Source of the DNA: Ianthella basta
Lineage: Eukaryota; Porifera; Demospongiae; Verongiida; Ianthellidae
Assembly (NCBI GenBank): GCA_964019415.1
Contig: OZ025879.1
Location: forward strand, 1,207,810-1,271,809
Reading direction: 5' to 3'
DNA: 64,000 bases
Made by a program: the position numbers and the translations under genes. Under the pieces are notes generated by a model that was given only the letters and a program-made list of their open reading frames with translations, was not told the DNA's origin and made no database searches. Positions 1 through 64,000 of the stretch are shown here, one piece after another. Every line of letters begins with the position of its first letter. Position 1 is the stretch's first letter.

Positions 1-360
1 ATTGGGCCATGTAGCTGGTCACGTGGGTGAACGCATGGCTCGAATTTGACAGTTCACTGCCATCAAGCACGCACAAACGAGGAACGCAAGGTGCAGCACA
101 AGACAACAACCAACCTACAGCTCGGATAAGCCGGATACAACTTACCTGCGTGCCCTGATTCGCCATTTCGTGATGACAGACCTTCCCCCCAAAATCGCCC
201 CGTTCAAAGGTGTGGTGTCGTGACGCGTGGCAGAATACGGAATTATTTCCGTAAAACAATTCCGTCGGTGAAAGCCCGCCAACTGCAAACCAGCATAATT
301 AAAATGCCTGCAAAAGAGGAGAGTACCTGTGTGCGGTACGCATACATCCGTGCACGCGTG
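1..360. other. Intergenic, downstream of HENMT1
   Basis: This stretch lies 3' of the HENMT1 stop codon. I see no convincing reading frame or RNA gene in it. It presumably holds the HENMT1 3' untranslated region, but I found no canonical AATAAA on the minus strand here. Confidence 0.5.
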
Positions 361-2624
<2,264 letters not shown>

Positions 2625-2684
2625 TTTAGAGGGGATTGCGAAAGAATTTGTACACAAATGAAAAGGGGGAAAAAGAAAGAAAAA

Positions 2685-4124
2685 TCAACTCGGGTTATTT
2701 GTATGCGGTCTTGTTTGCTGCTCTTCCGCGGGTGATGAAGAGACGTTTGAGCCACTTGTCTCCGTAAAATGCATGGTGTCTTTAAACTGACTGGTTCCTG
2801 TGGGCTGGCTACTTGTGCGTCTGTGAAGAAGCCTTTTCTTCCCAGCCGCTGTACTGAGGGAGGACCGTGGCAGCCCTCTCTCCCTGTTCACATGCATATC
2901 TGTCCTGCATGCCTGCCCAGAGAGTTGTGCCTGCAACTCCATGATCGTAGCTTGCAGTCTGCCTTCACTCAGCGACTCTGCCACTAATCGCTCCTCCAAT
3001 ACCTGCACATATGGTATAATATCCAGTGATTCAACCAAGTCCAAACTGCACACACACATGTATGACACACACAACGTTCCTTAAGCTCTGCTACTTGCTT
3101 CTCCACACTAACATGGGAAGCACAGTGGCATCTGAGGCACTCACACGCACCAGCAATATTCCCCAATGAGCACAGGTATATACGTAGCCAACTTCACAGT
3201 AAGGCAGCTCAGTAAATGGAGCGAGCTACTGCCTCTGAAACGCCCATTGCTCTTCACATACGTAGACAGGCACATATAACAGCACCCAAACCCATTAGAG
3301 CTGTACCTTTAGTAAATTGAGCTGTTATTCCGACATCAGCCTACGTCTATCACAAGTACCAGTCTGCCAATTTCGGTTGTCACAACTACCTGTCTGCCAA
3401 TGTACCTTCATGTCAGCTTTGTGGCTTCTCATCAGAGACTCCATTTTGGTTTTGGTCTCTTCCACTACTGTGTCCTTGGCATGCAGCTGTTCCTTAAGCT
3501 CTGCTACTTGCTTCTCCAGTAAGGCAACCTGCTCTCTGTGCTGTGAGCCCTCTCCTGCAACACAGAGATGCACACATAAGCCTCTTGACATGCAGAACTC
3601 TGCATGTCTCTCTTACACACACACACACACAGTCCAATATCTGACATAAACCCCTCCCCACGCGCTTACACTCTCGCACAAACATGGACCAGGTCAATTC
3701 TTCATCAGATGACCGTCGCGCTAACCTTGCACAGTCGTTGGTCCAGGAACAGCCAGTGATTGGCTGTCACTGCATACTTGGGGTGCAGACAGACGTGACG
3801 TCTGCTGGCGCACCCACTCTCCAAGAACAAGCCTCTCCTTCTTCAGCAAAATAAGCTGACGAGAAGAACATAAATGGTGTGTGTGAATGAATAACAACCA
3901 ACCAGCTAGAGCTGTCATGCTTCCCTTCACCCTCCTACCTGTCCTTCCATGTCTTTGGCTCGGGTAACCTCCTGCTGGAGGTACGAGTGCTTGTTTTCCA
4001 TGTAAAATAATCTTTCTTCAGCTCTCTCCAGTTTCTGAGGCAGGGAGACAACCAAGTCACACACACACACACACACACCACACACACCACACACACACAT
4101 GCACACGCACACACACACACAAAT

Positions 4125-4189
<65 letters not shown>

Positions 4190-7100
4190 CACACACATAC
4201 ATGCACACACACACATACGTACATGCACACACACACACACGCACACACACAATGTACCCTGGATTGGATCACAACAGTGCACCTAGGAAGTAGCCTGAGC
4301 ACCCAGATTAGTGTGAGCACGTGTGCACACACTGTGGTGTGTGTGTGTGTATGTACGTAAGTAGGTGTGTGTGTATGTATGGTGTGTGTGTGTTTCATGT
4401 GTGTGAACCTCACCACTAGCAAGTCCTGGTTTCTGCTGGTCAGAGCCTTCAGTTCCTCCTTTAGGAGTGAGTTCTCCTCCAGCAGGGTTAGGGCCTTTTG
4501 CTGGTAAGAGCTACCATGAAAAGAAGTGTGCAGGAGAGGGTGAGGGGGAGGAGAAGGGGAGGGTGAGGAGGAAGCGACATGACTTGAGTGGCTGGAAACC
4601 CAGCAAGAGCACATAGACAGCAAGCCACAAATCACATGTATGTATATCAGACTCACTGAATCTCCTTCTTGGCACGGTCCTCAAAGTGCTGCCGTGCATC
4701 ACTCTCCCTCCTGCAAGCATGAAGAATACAACCACATCTTCTTCATCTGTGAGACTCTGACTAGACTGTCACAGACACCATTACATGACAATTCTTCTGG
4801 CTCAGTTGCACATCAACACAAACCTGTACACCCCCACCCCCACCCCCACACACCCACACACCCACACACACCCACCCACATACACCCACACACACCCACA
4901 CTCAACACACACACACACGTGCACACACCTGCACTGCTCTTTCAACAAGGCACAAGATAGCTCTCTCCCCTGCACTGTCCTCTCCAATAAAGTATTCTTC
5001 TGCTCCTGAGGCATCAAGGGTTGGAATGGGAGAAGAAACAGCAACAAAACATGAACACAAACTAACCACACCAAGCAGCTACATGCATGTACATTCACAG
5101 TAAACACACCGAGAAGGACAACTCCAGCTGTTTACCATGCACAGTTAATAGCACCTACCCGTGACTTGACCTCCTCAGCAAGGGCACTAGTACGGCTGGC
5201 TTGACTGACCAACAATCTGCTGCGCTGAATGTGCTGTTGACACTTGTAGCGCTCGTACAGCAGCTTGCTGCGGAGGAGACCTGCGTGACACTGGACCACT
5301 GCCAAGGCCTCTTGGTGAGGGCACACTGTGAGAGAGTTGGTCAAGTGTACAGCATCACATAGCACAATGCACTTAGGTACTTCTGTCAATCAGCTACTGA
5401 CACAATTGGTGTGTTAAGCGAGTATGCATGTTTTGCTCACCTCCAAAATGGGACCAATTTGTCCCCTCCAGAGCTGTTAATGGAATACTGTGAAGACAGA
5501 GTAGTGAATGGATTACAGGCACTTACCTCATTGGGACATAAGACTCAATCACAACTATCACAGAAGACACACAAATACACACACAGAGAATGACAGACAC
5601 GTGCATGCCAAGAGACTTACTCGGTTTCCTCAAAGAGGTGAAGGTTTGCTCCATTCTGCAAGCACAGGTCCAAGTACTGGATGGGGGACAGCTTCACATG
5701 CTGTTTCCTCAAAGGAGCAGGCTTCCCTTCGAGGTGGCCCGACTCCGCTTTGAGTCCAGTCTCATTCTCTTCTGACATGGGGCTAGTTGGGGCGACAAGG
5801 GTCCCCGTGCTGCACACGGAAGTGGTCCTATGCGACATCCCACCTTCCTTGCTGCATGTGCTTTCAGTCAATCCAAACAAGTCAGAGGACACCTGGGCGG
5901 CCTCTGTTGAGGTAGGTTCTCTACTCTGGAGAGCTGAGTCACTGGTCTCTCCTGTGAGTAGCCGTAGGGTAGACGAAGTAGGAGAATGCAACTCCGACAT
6001 TCTGCCAAAGCTGCCAGTGCGTCTTGGAGTAGCTATTGTGGATGCTGGGCAGCTGGAGCTCATGGCGTCCTTCTTGGAAGGAGAATCCAGCACAAACGAA
6101 GGCCGTCTGTGTCGGAGAAGGGCTCTCAACCTCTGCTGTGTGGGGTCCACTTCATGCTCCAGGTCTTCAGCAGGTGGGAACGATGCTGAGTTGTGAGAAC
6201 GCTGTGGGATAGCCATGTGGGGTGAGGTGGGCAGTGAGGAGGACAGCTTTCTCTCAATTGAGGCAGGGTCTTTAGGAGAGGGGGACTCTGACACAGCTTG
6301 GCTGAATACGGACAAACAGATGAATAAGTAGTTGGTTGTAAAAGCATGAACCCCACAGGCAAGCAAGCTACGTGGGCTACACATCACTCAAGGTTTGACT
6401 AACGTGACCACCCCCGGCAAATCCACTGAACTCACGTTGCTGTAGTGTCTTGCTCCATGTTAGCAGACTCTTGGCTCTTGCTGTCTGCGGATTCACTGGA
6501 CTGCTTCACCTCTGATCCCTCCTCCCTCATCTCATCACTAGAACACTCAAGTGCAGTTGACACATTTCGCTGAGCCAAAGCCTCTTCGCTGTGCTCCTGA
6601 GGTTTGCCATCCACAGCACTCACTGAGAGATCTTCACTTACAACTGTCCTTCCCTCAACCACAGACACACTAATGTTGTAATAATCATGGAGGACGTCTT
6701 CATCTTTGTCTTCCACCACAAACTGAGGGGCAGTCTTACGCTCGGGACTGTTTCGAAATACATTCTTTATTCGACTCCATGTGTTGGAAAGTACACCAGA
6801 TCCACTCTCTCTCCTGCCAGCGTGTGGCGACACACTGCCTTTGAAGCTCCTTGTGGGTGAGTTATATGCAGAACTGGTGGCCACTGGCTGCATGTTGCCT
6901 AAAGAGGAGGCAGGCAGGGAGCGAACAAGAAGTTCAGCTTCTCTTGGGACACTGGGGAATCTTCCGGTGGACCCAATGGAAGTGTCCAGTTCCACATTGC
7001 TCGCTCCATCGTCAATATAAGCAGAAAGCGACGATGCAGTGGGAGAGTACGTCCCAGCGTTGGCTGGAGGTTGCTGTGGACCAGTGGGCCATGTAGTACC

Positions 7101-9762
7101 ACCTCGCAGCGAGTGATCAAGAGCAGGACTTGGCAGGCAGGAGATCTGCACACTGGGCACGCCACTTCCAGTGGTAGAAGACTGCAAGCTGGCAATACTC
7201 GACTGCTGTGAGAGGTTCTGGCTCTGAGCCATGCCAAACGCCTCCGACGGGCTCCACAGTGTCTGCATCTCCCTTCCGGAGAGGGTCCCTGCATTACTGG
7301 ATGCGACTATCTCATCTGAAGCTACGAGCCCTCTTACAGTCGAGGCTGAACTGGTCCGCTCACTGGCACTGGAGTGATGGCTCTCTGAATGGTCACTCGA
7401 CTGGCTCTCCTGCAGGTTCCCATGGAGCATGAAGGGCCTGGATGACACCGCTCTGCTGGAAAGATGCTCCACTTCCTCCTCAATGCTGCCCAGCATAAAG
7501 GATACTCCAGCCTCCTGTGCCATTGGATTGTCTCTGTCGCTGCCCTGTGGTGTGGAGGGTTGAGGAGTGGGCAGGGAGTGCTCTGGAGACTTCTTTGACG
7601 GGGTGCTGGCTGTACTAACAGGAACAGATGGAGCGTGAGGCATCTGTCCTAGTTGGTGGAGAAGACTTAACGGAGTCTCCAATGTGGGTGGGGCTATGGA
7701 TGGGTCGAGGGATATCTCCGAGTCCAAGACAGCAACCTCATGCGGGTTGTAGTGATACCAGCTGGAAGACAGGGAAAGATGCCATCATCAGAGCAAGGCA
7801 CAATAATACATACTTGCTTTACACAGCAAGTGCTACACATAACTATCCCACAACTGAACCAGCCCTCCACTACCGTACATACCCGCAAGTCTTTTTACAG
7901 TATGTAGCCATGAAGGACATTTGCAGTTATGCAACTTACACTCTTCTGTCCCTTTCTGCTTCTGCGTCACCCGCAATCAGATGAGGGTGGATTTGCACAT
8001 GTGCAAAGAGCTCCTGTGGTGATATAACATTATAGAATCGCAGCTTAGATTTACAGGAGACACGAGAAATCATTCATGTGCAATTCCCTCACACCTCACA
8101 TATATCCTCCTCTCTCTCACAACTCGCTCCCCACACTCCCTTCCTGTTGTCAGGGGTGACAGTGGGGATCCATGTAGTGCATACAAGTGTTACTCACAGC
8201 AATGTACTTCTTAAAGATGGCTGCCTCTCCTTTGGGTCCGTAACGTGCCTTCAGGTAGTTCACAAAGTTGCAAGGGAACATGGCGTAGAGCTGCAAGAAG
8301 AAGTGGTAAACTCCTCCCTCCAAGTGGAGAAGGAGAAGGTGAGGGATGCGTGCTGTATGGGAGGGAAGAACAGGACTTGGCATACAACATTCTGTGAAAC
8401 ATAAAACAGCCCATTTGTGACACGACTCATATTGAAGAGCTTACATATTTTGCATAGCACAACACACACATACCCCACAGACAGGTCCACCCACCTGCCT
8501 TCCCCTTGTCCTTCCATGTGACCAGTCGCGAGAACACCTCAAACAGATCGGCAAGATGTGGCGCAACAGCAATGGGAGACAGTGGCAAGATGGCCGCCAC
8601 CGTATACACAGCAAAAGTGAGCACAATGACATCCGTGTGCATCTGTGGAAGAATGAGGAAGTCTGACAATTTGAAGAATGATGCAGTCACTTGAGGGGAT
8701 ATATTAGCTCCCTTTACTGAACCAGCTGACAAGCACAAGCATACGGAGGGCTCACAAACACGACGTGCTAGTCTCTCGTAGCCTCAACCCTTTCCTCTGT
8801 TGCTGCTATTGCGTCAGAATATAACAACAGAGGGAAGAAGTGTCGGGGCTGTGAGAGACTAACAACGCGCATCAATTGCATACATATCTACGGACATGCA
8901 CGCATACACAAACACACAAACACAAAACAAATGCTCTATTTCTCACCACACAATCATATACACCTCACCTTCAGCAGTTTCAAAATGCTATTGAAAAGGG
9001 TCACGTCAATCACTCTATACAGCCAACTCAGCTACGGTGGGGGTTGAGGGGCATATAGATCGTTGCCATTGAAACACTTCACATTGTTCTCCCAAAAAAT
9101 AATTCACACAATAACATGTATAGACAACATATGCACGAATTCATATAAGGGAAGGAAGGGCAAAGGCTGTTGCCATAGCAAATAGTTCAAATCCACAATG
9201 GAAGGAACTAATGGCTCTACACCCAAATACACCGAGCTACGGCCAACAATACCAAGACCTGTCTTCACCGCTACGCTCAGACAGCAGGCAGCACACGGGT
9301 GCTACATTCACAGTACTGCAGTATTGAATATACAGTGACTTGGAGAGCAGTCAACCTAAAGTCATTAAGAGTGATGTTGCGTGATTGGATTTGGTTGATT
9401 GGATTCAGCCCCTCTAACCCGTAAAGTGGCACCCTCAAACAGGTACACTTGCTCATCAGCTGTAACACACTAGAGGTCACCAAATGACATTACAGCCTAC
9501 ATGTTGTCACAGGCTGACCACACACGTCATCACAGAGTTGACAGGCAGTTGACCAGGGTCATCACACTCTGAGGTGTGAGGGACACAGTTTATATCACCT
9601 TTCCCCTTTTCACCTCAGACCACATGGGTCAATTGAGGTTAGGAGTAGGTACTCCTTCAGCCACACTTGCTAATGTGATTGTACCAGAGTCTTTAATCAA
9701 CACTAGTGGGTGTTCTTTGAGGCATGAGCCCTCCTGTGTCCATTCCTTGTCACGGACCACAC

Positions 9763-9819
<57 letters not shown>

Positions 9820-10384
9820 CCCCTCCCCTCCCTTCCCAATACCTGTGCAGTGCACAGCTGTAGAAGAAGCTCCAGACTGGGTATTCGCGTCTCTCTCTTC
9901 TGTAGGGTGTCATTCAGCTTATCGAACAAACACTGCACACAAACAGCAAAACACCGACCTTAAAGTAGAGCCAGCCACTCACAGACACGTATACCTCCTC
10001 CCTCCCTCCCCCCCCCCCCCCCCAACACACACTGGCTGTGAGAGCAGACACGAGAAGTCTACCTTCGCTAGATACGTACAAGGGATCAAGGCGTTAGTCG
10101 CCTCAGAGCTCGTTCGCGCAGTGTGCCTGGTGTGTCGGACCGGTTCAGACCGCCTGACAAAAGCCCACCTGCGCTTGTATCTCTGGGAGCGTTTTAAGGA
10201 GGGTCAGAGCCTCAAAGGAGCCATAGCGAAAGTAGTAGTCCACCAGCGTGTTGACTACCCAGGGGCTGCGGCGCGCCTCCAACCCCGCGCGCACTATGCC
10301 GTGAACCTCCTCCACTTCATCCTTATGACACGAGTCCAACTGGCGCAGGAGGGACAAATCGTCCATATCTGGACTGCAATGCAC
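2685..10384 (-). CDS. TSC1: Hamartin (TSC1), 17 exons
   Basis: Hamartin is the scaffold of the TSC complex: with TSC2 and TBC1D7 it acts at lysosomes as the GAP for RHEB and restrains mTORC1. My exons are 10169-10384, 9843-9932, 8969-9031, 8495-8642, 8198-8352, 7940-8013, 6436-7761, 5621-6301, 5441-5487, 5159-5325, 4929-5005, 4657-4710, 4414-4510, 3939-4034, 3726-3855, 3406-3554 and 2685-3002. They sum to 3,888 bases (1,295 aa plus stop; human 1,164 aa), all in phase. The N-terminal helical domain carries VVNTLVDYYF, MHTDVIVLT and YAMFPCNFVNYLK. A long Ser-rich disordered middle is encoded mainly by the 1,326-bp and 681-bp exons. Then come DLCLQNGANLHLF, GTNWSHFGG and LLYERYKCQQH, which opens the C-terminal coiled coil that binds TSC2 and TBC1D7 in the human protein. 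The start could instead be the in-frame ATG at 10366. Confidence 0.93.
3078..3105 (-). repeat. Intronic echo of a TSC1 coiled-coil exon
   Basis: About 28 bases encoding EKQVAELKE-like sequence match part of the TSC1 exon at 3406-3554 (around 3493-3520), in the same orientation but inside the last intron. It has no clear splice sites of its own and looks like a small duplicated fragment. Confidence 0.6.
4056..4250. repeat. (CA)n compound microsatellite
   Basis: About 195 bases of CA-rich repeat with ATGCAC and CACC interruptions, directly upstream (on the minus strand) of the TSC1 exon at 3939-4034. A second CA-rich/CCCAC tract lies at about 4828-4926 in the adjoining intron. Confidence 0.95.
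9768..9817. repeat. (CA)n microsatellite
   Basis: About 48 bases of CA repeat in TSC1 intron 2, close to the donor of the exon at 9843-9932. A pure C run follows at about 10009-10023 in intron 1. Confidence 0.95.
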
Positions 10385-10814
10385 TACCTATACCTCACTG
10401 TAGCTAGTACAAGCCGCGCCGCTGAGCCAAAGAAAGTCGTCTGTCGAAGTCTTGCAACGACCATTCTGGTGCATTTGTACTCCAGTGCACCTACTTCAAT
10501 TAGTGCTCACCTATATGTTCCCGTTCCCATTTCAATATAATCCAACCCATGCCATGATCATATATATGCATATGCATGCATGCATCATTCAACCGCTTGC
10601 AGCCAGCTATTATATATACCATTGACAACATACAAAAGCTATATACTCGGCTATAGTATACAAGAGTCTACAGTTATTTATCATCTTTCTAAATTCTAAG
10701 AAAAAAAAGTTAGCTCACTAAATATGTAAAGGTGTGTTCAGTTTGGGTTAGCTATTTAGCTAGCTAGCTAGCTACAAAGTAAAATATGTTAGTTAACTAC
10801 CAATGCCTAGTTAC
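10385..10814. other. Intergenic between gene A and TSC1
   Basis: 430 bases between the gene A stop and the TSC1 start, both on the minus strand. It must hold the gene A 3' end and the TSC1 promoter. It is AT-rich near 10540-10800 with short ATGCAT and AGCT repeats (10560-10590, 10755-10772). I see no coding sequence. Confidence 0.6.
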
Positions 10815-11434
10815 CTAGCTATGAACAACAGCATCATCACGGTATGTGATGATGTATGCTGGATAAGTCTGGTCGTTGTTGTGAACAACGTAGATGGTGC
10901 CATTGCCAAGTTGTCCCTGGATGCTGTCATAGGAGACTGCCAGTCCTCCTTCTTCCTGCGGCTTCGTCGGAGGAGAAGCTGTGTTGTACCTCCTGTATGA
11001 GATATCCCCCAGGGCAGCCTGGACAACCAGCATCTGGCAGTAGCCTTGTGCATCCACATGGCGGTAACCGTGAGACACAGTTGCATCTTTGGCGAGGTAG
11101 ACACCCTTACCGTATGCTCCCCGCTCACTCCTGATGACGTCGAGCCCTCTTGTACCACGAACTATGTCCTTGGGGTCATTTCTACTGGTGCCATGAAACA
11201 CGAGCTTCTCGTTGCAGTAGCCCAGTCGCTGTCTCATCAGTTTGCAAGCCGAAGTGTACTTCCTCCATAGGACCACATTCTGGATGCGGTCGATGCTGTA
11301 TATGCGCACATTTCGTGTGCCCATGGTGGCATTGAACAACTCAGCCACAACACCGTAGTCATAGCTGTCCTCGAGAGCTGGCACCTCCATAAACATGTTG
11401 TCCCCTTCATGTGGTAGCCATGTGGGAGGTAGAC
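10815..11434 (-). CDS. Gene A last exon: PARP catalytic domain
   Basis: This exon adds 206 residues after HEPN and ends the protein at TAG 10815-10817. Its acceptor (TACGTAG at 11441-11435) joins the giant exon donor in phase 1. The fold is an ADP-ribosyltransferase catalytic domain: VFHGTS carries the NAD-binding His (about residue 5026), YGKGVYLAKDA carries the Tyr (about 5058), and the position of PARP1 Glu988 is Ile (TIYVVHNN). An H-Y-I triad is known from mono-ADP-ribosylating PARPs such as the PARP10 type, so mono- rather than poly-ADP-ribosylation is expected. The QTYPAYIITY ending resembles the PARP7/11/12/14 group. Read alone it would look like a small separate PARP gene; in-phase splice sites and the same arrangement in gene B argue for fusion. 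Confidence 0.88.
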
Positions 11435-14400
11435 CTACGTATGTAGAATGCATGGTGAAGGCGTATCATCATCAATCTGTCATGGTCATACAAATTCAGG
11501 GTAGCTAAACCACTACTGCTGTGTATATGCAAACACATCATGCTTGCCATTGGAGTCACATATCAGCCTGCTGTGTGGTGCAAAGTGTACCTCATTGAAA
11601 GAGGTGAAAGCTCCCTTTGACTCTCTTACAGCCTCAAAGTGCATGTTAGTGATACCACAGGTGGACAGTGACAAAGAGCTACACTGTGAAGTCTATAGGC
11701 CACACATTAATGTGAGACAGTCTGGGTGTAAGGAAAATATGGTACAAGGTGGGTAGGCATGAATGCACCCATGACTAACTCGCTGGGTTCACTCAGGCTC
11801 ACCCCAACCAGCTACATGCAGTGCATGACAGCTACATATATTTTATATTGTATTTTTTGTTGGCAAAGATATACAAATGTAGTAGTGTGAACGATGTGTG
11901 CAGCTCACTGTTGGGGTCCATCTGCATTTCCGCTTCCATTGGCATGCTGTGGTCAATGGCATCAAACATCTGGGTCACTTCTTCCTTTGGCAATTCCCTC
12001 ACGGTCCGCAGGAATTTCTCAACAGCAGACACAGCTTCAATTGCCTCCTCAAAGTTGTGTCTGTATGCCTCTGCAGGGGCCATTTTGGGAATATTGTGCT
12101 CAGGGTAGCGGCAGCGTAGGAAGTGGCTGGACACCACAAGGACTTGGGGCATCAAGTCAACAGGAGGGTTGTGGAACCAGTGCTGGTTGTCTTGCAGCTC
12201 TTTGCACAGATCAGCTACATTGGTGTGCTCTGCAAGCCTTCTTCTCAGTCCAAACAGTGCAAGGAAGAGGGACTTCAGGCACTTCTCCATGCTCTCATGT
12301 GCCAGGAAGCACACCTGAGCAGGAAAGACCTGCACAAGCAGAGGGAGGCTCTCCTCATCCTGCTCTTCAAGCTTATGCTTTGAATCCTCCAGTAGCACCT
12401 TGGCCGCCTCATAATCATTGAGTGCCTGGATCAGCCACATCTTTGCATCCACTAGGTTAGGTTCTGGTGGTGGCTCAATGGCAGGAGGCTGCCAGACAGG
12501 AGCAGTGACACCTGTGTACCCATGGTAGCCACCTCCATATCCATGATGGTGGCTACCACCACCTCCATATCCATGATGGTGGCTAGCACTACCTCCATAT
12601 CCATGATGGTGCCTAGCACTACCTCCATATCCATGATGGTGCCTACCACCACCTCCATTCCATACAGATACAATGTGACCTGTGGGGAAATACCCGCCTC
12701 CACCCCCACCATACATAGGTGCTTGAGTTTGGACACTTGGCTGTGGTTCTTGGGAATAGCTGACTTCTAAAGGGATTGTCTCTGGAGGCAAGAATGCCTT
12801 TATTTCCTGTTTAACCCTCTGGAGGATACTGGGATCTCTCACTACATTCTTAAGTACCAGGAGGAGTTCATCTGTTGAGGTTTTGTATTTGTTGACACAG
12901 TGTTTCTTGGTGCAAAGGTAATGGAGATGGTGTACCAAACGTATTGATACATGCTGAAGTTGGGGCTGTGAGAATTTGGCCATCATTGCAGTATACAATT
13001 TTGTTAGCTCTTCTTTCAGTGTTATGCTGTTTTTCACAGCAAGAGGGAGCACTGACAGTGGTTGCAGGTTAACATCCGCTCCTCCTGTGGAGTGTGCCAC
13101 TTCCACTTGCCATTCACTGGCAATGTATGCTCTCTGTTGTGAGTACAAGTACTTGCTCATTACAAGAGGAGACATTACCATTTCTATAATCGATGGCACA
13201 GCTCCAGAATTGCTCAATTTTACACGTAGTCTACAGGTTTGGAGTTCATTTCGCCTTTCACTTGAAATACTAACTACCTGAGCATTGACAAGTTGCCCCT
13301 CTGCATTGCAAAACTTGACAATCTCTTCAACTCTGAATGTGCACACAATCACATTGTCCAGCTGGTCGGCATACTTGACTGCCTGACCTATCTTGGAAGG
13401 AGATGGCTGCTGCTCAGAACCATGCACATACATAGGTATACCAGCATTAGTCAGCACACCATCGATCAGGTGAGGACTACTACACATGAACATCTTGACA
13501 AGTAATCCATTATCCTTAATGATGCTTCCAAGGTATCGGTTCAGTCCACAGGCCAGCTGATAGAGTAGGTGGTAAGGATCGTAAAAGTCTGAGTGTGGAG
13601 CAATGTAGACTGTGGCGCCACTCTCTTCACCTTCCAACACAAGACAGAGGATAGACTCATTCTCAGAGTTGGGAATTTGGCAATTGTCCTTTTTGTACAG
13701 CAGAACAGTCTTGATAACTTGCACACACTTCACAGTCACCTCCCACAGTTTCCCTTTGATGCCCTCCACAGTTCTGTTTGATGGAGGTTGCTGGTTATCA
13801 TGTTTGACAATCCTGACAATACCCCTAAAGAAGTCACCTGAAGTTAGCATTTCAATTGCAGCTGTCACAAACTCACATCCGTGCTCCTTCCCTTCTGCTG
13901 CAGCTCTTCTTTCCTTTGTGCAGGCATTCTTGTCATGCAACATGTGGGGATGAGGGTGCTCTGCAATAATTGAGCTGAGCAGATGTACTCCAAGACAAGC
14001 AGGGAGGGAGTGATTGCCATTTTCATCCTTTGGAGGAGGCATTACCAGCTTAAATCCAGGTAGTGACTCTGCAGTGACTCTCTTACTGTATTGCTGCACA
14101 TCATCCAGGATTAACTGAGAGGCAGGCAGCAGTTGTTGATCTTTGGAGAGCAGAGGGATTACATCTGCTTCCAGACATTCCACGACAGCTTCTTCTAAAT
14201 TCGATTCAGACTTTCGAAGCAGGTTGACAAGGTTATTGTATGCTGCTGTTGCACACGATAGGCTGTTTGGATTGTTCTGAATACCCTCTTTGAATACATG
14301 TCTCAGAACAAAGAGGCAGTGGGATACTTCTAATCCATCAGCCACACCAGCCATCCGTAAGAAAACTGCCAGTGTCTGAAACTCTTCAGGAACTGGTTGA

Positions 14401-17400
14401 ATGAGTGGGAAAAACATTTCTTCCTGTTGCTCCATGTCCTTCAATCCTCTTGCCACGACCTGATGACCTGGAAGCAATTCAAATGTAGAGCAATCTTCAG
14501 TTTTGACCAAAATGCACTTTGCACCTTGCAGAATGGGCACAATCGTTTCCAAAGAAGAATGTGCAAGATTCAAGTATTCATAGTGTGATTGAAACAACTT
14601 GTGAAGTTCTCTGACTGTGCGTGATCCATTCTTAAAGGAAAGCTCCTTGCAATCCTTGAGCAAATGTGTCAACTCAACAAGGTTTCTGGCCACTATTGTG
14701 GGATACAATTCAAGGCTCCACACACCCAACAGCTTCAGGGCAATATCAGGGGGTGGGGGGTTGAAGCATCTAGGCAAGACTGGGCGATAGAGACAGGCAA
14801 GTTGGTAATCGGAGTCTTTTACCTGAAGGACACTATCACGCAAGGTAGTCCACCCTTGATGTGGCAGTTGAAAATCAGGAAGAGCCTGTTGCAGGGTCCC
14901 GCATGGTTCAGGTTTATTCTCGCAAGGTACAAACCTGATTACAGCTGCATTACACAAGAACTGTGTGAAGGTTTCGGGTGGAGTTCCATATTGCCAAACT
15001 GTCATCTTTGATGCCAGGTCTTCTAGCAAGAGTTTGCACTTCTGAGCACTGTCTTCACTCTGCACGTCGTCTGCAGTAACTGTTGCAAACTGTAGCCAAT
15101 GTTGCTCAGAAACCACACTGCAAAGTTCCATTTTCGCATTGAAAAAATCCAGCCACTTACTGCTGTCCCATGGTTGAGGTGGGAAACTGTCCTCAGGAAG
15201 GAAAGCCCTGAGTAGGGCATTCCGTGGATTATACAACTGTTTCACGCACTTTGGTCCACTACATGTTTCAATGAAAGGTATTTCAGCAAGGATACGAAAG
15301 ATACTACGCCACTGAACACTTGTACGTCTACTAATGTCTACTTCTGCTGTTACAGTAGACAAATAGTAGAGTTTCTCTACATGGTGATTCAGTAACTTTG
15401 GAGTATCCACTGTGGGTATGTGCTTAAAATTAGGCACCAATTCATTTAGATACAACTCCAGTATTTCCTGTGCAGAAGAGGCCATACACACTCCGACTCT
15501 TTCCATGAATTGAGCACAGTATGTTGGGATGATCACAAATGCTGTGTTGGTAACACGACTTATCAGAGCCAATCCGTCGTGTGGTATGTTGCTCACATTA
15601 TACGCTGTCACGAAAGAGTTAATAGTACTGAGCTCACCACTGACTAGCTTGAACAGAGGTAGACTTTGCATCCAGCGAATATTGCTTGTGTTCTCTCTGA
15701 CTTCTTCACTTCCCTCCAAGAAGCGAAGCAGCTCCTGAACGTCCACATCTTCTGGTGTGATATTACTCTGCAGAATGTCATCTTTGTACACATTGAGCAA
15801 GTGGATGATGTCATCAGGGTTTTCAGCTTTAGCAAAGTAAGGTGAAAATCTCTTGCACACTTGCAAGTCAATCTGGTTTGTGATAATACAGCTAAAATCC
15901 ACAGTTGGGAGACAGAACATGTTGATCAGTGCCTTACTGGATGCCTGGAACATAATGTTCTTATGCTCAGAAAAGGGAAAGAGCTTGCCATCTGTTGTTG
16001 GTACCACAGAAAATGAGTTGAACAAATGCCTCCAACTCTCATGAACTGCACTGAAAAACTTCCAGAAGAGTGCTAATGTCTGTTTGAATTCATTGCCTTC
16101 TGGCAAATTGATAGTACCATTGCAAGGAATAGCCAAGTGCTGAGCAACAAACTGTGGGTACTGCTCCAGTGGTTTGATGATACCTAACTTCTGTAGAGCT
16201 GCAAAAATATCAGATTTCTCAGAGATGCTCTCATGTACAAACTCACCCTTGCATTGAGGAAGAAGATCAGCATATTGATCCTCAAACACTTCACACATCA
16301 TCTTCAGTTCATCATCTTGTGTCAACATTAATGGTACACTTTCAAATAGCTCCTTCCACTGGACTGGTTGTTCTAGGCTTACATCCTTCAAACAGTAGGC
16401 TAAAAGGGATGCTATTGCTTCAACAACGGCAGCCTTGTATGCTGCAAGTCTTGGGCAAAGGGTCCTCAGGTGGTCTCTCAAGACTGCTGGGGTTATTCTT
16501 CCTGCATATGTCACCTTTGGATTGTTCCTCAGTTTTTCAAGTCCAGTTTCAACATTGGATGCTAATTGCAGGGGTGCAGCTGTTAGCTTTAATCCCAGCT
16601 TCAACAAGGTACTGTGCTTAACCTTACAGCGCTCATGATAGAACCACCCTTTGGCAGGCCCATCTTTGCTGGTGAGGGCTAACCACTGGGCACATGCTTC
16701 TTGTTGATCCTGCAGTGCAAGAAGTACTTTGGCACCATGGTCAAGAAGGAGGCAGTAGAGGTGTTCTGCTAGAAGAAAATCATTTGGAAAGCCAGCAGTG
16801 CTACATTCAGGAAACAGCTTGTAGTACCAGTCTTGTACAAACTCTCCTCTCTCTGTCCTCACATCTCTGCAATACAACAATAGCTCTGCATAGGCTTTGC
16901 AGATCACATCATTGCAAATAGACTTATTCCAGTCCTTCAGTGGGTGTTCAGAGTCACTGAACTGTAGCTCCCGCCTTGAATCATTTAGCCAGAAGTGACC
17001 ATTCACATGAACTGGCAAACATGATGACTTAGGAAGTGGAAGATAACAGAATACCTTACCTTCCTGAAGGTGATGTGCAAGCACGTCAACACTGTGTGGT
17101 GACGTTGGCCCTTTGGCTGCAACTCCACCTAAGGGCAGAAAGCTGTGCTTACATCCAGTTGCTAAAAGGTTGGTATCCATATCTCTACCTCCAAAACATT
17201 TACTGATAATCCAAGAGCTGAAAATTGCAGTTGAGGTCTGCTTGGTAAGGCTTCCACTGGAAATCTGTCTAGTGCTCAGTTGTATAGGGGTAACTTCAGT
17301 GTGGGAGAGCTCTGTCTGGATGCCACCAATTTGAAGTTGATAGACAGTCTGCACAGTTTGAAGAGTGGATGATTGGTTTTCCTTCAACTTTCTCTTCTCT

Positions 17401-20400
17401 TCCTTTGCCCTCTGTGCGAAGTCACTGCACTTCTGTTGGTCTTGAGGTGATGCTTCAGCATGGCATGACCCAATGACAGTACACCTGCCTTCAGCTGAAA
17501 TCTCAAAAATGGAGATTCTTTTGACAGAGTTCAAAAATAGCAATGTATGGGCAGCTTCCTGTGAGAACTCTACCAGATTCTTCTGCAAATTGACAACAGT
17601 AGTTTTATTGCCCTCTCTAAGTCGAGTTGCAGGGTACTGTGAAGATTCTCTGGTCAAAGGCAGTCGAAAGAGAACATAGCCATCTTCCCACTTCTGTATT
17701 GAGCTCAGTTGTGCAAAGGAAGCAGGGTCTGCCTTCTGTAATTTCAGCAATGTTTCTTGTGAGTATGGTTCCATCTGATCCACCACAACAGTGTCCAGTT
17801 GACCCTGCTCCTTCGTTAGCTCCCACCTGCGACCAGGTGGACTTCTCAATGGAATAGGTGCATACGTGCGATTAGGGTCAAACACACAAAAGTGCTCTGG
17901 CTGTCCTCCTTCCTTGTGAGACACAAACATGGGGCAGTCAGTGACATGGTAGGCCACATTGAAGCCAATCCCAAACCTACCAATGGTCTCAGGAGTGTCC
18001 TGCTTTCCTCCTCGGCCAAGTTTTGTGATGCCCTTGATGTCCTCATCAGAAAATTTCTTGTCATTGAATATCATCAATGATGGCATCTCTTGTAGCTTTT
18101 TCCAGTTTCTGTCTTTGGAGAATAACCTCTCTGTTCCAAATTTTCTCTGGTCTAGAACAAAGGCTACTTCAGAGGCTCCTGCATCATCAGCATTCTGCAC
18201 AAACTCCTTGAAAATGGAAGTGTCAGCCTGGTACCCACGAAGGATTCCATTTAGTCTGTCACACAGATCTTCACATTGGCCATAATCAAGACCACCCATA
18301 AAGCTGTTGTCACTATAGCTCTCCAGAAGTGCCTCAAGTGGACTCTCTATGCCAAGTGAGGAAGCAACTGTCCATGAAATATTGGGGTGAAGATAGTAGC
18401 GCTTGGTGTCATCGCATTCAGAAAACGTGCGGAAAGTGTCGAGGGTCTCTAACCACTTCAAGTCCCGACTGTCTGCGTACATTAGACGAGAGCATGGCCT
18501 CATAACAGACTTGTCGTCAGGCAGATACAGCTGCTTTCTCATTTCTTCACTGTTGATGCCACTAAGCCTGGTGTTGGAGTCATCCTTGCTACCACTATCT
18601 TGGTCTTCATCATGCTCCTCCAAATGGTGTGACAGCCTAGTAGCTACACTGGTTGCAAAATGAATCATTTTCTCTTCTACAGGTGTTTCTTCAAAGTCAT
18701 TTGCAATTTGTCTCAACATGTCCACAAGTTGGCCATCTGATGCACGCTGTTTCACTCCAAGCTGATAAAAGAAGGAGAGACAACGTGTAGATACATCTTG
18801 TAGGTGAACAAGGTATGGAGAGCATTCAAAGGATTCCTCTAGGAACACATGATTAGCCAAATGAAAGCCATCTTTCCAAATGAAAGGCACACCATTCAAC
18901 TCTTGCTTAATCACAGCCAATGTCTGGATTTTCTGTTGCTCTATAGAACCAGTAGGAGGATTGAAAACTGGTACTTGTAATGAAAGGTTGGAATAAATGC
19001 TCTGTGTCACACATGATACTGTCTCCCTCTCCTTTGCTAGCATTGACTGGTTTCCATTCTCCTTCCACCACTCAATGATACATTTGAGCTGAAGAAGCAC
19101 TTCCTGCACACTAGGGTTGTGGCGAAAGAGTAAAACTTTATCCAGAAGGTCCACAAAGTTTGATCCTTGAAGCAGAGTGTTATTCAATAGCCTACTGATT
19201 GCAAATACCAAGTACTTACATTTCGGAAGATACAGGTCCTTAGAACGGGCAAATGTCCCTGTATCTCCAACCCAGCAAATGGATGTGTCAGCTGGTCTTC
19301 CCATCACTGGTAGAAAGTGAATTGTAGACAGTTCCTTAGCCAGTGCCACATCTTCAGGAGACATTTCAGTGTGTTCTTCATCTTTCTGCATTAATACGTA
19401 ATGATAGTGGCATGACACAAGGTAGGCTACTAGATCAGAACTTCTCTTGCTTGCTCTTACAAAACCCTCAGCTTCCAATAACTGCCGAACAGTTGTGGCT
19501 CTGTTAGAAACATCATTACTTCTCAATTTGTGAACTGCTGCTCCCAATGTGCCAAGAACAGATGAGAATGCCTCATACTCAGCAGCTGGAAAGCGACCTT
19601 CAGATTCATCAAACAGATTTGCCAAAAGGGGATCACTTTGTGTCACTAGGATACATGGCTTGCACAGGTCATAATGGGGTTTGGATGGGATGCAGTGGGT
19701 GTCACTGAGGATGTCCTTCAGCCAACCATAACTCACAGACAGCAAATTGAAGTTCTCCAATATGAACATCATCAACTGGTCTCTGATGTCTGGTGGGACC
19801 TGAAGGATCACATTTAGGAAGTGAGTCTTGCAGAACTCCTCAAAGTCCACTCTCCTGAGATGCTTTCCCAGTCTAAGTGGTACTTGTGCAATAGGCACAT
19901 TTTGTTGCACAAGAAGAGCAAACACCACATCATACTGCTTAGTAAAAGGGTTTTGTGTGAATTGACTTCCCAATACTACTACTTCTGATGGCCTCAGCCA
20001 ACAACCACTGTTACAAGCCGACCACATCAAGGGTGCTGGGTGATTTGATATCCTTTTCTCAAATTCTTCAGCAAGATATGGTCTCACACTATCAGGTTTA
20101 GCTGCTGTTGAATATTTTAAGGGGAAGTGACTGTAATAGGCCAAAAGAAACCTTTCCATGGCTGTATGGCTCTCAACTGGTGCTTTCTCAGTAAGGGCAA
20201 CTAAGAGTGTGAACACAGCCTCAACCAATGCATCCTTTATCAGCATCACATTCCAGGTGTCATGGCTGGAGCCTTGAACACCTTTCAACAAACGTCTGTC
20301 TTTGGAGACATCAAAAAAGGCATTAACAACAAAGTTCAGGCTTGTCTCAATAGGCAAAGGTAGGAAGCAAGACACTGTACCCTTGGTGCTGCCAATGGCA

Positions 20401-23400
20401 AATGATTTTCCTTCCTTCCTGACCCTCACGGCTACCTCAGCAACAGGGACTAGGCCTTGAGACCTACCATCTTGACTGTTTGCATGTTGAAGACTGGGTC
20501 CTCTCCCCATTGCAGAAGACACTTCCCACATTGTCTCTTGTGGTTGCTGCTTACCATTCCCCTCTGAGGTGACAATCTTCATCTTCTGTGAGCAAGGTCT
20601 CACACCGCTGAACTGCTCTCTGGGAATCTTGAACTGTCTTTGGAAGGCTCCTCCATCAGGGTTTGATCTAGTGACTTGAAACACCTTCTGCATCTTGTCA
20701 AGACTGTCTTGTCTTCTGCACTCATACAGTTCCACCTTGTTCACATTCTGGAGGAACAACAGCAATGTGTCAGCACTTTGGAACAAGGACTTCGTAAGGG
20801 AATACACTGTTTTTGATCCTTCAGTGAACACTTCAGATGAGATGTCACTGACAATCCCCTGTTGACGGAATGGGAATCTGAAGAGTGTTCCATTGAACCC
20901 ATTCTGGTCAGTGCCAAACACATTACAACCAAAAACAGCCTGGTAGGGAGCAAGCTGGTCAGAGAAGTAATTCTTCAGTCCTTCTCTCTGCTTCACAAAG
21001 TCAATCTGCATGCCCGGCTTGTTAGGTTGCACACGCTCCCCTAGGTACTCCAGGTGTGGGTCAAATACCTGCAGCCATCTTCGTGTGATAAAGCTGGGGA
21101 CATCAGTGAGGTGGTACATTGCACAGAAACCAACTCCAAATCGGCCAATCTTGGTGTGGTCTTGCTGTTTTGTGGCACCTGCCACTTTGCAGATGTTCTG
21201 CAAGTCTTCATCAGAGAAAGTCTCATTATTGTAGGCATACAGAGCAGGTCCTTGCCACTTGGCCATACCCTTTGTGAACAGTTTCTCTGTGCTGTGTGTT
21301 CTCCAGTCAATCAGGAACTTCATTTCTGTGGCTCCTGCATCATCTGCATTTTGAATCAACTCCTTGAAAACATCAATACTGTCTCCATAGTCCTCGACCA
21401 ACCCCTTGATCCGTTGTGTGATTGACTCATAGGGTCCAGTGCACTCATAATATATGCCAAGTGGTTGTGAGGGAGCAGCACGAATACTCAAAGACATTAC
21501 TCCAAAGAAACGGGCAACATCAGAAGTGATTCTGGGATGAATGAAGTTCACTCCTTGTTCTGATTCAGGCATGTCCAGGTAGTGGTCATGGTATGTAAGG
21601 TCTTCTGGTCTGTGCAACATGTAGCTCTTGCTTGGAAGGTACATGTCCTCAACATAGTCCACTTCTTCATTCTCTGTCAAGATGTTGGCAACATTCAAAA
21701 CAATTTCTAAATCTACAGCATTCACCTGATCTACTGACGTTTTGATCTCTCTGACCACCTGTACACCATCTTGAACTGTGAACTGGTCCTTCACCCCACT
21801 GTCATGCCACATGCTCTTGTACGTCTGCAAACAAGACAAGTCCTGTGCAGAGTATCTGTAGGGTGCAAGGGAGCAGCCTTCCAACGGCCTAAGGGCCACT
21901 TTGCACTTCTCAACAAACACGCATTGTTCACTGTTCCAGACACAAGGACGAGTCCATTGGTAAAAGCACCTTGAGTCATTACTGCTCAAGAATTCATAAA
22001 TGTACTCAACCATGCCATCCACTGAGATGTGTCCTCCACTAGCACTAGCACAGCCAGTCCAGCTGTCGTTTAGTCTACTCTTGGCTTGGGCTGCCAATAC
22101 ACTTGCAGGGAGATTTATAATGTTGATGAAATGCTGGATCACGTGATGGGCACAGACTGACCGAAAGTAGACAATACCACCAACCTGCTCAAGCTTCCTC
22201 ACACTATCTATGTATGAGCTGTCAAGGATGGGGCACACAGATCCAACCAAACTTGCCAAATGGAACAAGTTGCTGCTTGCACATAACTCAGAGGGAAACG
22301 CCACCTGTGCTGCTCCACTTTCAGCCCAGCGCAACTGTTCAGGGTAGCCGCTGGGGCGTGACGGCTGGAAGAAGAGGAATCGTTGTTTCTGAACACATTG
22401 CAGCAGGTACTGACACTGTGCATGATTGGCCACAGTCTGAAGGATGAGCCTTGAGCGCTGCCTTGCATCATTCTCCATCCCACGTGAAAGAAGAAATTGG
22501 ACTGACTGTGATCTGTCTTGCAGAAACGTTCCAAACGTATCATCACTCTGTGTGACAGTGTGCCATGTTCTCACGCCAAACTGCCTTAGCTTGTGAAAGA
22601 CTGGCTCAAATTCATTAGTTGGAGATTTTGCTTCACAACTGTGGAAGAACTCTTGCAGTTTGCTGTCTTGGGGATCATACAGTGCATCCACTCTACACAG
22701 TGTGTTGTTGCTAGCTGGAATGCATGCATTACACCTGATAAACTGCTCTAATTCTCCATTTTGCTGTGGCTGAGACATTTCAACGATCCACATTAGAATC
22801 TGGTTCCTCATTTCAGTGTTAGATTGTGTGACAGCATGGTTGAAGATATGCTGCTGCACAAGAGCTCCAAGGGAAAGTGGTGGCCTTTGAAGGACTGCTT
22901 GACATAACTTCTGATCAGCTGCACTGCATACCTGGAGCATATGAGATGGAAATATCAGATTACTGGGAAAGGAAATAGTATTAACTGGAAAGACGACTTG
23001 GCTGGAGTAGTTTAGTGGCACAAAAGTGATACTTTGGTTTCCAACTCCAATCTCATACATTGCCAGAGACTGTAGAAATCCAATCTGCTGCCCATTCAGT
23101 GAACCCTTCAATGAGGATACAGCCTCTGCAAGGTAGTTCCGTAGGCATCTTTTCTGTGCACTGTCAAGATTAACAACTGTTCTTGCTACATTAGGTATCA
23201 ACTGCAGTGCAGAAAAGAGTGTACTGGAGGACAGTACTGGAAGGTACTGGTTGAGTTGCTCACCAAAAGGTGCATACAAGTGGGAGTCGTTCACTAGAGT
23301 GCAGCCAAGAGACTCAGCAATGCTTTGCACTGGTTCAGACTTGGCTGATGTCTTCCTCAACACTGTACTTCCAGAGCTTTTCAAGGGATATAAAGTGACT

Positions 23401-26400
23401 GACCCTTTGTTGCGTATAGCATCAGGTCCATACACTGCAATGAGTGGTAGCCCTGCTACATCACGCAGCTTCCCATTGTCAGCAATGTATCGCCACACAC
23501 AGGACAACCAGGAGGCAGGAGGTTGGTTGTACTGACTGGGGCTCCAGGTGATACAGGAGGCATTGGGATTGTGACACCAGGTTTGAATAGCAGCCCTCAG
23601 GAGGTTAGGGCAAATCACATCTGCAGTAGCTAGTTGCAGCTGAAACTGATTTGAATGAGCCAACCGGAGGAAGTGAGCTTGAAGGTCAGAAGGGAGGCTA
23701 CTTGAAACTATCTGGCCCTCCAGACCATGCAAGACTTGACTGGCAAGCATGTCACCCTTTGGGAGCACATAGAATGTCTGACTGGAAAATATGCCCACTC
23801 TCCCTGCCTGCTGCAAGGATACTAGGGGAAGTCCCTGCAAGTTCTTTGTCCCATTAGCAAATACATAGTGAAGAGCTTCTTCAAGAAGGCTTTCTTTTTC
23901 TTGAAGAATTCTCATGGCAGTTTTGGCATCTCTTCTGAGATAGTCCCTTGCAACATCTGGAGTGATTAACTTACAGCCCAGAGTGGTGCAACTTTCCTGA
24001 ATATTTCTGGGGAGACACACAATGGGGCAATTCAACTGAAGAAGAAGGTCCATTATAGAAGTGGGCACTGACGCATCCAGTGGGACAAAGTAGGCATTAG
24101 GTGGCTTGACCCACATGCCATTGTTGGCTGCAGTCCAAAGAACAGGCAAATGAGACAGAAGAGGTTGAACTCTGTGGATGAGATGCTTCCACACTTCCTC
24201 CCTTACCTCACTCATTACTGGGAGGAGTGCATATTGGTCAGCACTCTTCTGGAGCGCAGTGTAACCATAGGGAAATTCCTGATATGATGTCATCATGCAC
24301 CTTGCTGTCATGAGGATGGCATATGAAGGAGCAATGAGGTGTTCTACAAGGTGCTTGTTCCAGTTGGCTTCATCACTGTTGTCATCTGCATCTGGCCAAC
24401 GCACTCTCCTGCGGTTGTCTGAGAGAGTGAAGTAGCCATGGATGTGAACTGGAAGGCCAGTGGAAGTGGTTGCCGACATGGGCAAGAAGCAGAAAGCAAA
24501 TCCACTGTTGCTCAGTGTTGAGGGAGGATCAGTCCAACCAATGGAACTACGGTAGCGTGAAACTGCACGGCTTACCTGGTTCTCAACTGAAGCACAATTT
24601 ACCTGCAAGCATGCTTCATTCTGCAGACGGAAGTCTCCTACAGCAATGGCAGGAGAAATTGGAGCTGCCAGACCTACCCAGGGGATCACCTTCAGCTTAG
24701 ATGCCAGTTTTATCACTTGATGATCCTTGACTCCAATTGTACTGCACATCAACCAGGAGGAAGTGCCTACTGTTCCAACTTTCTCAGCAAGTTGACCTTC
24801 CACAGTGACTGTGCACTTGTTGAGGTAGGTGTCTGCATAGCCTTGGTTCTGACTGAAAGTAGTGCATGCAGATTTATACCATGCCCTGCTGCCTTGCACT
24901 TCATCACCATTGACTGTGATCTGCAGCAGTGGTTGACCAAGTGCACATGGGTTGCAATCATAAAGCTCCACATCAGTGACATGGTTAAGAAAGAGAAGCA
25001 CTCGATGTGCTTCTTGAGCAAGGGAGTCATAGAGCACACGCAAAGCTTCTTGACGAGTGTAAGTACGATCAGACATTTCTGAGCGAAACTCCATATTGCG
25101 AAATGGAAAACGAAACAGTGTTCCAATGTATCGAGTGCTAGATGTGCAGTTGTAGCCTAGGACACCATCAAATGCAGCCACTTGACCAGGGTAGTGACGG
25201 AATTCTTTCATTGTGAACCGTTTTCCTGTAACTCTAGCACCTCTGGAATCACGATGGTCAAGTATGGTCTCATGAGGATCCATCAAGCCAACATGGTTAC
25301 CACTGGCTATCATCGGCAAATCTACAATGCAAACATAGTATTACAGACAAATTGAAACAATGCGTACATACGTATAGACATTGACATCTATATAAATGCA
25401 GAAGCAATACAGTTGAAACTTCTTAATACGAACTCACTCAACATTATGGTGTTCCCATATACCAACACCAACAGTATTACCACATATGTCAGTATCAAGC
25501 TGGACTAGAATGGAGGCCGGGGCTCGTGAATAGAAGCTGGGGCAGCTATTCTTTAATAGAGGGGCTGGGTCTGAATTGATGTTGGATCTGAAATCCACAC
25601 ACTGGACATCTCTTGAACATCTGAGGTGTGGGCTGGAGGCATGACCCAATTGTAGCATCACCCATGGTGACTAGTTTGAGATTGTCAAGATTGGCCATCT
25701 TTTTGAAGTTCAGTATCAAATGCAGCCAACCAGAGACTGTGGAGAACTATGTACCTATAAAGGGTGATAGGGGTTACTTACCTTCACAGCCATACCACTC
25801 ACAATTACAGCTTCCATGTGACTTCTGATTGATGGCCCCTTGAGCCCTCACTTGCATTTTCTACAATATACTTCATATGATTCTTAATACTTGTGAAGTG
25901 TATTAATACAACAACGAGCAGATCTATTAAGGCTGCAGTGGCTTTACAAAAGGAGTAGCCAGAATTCAACTTGTGGTAGCCAGAATTCAACTTGTGGTAG
26001 TAGGTATAAGCCCACCAAAAGGCAGGTGCTCATCTTACCCAAGTATCAGCTGCAAATGAACAAGCGCTGTTACCTGTGTATTAGGAATCATGCTATGTGT
26101 CTAGCATGATTCATCAAGAGAAGACATGGATATGATTGGCAGTACACTCACAGACAAAGCTGCATGTTGTCTTCCGTACCATGCAGTAAACTGGGTCACA
26201 CTGACTTGGAACAATGAATGTTGTGTTCAAGAGAAGCACAACAAGATATGCTGTGCCAGTCTCTTCTCTATGCTTGGATAGGAGCCTAATTTGCTATGGA
26301 ACAGCTTATGTGAGCTGCTTATATCTGTTAATTCACTGAGAGTTGTGAGATATCTCTTTTACATTGTATGCAGGAATCATAAATGAAAGACAACGTTCGG

Positions 26401-29400
26401 AACTACACATGGTAAGGAAAGAAGGGGGAAGGAGAAAATGGCAGTGAACCCGACCAGCACCGGCAACCTTTAGCCAACCCTTTAGCAGCCGGGTCACTGG
26501 TCACCGCCAACAGCCACCGATCCATTCCCTCCTTAAATACCAATGTGGGCGGGCTCTATCCAGAGCCTCCTTTGAAACTCCCCCACCGGGCACTGACTAA
26601 TCAGTAATGCTCGGAAATGCTAATTTAAGATGGTCTATGTACCTTGGTGACACGAATGAAAGCCTTCCTTCCTTTTCCCTTCCCTCTTTCTTACCTTACC
26701 ATGTGTAGTTCTAAACGTTGTCTTTCATTTGTGTCACCATGGCACATAGACCATCTTAAAATAAGGAATCATAAATGAGTGGAATTTGCTCTGACGTACA
26801 ATTTGACAGTCGCATCAGAACATGCAGTCACCATGATGACAAAGGATGCTGCTATTTCGTGTTGAGTCCATCACTATTCCATACTGATGTTGATACAATA
26901 ATAATAATATCATTATACTTACACATGTATAAGCTCCATTTAAATTACTTACAATAAACACAGGCCCTATACACATAAGCATACCTGTGAGATGATGAAC
27001 AGACTGGAAGCCAAGTCCAAACCGGCCAACTTTCAGCAGCTCCTCCTCCTTCTGGCTCTGGTGCAACTTGCCAATGTTCTTCCAGTCAACCTCACTGAAG
27101 ACACTGTTGTTCCAGGCGAGCAGGGCTGGGCCCTGAAAGGGAGCGAGGGATGGCTTCCACAGCCCACCAGGGTCGCGAGGGTGTTGGCGGGAGTCAATGA
27201 TGAATTTGACCTGGCTGGCTCCAGCATCGTCGGCATTCTGAATGAGCTCCTGTGAGAGAGAAAAGAATGGAGTCGGCTCTGCAATGTTGCAGTGCGTTCA
27301 TGGAAAGAATTCTTTATTCCCTTGTCAGTGTAACGTACTTTCAGAATCTGTCCACCATCAGTGTACTGCTGGAGTAGGTTCTTAATAAAATCTGTCAGTG
27401 GAGCTCGTCTTGTGCCAAAAGCATCATCAGTCATTTCTGCAGTGATAGGATGAGTGACACAGAGGAGGAATACATGGTGCGGGAAGCTTGTGTTGTACAT
27501 TCCGAACATTATTTAAGTGGTGTTCTGTACTGTAACATTACAATAAAATAGGAGGGTCTGCTATAGCATGCATAGTGCAGCTGCCATTCATGTCAGAGTA
27601 GAAGAAGGTGGGGACACCAACAGTGCAGGTTGAGCATTTGCTGACCACCTAACGATATAGGTAACATACTCAGTTCTGGTATACCTTTCTCTTCTTCTTC
27701 ATGTGCATTCCTCAATTCTTGTTCAGTGCTTTCTGCCATTTTGTTTCCAAGAGTAGCCTGTACATTTAAAAGAATGAAATTCTCAGTTGTAGGCCAAATG
27801 TGTATGACTGACACATACACAGTGTTGTTTCATACAGTTGTCTAGTCTAGCTGCTATAGACTCTACTTTTCTTCTGCCTCATGCAAAATGATAAAGTAGG
27901 GACCAGCACCTAGACCGGCTGTTGACCTGTTCCCACAAATATCCAATATACTTGTTACCATGGTAATCATGAGCTGAGAAATGTCATATCACCTAAGAGC
28001 CTAAGGCTGGTAGTTTGACCTGTGCGATATTATCAATATCGCACAGGTCAAATTCTCATATCGCACAGGTCAACGGAGAGAGCACCAGCTGTCAATAAAA
28101 GATAGCTGCTATGTAAACGAGATCTAGACTTAACAGAGTCTTTGATGACCATCATCAAAGAAAGCTGAAGCTGCCCATGAAGACATGCAATACATGTCAT
28201 CGAGCAATAGAGAATAGGTGAACATAGAAAGGGCATCAAGCAGATGCATCAAAACAAGGACTAATGAGTATACACATGCTTGGAATACTGCAGACTCATA
28301 GGCCGTCCGCTATTCAATAGGGCCTCGCACTGCACGGACAGTCTGGGATCAAGCCTTGAAGGACAAAATTAATGCAAACCTAGGAAAACTGAGACCCTGT
28401 ACCATTCCTGTGCTTCAAGTAACGGAACGACAAGTCTTGTGCAGCCGTTCCTGAATCTCTGCACACCTAGTGGGGCTGAAAACCTTCTCTATATATTTGC
28501 TGCAAAACAATGACCTGCAATGAGTTGTTTGTAATCTTCCATGAGCCTTCCTTCAGTCGGCATGAGCTGCATGCACGGTACCATTATCTTCCCCATGGCA
28601 GCTTGTCGGTATATCAGAGCAGGAACGCTGGAACTCTCGTCGAAGAGGCCACACAGTGGCACAACACAAGCAAAGAAAGTTGACGCTAAAGAACTCCAGC
28701 CGTGTATTCTTGCCAATGGAGGAAGAGCGCTTATTTAAGTGACATGCAGGGCATATAGACCTCTTAGTGTGCGATACGATGCATATACAGCACTTGCCCT
28801 CAGGTGCAAAGTCGGGGCTCAAGCTGTATATGCATCGTATCGCACACCAAGTGGTCCATAACTATTACTTGTTACATGAGGAAGCCATACATCAAAGCAA
28901 GCTGCAGTGTGCTAATTTTGGATAATGCCACTGTTTACGTTTTCACACCTCATAACACACTGTGTCGAATGGGGCTCATATTTGCTAACCCATACAGTTC
29001 CTAGCCTTAAACGTACATTTTGTTTACTGCTTTAGCAAAATGCCTCTGATATTCATCACCTTGCAGGGCCGTAGCACCAAGATATAAACCGGTCAAGCCA
29101 TAGATGATGTGACGCAAACTAGGGGGGCTGGGGCATGCCCCCCCAGGAAACTTTTTGAAATTTAGATGTTCTGTGAGTACTTTTGGAGCAATTCTAGGCC
29201 CATCAACACTTCAATGAGTATGATAAAATGTAACATAGACCAACAGGCACTTACAGCAGGAAAGGCGATCAAGTGCCATGTAACAGGTAATACAATGCAC
29301 TGAAATAAGAAGAATGCGCATTAAAATTTGAAATCTAGTGGTTTTTTGGCTTTCTCTCTGATGCTAGGCAGCACAAATCTCTCCTACCCTTGAATAGAAG

Positions 29401-32400
29401 ACACCATCAATGCAAAGGGTGTGTAAAAATGTTTCCTCCAAAGACAGGAGGAGGGCCGGTCCATGCAAAGAGGGGGGCCAGCCGGTCCATGCAACAAGGA
29501 GGGCTGGTCCATGCAAAACCCAGGTCATTAACATGCGCTGACTTTGAATACGTTTTCCCCATCCCTACATCTGCCAACATTTTGCCGCTCTTGCTACCAT
29601 CCCCTGTTTCTCCACCTGTGTATTATAGTGCAAGTGTACATGTGAGTGTGCAATAACAAGGGTTGTCACAGGAGACTATCCTATTGCATGCATATGCCCA
29701 TTCAAGCTACGTACATGTTCCCATGTACAAATATATACCACCATGCTGCATGCATGCATCCATGTACAGCGGATTTATGCAACCTTGCAACAGTTCCCAT
29801 ACCTGGGTTGTCGTTGCCTAGGATACGAACAGGGTGATATATAATAGGTGAGTACAGCACCAGTCTGTATCCTAGGTAACAACTGCCCATGGTGTGGGAA
29901 CTGTTGCAAGGTTGCATAAATCCGCTGTACATGACTGAAGCGCTACTGTGCTGTCTGATTTTGCACGGCGATCAATTAACACACCATTTTATGCATCAGA
30001 AAACGTCAGAAAACGTCATGTGACATCCGTAAAATGGCTGCCGCCGTTAAGGTTGGTTAGAGGACTAAGTATCTGGCTATTCCTTGTTCAAACTAAGTCC
30101 TGCAACACTGTAACAAGACCACTCTGCTTTTAGAACGTTGTTTAACCTTAGGCCAGTACCCCCTTCCCAATTTGAAAGTGTGTTTAGAATGCATATCTTC
30201 AATATTTAGAATTTTGTTCCAGCAGCAAAAACCGTTCCAGCCATGGCCGGACCGGCCAGACTGGGTGCTACGGCCCTGCCTTGTGAACTTTCTCATGAAC
30301 ATTGGCTCTGGAATGATGACTGCTTGGCACTTGGAAACATGTTCAACATAAATTTATGCCTATCACAGCTTTGCACTGCATTTTTTATGGCAGTGACATG
30401 TAATTGTGCATGCAATGTCTTTAGTGATAGAGAAAGTCAAGATTCCCTTTCCTGACTTCACTTGATGGACCTGCATTCAACTTGAAGGTAGGTCATTCGA
30501 CAGTGAACGAATTCAAGTGCTAATTGCTTCAGTTTGAATTGTAACAAGTCAGTTATAACATGGCCACAAGGGCACTTAGCTGATTTATCACACTCGAGTG
30601 CTTCGCACCCTATATATGCATGTATATGTAATAGTTAAATGCTGACCAAGAGGTGTCTCTGAGATTTAGAGCCCAAGTGCCGAGTTGTCTAAATCTTCAG
30701 AGACACCGATTGGTCAGCATTTAAGTGTTATAGATCCCAATAATTGGTCAAGGAGTGGCAGCGAATCAGTTTACCTACTTGTCATTGTGTTATTACGCGT
30801 CTTCCGGAAGTAGTTTGCTATTTCTGACAATGGCTGAGAAAACGTCTTTTGATCTGGGTCTCAACTTGGGCTGGTCATCTCGCAGCAGATGTTTCTTACA
30901 GGTCGGCAGTGGATGCGGCGTGTCAGCTAAGCGTAAGCTTACTCACTGTCAACCACGTCAGCCACAGCGTTTCCCAGAGCGGTGTACACAAAGCCTGCTC
31001 CCAGCTCGTAACCAGTTCGTTTCTCGGCTCTGGTTCGTAGCTGGATTGTTGCTTTACCCTGTTTCTTGTCGAAACAAGTAAGCTGGGCAACCTGTACATT
31101 ATAAGTTGTGGTGTATTTTAATAAACAGCTGCAGTTCTCTGCTATAAAATTCCTATAAAATTCCCAGCGCAAATGATGCGCCTTAGTTAGAACCCAGCTA
31201 GACGAAATAGAAGTCGTGGTGCAAAGGTACAGCTAGGTTGTCTACGAGATTTAGGGATCGCGAAATGAGACCCGTTGCCATGGTAATAGAGATACCGTTA
31301 CCATGGTAACGGGCCTCTTTTCGCAATCTCTTTATCTCGTTTCGGCGAGAAACAGGGTAAAGCAACAATCTGGGTATGAACCAGAGCCGAGAAACGAACT
31401 GGTAAAAGCTGGGAGCAGGCTTTGTCAGCATTTAACTATTACATAATTGTTAAATGGCGACAATAAGGTGTCTGCGCAATTTAGAGCACGAAGCTCAAAG
31501 GGCGCGAAGCGCCCGAGTACTGAGTGGTCTAAATCGCATAGAGATACCAATTGGTCGCCATTTATGTGATATAGATCCAAATCCGTTCGCTTACCCAATC
31601 ATTTTGCCTTCCTCTCGCTTCTTGACGGCGTACGTGTGAATGACATCATATTACAATGATAATTGCCCCTGCGGAGTTCCCACAGATGGTTATATGGAAT
31701 TTATACCCCCCCGCGCTCTGCCCGCAACGTACAATTATGGGATTTAGAATCACACGCGAAGCAGTTGGAATGCTTCTCAGAGATTTAGAACCATCGTTTA
31801 GAGGCCCGTTACCACGGCAATGGGATCTCTCTCTCTATATATATATATAGTATGGTGATTGCGCAACCATAGGAACTTAAGTATTGGCAGGTGATCCCAT
31901 ATATGTGATATGGACCTCTTCATAGGTCCAATATCATGATATTGGACCTCCTTACTGATCATTAGCTACCAGAATTGCAATGATTATAAACATTAGTCCA
32001 TAGATGACTAAATCAAATATGTACTACAATCAATGGTAGAATCAAATTGTGTACAATATCAGACCTCTGAATTGTGTAGTTAACAGGTCTGAATTCAAGA
32101 AGATGGTGTAGTATTTTATACAAGGTCAAGTGAAGCAGTCTTACCATTTTACCATGGCTGAGACAAACTAGTGCTGCGGAGGATCTGGACGCTCAACGAA
32201 AGAAGCTGAGACTGCAAAAAATCGCCGCACGAAGGATAGTCAGTTGGACAAGATACCAAAATAAATGCGTAAATGGACATCTTCTAGTCACCGAACACTG
32301 TGTCCAGCTCTGTTGCACGAAACACAATGGACAAGAATATGCGCAGACGCAGTTCATTGTGTGACTTCTTTAATGGCGAGGAACAAAGTCCAGCAGGACA

Positions 32401-35400
32401 TCGTCAAAAGCTCCGAACCGTGATTAAAAGATCCCTTCTACTTCTAATTCAGCTTTGAAGACCGTCTTCCTCCACAAAAAAGCGTTTTCCAAACCCTTCA
32501 TGCAGCACCCTGCCACGGCCACAACCAAAACTGCTGACTATGCATTATTTTGAATTCTGTTCCCTGTAATCTCATTGGTCAACGTGCTGCCAAAAGGCGC
32601 GCAGTATTCTCATTGGTCAGCCCGTAGCCCATTGTGATGTCACGGAGGTGTCTACTGAATGGAATGGTACCCTTACCTGTTGCAGTGACGTAAGGCAGGC
32701 GCTTACCGAATGCAAATGGCGTCGTCTCGGGAGAGGTCCGATCTCGATATTGCTGTAGAAGGTTCGTTTCTGTTGCGCACTCACCATACAATATATTATA
32801 TATAGTACGGTAGGTCGGTCCATAGCCTCTATATATGACCTCGACACTCATATTTACCTCGGCGCTTCGCGCCTCGGTAAGTATGTAAGCACCTCGGTCG
32901 TATATATCAGCTATGGACCTCCCTACCGTACTATATATATTACATATATACAGTGCAAGTTGCAATATATATATATATATATTAAAGGTGGGCGGTATTG
33001 ACTTTTTTCAATACTGAATAACTATTCCCACCAATACCTTGGTATTACTAAAAACTGACTAAATGGGCTAATTAGACTTCATTGATTGACTGAATCTGTT
33101 TTTGAAAGTGTTTCAACTGTTCTCTTGCAATCAATCATCAATCAATCAATCATACACAGCTTTGTCTCCAATGCTGGAGGTCGCTGGAATTATTTTCTAA
33201 CAGTTCTGTGCAAGAAATAGTTCACATCATGCTGTACTAAATAGTTCAATAATTAACTGTTCAATTTACTTTCAGATCATCAGCCCATCTTTTCCTTGGT
33301 CTTCCTCTCGGTCGCTTCCCGGGCACATTCTCCATATACACCTTCTTTACCATCCTGTCATCTGTCATTTCTTCCATCTTCTTTAACCATTCTGTCTTCT
33401 TGTTCTCTACTCTTAATACCACTGCCACCTGTCCCAGTCTTGATCTAATATCAACATTCCTCACTTTGTCCAACATAGTCACTCCTTCCACTCTCCTCAG
33501 GCATCTCATTTCAAAGGCTTGTATTCTGCTCTTGTGTCTCTCTAGCAGGGTCCAGGTCTCACATGCATACAACAGAGTTGGCATCACCGTGGCATTGATC
33601 ACTCTAAGTTTTGTTGCCTTGCTCAGTTCTCTTCGATCAATTATCTCTTTTCTCATAGCTCCAATCACTTTGGATGCTGCTCCTATTCTGTGGTCTACCT
33701 CTGCTTCACATGATCCCTCTTCATCTAACATGGCTCCTAGATACTTCATTGTCTTCGCATTTTCTATCTCCACTCCATTTACTGTAATGTTGCATGTGCC
33801 TCCTCCTCTCTTCACCACCATTACCTTTGTCTTTCCCCAATTGATTGTCATTCTCCATTTCATCATCACTTCATCCAGCACCTTCACATTTCTTTCTGCA
33901 TCCTCATCTCTTTCTGTCACTAACATTAGGTCATCGGCAAACAAGAGAAGCTGTATTGTGCCTGCTTCCATTTCAACTCCTCCTTCAAACCTCTGTTTTG
34001 CCTCCCTCACAATGTTGTCCATAAAGATGTTAAATAGCCATGTTCTCTTGCAGAAAGCATTAATTTGCAAACCAGCATTGCTCAAAATACTCACAAAGTT
34101 AGGATACCTCCGGATATTGTATTGCAAAATCCATATAATTTATTGCGAATGAAAACACGGCCAAATACAAGTGAAGCTCAGATTTGAAGCAGACTTATTT
34201 ACCAAGTTGATGGATGCCAGTATGAAAATATTAGTTACAAATGTAGCTCATACCAAGTAATACCAAAAAGCATTGGTATCTCAGTATCCATATACAACAT
34301 ACCAATAATATTCGGTATCCAGTAAACAACACCGAAGTTAACTATATACCATATTTGTCCATATAGAGGCCGGGTCCCGAATAGTGGCCGGCGTCGCAAT
34401 CGACACGGAATGCCTCTCGATCCATGCTTTTGTGCTCCTTAGCAACTGCAAGTCGCTTGTCACACTTCACAGTTGCCAAGGATCATCAGAGTTGCAAGAG
34501 TGATGTCTAAGAGAAAGTCGTACAATGTCTCCTTCAAGTTGAAAGCCGTTGAGTGCGCAGAGAAGACGACCAAAGAATCCACTGCCACCTTATACACGTG
34601 GTGGCCTCTAACAATGCTCTCTTTCACGACAGAACTAGTCGCGTGCGAATCTTGACTTGCAGTCATTCTCCCCCATGCGCGGAGACACAATACTATACAC
34701 CACTGATTTTATATTGGAAACAAGGCCAAGTATTAAGAAAACAAGTATTTCGAGTTAAAAAACTCGTGGGGCGCCGGGGCGCCCTTGAACTCGAACTACT
34801 TGCTAACAACTTCCCTGTGTATGTTCAATAGTTCAGACAGTTGGGCATGCAGCATTGCTGCTGGTGTGAAAGATACATCACAATGCCATAGACTGGGGTT
34901 GCAAAGGTTTCAAGTCTCCAGACCAGGAAGTCATCCAGTGAAAGCACCCCTACCAAACTGTCAAAATGCTTTGCTGACACTTTTTAATTTACATAACATT
35001 CTGAATGTGCCTGGAGGAGGAGTGTGCTGGCTAAAAAGGCCACCCTAACTGGTAATGACATGATTGGATTTGTCTCCCATTGGCCAACGCACAGGAGAAT
35101 AGTTAGATAAGCTTTCTACTACAATACTATTACTTAAACATGTTCTAGAAAGACTACGCGTTCCTTGGATACACGGCGAAATACGAAGAAAGATGATTAT
35201 GAGCCTAGCAAACAGAGAGCGTCGAGCGCGGCCATTTTACAATGTCCGTCAGTGATAATTGGAGCTGTATCTCGCAGAAGAGTCTTTCGTTAGGCTTTTT
35301 ACGAGTATCACTCTATCAGCACATGTTCTTGAACACATTTCGTTCGATTAAGATACAGTGAAACGCCATTAGAGATGATTTTAAGGTTTGTAAAGATTGA

Positions 35401-38400
35401 CGTGAGTGCTGCCATTTGCAAAATGACAGAAATATATACAGTGCAAGTTACAATATACACCACTAATCTAAAGTAAATAATATAATATAATATAATATAA
35501 TATAATTCCCGGGTGGTTTGGCAGCCCTCATGAACATGTGCTAGGTATGGCTTTGAAGTATGAGAGATTTTAACACTTTTAAATGAGACGGAATTTTTAA
35601 TTAGGTCTTCGTTCTTCTACAAGCAGCCCGCAAAATGCTTATATAAATGCACATAGGAGAACACTTAATGTATGGTGCATTTATATCGATGCATAGTGGT
35701 ATCTTGTATATTAATGCAACTCGGCTCGTTGAGACATGAAACTTGGTGGACACGTCCAAGTGGTCCACCTTCCTATGTTATTAGCGGGATTTCTTAATTA
35801 GTCTCAAAATGGCCGACATATGTGAGGTGTATGATTTATACAACCAGCCAGGCCCACTCAGTCATGACACTTTGTGAACCTAGCCAGATAATCCGACTGT
35901 TCATGTCATTAACAGGATTTCTTAATTAGTCGCAAAATGGCCGAGAAAAGTGAAGTTCATTGCATATCCCACCAACCCAGCCCCGCTAAGTAGTGATACT
36001 AAGTGGACATAGTTAGATGGTCCATTTGCTCATGTCATTAGCAGGATTGCTTAATTAGTCACAAAATGGAGGCGACCTTTTGAACAATCACATTTTGACA
36101 CCAATTTGTAGGCATTTGCTGCTATGCTGGAGCAGAGCAGCACCCACATATACACATGCTCACAACTATTCAGCCACAATATCCTGCTACTATACCACCA
36201 CATATATAGATAAATACAACCACCATCACCACCACCACAGTGGAAGTTGCAATGAGTAGTATATTATGTGCTAGAGCTGCAAGAAAACAGACCACCACAT
36301 CAGGCGCTGCCACCACATACTACTACCACCACCACACAGTGCAAGTTACAATATTACAGCCACCACATGCATTCCTAGATGGAAATGACTGCCACCACCA
36401 CCGCCACTCAGTGCAAATTACAATGCATACATTCAGTATATGCACCATTGCTCTAGAAAAAAGCACCACCGCCACCACCACCACACAGTGCAAGTTACAA
36501 TATCACAGCCACCATCACCTGTGCCAGTAGAGTATCTACGACAGTTGGTCATAGAAAAAGACCACCAGTGCAAGTTACACTAGCCACCACCACCTGTGCC
36601 AGTAGAGTATCTGCGCTAGTTGGTCATAGAAAAAGACCACCAGTGCAAGTTACAGCCGGGCAGTACCTGCACCGCCGCCATTGGAGTGCACGCTGCAGCA
36701 AGCAATTGTAACTTGCCTAAGGGCATGCCATTGAATTTCTTCCCATGCACTCTCAATTCAATGGCATGCCCTTAGGCAAGCTTACATTTGCTTGCTGCAG
36801 CGTGCACTCCAATGGCGGCGGTGCAGGTACTGCCCGGCTGTAACTTGCGCTGGTGGTCTTTTTCTTCAGCCATTGAGCGCATTCACTTTCTGGCACATGT
36901 GGTGGTGCGAATGGTGCGTGCATGTGCTGGCCTGGAGCCACTGTAACTTGCACTGGTGGTCTTTTTCTATGACCAACTAGCGCAGATACTCTACTGGCAC
37001 ATGTGGTGGTGGCTACTGTAACTTGCACTGGTGGTCTTTTTCTATGACCAACTAGCGCAGATACTCTACTGGCACAGGTGGTGGTGGCTAGTGTAACTTG
37101 CACTGGTGGTCTTTTTCTATGACCAACTGTCGTAGATACTCTACTGGCACAGGTGATGGTGGCTGTGATATTGTAACTTGCACTGTGTGGTGGTGGTGGC
37201 GGTGGTATATATATATATACATACGAACATGAAGCCATACGAATACCTAAATCTGAAAACACTATAGGGGCGCCTTCGGCGCCCCAAATATATAACAATT
37301 TTAATAGAAGCCGGGCTTGAATAGAAGCTGGGCTCAAATAGAGGCTGGTCGAAACTCCCGGGAAAGAAATAGAGGCCCGAGCCTCTATTCAGACAAATAT
37401 GGTAACTATACCAAAATACCGCCGACCCCTTTATATATGTGGAAAGCAATTTGTTTTGTATGTGGGTTATAATGGATGTTACAGAAACTACCAGAATCTG
37501 TGCAACAGAAATGCAAACAGAGCAAAGCATGACTTAGCCACACTCATAATGCATGACAGTGCTCCAAGTAGGTCACATCACAGGCAATTGAGTGTGTACT
37601 CTGAATGTAATGACGACACTTTGTACCTTTCTGTTGCAACATTTTCACAGATCTCTGTGCATTGCCTGTTATAAATGCATTTCCACTAGCCAAATATCTT
37701 GAACAATCTGCAGCTCCTGTTCTGCAGATTGGTCGAGATGAGTCTACCTATCTACTAGTGTTGCCACGATAATCGCGATACACGATATGTAATACATATA
37801 GTACGGTAGGGAGGTCTATAGCCAATATATAGGACCGAGGCGTGAAGCGCCGAGGTAAATATGAGCGCCGAGGTCCTATATAGAGCTATAGACCTCCCTA
37901 CCGTACTATATGTCTTATATAGTATGGTGAGTGCGCAACAGGAACGAACCTTCTGCAGCAATATCGAGCCTAGACCTCTCCGGCGACGACGCCATTTGCA
38001 TTCCATAAGCGCCTGCATTACGTCACTGAACCTTCTGGAACGGGCTACAGCACCATTGCATTTAACGTCTACCTCTCCCGCTCAAATCTAGGGGACCCCT
38101 TAGCTTCACTAATGCATTGTGAGCTAGGGTTCCCCGGCCAGCTACCTATCCAATTGTCTACCTAGCCCCGTAACTAGAAGCAGCATGGTACCATATTGGA
38201 ACCCTGCTTGGTGTTAAAGGCGTGGTACCCCGATGTGGCCTTTGACCTTTGACCCCTGTGCTGGCACCACATAGTGATTAATATAACTTAGAGGCCACAT
38301 CTGGGGGAGACCCACCACCCTTTCACGCTTTGTGAGAAAGCGGAGAAAATCATAAGGTAAGGCATGTGAGCTGGGTCATGGATGACTGAGATGGGATGAA

Positions 38401-41400
38401 GAGTGAGAGCAATTGAATAAAAAAACACCCTTGAATGAGAAGATGAGAAAGGAGTGAAAATGGAGTGCGTGATGGGTAGAAATACTGCTACTACTGTTAC
38501 AGACAATGGCAAAAAAAATCCTGCCAATGCGCCGAGGGAGCACGAGGCAAGTGCTGCGCATGCGCAGAGCCCTGCGACATAGTCTGACGTGCCTCACGTG
38601 CGCAACGCACCTAGCCATGACGTATATACTGGCGAAGCTCCCGAGTTACGCCGATAACTACGTTCAACCAGGGTTAAACTACATTCAGTAGACGCCTCCG
38701 TGACGTCACAACAGGCTTCAGGGCTGACCAATTAGAATACTGCGCGCCTATTGGCAGTATGCTGACCAATGAGATTACCGAATTCAAAATAATGCACAGT
38801 CAGCAGTTTTGGTTGTGGCCGTGACAGGATGCTGGACAGAGAGTCCTGAAAATGCTTCTTTTCTGGCATAACACCGACTTCGATGCGGACTCAGAACTAG
38901 AGGGGACAATTTTAACCACATTTGAGAGCTTTCGACGATATCCAGCTGGACTTTGTGTTCGTCATCTGAAGAAGTCGCTCAACGGACTGTGTCTGCGCGT
39001 CTTCCACGCCATAGTTTCGCGCAACAGAGCCGGACTCAGTGCTCGGTTCCTAGAATACGTCCCTCTACGCATGTATCTTGTCCAACTGACTTTCCTTCGT
39101 GCGACGATTTTTAGCGGTCGCATTTTTTCTTGGAGCGTCAAGATCCTCCGCAGCACTGATTGTCATGGCCACAGTGAAATGGTAAGACTGCTTCGCTTGA
39201 CAGTACACACATTTGGCTCTGGTTTCATTACATTCCTTCTTGATATCAGACCTGTTGCGCAATCAGAGCTTTGATATTGTGATATCAGACCTCTTTTCAG
39301 GTCTATATCACATATATAGGACCACCTGCCAATGCTTAAATCCCTATAGTTGTGCAATCACCATACTATATATTGCGATATATACACAATATTGCAATAC
39401 AAAAGCAGTGTTCTTCCTGTCACGATATTGGCCTAATCTCTGCTGCGATGCTGACCAACTGACCTTTCTTTTTGAAAAACCTGAGTAACAGCTGGAAAGC
39501 CATGTATGCATGTACCTCACCTGTTTGCATTAATGCTTGCTGTATTAATCTATGTGTTTGGCTTATATCTGGCACCGTGCCAATTGTTCATTAATATATA
39601 TCGGGATACACAATATATCGTGATACAAACCTACAATAACCGTGATACATATTTTCCTGTATCGTGGCAACACTACTATCTGCTTGGTCTTACAGTATAC
39701 CTACAGTACTAATGTCTAATTTTACATATTTTGAGTTCTTTTAATGTGTCCACTGTTTGAAGAAATCTTACTGTTGCAGTTATTCGTCTACTTCCATACT
39801 CTTAATGTCATTTAGGAATTCTCACCTCACTAGATTTCCCGCTGAATACATCAAGCTGGAACTTGTCAAAGACCTTCACACTGGTCACTTGCAAATTTTG
39901 CAATTCCTTCAAGTGTTCCTTTAATTCATGCTCTGTGGTGCCAACATCTTCCATGGCAATGTAGAAGAGGAGTTTGACACTGCCTTTCTCCCACCCAGCA
40001 AATAGGGCTGTATCAAGGCCAATCCGATACATGAGGAAACTCTTCATTTGCAGAATACGGTGCAAAGAATAGCTGTGGGGATCCACGTTCACAGCGATAG
40101 ACATGAGCATACACCTGGGAGGGGGCTCAGGCTTGATACTTCTCTCTCTGCATTGTTGTAAGGTCGTTACCACTTTTGCCTGAACATTTTCTTCATACCT
40201 ACTCATCAATTTCTGCAGTCTTTCATCTGCAAGATACTTTACTACTAACTGGGCAAACTCAAAGTTGAGGAAGTCCCAATACTTAAGTAAGGCACTCATC
40301 AATTCATCTGCCGTACTAGGAAGGGATCCTTGGCCTGTTGGATCCTTTGACTTCAATTTTATTTCAATGCATGACTTCAGTGCACTAAGACCGTTAATAT
40401 TAAGCCTGTGAACTGCTGCATCAATTTCAGCAACCAGCAAAGAAAACTCATCTGAAAGATCATCAATGATGGGGAACTGTATCTGCCATTGAAAGTCAGG
40501 TCCACTGGGGGTTAGCCCTACAGGGAGAATAACCATAACCATGCAAGTATAATATTCTTACTGCATGCTTAGCTTACATTTCATACAACAAATAAATGAA
40601 TTAGAGCTCTTTATACTAGGTTGTAGCTATTTTGCATACAGATTCAATTATATATGCGCACACACAAGCAATATTACACTCTAAATCATAGAAAAAACAA
40701 AACAAGAATGCGACGAAGATAAGGAAACTCATTAATAATACTTCTGAAGGGGTTTCATATCATTGTCTTTTAGAATAAAATGGGATAACAACACACAATA
40801 GTACAATAGTATTAGCTAAATCCCCACATTCAGACTAGTTTGTCTAGATGCAGTCACAACTGTCTGGCATTGATGTCTGACGCACAGGCACTAACTTATT
40901 GAAGCTCATTGTGTATAATAATGTATTATAATTATATATATACTTGCATTATATATATCACCATCCCACCATTGCAATCAATTAATTTAAACCTAGTGTA
41001 TAAAAAATTCGTTTAGAACTAAAAGGGATTTAGGAATGGCCAGCAGAAAAAGCATAGAAACAAGCAACAGTAACTCAACACCATAATGAACCACATTGCC
41101 ATGAAGTTCGCTATGCATTCCTAATTTCTAGTACAGCTACATGGGCCCAAATGTCTAGCTAGCTAGTCCCATGTAGCTACGAGAAAATTAGGAATGCATA
41201 GCAAACTTCACGGCAATGTGGTTATCATGGTGTTGAGTTACTGTTGCTTCTAGGTGCCTTGCTTGCATGCTGTCTTGTCCCACTGAACAATAACCCAGGT
41301 GTTTGCCCCATTGGGGTTGGGGAGGTGGCCTGACGTATTGTCTGCAAAGCTGTAATAAGAGTAGTGAGAAAGGCATCATGATGGCAACTGGCCCACTGCG

Positions 41401-44400
41401 GGCGTGTTCAGGTAGTGGGAGTGGCTGTGAGGTGGCTGTTCATGCCATGAGGGAGGTGTTTGACGAACCTGAAGTTGAAGGTACTCTGTTGTCAATACCA
41501 CAAATGCTTTTAATGCTTTGAACCGAAAGGTGGCCCTCCAGAACATGAAATATGTTTGTCTTGCTCTTGAAATTGTGTTGACAAACTGCTACCAATCACC
41601 AATAAGATTGCTTGTGTCTGGTGGAGCAGAGTTTCTTTCGAAAGAAGGAACAATACAAGGAGAACCTCTAGGTATGGCAATGTTTGCGCTTTCCAATGTT
41701 TCCCTCATACTCAAGCTAATGGCGTGTGTCGAACGGTCTATCAGGCTTGGTTTGCAGATGATGCCACTGTAGCAGCATCCTGTGAATGACTAAAACAGTG
41801 GTGGGATGCACTGTCAACCTTCAGGGCCCACTTTAGATACTCTCCAAATGCCAGTAAGACCATACTTGTTGTGAAGGATGAGCATGAACAGATAGCCAAA
41901 TCCTTATTTTCGGACACTGGCATCACAATCACCACCCATGGCAAGAGGCACCTGGGTGCAGCTATAGGTTTGAGTGCCATTGTAGAAGAATATGTACGTG
42001 GGAAAGCTGATGAATAGATGGAGAAAGCGAAGAAGTTAGCCATTATTGCCGTCAGTCAGCCCCAAGCTGTGCATGCAGCTTTTGTGCATGGAAGTAGGAG
42101 CAAATGGACTTACCTCCTTAGAACCATTCCACAGTGTGGTCCCTACCTTCAGCCCCTGGAGGATGTCATCCACCAAAAGTTAATTCCTGCACTGACTGGA
42201 TAATCACCTTGCTCAGAAATGGAAAGAGCACTACTGGCCCTCCCGGCAAGACTGGGGGGATGGGTCCGATGAACCTGGTCACAGTGTGTGTCTACGAGTA
42301 TGAGGCATCTAAACTGGTAACAGCAAAGGCAAATTCCTACAAATTCCATCATTGCACAGGAAAGCACCTTCACAATGGACCCTATGGCAAAAAATCCAGC
42401 CAAGGCTGCAGTGACAAAGGCAAAGAGTGAAAGGCAACCAGAAGAGGTGAAGAAAGTATATGACCAGCTGCAATCAGCAGCGCGTAAATTGCTTGACTGT
42501 GCTAGCAAGACAGATGCCTCATCATGGGTTTCCACCCTGCTCATCAAAGAGCATGGTTTCTGCCTCAGCAAGGGTGTATTTAGGGATGCCATCAGTTTGC
42601 ATTACAGCTAGAATGTACAGAATGTGAGTTCAACATGTCCATGTGGTACTCCATTCTGAGTTGATCATGCAATGTCATGCCACAGGGGTTGTCTACCTAC
42701 CCTACGTCACAATGAGATCCAGACCTAGTGGCAGAGCTGCTGAGGGAAGTGTGCCACAACTGTAATAACTTGGTTGCAGTCGATGAACAAGTCGCAACAA
42801 CTTCTCCGCACTCAAACTCAAATCAATAAACAACAGCAGTTACACACAGTCCACAAGCACTCTATAATAACAAAAGTTCCGGAACATGCCAGCTTAGTAC
42901 ACAACTAAGCAATTACAGATCCACGCAGAAAGACAATTACATAGCAAGCACACTGAATATAACAGCTACAAGGCAAGCACACTACATGTGAAACATAAAG
43001 GCAAACATATGACATTGCAATGCAAATACATCAAGTACACAACAATGAGCCTAGGCTGCAACCTCTAGATGGTGAACATAGACTTAGCAGCCCTGTACAG
43101 AATGCACGAAGGAATGAAGAAGCGAGAGTATGGTGAAAGAGTGAGGGAAGTTGAACGAGGAGTGTTTACCCCCCTATTGTCCTGTCAACTACAGGGGTAT
43201 GGCAAGAGAGTGCACTATCTTATTCAAAAGGGTTGCTGATGCCATCGCAGAGAGAAGAAAACTCCACTACTCTCAGGTAATGGGTTGGCTTCAATGTAGG
43301 ACCTCATTCGCTTTAAATTAATCAGATCTGCAATCATGGAGCCATCAGAGGCTTCAGATTGAAAAGATCATGTGATTTTGCCAGCAACATCCCCTTGCCT
43401 CTTCTGAGAGCAAGGTGGGCTATTAATGACTCTGCTATGTGTAAATTTTAAAACATCACGACCTGATCTGTTATTCTGTCCTTTTTAAATGAAACACTTT
43501 CAATGCATGCGTTACATATATTAGGAAAAAATAAAAGCTGTGACTAACGTGTTGCCAGTGAGTAGCTGACGCATCGTATCTGCTTCCAACCTAGAGAAAA
43601 CATCTCCAGAAGGATGACCAAGCCTTGCTGAGACTTGAAAGCACTTGATGTTTTCTTGACTATAGTTGGGAGTCACTAATTACTTCCAGAAGACGTGAGA
43701 TGGCGTAAGGCATGCAGAAACCTGCCAGAACTTGTCCAATCATTTGGATAACACTTAAATGCCAACCAATTGGTGTGAAGATTTGCATCTTAGACTGGCT
43801 CACTAGACTATCCCATCTAAATGCCGGGCGATTAGGGCTGGGAAAGAACGGTTTAGTGGCAGTAACGATTAGTTCACACCTTTTTGCCCAATCAGATGTG
43901 TTTGGCAGGAATTCATGCTAATAGTATTCATTGGTTGAGGAGCTTCTGTTACACAAGAGTGGGTCTTCACGCTGTGGCTGTGCTCTGGCTTTGGTGATTG
44001 ACAAGGGCTCGAAGCTCATCTATCCCTCACTCTATTCCTCCACTTCCTCTCTTGGATCACTTTCTCATAGGAGATTGACCGAACGACACGGGTACAGTTG
44101 CAATGAGCCACTCACCCATGTAGAAATTGAGAAGAATGCACCAGCAATGGTATCACGCAACGTGCGCTTCCTTGCTTCATGTTCTGAATGCTAGAACACT
44201 GATACATAGCAAGCGAGACAAAGGCTACCTTCTTCCTTGTTCGGATTTTCCCCTCTAGAGTCAGCCTATCAGTCTTCACCAACCTGTACTTTTGTTCTAG
44301 TGGTTGGCAGCAGCAACTGCAAAAGCGTTTGTACTGTACCATCTCGCCCAATGTATGGTTTGGCCCAATTGCGCAGATTTACCATAGGGTATTGCTTATG

Positions 44401-45473
44401 AATTGCACAATACAATAGGTGTGAGCTTGATAATGCGAAGGTGTGAACATCACTCCACTTCATTCTGGGTTTTCCTTGAGGGTGCTTTCCTGGAACCCCA
44501 TCATCATACACTATCTTCATCACTCTACCGCTGCTCATCTCCTCTAATCTTTGCTTCCACTTCTGCTGCCATCTATTTACCAGATCCAAAACTCCCTCCT
44601 GCCTCACTCTGCCCCTAAGATCCATGTTTCTTATTCTATTTAGCCTTGACACCCTCCTCTATCCATCTTAACACTAGCTCTCATTTGCATAGCTTGCATT
44701 CTTCGCTTATGTCTTGCTTCACACCCTTGCTTCACGCCCATAAGTCAATGTGGGAATCACCATAGCATTCACCACCCTCAATTTTGTCCCCTTTGTCAAT
44801 TCCTCCCTTCCCAGCGCTGTGCTTCCAATGGCCCAACCATCCTTGACGCTATTCCTACTCTCTGCTCCACCTCACTGTCCATACTCCCACCACTAGTGAT
44901 CATTGTCCCAAGGTACTTCATCTCCTTTACTTGTTCCACTCTCTCACCCTAAACTTTGACATTACACACCTCATGCTCTTCCAACCCTCATAACCCTCGT
45001 CTTTTGCCAGTTGCTTTCATTCCCCATTCATCCAAACTATCAGTGGAATTCCAGTATAATAAATTACTGATACTGACACTGATACAGAAAGGCACACACA
45101 AAATACGCAGACTTAAATTAGTCCACGGCACGGCTCAGTTAGCTAGTTTATATAGGTATGTGGCAATCCAATACATTTACCCCGAAAATATACCTTTTCC
45201 TTTCAGCTTGCTTTTCCAGTGGCCGTAGCCATTCGTCTCCAAAGTGTCACAAAAGCGATCAAATGTCCTCTCCTCTTTAGTGAGTAGAATCTCGATCAAC
45301 ACGTCAATGCCATCAACGTTACTGGGTTTGTCGTTAACACGCGAGTACTCGATCTCTGTTAGCAGTGGGCGCAGTGCTGGCAAAAGGTTAGCAATAATTA
45401 TGCCAGTTCTCAACTCGTTATGATGCCCTCTCAGGGAAACTTTCCACGCAGGGTCTCCTACCCTTTCTGCCAT
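10815..45473 (-). CDS. Giant gene A: CARD - sacsin repeats x3 - HEPN - PARP fusion (7 exons)
   Basis: My model joins minus-strand exons 45194-45473 (CARD), 39826-40517 (unassigned), 27670-27757 (acidic linker), 27339-27436, 26985-27249 (first GHKL core), 11909-25321 (giant exon) and 10815-11434 (PARP). The sum is 15,456 bases, 5,151 aa plus stop. Every junction is GT/AG and phases agree (1, 0, 1, 0, 1, 1). Known parts: CARDs recruit partners by homotypic binding; sacsin repeats are GHKL ATPase modules of a cytoplasmic co-chaperone; HEPN domains bind nucleotides or cut RNA; PARP domains transfer ADP-ribose. Unlike human sacsin I see no N-terminal ubiquitin-like domain and no DnaJ motif; CARD and PARP take the two ends. 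ATG 45473 follows an in-frame TAG nine bases upstream and has A at -3 and G at +4. A role as immune or stress sensor is inference. The least certain joins are the two long 5' introns, 4.7 and 12.1 kb. Confidence 0.8.
11435..11908. other. Last intron of gene A
   Basis: 474 bases between the giant exon donor (GTGAGC at 11908) and the PARP exon acceptor. No repeat or coding signal was recognised. The reading frame of the giant exon runs on about 75 bases into it before a stop, so an unspliced message would give a sacsin-like protein without PARP. Confidence 0.75.
11909..25321 (-). CDS. Gene A giant exon: sacsin repeats and HEPN
   Basis: A single open exon of 13,413 bases (about 4,470 codons) with no in-frame stop. 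It begins at acceptor TTGTAG, completing the first GHKL domain (IASGNHVGLMDPHE, the partner of SGD-type motifs in sacsin). The second GHKL repeat starts near 21,400, with N-box KELIQNADDAGAT and G2 box GRFGVGF. The third starts near 18,250, with KEFVQNADDAGAS and GRFGIGF. All three keep the Asn of the N-box and the Gly-rich box, so ATP binding looks possible. Each is followed by a long sacsin-type linker, e.g. SCFLPLPIETSLNFVVNAFFD. A Gly/His/Tyr repeat lies at about 12,500-12,690, then HEPN from about 12,465 to 12,000 (VDAKMWLIQALNDYEAAK, then RCRYPEHN). Human SACS likewise puts most of its coding sequence in one very large exon. Confidence 0.93.
12528..12660 (-). repeat. 30-bp coding minisatellite (HHHGYGG repeats)
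   Basis: Four near-perfect copies of a 30-base unit encode ten-residue blocks HHHGYGG plus S/G, A/G and R/S, followed by YHGYTG. It lies between the third sacsin repeat and HEPN of gene A. The matching linker of gene B (about 47,980-48,130) is Gly-rich but has no HHHGYGG repeats, so the two linkers have diverged completely. Confidence 0.9.
25322..26984. other. Gene A intron before the giant exon
   Basis: 1.66 kb intron. It holds a short piece (about 25,500-25,570) that shares GAGGCCGGG and AATAGAAGC words with the ends of the pogo-like element further up, a direct duplication of CCAGAATTCAACTTGTGGTAG (two copies, about 25,959-26,000), and a foldback element (separate entry). No coding sequence. 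Confidence 0.7.
26373..26775. mobile_element. Foldback/MITE-like element
   Basis: The left end reads GAATCATAAATGAAAGACAACG and continues to ACTACACATGGTAAGG; inverted counterparts (CCTTACCATGTGTAGT, GTTGTCTTTCAT) lie at about 26,695-26,731. Around it GAATCATAAATGA occurs again at about 26,766, and the GATGGTCTATGT/ACATAGACCATC pair forms a second inverted match. This looks like a non-autonomous hairpin element about 0.4 kb long. Confidence 0.65.
26985..27249 (-). CDS. Gene A exon 5: core of first GHKL ATPase
   Basis: 265-bp exon carrying the ATP-binding core of sacsin repeat 1: N-box ELIQNADDAGAS, the FQGPALLAWNN strand, and the G2 box VGRFGLGFQSVHHLT. It starts in phase 0 after acceptor CTCTCACAG and ends in phase 1 at ACAG/GTATGC, joining the giant exon as HHLTDLPMIASG. 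Skipping it would shift the frame. It is almost identical to the gene B exon at 63083-63347. Confidence 0.93.
27339..27436 (-). CDS. Gene A exon 4: entry helix of sacsin repeat 1
   Basis: 98-bp exon encoding a segment like MTDDAFGTRRAPLTDFIKN ending in YTDGGQILK. This is the conserved lead-in to the sacsin N-box (human sacsin has a similar [22 protein letters not shown]-type segment). Phase 1 in, phase 0 out. The equivalent gene B exon is 63431-63528, with the same length and phases. Confidence 0.9.
27670..27757 (-). CDS. Gene A exon 3: acidic linker
   Basis: 88-bp exon, phase 0 in and 1 out, encoding ATLGNKMAESTEQELRNA followed by HEEEEKGIPEL. It has a good acceptor (AAATGTACAG) and donor (GTATGT). 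It contains an in-frame ATG (MAEST), so a promoter inside the 12-kb intron could in principle start a shorter protein lacking CARD. No homologous domain recognised. Confidence 0.75.
28018..28076. repeat. Short perfect palindrome
   Basis: GACCTGTGCGATATTATC is followed directly by its inverted complement and then by a further partial copy (ATCGCACAGGTC). This is a hairpin-forming remnant of a foldback element. Confidence 0.8.
28768..28852. repeat. Foldback hairpin
   Basis: GTGTGCGATACGATGCATAT and its inverted complement flank a short loop; the arms are about 30 bases with few mismatches. MITE-like. Confidence 0.8.
29440..29520. repeat. Short tandem repeat with GGTCCATGCAA
   Basis: Three spaced copies of GGTCCATGCAA(A) with G-rich spacers. 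No function is evident. Confidence 0.7.
29763..29932. mobile_element. Foldback/MITE-like element
   Basis: Arms of about 40 bases (TGTACAGCGGATTTATGCAA... and its inverted complement ending at 29,932) plus an inner inverted pair (TAGGATACGAAC / GTATCCTAGG) around a central AT-rich loop. Typical of a non-autonomous hairpin DNA transposon. Confidence 0.8.
30628..30735. mobile_element. Foldback element, family 1 copy a
   Basis: Arms AATGCTGACCAAGAGGTGTC... and its inverted complement ending at GCATTTAA, with inner GATTTAGA / TCTAAATC pairs. A related copy lies at about 31,430-31,572 (GTTAAATGGCGACAATAAGG). Confidence 0.75.
30998..31435. mobile_element. Nested inverted repeats
   Basis: An outer pair (GAACGAACTGGT/ACCAGTTCGTTTC words and a GTTGCTTTACCCTGTTTC / GAAACAGGGTAAAGCAAC pair) at about 30,998-31,077 and 31,338-31,435 surrounds a smaller hairpin (GAGATTTAGGGATCGCGAAA to TTTTCGCAATCTC) at about 31,238-31,332. 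Probably one foldback inserted into another. Confidence 0.7.
31430..31572. mobile_element. Foldback element, family 1 copy b
   Basis: Arms near TTAAATGGCGACAATAAGGT and ACCAATTGGTCGCCATTTA with a GCGCGAAGCGCCC hairpin in the middle; diverged relative of the element at 30,628-30,735. Confidence 0.7.
31847..32938 (+). mobile_element. TIR DNA element, left copy, with adjoining hairpin
   Basis: Ends read TATAGTATGGTGATTGCGCAAC at about 31,847 and GTTGCGCACTCACCATAC at about 32,772, an imperfect 22-base terminal inverted repeat in a TATA-rich target. A hairpin (ATATAGTACGGTAGG and its complement, 32,800-32,938) abuts the second end. The interior matches, in inverted orientation, the copy at 37,797-39,370. 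I see no intact transposase, so it is a non-autonomous or eroded DNA transposon. Confidence 0.8.
32976..33260. other. Unassigned sequence with short TCAA repeat
   Basis: AT-rich sequence with a (TCAA)n-like tract at about 33,132-33,150. It borders the LINE fragment and may be part of its 3' end. Confidence 0.4.
33261..34127 (-). mobile_element. LINE (non-LTR retrotransposon) reverse-transcriptase fragment
   Basis: An 867-base open frame encodes the C-terminal part of a LINE reverse transcriptase. It has the catalytic LLLFADDLMLV, then TINWGKTKVMVV, TMKYLGAML, ASKVIGAM, LLYACETWTL and the basic end RPRGRPRKRWADDL. The N-terminal RT motifs and endonuclease are missing, so the copy is 5' truncated. 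The long open frame suggests a fairly young insertion. A related, far more decayed fragment sits at 44,260-45,050. Confidence 0.88.
35476..35508. repeat. (TAATA)n microsatellite
   Basis: About six copies of the five-base unit inside the pogo-like element. Confidence 0.9.
35735..36075. repeat. Three diverged tandem copies, about 120 bp each
   Basis: Each copy holds a version of TTAGCAGGATTTCTTAATTAG followed by TCNCAAAATGG, preceded by a GTGGACA-like word. They lie inside the pogo-like element. Confidence 0.75.
36467..37203. repeat. Long palindrome with 75-bp internal repeats
   Basis: Centre near 36,747: GCATGCCATTGAATT and its complement face each other across a loop of about 18 bases. The left arm (36,467-36,737) and right arm (36,756-37,203) contain inverted copies of a 75-base unit with CTGGTGGTCTTTTTCTATGA and GTAACTTGCA. 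The right arm has about two more units than the left. It lies inside the pogo-like element. Confidence 0.88.
37797..39370 (-). mobile_element. TIR DNA element, right copy (inverted), carrying an insertion
   Basis: Inverted partner of the element at 31,847-32,938: the same hairpin (37,797-37,911), the same inner end (TATAGTATGGTGAGTGCGCAAC at about 37,917) and the same outer end (GTGCAATCACCATACTATA at about 39,370). Relative to the left copy it carries about 0.6 kb of extra sequence, roughly 38,055-38,680. No intact transposase. Confidence 0.8.
39826..40517 (-). CDS. Gene A exon 2: unassigned helical domain
   Basis: A 692-bp exon, phase 1 in and 0 out, encodes about 230 residues (94-324 of the model) after the CARD. 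The acceptor is TTCTCCCTGTAG and the donor GAG/GTGAGA. The predicted protein is Leu-rich and helical, with segments such as LLKYWDFLNFEFAQLVVKYL and LMSRYEENVQAKVV, then a second half with SYSLHRILQMKSFL and LDTALFAGWEKGSVKLLFYI. I do not recognise a named domain. Its lack of internal stops, correct splice sites and matching phase on both sides support it as a genuine exon. It may be a linker or effector-binding module specific to this family. Confidence 0.78.
41066..41250. mobile_element. Foldback/MITE-like element
   Basis: Arms of about 85 bases (AACAGTAACTCAACACCAT... with GCTATGCATTCCTAATTT) and their inverted complement ending GTTGAGTTACTGTTGCTTC, around a CTAGCTAGCTAG-rich loop. Confidence 0.85.
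41290..43440 (+). mobile_element. Broken reverse-transcriptase element, family unresolved
   Basis: A fossil retroelement. SKEGTIQGEPLGMAM resembles the RT motif of a retroelement group common in invertebrate genomes, and YLLRTIPQCGPYLQPLED and AERRKLHYSQVMGWL-type segments downstream resemble the C-terminal part of the same proteins. It is broken in several places and seems interrupted between about 42,730 and 43,190. I cannot place it in a named family from sequence alone. Confidence 0.7.
44260..45050 (-). mobile_element. Decayed LINE 3' fragment
   Basis: The minus strand encodes SRLNRIRNMDLRGRVRQEG... and VPGKHPQGKPRMKWSD, clearly related to the C-terminus of the LINE at 33,261-34,127 (VPGKRPRGRPRKRW). 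Upstream remnants to about 45,050 are eroded by stops and frameshifts. It lies close to the CARD exon and is older than the other copy. Confidence 0.75.
45194..45473 (-). CDS. Gene A exon 1: CARD domain
   Basis: This exon encodes the first 93 residues, starting MAERVGDPAWKVSLRGHH. The pattern fits a caspase-recruitment domain: helix 1 with ELRTGI, then LLPALRPLLTEIEYSRVND, the turn with NVDGIDVLIEILLTKEERTF, and the signature DRFCDTLETNGYGHW. CARDs nucleate immune and cell-death complexes by self-association. The exon ends AAAG/GTATAT in phase 1, matching the acceptor at 40,517. An in-frame TAG just upstream of the ATG fixes the start. If it is not spliced to the giant exon, it would belong to a small CARD gene ending at the exon at 39,826-40,517. 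Confidence 0.88.
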
Positions 45474-46569
45474 TTTTTTACACTAATAGGCGACATAATA
45501 GGTGGTCGAGTGGTGTGGATTTGTACATAAAATGGCTGCTAGTACATCCACGGCTGTCTGCATGGATTATAGCGAAAATGGTAACCTAGTAAACAGTGGA
45601 AGATTGCAATTACGCACCCTCCGGGTGAACTAACGCTACAGTGCAAAAGTAGGCTTGCACCACCTACCAAACAAGCAATTGACTTCGTCACTAGCTAGCT
45701 ATTTAACTAGCAATAGCTAGCTACACTTCTTGTTTTCCGTACGGTGGAAGCCAATACTAGTGGCATTATACACAGAGTTTGTACACAGCTTACATTAGAG
45801 CAAAGTTTTCATAGAGCAATTAGGTAACAAACCTTTGCATGTGCGTTATGTGTCGCTTATTATAACTAGGGCATACATAAAAATGCAACCAGCCTCGCTT
45901 GAATGTATATAGCTAGCTACTTCACTAAAGTAGTACTGTACAATGCATGAGCGTAACTCGACCAGGGCTAGTACATTTTGGGTAATAATAGAACTGCAAT
46001 CTGCTTTCACTGGCTGTCAGAAAGAAGGGATAGCAAGCCAGACGAAGCACTGGATGGCAACAGACCCATCAACACCTACATATTTGGAGCTGCGCAGGGA
46101 AAGCCCGTCCGTGCTGTGCTAACACAGTACGCGTCATCGCTTCACCCGAGTGAATTACCTAAGAACAGTAAGACCGGCGCTTTCGACCAGTGGACTCCCT
46201 GTTCCGTTCTTTGTAATTCCTGAGTTTGGTGGCGTTCTGTTCCATAGTGTTTGCATGATCATGAAAAGTGAACAAACTAAATTAGCTATAGTACGTACCA
46301 ACATGACTCATCTTTGCGGCTCATTCCTAGCTAGCTATAGTTCAAATTTTATACCATAATGTAGCTATACATGCACCAATGTCACCACGACTTATGTACA
46401 CAACAATTTACTATCCAAAGTACAAAACGAAGTAAAGGTATTAATTTTAAGCTGTTTAGCTAGCTATCTCAGTGCGAATCAGATCAGCTACCTTGCTATG
46501 GCCACTGTCAGAGGAGTTCAACCCTATAATCTATATGCTATATTAGTGCAAGATATTACATAGCATTGC
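45474..46569. other. Intergenic between gene B and gene A
   Basis: 1.1 kb holding the gene B 3' end and the gene A promoter. It is AT-rich with scattered AGCTAGCT words. A plus-strand frame at 45,978-46,223 has no recognisable domain and I do not call it. Confidence 0.6.
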
Positions 46570-47192
46570 TCAGTTATTCAGCTTGTAGACTATCTGATAA
46601 GCTGGGTAGGTCATATCATTGCGAGGTACAATGTAAATGGGACAACCATTAAGCCTCCCTTCAATGCTGTCGTAAGACTTTGTGACTCCGCCTTCCTGCT
46701 GTGGCATTTCAGGAGGACCATGGCCACGGAGTTGACTTGGATTCAGGCAAACGTATGTTTCTCCAAGCACCACTCTAGCAACCAGCAAGTAGAACATGCT
46801 CCCTCGGCAGTGCACATACCCTTGGTGAGACAGGGAGGCATCTTTGGCAAAGTAGATTCCTCTTCCGTACAGGCCCTGGGCACTCTGGACTACATCAAAG
46901 CTCTTCTGCCCACTGTAGATTGTCTTGGGGTCAACTGAGCCTGTTCCATGAAACACATTCTCTTCACGACAATATCCACCCTGCCTTTCTAGGATAGCAT
47001 TTCGGCGATTGATAAAGTCTCTCCATAAGTAGACATTTTGAATCCTTTCGATGTTGAAAATGGTCACATTGCAAACCCCCATGCTGCTGAGGAACAGCTC
47101 TTCCATGCTGTTGTACTCTGGGGAGCCTAACTTTAGGGGAACTACCTTCAGCTTTTCATCATCTATAAAGGGAAGCCAATCATCAGGGAATT
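46570..47192 (-). CDS. Gene B last exon: PARP catalytic domain
   Basis: 207 codons including stop. The acceptor is TTTTCCTCAG at 47,193 and phase 1 joins the giant exon donor C/GTGAGT at 47,401, giving LDPAQFPDDWLPF. Motifs are VFHGTG (NAD His), YGRGIYFAKDASLS (Tyr) and PIYIVPRND with Ile at the Glu988 position, the same H-Y-I triad as gene A. The VFHGT and AKDA cores are conserved while the rest is about half identical to A, which suggests selection for catalysis. Confidence 0.88.
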
Positions 47193-50100
47193 CTGAGGAA
47201 AAGCAAGCATGTATGGAGAAATACAGTAGTACTGCTACTATATAGACAGACATACTAAACTGAATAATTCATTAAAACACTTACGCCCCTTCTACCTCAT
47301 GCCTACTGTACATTAGATACTGCCCCTGCTGAAAAGGTATAAACATTACATAAAGCACAGTGCATGCGTCTCTTGTAAGGTATCCCATGCAACCACTCAC
47401 GTGCAGGGTCCAGTGGGGTTCTTCTCCTGGCAAGAACAATGTGTCGAATGGGCTCCATCACGGGTGCAATACAGGGTATACTTCCCACCTTTGTCAAAAT
47501 GGCCTCTACGGCTGCAACAACCTCTTCTGCCTCTTCAAAGTGTTGCATGTAGGCCAGCACAGGAGCCATTATAGGTGTGTTGTAGTCAGGGTAACGGCAC
47601 CTCAGGTAGTGCCTGGACACCTGCAGGACCTGAGGCATGAGGTCAAGAGGAGGGTCCTTTGGCCAGTGGGTGTTGTCCTGGAGCTCCTGACACAGGTCTC
47701 TGACATTGGTCTGCTCAGAGAGCATCTTGTTAAGACCACACAGTGCAAGAAAGAGAGTTTTTAGGCTCTTTTCAACACTCTCATGTGCCAAAAAGCACAC
47801 CTGAGCAGGAAATACGTGCACAGCATCAACTGTATTTCCCTCAAGTTGGAGCTTTTCCTTGGAAGATGTCAACAGTGACTTTGCTGCTTCGTAGTCATTA
47901 AGAGCTTGAAGCAACCACATTTTTGCATGTTCTAAGTTGGGTTGGGGAGGAGGCTCCTTATCTAGACTTTGCCACAGTGCGTCGCGGTTCCTGTATCCTC
48001 CTCGCCATAGGCTAGAGACACCACCACCCCCTCCTCCTCTGCTGTGTTGTCTTTTCCTGTGCAACCCAGAGCCTCCATGGGCAAATGAATCTGCTTCCAT
48101 CTGTCCACCATATCCTCCTCCACCAGTACATCTTTCAGGAGGATTTTCATTCTTCTTCAGTAGCTCATCAACAGTCTCTCTCAGCTTCTGAAGTTCTAAC
48201 AGCTCTAGGTGAGGCTCAGCTGCCCTTACAAGAACATCTGATAAACGTCTGAATGCTGCAGACTCTTTCCTAGTACACAGGTAGTGAAGATGATGTGCAA
48301 GACGCTGACTGGCATAGAGGATGTGTGAGTTTGGCAGTTGTTCTGCAGTCAGCTGGGACAGCAAGTTTTCTAGCTGCACCTTCAAGTGTTCATCATCTTC
48401 TATAGACAACTCCAAGATAGACAGTGGCTCGGAGGGTGCTTCTTCAGTATCATCAACCTCTACCACTAAGTCCCATTCTTTTGCAATATGGGTTGCCTGC
48501 TGTGGCTGCAGGTATTTGGCAATGAACAGCTGTGACAGTGGTACATCAGCTGTATTGTCTTCCCCAGGTCCAACACGCAACTTACAAGCAGATAACCCAT
48601 CCTCTTCAAAATCTCTATCCTCGGACATGACAACAACCTGGGCATTGATCAACTGACCATCAAGTGAGTAATACTTCACAATCTCATTTTCCCTGTAAGA
48701 ACACATGATGATGTTATCCAGATATCCCTTGTGTGGAACAAGCTCTCCAAGGTCAGTCACCAAGGGTTCCTTTTCAGTTCCATGTTCATACATTGGAATT
48801 CTGAGCCTATTCAGAACCATAGGAATGGTCTCAGGGCTATCACAGAATATCATTTTAATCAGCTTGGCATTGTCCCTGATGACACCTCCCATGTGCTGAT
48901 TGATGCCCCAGGCAAACTCATACATCAAGTCATCCATGTCCACTGTCCTCTGGTGCGGAGATATGTAAGCAATTGCCTCACTGGAATCAGGGATCTCCGT
49001 CCATACAAAACTGAAGGTGTCTTCTCTTTCAGATTTGGGCAATTCCTGCCCATGTTCATCGTGAAGAACTGTCTTGATCATCTGTACACACTTCACTGTC
49101 ACTCCAAGCAATCTCACATGTACAGTCTCTGCTAGTTCATTTGTTGGCGGTGTCTTGGATTCAAATTTAATAACTCGTAGAATACCATTGTACAACTCAT
49201 CTGAGTGCAAAATTTCCTGCAGCTTCATGACATGCTTACATCCATGCTCTTTTCCCTCTGACCATGCCACTTGTTCTTCATTACAAATGATGTGCTCATT
49301 CTCCATGTCAATGTGAGGACGTTCAGAGATGATGAAGCTGAGGAGACGTACTCCCAGACACTGAGGAAGGGTGATATTCCCATAGTCATCTTCTGGTGGT
49401 GTTTTCACCATTTGATACTTGACAGACCTCTCATTTAATCTATCTGCAATCCATAAAGCATCATCCAACACCAGCTGGGATGCATCAATGAGTTTGTTAT
49501 CCATGGACAGTAATGGAATATTTCCACTCTGGAACACCACCAACTCGGGGCCTTTGCACTTTTCTTCTGTTCTGGTCAACTCTACTAAAGAACTGTATGC
49601 TTGTTCAGCTAGCCTTTTGTCATTGGGGTCATCACCAATCCCCTTCCTGTGCAGCTGTCTCAGAATGTGAAGGCACTGAGAGATCTTTAAACTATCAGTC
49701 ACACCAGCTAGTTTGAGGAATGTTTTGAACTGTCGACAAGAAGAAGGCACCCTTCTCACATAAGGGTACAGGTCACACTCTCGGGGCATGTTCCCACACA
49801 CCATGTCTGCTGATAGCAGCTGGAAGTTTGAGAATTTGCTTCGTTGAATAAAAATACACTTGCAATCACACAACACTGCAGAAATTGGTGCTCCATCCCC
49901 TTTAAAACCATCAATGTACTCATAATGGGCTTCAAATAGCTGTCCAATTTGTTGCACTAATGCAAACTTCTTTCTAACTGGCAACTCATGGCACTGTTGA
50001 AGGATTTGAACTACAGAGGCCAGGTTATGTGCAACTACAACAGCATTGAGTTCAATCACACCAAGGGTGTGAAGATAATCACTAAGATAATCACTAGCCT

Positions 50101-53100
50101 TTGGGCGCTCTGGAGAAAAGAATGTTGGTAAAACTGGTTTATAAAAGCAAGCCAACTGGTAGTCAGCTTCATTTCTTAGGAGAACACTGTTCCTCAGTGT
50201 GGTCCACTTTTGGCTTGATCTCTCAAGGGAAGGAACAACTTTCTTGAATGTTTCATGAGGTTCAGGATCAATTCTGCAAGGGACACAGCAAATGGAGCCG
50301 GCCTCTATCAAAAAGCTTCTGGACAGTACTGTCTCCGTTTCGGAATCAACCAGTCTCTTTGCTAAGTAGTCCAAAAGGAGGGTTGCTTTCTCTATGCATG
50401 GTTTCTGCTCCTCTGCACAACCCAGCTCCAGTTTCTGAATGTCTTGAGCCAGAGATTGTGCAAACCTGAGCCAGTCATCAGCAGAAACTTCTCTGCAGAG
50501 ACCTAAATGACCAAGAAAATCCAAACGTTCTGAATCACTCTCATCATCCCAGGGGCTAGGTGGGAACATTTCTGCTGGGCAGAATGCCTCAAAAAGTGGT
50601 ATGGTGTGGTCACATAGGTCAGCAGCACAAGTTGGCCCTTTGGGAGTCTGCAGAAATGGAACTGACTTCAAATGTTGGAACACAGTATTCCATGTAACCC
50701 TTGTTTTCTTGGTATACCTGACAAGCTTGTAAAGCCAGAAGATACCCTCTATGTGTTGCTGCAGTAAGTCTGGGATTAGGTCATGGGGCAGTTTGCTAAA
50801 GAGTGGTATGAGAACACTGCTGTACAGTTCAAGTGACACCCTATACCACACAGTAACACCAACTTTCGCCATAAAGCCTTCACAGAATGCAGGTACCACC
50901 AGGAAAGCAACATTTGCAGCCTTGCTCATCTCATCTAGACCACTGTGAGGTAGATCTTTTGGCACACCATGAGCACCTCTGTATCCATCAATGGCCTTCA
51001 GCTCACCACTGACTAAAAAGAAAAGAGGCAGTTCTTTGAGCCACGGAATTGTTGTTTCCACTTTCCTGATAGCACTGCTTTCTTGAAGAAATCGGATAAA
51101 CTCCATAACTTCTTCTTCTTTGGGATGGATAGATTTCTGCATTAAATCATTCTTGTACAATCGTAGCATTTGGAGAATGTCATCTGGATTATTGGGCTTG
51201 GCAAACAAGTATTCAAAGGTAAAGTATTGGGCGGACTCTCCAGCTTCAGTACGAAATACTTTTCCAAAGTCTACAACAGGAAAACCAAACTTGCCAGTCA
51301 AACTCATCTCTGGTTCCTCAAACAGAATGCGTTTTCCATGGGACAGTGGGTGAAGCTTGTTATCAATTGTTGGAATAACTGAAAAATGGTGAAAAACTCC
51401 TCCCTTTCCACTCTCTACACAGACTGCATCCAGATACTTCCAAAACTGAGCCAAGGTCTTTAAATAATCTTGAGACAGATCAATAACTTGGCCATCTCTT
51501 GGCAATTGGAGGTGCTTGACAACCAGTTCAGGGTACTTAGCAAGCTCTTTGATAACACCTAGGGTCATCAGCTTATGACGAACACTCAAGTCCTTCCACA
51601 CAGCATTGTGAATGAAGAGATGCCCACAACTGAGTGGAAGAAGGTTGGTAAATTTCCCATCATAAACTTCATGCATTGTGCACAGTTGACCATCTTGTGT
51701 AAGCATGAGTGGAACTCCATCCAGGAAGTCTTGCCACTTTGGAGGTGGCTGTTGCTCACTTTTGTTTGTACTGTAGACTTCGGTAGCCTCAGTGGTGGGT
51801 ACATCAGTCAAACAATATGCAAGAAGTGGCACAATATCCTCCACAATCACACCCTTGAGTGTATGCAGCTTGGGGCACAGTGACCTCAGATGATCCCTCA
51901 CTACTGCTGGAGTAACTACACCTACATACTTGCTTTCACTCTCGAAGCACTGTAGAGAAGTATCCATTCTATCAGCAATTACCAGTGGTGCATAAGTGAG
52001 CTTCATGCCCAGTTTCAACAATGTTTTTGATGAAAGTCCACACCGTCTAGAGTAAAACCATCCCTTCTGTGGCCCATTGGGGTTCGCAAGTTGCAACCAT
52101 GTTGGGAGTTGAAGCTGATTTGACCTGTACAGAAGCACATCTGCACTGTTGTCCAAAAGATAGCAATAGAGATGTTCAGGCAACTTGAAGTCCTCAAGAG
52201 GTCCAGAGATGCTACACGATGGGAATATACTATAGTACCACTCTTTATCCAACTGCTGACTTTGACCTCCATCTTCGTCTTCCTTCATAACCCGCACATT
52301 TCTGCAATACAGCAGTAACTCAGCATAGGCTTTGCAGATGACATTGCTTGCTATGGACTTGTTCCAGTCTTTCAGGTCATGGTATGAGGAACCACGCTGT
52401 AGGTCTCTTCTGGAGTCACTGAGCCAAAAATGTCCATTTACATGCACTGGAAGATGTGAGCCAAGAGGAAGAGGTAAGTAGCAAAAGAGTCTACCTGACT
52501 GTTGTCTGCTTTGCTCCTTGGTAGGACATGCAGCTGCAACTCCTCCTAGGGGCAGGAAACTACACTTGAAACCAGTTTTCAGCAGGGACTCTTCCAAATC
52601 CTGCCCACCAAATCGTTTGCTGACAATCCATGCACTCCTATCTTTCACCAGTTGACGCTTACTCAGGTCTTGTGTATCCACAGTAAACACACTATTCACA
52701 GAAACTTCATAGACTCTCTGAACATTCTGAGGCATGTCTCCGATACATAAACATTCAATTCCTTGTCGAACACATCTTTCAAATTCCTTGCACTTATGCT
52801 GATCAGCTACAGACAAAGCTGCTTGATAAGAGCCAATCAATGAGCACCTGTTACTAGTAGATACCTCATATATAGAGATTTTCCTTACAGAATTCAGAAA
52901 CAGCAGAGTGTGACCTGCTTCCTTACTAAAGTCACTGAGAAGTTTCTTCAGCAAGCTACAGTCCATTTTACATCCTCTCACAACACGCTGTCGCTGTTTG
53001 GATGTATGTCCTTCAGGGGATATGGTGGAACTGAGAGAGGCAGGCCTCTCTCTTGTCAGGGGCAGGCGGAACATTACAAAACCATCTGGCCATTTTTCAG

Positions 53101-56100
53101 GTTGACGCATGTCTGTAAAGGCTCCTGAGCAAATAGATGCCAATCTCTGTAGGATATCCTGGGAAAATGGCTCAAATTGACTGTCAAAGACACTGCACAA
53201 AGTGCCATCATCTTTCATTGCACTAGGCCCACTGTCCACTGTGCTGAGCTCCCATCTTTCTCCTGGTTTCTGTACTGTGCTGTCTGGTGCAAAGTTAAGA
53301 GTTGGGTCAAACACACAAAAGTGCTCTGGCTGTCCTCCTTCCTTGTGGGACACAAACATGGGGCAGTCAGTGACATGGTAGGCCACATTGAAGCCAATCC
53401 CAAACCTGCCAATGGTATCAGGGGTGTCTTGCTTCCCTCCTCGGCCCAACTTGGTAATGCCCTCCAGGTCTTGGTCAGTGAACCTTCGGTTGTTGAAGAC
53501 CAGCAGTGAGGGCATTTTCTGGAGTTGCTTCCAGTTGTTGTTGTCACTCAACAGGTGATCATCACTAAATACCCTCCGATCAAGTATAAATGCTATCTCT
53601 GAAGCACCTGCATCATCAGCATTCTGAACAAACTCCTTGAAAATAGATGTATCAGGGTGATAGCCTTGAAGAATGCCACTCAAGCGATCACAAAGGTCTT
53701 CGTGCTGGCCAAACTCCAAACCTTTCACAAACTTCTTGTCACTGAATTTTGAAAGGAGAGCCTGAACTGGGTTGTTTAAGCCAAGACTCTTGGCCACTGT
53801 CCAAGAAATCCCCGGATGGAGATGATGGTGGTGCACCATCTCTTCTCTACTGGACAAGCTCTGAAACAAACTATGCTTCTCTAGCCAAGAGTAATCACGA
53901 TCATCAAGGTAAATTAGTTGCGTTGAGTGGCGCATTATGTTCTTCTTGTCTGGTAGGAAAAGTTCAGCAGAAGCAACAGAGGCATCAGCACACGCTGACA
54001 ACCGCTTTGCTGCATAACATGCAAAGTCAGCAAACCTGTCAGAAACTGGTTGGCTGGGAAGATCAGTGGCAATTGCTTTAAGAGTCAGCAGCAGCTGCTC
54101 CCTTGTTGCTTGCTTGGCTACACCAAGCTCAGTGAGGATGTTTACATCAACTGGGTGTAGCTTCACCAAGTAGGGAGGGCAGTCACATGATTCCTCCCAG
54201 AACACCTCATCAACTCTGTAGAAATCATTTTGCCAGATGAAAGGAATGTCCTTTAACTGAGCCTTAATGCTTTTCAAGATCTCTTCATCTTTTTCTCTCA
54301 GAGGTGTGAATAAAGAGTAGGGAAGTATTGCACTCTTGAAGTAGCCATATATGTCCTTCATGGCTAATGAAATGGTATCAACATCTTCAGATGAGCCAAA
54401 TTGTTTTCCTCTGCTTTTAGTCCACCAGCAGACTAGATCCTTGAGTTGTCCAAGCACTACTGGGAGTTCTGGTTTCTGCCGGAATGTAAGAATATGCTCC
54501 AAATCAGACAGGTGACCACTATAGGCTTGATCATCCACAATGTCATGCTTTACAAACACAAGGTATCTGTAGCGACTCCAATACATGCTTTTAGCTGAAG
54601 AGAATCTGCTCTTCTTTGCCATGAACCAAGGAAGGGTTGTGTTCTGGGGCCGGGGCATTGCCAGCAGGAATGGCTGGGTGTTAAGTTGTGCAGTCAGGCT
54701 TTCATCTTCTGCAGTTAGGCCACTAAACCCTGAGTACTGTTTGTAAGGTTTGAAATGGCACTCTGTTAGGTATGCCACCAGAGCTTGGCTTCTCTGCTTT
54801 GCCTTGTCTGCATTCTTACTTTGGAGCACTTGCTGAACAGACTTTGCTCGATCAAGCACATCTTCATTCTTTAGTTTGTCATGAGACATGCCCAGATAAT
54901 GTAGCACTTGAGTCAAACCCAGGGCACTGTATTTGTCTGTTGGAAAGCGCCCTTCTGATTCATCATAAAGTGAAGCTAAAAGCTTACAGCCAGGGTCTAC
55001 CAAGAAGTCGGGCTTGCACAGGACATTACATGGCTTTGATGAAATGCAAGCAGTATCCTGCACCAGTTGTGTGAGCCAAGGATAAGATTCAATTAAACTG
55101 AATAGGTGCTTCAAAATAAACAGAACAAGAGTGTCCTTTGTTCCCAGTATATCGGTGTCTGAATCAATTCTACCAAAGAGGTGTTGGCAACAGAAATCTT
55201 CAAATGTGACCTGTTTGAAACATTCTCTTATACCGAAGGGCACCTCAGCAATACATACACCTTGATGGGCAAGAAAAGATTGAATCATGTGCTTCTCTGC
55301 ATCAGTGAAAGGATTCTTGTCAAAATCAAGACTCAAAACAACTACATCACTTGGCTTCCAGAAGCAGCCACCACCACACTCTGACCAAATTAATCTTCTC
55401 TCTTCTGACGGAAGTCTCTGTACAAAACTGTCAGCCAAGTAAGGCCTTACTCCATCTGACTGCTTTGAAACATACACAGATGGAAAGAGACTGTAATACA
55501 ACTGGAGAAATCTTTTCACTGCGTCAGGCTTCTGAACTGGAGCCAACTCAGCCAAGGCAACTAAGAGTGTGAACACAGCCTCAACCAGTGCATCCTTCAT
55601 CAGCATCACATTCCAGGTGTCATGGCTGGAGCCTTGAACACCTTTCAACAGGCGTCTGTCTTTGGAGACATCAAAAAAGGCATTAACGACAAAGTTCAGG
55701 CTAGTCTCAATAGGTAAAGGCAGGAAGCAAGACACTGTACCCTTGGTGCTGTCAAAAGCAATGGATTGCCCTTCCTTCTTGATCATCACGGCTACCTCAG
55801 CAACAGGGACTAGACCTTGAGACCTGCCATCTTGACTGTTGGCATGTTGAAGACTGGGTCCTCTCCCCATTGCAGAAGACACCTCCCACATTGTCTCCTG
55901 TGACTGCTGCTTACCATTCCCCACTGAAGTGACAATCTTCATCCTCTGTGAGCAAGGTCTCACACTGCTGAAATGTTCTCTGGGAATCCTGAATTGCCTT
56001 TCAAAGTCTCCTCCATCAGAGTTTGATCTGGTGATATGAAACACCTTCTGCATCTTGTCAAGACTGTCTCCACTTCTGCACTCATACAGTTCCACCTGGT

Positions 56101-59100
56101 TCACATTCTGAAGGAACAACAGCAATGTGTCAGCAGTTTGGAACATGGAGTTCTTCAGGGAATCCACTGTTTTTGATCCTTCAGTGAACACTTCAGATGA
56201 GATGTCACTGACAATCCCTTGTTGACGGAATGGGAATCTGAAGAGTGTTCCATTGAACCCATTCTGATCTGTATCAAATACATTACAACCAAAAACGCCC
56301 TGGTAGGGAGCAACCTGATCAGAGAAGTAATTCTTCAGTCCTTCTCTCTGCTTCACAAAGTCAATCTGCATGCCCGGCTTGTTAGGTTGAACGCGTTCCC
56401 CTAGGTACTTCAAGTGTGGGTCAAATACCTGCAGCCATCTTCTTGTGATGAAACTAGGAACATCAGTGAGATGGTATGTGGCACAGAAACCAACTCCAAA
56501 TCGGCCAATCTTGGTGTGGTCTTGCTTCTTTGTAGCACCTGCCACTTTGCCAATGTTCTGCAAGTCCTCATCAGAAAAAGTTTTGTTGTTGTAGGCAAAA
56601 AGAGCAGGTCCTTGCCAATTGGCCATGCCTTTTGTGAGCAGTGTCCTTGTGGTGTGTGTTCGCCAGTCAATCAAGAACTTCACTTCTGTGGCTCCTGCAT
56701 CATCTGCATTCTGAATCAACTCTTTAAAGACATCAATACTGTCCCCATAGTCCTCAACCAACTCTCTGATCCTGTGTGTGATTGATTCATAGGGTCCAGT
56801 GCACTCATAGTCAATGCCAAGTGGTTGTGAGGGAGCAACTCGAACACTCAATGACATTACTCCAAAGAAGCGGGCAACATCCGAAGTGATTCTGCAATGA
56901 ATGAAATTCATTCCTTGTTCTGCTTCAGATATGTCTAAGTAGTAGTCATGGTATGTGAGGTCTTCTGGATTGTGTAGCCTGCAGCTCTTGCTTGGAAGAT
57001 ACATGTCCTTAACATAGTCCGCTTCGTCTTTGTTCTCTTTCAAGACATTAGCAATGTTCACAACTATATCTAGATCTGTAGCATTCAGCTGCTCTGCTGA
57101 GGCTTTGATCTCTCTGACCACCTGTACCCCATCTTGAACTGTGAACTGGTCCTTCACTCCACTGTCAATCCACATGCTCCTGTACGTCTGCAAACAAGGC
57201 AGGTCCTGGGCAGAGTATCTGTAGGGTGCAAGGGAGCAGCCTTCCAAGGACCTCAGGGCCACTTTGGACTTCTCAACAAACAGGCACTGCTCACTATTCC
57301 AGACACAAGGACGAGTCCATTGTTGAAAGCAATTTGGGTCAGTGCTGCTCAAGAATTCATAAATGTACTCAACCATGCTGTTCACTGACATTCGCCTTCG
57401 AGAAACATAGGATAAGCAGCCGGACTGGGCTGCCAATGTGCTAGCATGCAGACTAGTAATGTTGATGAAGTGCTGGTTCACATATCGGGGAATGACTGAA
57501 AGAAAACAGCTTGTGCCATTAATCTCCTTCAGCCTCCTCACACTGTCTGTGTAAGTGTTGTCCACAATACAGCACACAGATCCCACCAAACTTGCCAATT
57601 GGAACAAATCACTACTTGCACATACTTCAGAAGGAGAAAACAGTTGTGTAGCTCCCATTCCTGCCCAGTGTAACTGTTCAGGGTAGCCACTAGGACGTGA
57701 TAGTTGGCAGAAGAGAAAACGCTGTTCCTTTACATATTTCAGCAAATATTGGCACTGTGCATGATTGGCTGCTGTCTGAAGGATGAGTTTTGAGCGCTGC
57801 CTTGCTTCCGTCTCTATGCCACGAGAAAGTAGAAACTGAACTGATTGTGATCTGTCTTGCAGAAATGTTCCAAACGTATCATTATTCTGCATGACAGTGT
57901 GCCATGTGCTCAGGCCAAACTGTCTCAGCTTGTGGAAGACTGGCCTAAAGTCAATAGATGGAAACCGTGCTTCACAACTGTGGAAGAACTCTTGCAGCTT
58001 GCTGTCCTCTGGGTCATAAAGGGCATCCACTCTACATAGTGTGTTGTTGCTAGCTGGAATGCATGCATTACGCTTGATGAACTGTTCTAGTTCTCCATAT
58101 TGCTGTGGCTGAGACATTTCAATGATCCACATTAGAATCTGGTTCCTCATTTCAGTATTACATTGTGTGACAGCATGGTTGAAGATATGCTGCTGCACAA
58201 GAGCTCCAAGGGAAAGTGGTGGCCTTTCAAGAGCTGCTTGAATTAGCTGCTGATCAGCTTCACTTACTTTGAGTATTTGAGATGGAAGTGCCAGGTTACT
58301 GGGAAAAGTAATGGAGTAGTGTGGGAAGATAACTTGACTGTAATAGCCTAGTTGAACAAAAGTCACACTCTGAGCTCCAACTCCAATCTCATACACCAGT
58401 AGAGACTGTAGAAGTCTGATCTGCTGCCCATTCAGGGAACCCATCATGGATACAGCCTCTGCAAGGTACCTTCGTAAGCATCTTTTCTGTCCATTGTCAA
58501 GATAAGCAACTATTCTTGCTACATTTGGAATCAATTGCAGTGCAGCAAAGAGTGTACTGGAGGACAGTACTGGAAGGTACTGGTTGAGTTGCCAACCAAA
58601 AGGTGCATACAAGTGGGAGTCGTTCACTAGAGTGCAGCCAAGGATCTCAACAATGGTCTGCATCTGTTTAGAGCTGGCTGATGTCTTCCTCAAAACTGTA
58701 CCTCTAGAACCTTTCAAAGGGTATAAGGTGACCGACCCTTTGTTGCGTATAGCATCAGGTCCATACACTGCAATGAGTGGTAGCCCTGCTACATCACGCA
58801 GCTTCCCATTGTCAGCAATGTATCGCCACACACAGGACAACCAGGAGGCAGGAGGTTGGTCGTACTGACTGGGGCTCCAGGTGATACAGGAGGCATCGGG
58901 ATTGTGGCACCAAGTGTGAATAGCAGTCCTCAAGAGGTTGGGGCAGATCACATCTGCAGTAGCTAGTTGCAATTCATACTGATTTGAACGAGCCAACCGG
59001 AGGAAATGAGCTTGAAGGTCAGAAGGGAGGCTACCTGAAACTATCTGGCCCTCCAGACCATGCAAAACTTGACTTGCAAGCATGTCACCCTTTGGGAGCA

Positions 59101-62100
59101 CATAGAATGTCTGACTGGAAAATGTGCCCACTCTCCCTGCCTGCTGCAAGGGTACTAGGGGAAGGCCCTGCAAGTTCTTCGTCCAATTAGAGAGTACGTA
59201 GCGAAGAGCATCTTCAAGAAGATAGTCATCCTCTCGAAGAATTCTCATGGCTGTTTTGGAATCCCTTCTGAGATAGTCCCTTACAACATCTGGAGTGATC
59301 AACTTACAGCCCAGAGAGGTGCAACTCTCCTGGACATTTCTGGGGAGACACACAATGGGGCAATTCAACTGAAGAAGAAGGTCCATTATAGAAGTGGGCA
59401 CTGACGCATCCAGTGGGACAAAGTAGGCATTAGGTGGCTTGACCCACATACCATTGTTGGCTGCAGCCCAAAGAACAGGCAAATGAGACAGAAGAGGTTG
59501 AACTCTGCGGATGAGATGCTTCCACACTTCCTCCCTTACCTCACTCATTACAGGGAGGAGTGCATATTGGTCAGTATACTCCTGGAGCGCAGTGTAACCA
59601 AGGGGAAATCCCTGATATGATGTCATCATGCACCTTGCTGTCATGAGGATGGCGTATGAAGGAGCAATGAGGTGCTCTACAAGGTGCTTGTTCCAGTTGG
59701 CTTCATCACTGTTGTCATCTGCATCTGGCCAACGTACTCTCCTGCGGTTGTCTGAGAGAGTGAAGTAGCCATGGATGTGAACTGGAAGGCCAGTGGAAGT
59801 GGTTGCTGACATGGGCAAGAAGCAGAAGGCAAATCCACAATTGTTCAGCGTTGAGGAAGAATCTGTCCAATCAATGGACTCACGGTAGCGCGAAACTGCA
59901 CGGCTTACCTGGTTCTCAACTGAAGCACAATTTACGTGCAAGCATGCTTCATTCTGCAGATGGAAGTCTCCTACAGCAATGGCAGGAGAAATTGGAGTTG
60001 CCAGACCTACCCAGGGAATCACCTTCAGCTTAGATGCCAGTTCTATCACTTGACGGTCCCTGACTCCAATTGTACTGCACATCAACCAGGAGGAGGTGCC
60101 TACTGTTCCAACTTTCTCAGCAAGTTGACCTTCCACAGTGACTGTGCACTTGTTGAGACAGGTGTCTGCATAGCCTTGGTTCCGACTGAATGAAGTGCAT
60201 GCAGATCTATACCATGCCCTGCTGCCTTGCACTTCATGACTGTCGACAGTGATATGCAACAAAGGTTGGCCAAGTGCACATGGGATGCCATCATACAGCT
60301 CCACATCAGTGACATGGTTGAGAAAGAGAAGCACTCGATGTGCTTCTTCAGCAAGGGAAGCATAGAGCACCCGCAAAGTTTCTTCACGGGAGTACTTACG
60401 ATCTGATATTTCCGAGTGAAACTCCCTATTGCGAAATGGAAAGCGAAATAGTGTTCCATCATACTTAGAGTTATATGATTTGAAGCCTAGGATGCCATCA
60501 AATGCTGCCACATGACCATGGTACTGACGAAACTCTTCCATCGTGAATCGCTTTCCTGTCACTCTAGCACCTTTGGAGTCACGGTAGTCAAGTATGGTCT
60601 CGTGAGGATCCATCAGACCAACATGGTTACCGCTGGCAATGATCGGCAAATCTACATTGCAAAAGGCATGAGCAATTGCAAAGCAACAGTATGTACCTAG
60701 TGGTACCAATTAAATTTATGACAATGCAAAAGCTAATGATATATATGTCTTCTAACACATACATACATTCATACTGAAGATAAATCATTCAATATAGTTA
60801 AAACCTCTTAAAATGAATAAGAATGTCTCATGATTTTCACTTGATACCCACTGTGAAAACATGGGAACAGTGCTAGCCCCCATGATGCCATTGGGTTTGC
60901 AACCTCTAAGGTATAAAATTTGGTACGAGTGTGATATCCAGATTATCGCCAAAGACCAAGGCGAAGCCGAGGTCACAGGCAATGACCAGTTATCACACGA
61001 GTAAATGGGATATAACTGGCTTATATCCCATCCGATCGGACACGCACGTGTTTAAATTCTGTTCTGCGAGTGACAATCTTCATTCTTGCTGTTGAAGAGA
61101 TATGCACCTTCTCAGAGATGAGCTAGAGCAGGTTCTCCTGCCGCTGTTGGTAGTATTGACTGACGTCAGACCTCAGCAGAAGATTCCCATAGAATCTTGA
61201 CAAGCTCCGCTCCTGGTCTGAAGATACCCGCAAGCCGCATTTGAGAGACAAACAAGGTAAAGTGGGGGTTCAGAACAAGATAGGGTGTACAAAACAGTGA
61301 TATCCAGATTATCGCCAAAGACCAAGGCGAAGCCGAGGTCACGGGCAATGACCAGTTATCACACGAGTAAACGGGATATAACTGGCTTATATCCCATCCG
61401 ATCGGACACGCACACGTTTAAATCCTGTTCTGCGAGTGACAATCTTCATTCTTGCTGTTGAAGAGATATGCACCTTCTCAGAGATGAGCTAGAGCAGGTT
61501 CTCCTGCCGCTGTTGGTAGTATTGACTGACGTCAGACCTCAGCAGAAGATTCCCATAGAATCTTGACAAGCTCCGCTCCTGGTCTGAAGACACCCGCAAG
61601 CCGCGTTTGAGGGACGAACAAGGTAAAGTGGGGGTTCAGAACAAGATAGGGTGTACAAAACAGTGATGCAGGAACACCCAGTCTGTCGTCACATTGACAC
61701 CTGCACTAATTGCATGCAAACACAAAAGCTGTTCCTTCACGCACAGGCGATAGGTGGTACGCTGTGTTAAGAAATCCGTTGTTAGGAACCCCCACTTTAC
61801 CTTATCTTTTTGTCCTGTGGGTGGTATAAGAGATTTAGAACAACTCTGTTGGACCAATCAGAGTACAGCAATTTGTTGCATCATGGTCTACTAGACAAAT
61901 GCAAGGCATTGTGGGGCGAGCCTAAACGTGCAGCATATATGCAGCAAGACCTAACATAGTTAGGGTATGCAGGGCCATGGAATGTGATACATGCAACATA
62001 AGTAATCAAGTAGCAGTGGCTTGGAGCATCTATGATGCAAGTTTCATGATTGTTGTAGCTGGAGTCTGGCCTCTCGCTGTTCCGTAGTTTGCGCGGCTTT

Positions 62101-63528
62101 CCTATTTCTATCGCAAGTGCGCCTGTTTGCCAATCGCTGCTCTTCTTACTACGCAACTATACCTGTTTGCAGAAGATGACGAAAGCATTGAACTGATCAT
62201 TAATTTTAAATACTTCATTTCTAATCATTGTTTATGCCTATTTTTTGCACTGACAATACAACTACTGCAATCTTGCAAGGGTTACCTCTGGCACAGGAGG
62301 TTATGCCAACAATATATAGAAATCATCACATGTGGGACATGTTCTGTGTAAACAACTGCTCAACAATGATGGCTGATTTTGTACCTCTGTATAATTGCTT
62401 ATATCTCCTGCAAATTTTGTTTGATCTAGGTGTGACGAGTACCAGACGAAAGACCACACTCAGCTCTCTGACGGAAAGGCTAGCATGTGAAACTAGCCAT
62501 CAACGTGCCTCTTCCTGCCAACACCAATAGCCAGAATGATCTTTTTGCAAACAATCTCAGCAACCCTCCCACAGGGGCAATGTCTTGCGACATCCTTGTG
62601 ATACTTCTCAAAAATGGCTGATGGCATTATAGCAAATTGCGCTGTAAGGCACTTCACTCGAACGAATAGATCAAGACTGTGCGTTTTTTCCTTAGGTACA
62701 TACCTAGCTGCCAGATACGTTTTATAGGATGATTTCTTTCCTAAGATCATCACAGATTATGTGCCCATCACATGACATTGCGCGCGTAGCCACAGAAACA
62801 GAGGAATTCACATCTTTATGTTATGATTTCCCTTATGTAAACAAAACTGGACATGTCCTATAAGGGATTCCTTCATTCAGTCAACAAAGAAATTGAAACA
62901 GAAACGCAATTATTATCAAATCCATTGTGACGACCTTGCCAACAAAAGTCAATAGCCTGAATGTCAAAGGCCATGTTGAAAGCCCACAACTTTTCCCATT
63001 CACTTTACTCAGTTGGTACTTACAATTAATCTTCCCCTCCACCCACAACACCAAACACAAAATCCTCTTCGCATAACCATACCTGTGAGATGATGAACGG
63101 ACTGGAAGCCAAGTCCAAACCGACCAACTTTCAGCAGCTCCTCCTCCTTTTGGCTCTGGTGCAACTTGCCAATGTTCTTCCAGTCACCTTCACTGAAGAC
63201 ACTGTTGTTCCAGGCGAGCAGGGCTGGGCCCTGAAATGGAGCGAGGGATGGCTTCCATAGGCCACCAGGGTCGCGAGGGTGTTGGCGGGAGTCAATGAGG
63301 AATTTGACCTTGCTGGCTCCAGCATCGTCGGCATTTTGAATGAGCTCCTATGAGAAAAGAGGAACGGAGACAGTCAGCAATGCAAACGGATTCCAAGTTG
63401 AGAACTACTTAATTCGCCGACGTAACGCACCTTCAGAATCTGTCCGCCGTCTGTGTAGCGCTGGAGTAGGTTCTTAATGAAGTCTGTCAATGGGGGCTGT
63501 CTTGTTCCAAAGTCGTCGTCACACATAT
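46570..63528 (-). CDS. Giant gene B: sacsin repeats x3 - HEPN - PARP (5' end outside window)
   Basis: Paralogue of gene A. Visible exons on the minus strand are 63431-63528, 63083-63347, 47401-60651 (giant, 13,251 bp) and 46570-47192 (PARP). Exon lengths at the 5' side (98 and 265 bp) and all phases equal those of gene A. The first visible exon starts in phase 1 after CTCTCAG, so at least one more exon lies upstream. I could not find an equivalent of the acidic-linker exon between 63,529 and 64,000, and whether B has a CARD cannot be seen. GHKL repeats 2 and 3 have N-boxes near 56,725 and 53,640. B is about 85% identical to A by eye in the first third of the giant exon and roughly half identical after that. 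The same family role applies: a cytoplasmic sacsin-like ATPase scaffold ending in an ADP-ribosyltransferase. Confidence 0.88.
47401..60651 (-). CDS. Gene B giant exon: sacsin repeats and HEPN
   Basis: A single stop-free exon of 13,251 bases (about 4,417 codons). It opens with DLPIIASGNHVGLMDPHE, completing GHKL repeat 1. Repeat 2 has KELIQNADDAGATEVKF and GRFGVGFCATYHLTD; repeat 3 has KEFVQNADDAGASEIAF and GRFGIGFNVAYHVTD. The linker before HEPN is Gly-rich (GGGGYGG, RGGGGGGVSS). HEPN runs from LEHAKMWLLQALNDYEAAKSLL to about VEAILTKV, with RCRYPDYN where gene A has RCRYPEHN. After HEPN a short tail (RHIVLARRRTPLDPA) leads to the PARP exon. Gene B lacks an Asp/Glu/Ser-rich insertion present in A before repeat 3 (HHLEEHDEDQDSGSKDD). 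Confidence 0.93.
60652..63082. other. Gene B intron before the giant exon
   Basis: 2.4-kb intron, unrelated to the matching intron of gene A. It holds a 366-bp tandem duplication (separate entry) and an inverted match of AAAGTGGGGGTTC (about 61,625) to GAACCCCCACTTT (about 61,788). The rest, 61,800-63,080, shows nothing assignable. Confidence 0.7.
60933..61664. repeat. 366-bp direct tandem duplication
   Basis: Two adjacent copies, 60,933-61,298 and 61,299-61,664, each beginning GATATCCAGATTATCGCC and ending GTACAAAACAGT. Few mismatches separate them, so the duplication is recent. No ORF of note; a short inverted pair GGGATATAACTGG/ATATCCC lies inside each copy. Confidence 0.95.
63083..63347 (-). 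CDS. Gene B exon: core of first GHKL ATPase
   Basis: 265-bp exon with ELIQNADDAGASKVKF, the FQGPALLAWNN strand and VGRFGLGFQSVHHLT. It has the same length and phases as gene A 26985-27249 and only about a dozen base differences by eye, while the flanking introns are unrelated. The acceptor is TCATAG and the donor ACAG/GTATGG. Confidence 0.92.
63431..63528 (-). CDS. Gene B exon: entry helix of sacsin repeat 1
   Basis: 98-bp exon encoding MCDDDFGTRQPPLTDFIKN through YTDGGQILK, the counterpart of gene A 27339-27436. Phase 1 in, phase 0 out; donor AAG/GTGCGT. It contains an ATG, but the acceptor and the parallel with gene A indicate an upstream exon beyond this point. Confidence 0.88.
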
Positions 63529-64000
63529 CTGAGAGGAACGCCGAAGCTGAATAGCTTCTCTTTTCCTTTGAGGGCTATACTGTTACGCTACCAGGAAAAT
63601 AAGAGTCTCACTATAGCCAGCGCGTGCCCACGTGCACGTGGTTCCTGCCGCATAAATTTTAGGCTGCGTCCAGGTCGTTGGCTATAATTTATAGCTAAAA
63701 TAATTATAAATAAGTCCTCCAAGTGTATAAGCAGTGCAAAATACAGGCCGACATGTAATAATTTTGGAAACGTCATATGAATTCTGAGAATCATTCCAGC
63801 CGTACAATTGAACACAGAGTTAGCCATACAGAATTTGTGAAAATGAACAAGGAACAAAGTACTGCCAACACGCATGTACATGTGCCACATGAGTGAATGC
63901 CTCAACAAAGTTGCTATCTTCTACATCGATATCGCTGGTGCAGCCTCATCCCAATGACCATGAATACTGCTGTAGAATAGGAAAGAACACACAGGCAATG
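63529..64000. other. Upstream intron of gene B
   Basis: 472 bases with no recognisable exon. A possible acceptor TTCTACAG near 63,970 is not followed by sequence I can match to gene A. Confidence 0.5.

Follow-up and report, generated by a model that had tools for sequence, protein, structure and literature searches.

A sponge gene that probably joins a CARD, DED-like and TRADD-N-like unit to sacsin repeats, HEPN and a PARP catalytic domain

Sacsin carries a DnaJ domain and, in vertebrates, a ubiquitin-like domain as well. The human protein, whose layout is taken here partly from general knowledge and partly from sections of Anantharaman et al. (2013; PMC3710099), shares three sacsin repeats and a C-terminal HEPN domain with the sponge gene described below, whereas the latter gave no Pfam match to a ubiquitin-like or DnaJ domain at E 0.1 in the exons scanned and has a PARP domain added; an earlier reading made from the DNA letters alone (the sequence-only reading) saw the ends of sacsin replaced by CARD and PARP. 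Among the closest described systems are the sacsin-like proteins of the sponge Amphimedon that are fused to DEATH domains (PMC3710099). They resemble the present case in uniting a death-fold adaptor, sacsin and HEPN in a sponge, but carry DEATH instead of CARD-DED-TRADD-N, and the main text of that paper does not contain the word PARP. The same source, in the sections drawn on here, calls the role of the sacsin HEPN "enigmatic" and offers only guesses as to why some sacsins bear death-fold domains.

Another example is the Death-like-TRADD-N proteins, in which a constant N-terminal unit is followed by variable C-termini, caspase among them, in Amphimedon (Kaur et al., 2021; PMC8195603). In the parts of that study used here, sacsin is one of the fusion partners found in the DEDD2 clade of TRADD-N domains, oyster DED-TRADD-N proteins have C-terminal PARP14-like ART domains, cnidarian TRADD-N domains occur with macro, PARP and HEPN, and DEDD2-clade fusions are linked to retrotransposons. 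The likeness to our gene lies in the constant N-terminal unit with a swappable C-terminus; the difference is that sacsin, HEPN and PARP are not given together behind the unit in those parts (PMC8195603). The C-terminal combination itself is on public record: a 5,363-aa protein of Oopsacas minuta (Hexactinellida), named Poly [ADP-ribose] polymerase in UniRef, combines sacsin repeats with a HEPN-like region and a C-terminal PARP, and its tail is collinear with the HEPN and PARP of our gene (25% identity, E 6e-21). Pfam finds its PARP at E 2.6e-18 and its HEPN at E 0.21, under the cut-off, and a profile of the HEPN region built from the array described below matches it at E 8e-6 in a one-sequence search. 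Unlike our gene, this record begins at the first sacsin repeat, without an N-terminal adaptor. The supposition that the architecture as such was undescribed is thus too strong, because PMC8195603, PMC3710099 (in the parts considered) and the Oopsacas minuta record cover parts of it: death-fold sacsins and Death-like-TRADD-N units with PARP are published, and a sacsin-HEPN-PARP record is public. The full order CARD-DED-TRADD-N-sacsin-HEPN-PARP was not found in the literature searched, for which supplementary architecture tables may hold it, nor, supplementary files aside, was any discussion of a sacsin-PARP fusion.

The window analysed here is a 64,000-nucleotide stretch of Ianthella basta DNA, positions 1207810-1271809 of contig C12 in a 209-Mb, 96-contig assembly. 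Its minus strand holds two adjacent giant frames, each with a PARP exon next downstream. The gene of interest is quite probably a single seven-exon gene encoding, in order, CARD, DED-like and TRADD-N-like domains, a linker exon, three sacsin repeats, HEPN and PARP. Joined, its exons give 15,456 nt, or 5,151 aa plus stop, without an internal stop; the open frame, the consistent phases and the six GT-AG introns bear out the seven-exon, 5,151-residue model of the sequence-only reading, and the profile searches that it proposed, run with Pfam, matched CARD, SACS, HEPN and PARP. Exon 1 (45473-45194; all exons are on the minus strand) contains the start codon and the CARD (PF00619, E 7.3e-6, 26.4 bits against a Pfam cut-off of 23.9), and its frame continues into exon 2 (40517-39826). 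A frame that by eye resembles the reverse-transcriptase fragment described below lies at 44272-44658 in the intervening intron. Exon 2, previously left as an unassigned domain, most likely encodes a DED and then, tentatively, a TRADD-N-like domain of RRM/ferredoxin-like type: its predicted fold is a DED-like part followed by beta-alpha-beta-beta-alpha-beta with a G-S turn, and it is on this fold and turn that we tentatively base the TRADD-N assignment, since a comparison with Pfam families returned neither TRADD-N nor any other family. Exon 3 (27757-27670; 88 nt) serves as a linker and belongs to the CARD-DED-TRADD-N module. The intron before it (39826/27757, about 12 kb) contains a minus-strand reverse-transcriptase fragment (33264-34139; RVT_1, E 2.3e-14), which is in keeping with the link between DEDD2-clade TRADD-N fusions and retrotransposons in the sections of PMC8195603 used here, although it is no proof of it.

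Relatives of this N-terminal unit occur elsewhere in the genome. CARD exons lie near relatives of exon 2 on C5 (two places), C19, C2, C7 and at C3:1.07 Mb, and a short exon resembling exon 3 follows further on at four of the seven other exon-2 loci examined. This exon measures 88 nt on C2 and C7 and 61 nt at C3:5.71 Mb, in each case with an acceptor AG and a donor GTATGTTA that match those of exon 3 in the window; at C5:9.91 Mb the 88 equivalent nucleotides run straight on into a Pfam-recognised caspase exon. At the other three loci (C5:9.05 Mb, C19 and C3:0.80 Mb) no such exon was recognised. A CARD precedes the exon-2 relative on C2, on C7 and at C5:9.91 Mb; none was found at C3:5.71 Mb despite the exon-3-like exon there. 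Downstream of its exon-2 relative, C2 has a blastn match to exon 3 (E 4.8e-4), and exon 3 with its flanks matches C2 at E 5.2e-6 and C7 at 0.038 in tblastn. A profile of the four loci, run against both strands of the window, has exon 3 as its best match (E 6.7e-7; next 0.011), an E-value that is optimistic because the loci were picked by likeness to exon 3 or to each other. The donor of exon 3 at position 27670, where the sequence-only reading placed it, is kept at other loci, its splice sites look conserved, and exon 4, the first sacsin exon, lies 233 bp away in matching phase. The CARD unit therefore probably reads into the sacsin gene, and the 39826/27757 intron, like the CARD-to-sacsin join, is likely on grounds of homology and phase. 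Their lack in the other copies had suggested that CARD and exon 2 are a gene of their own inserted into the array; this was dropped as the leading view, since exon 3 resembles exons of related genes at other loci. Behind related exons 2 and 3, the C-terminus would accordingly vary between loci: caspase at C5:9.91 Mb and, if exons 3 and 4 are spliced, sacsin-HEPN-PARP here. Neither caspase nor sacsin, the only domains sought, was matched in the 8-kb stretches downstream on C2 and C7, and genes of this sort may therefore be able to stop without either type of effector. More broadly, CARD, Death and NACHT exons are numerous in the genome among the candidates scored in each family scan.

The sacsin part begins with exon 4 (27436-27339), which encodes the start of repeat 1 and is conserved in the array copies, and exon 5 (27249-26985), which carries the ATPase core of this repeat (SACS, E 5.8e-33) and shares 93-98% identity with its counterparts in the seven remaining copies of the array. 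The giant exon 6 (25321-11909) completes this repeat and adds the second and third repeats and HEPN (SACS, E 1.3e-155; HEPN PF05168, E 2.2e-7, 31.5 bits against a cut-off of 22). Three N-box (NADDA) motifs occur in the joined protein together with three GRFGxGF motifs, and in the exons scanned Pfam reports, besides PARP, only CARD, SACS, HEPN and a weak HATPase_c_3. The HEPN domain may be non-catalytic. The window copy has an R-x5-H string, RCRYPEH, as a candidate for the active-site R-x4-6-H motif of HEPN ribonucleases; the neighbouring array copy c2 has Y for H. A tandem repeat at 12522-12663 encodes a linker rich in Gly, His and Tyr that separates HEPN from the sacsin repeats.

Exon 7 (11434-10815) encodes the PARP catalytic domain (PF00644, E 1.4e-18). 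Its nearest solved catalytic domains are those of the mono-ADP-ribosyltransferases PARP14, PARP12 and PARP15 (PDB PARP14, E 7.8e-19), here attached to sacsin-HEPN. FHGT and YGKGVYLA align with PARP14 and supply the H and Y of the triad, the third residue being I as read from the alignment; FHGT and YG(K/R)G(V/I)Y(L/F)A are present in all eight array copies. The domain is a putative transferase of the mono-ART type. Its join to sacsin-HEPN is well supported by comparison between copies: 8/8 retain a GTGAG donor and an AG acceptor with a varying length in between, both sides of the junction are in phase 1 (worked out manually for the window gene and c2, the other copies having the same columns), and 16 of the 16 sacsin genes found in the assembly are followed by a PARP exon on their own strand (genes counted by the second sacsin exon, PARP places paired by hand). 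Moreover, the type of the PARP exon equals the type of the giant-exon C-terminus in every one of the eight copies, a shared two-type split that is expected of one gene. Exons 6 and 7 are under purifying selection. For exon 6, dN/dS of the window copy against copies of the same type is 0.29-0.37, and over the giant exon it is 0.28-0.37 per half and within-type pair; for PARP it is 0.10-0.20 against four same-type copies and 0.10-0.32 over 13 within-type pairs, the 15 between-type pairs yielding no ratio because dS is saturated. In no window along the giant exon is there a sign of diversifying selection, and the idea of a sensor gains no support from this.

The gene is one of an array of eight on C12, at about 1,157,000-1,371,000. 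Only c0 is encoded on the plus strand; the other seven, numbered from c1 (the window gene) to c7, are on the minus strand. Every copy has a pair of small sacsin exons, one giant exon and one PARP exon. Within the window, c2 is represented, on the minus strand throughout, by its first two sacsin exons (63526-63431 and 63347-63084, coding matches), a giant-exon open frame (47303-60709, the exon itself beginning near 60649) with sacsin repeats, HEPN and a type II C-terminal half, and a type II PARP exon (46570-47192; E 1.6e-12; acceptor kept, start placed by hand). An intron of c2 contains two near-identical 366-bp tandem copies (60931-61667), and a 450-aa Ser-rich open frame without a Pfam match at E 0.01 lies at 6435-7784 on the minus strand. 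As far as residue 1,740 or so of the giant exon, c1 is 64-94% identical to each of the seven other copies (150-column windows); beyond it, identity to c1 is 62-98% in c3-c6 (type I) and 17-75%, mostly 32-50%, in c0, c2 and c7 (type II). Over C12:1160274-1366744, the break near this residue is sharp, and the two diverged types of the HEPN/PARP side are interleaved along the array, a pattern that suggests gene conversion or module exchange. A second group of seven sacsin genes occupies about 2.46-2.64 Mb, one of them split across two frames (1,595 and 2,751 aa), and a further gene is at about 3.27-3.30 Mb; the latter, a lone gene at C12:3266773-3298856, has an 8,367-aa open frame and a PARP exon downstream. 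TGA occurs inside two PARP matches (1351577 and 2641769), and the PARP of c7 is nonetheless open from the usual exon start. Just past the array, C12:1373982-1378753 (plus strand) contains frames with two DEDs and a caspase, two DEDs alone, and a caspase, i.e., death-fold effector genes adjoining the sacsin array.

The copies differ at their 5' ends. No CARD was found upstream of c2-c7 with tblastn using two CARDs together with the frame list (for c7, within the region fetched). Exon 4 carries an ATG at its start in every array copy except c6, where the loss was read by eye; five of the six copies in which no CARD was found have this ATG, which implies that the sacsin part can begin independently. 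In c0 there is a CARD-like exon that includes an ATG, with a linker frame, in phase by hand, within 1.1 kb of exon 4. Since this exon scores under the Pfam cut-offs (CARD_2, E 0.017; CARD, E 0.029), the call rests on its likeness to the other CARD exons of this genome. It is another kind of CARD than that of the window gene as judged by sequence ranking: with the c0 CARD as query, the window CARD comes 67th of 150 matches, and with the window CARD as query, the c0 CARD comes 71st of 132, while five CARDs near exon-2 relatives (two on C5 and one each on C7, C2 and C19) come 5th-18th. This cross-ranking indicates that CARD was probably gained twice in the array. As for non-coding likeness, a block close to exon 4 is common to c2, c5 and c7; it reaches the exon in c5 and c7, and the match of c2 stops 153 bp short of it (c5/c7 coordinates); c4 has only the portion beyond 780 bp, and c1 shares only about 170 bp, located 2.3-2.5 kb upstream, with c2 and c3. 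At a threshold of at least 80 bp and E 1e-5, the near block is absent from c1, c3, c6 and c0, and as it is missing from the latter three too, its absence in c1 is no proof of a changed promoter.

How the two ends are attached can be read in other ways. The window gene could be two neighbours, a CARD-DED-TRADD-N-linker gene that terminates by itself and a sacsin-HEPN-PARP gene starting at the exon 4 ATG. Such an arrangement would suit the extra stretch in which the CARD unit lies, the PARP-to-PARP spacing being 35.8 kb here against 18.8-20.4 kb in the other five minus-strand intervals, as well as the lack of a detected CARD at c2-c7 and the existence of exon 1 and exon 2 relatives at loci without sacsin; the 5' block of c2, c5 and c7 is missing here, but also from c3, c6 and c0. 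The short, phase-matched distance from exon 3 to exon 4, with splice sites that look conserved, and the in-phase CARD-like exon so close to the sacsin part of c0 speak against it, and we regard two genes as unlikely, though worth keeping in mind. A split at the other end, with sacsin-HEPN and PARP as separate genes juxtaposed by duplication of the array, is highly improbable: although PARP sits on its own exon and its frame in the window has an ATG six codons before the acceptor, the order is kept at 16/16 loci, donor and acceptor in 8/8 copies, and in Oopsacas minuta the parts form a single protein.

It is also conceivable that the exons are joined as proposed and yet the new 5' half does nothing, the CARD-bearing copy being a recent chimera that drifts or is expressed as noise. 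Transposon remains in the long intron and the restriction of this exact 5' end to one array copy fit such a history, but all exons are open and dN/dS, obtained for exons 6 and 7 only, is low (0.29-0.37 and 0.10-0.20, respectively); a functionless 5' half is, on balance, decidedly unlikely.

In the preferred reading of one joined gene, a CARD-DED-TRADD-N unit that elsewhere precedes caspase would have been placed before one member of a sacsin-HEPN-PARP array. The sacsin repeats would bind ATP and serve as a sensing or chaperone switch, and TRADD-N could act as a latch between the N-terminal adaptors and the remainder, following the model of Kaur et al. as set out in the parts of PMC8195603 used here. 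Upon activation, CARD and DED would cluster with other death-fold proteins, and PARP would mono-ADP-ribosylate local targets as the output, with HEPN perhaps binding RNA. Joint transcription, the order of activation, the substrates and any immune role are what we infer from this layout. The receptor-like interpretation of the sequence-only reading thus stands as regards layout, in that a death-fold N-terminus, sacsin ATPase modules and an enzymatic C-terminus fit it. Extended to the array, it would define a sponge receptor class in which the sacsin ATPase array is the sensor and PARP a built-in effector, with NLR-like logic, chaperone ATPases replacing NACHT, and an N-terminal adaptor and a C-terminal half swapped as modules within a tandem array. 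This is a tentative proposal that we consider possible rather than probable; the adaptor states that it comprises are none found, CARD-like plus linker, and CARD-DED-TRADD-N, and the C-terminal half is of two deeply split types.

The window gene links death-fold sacsins, TRADD-N units with exchangeable C-termini and immune-type PARP14-like enzymes. Fusion to an enzyme whose product, ADP-ribosylation, can be assayed would make it possible to ask which processes a sacsin ATPase array turns on; the array copies with and without a CARD offer natural controls.
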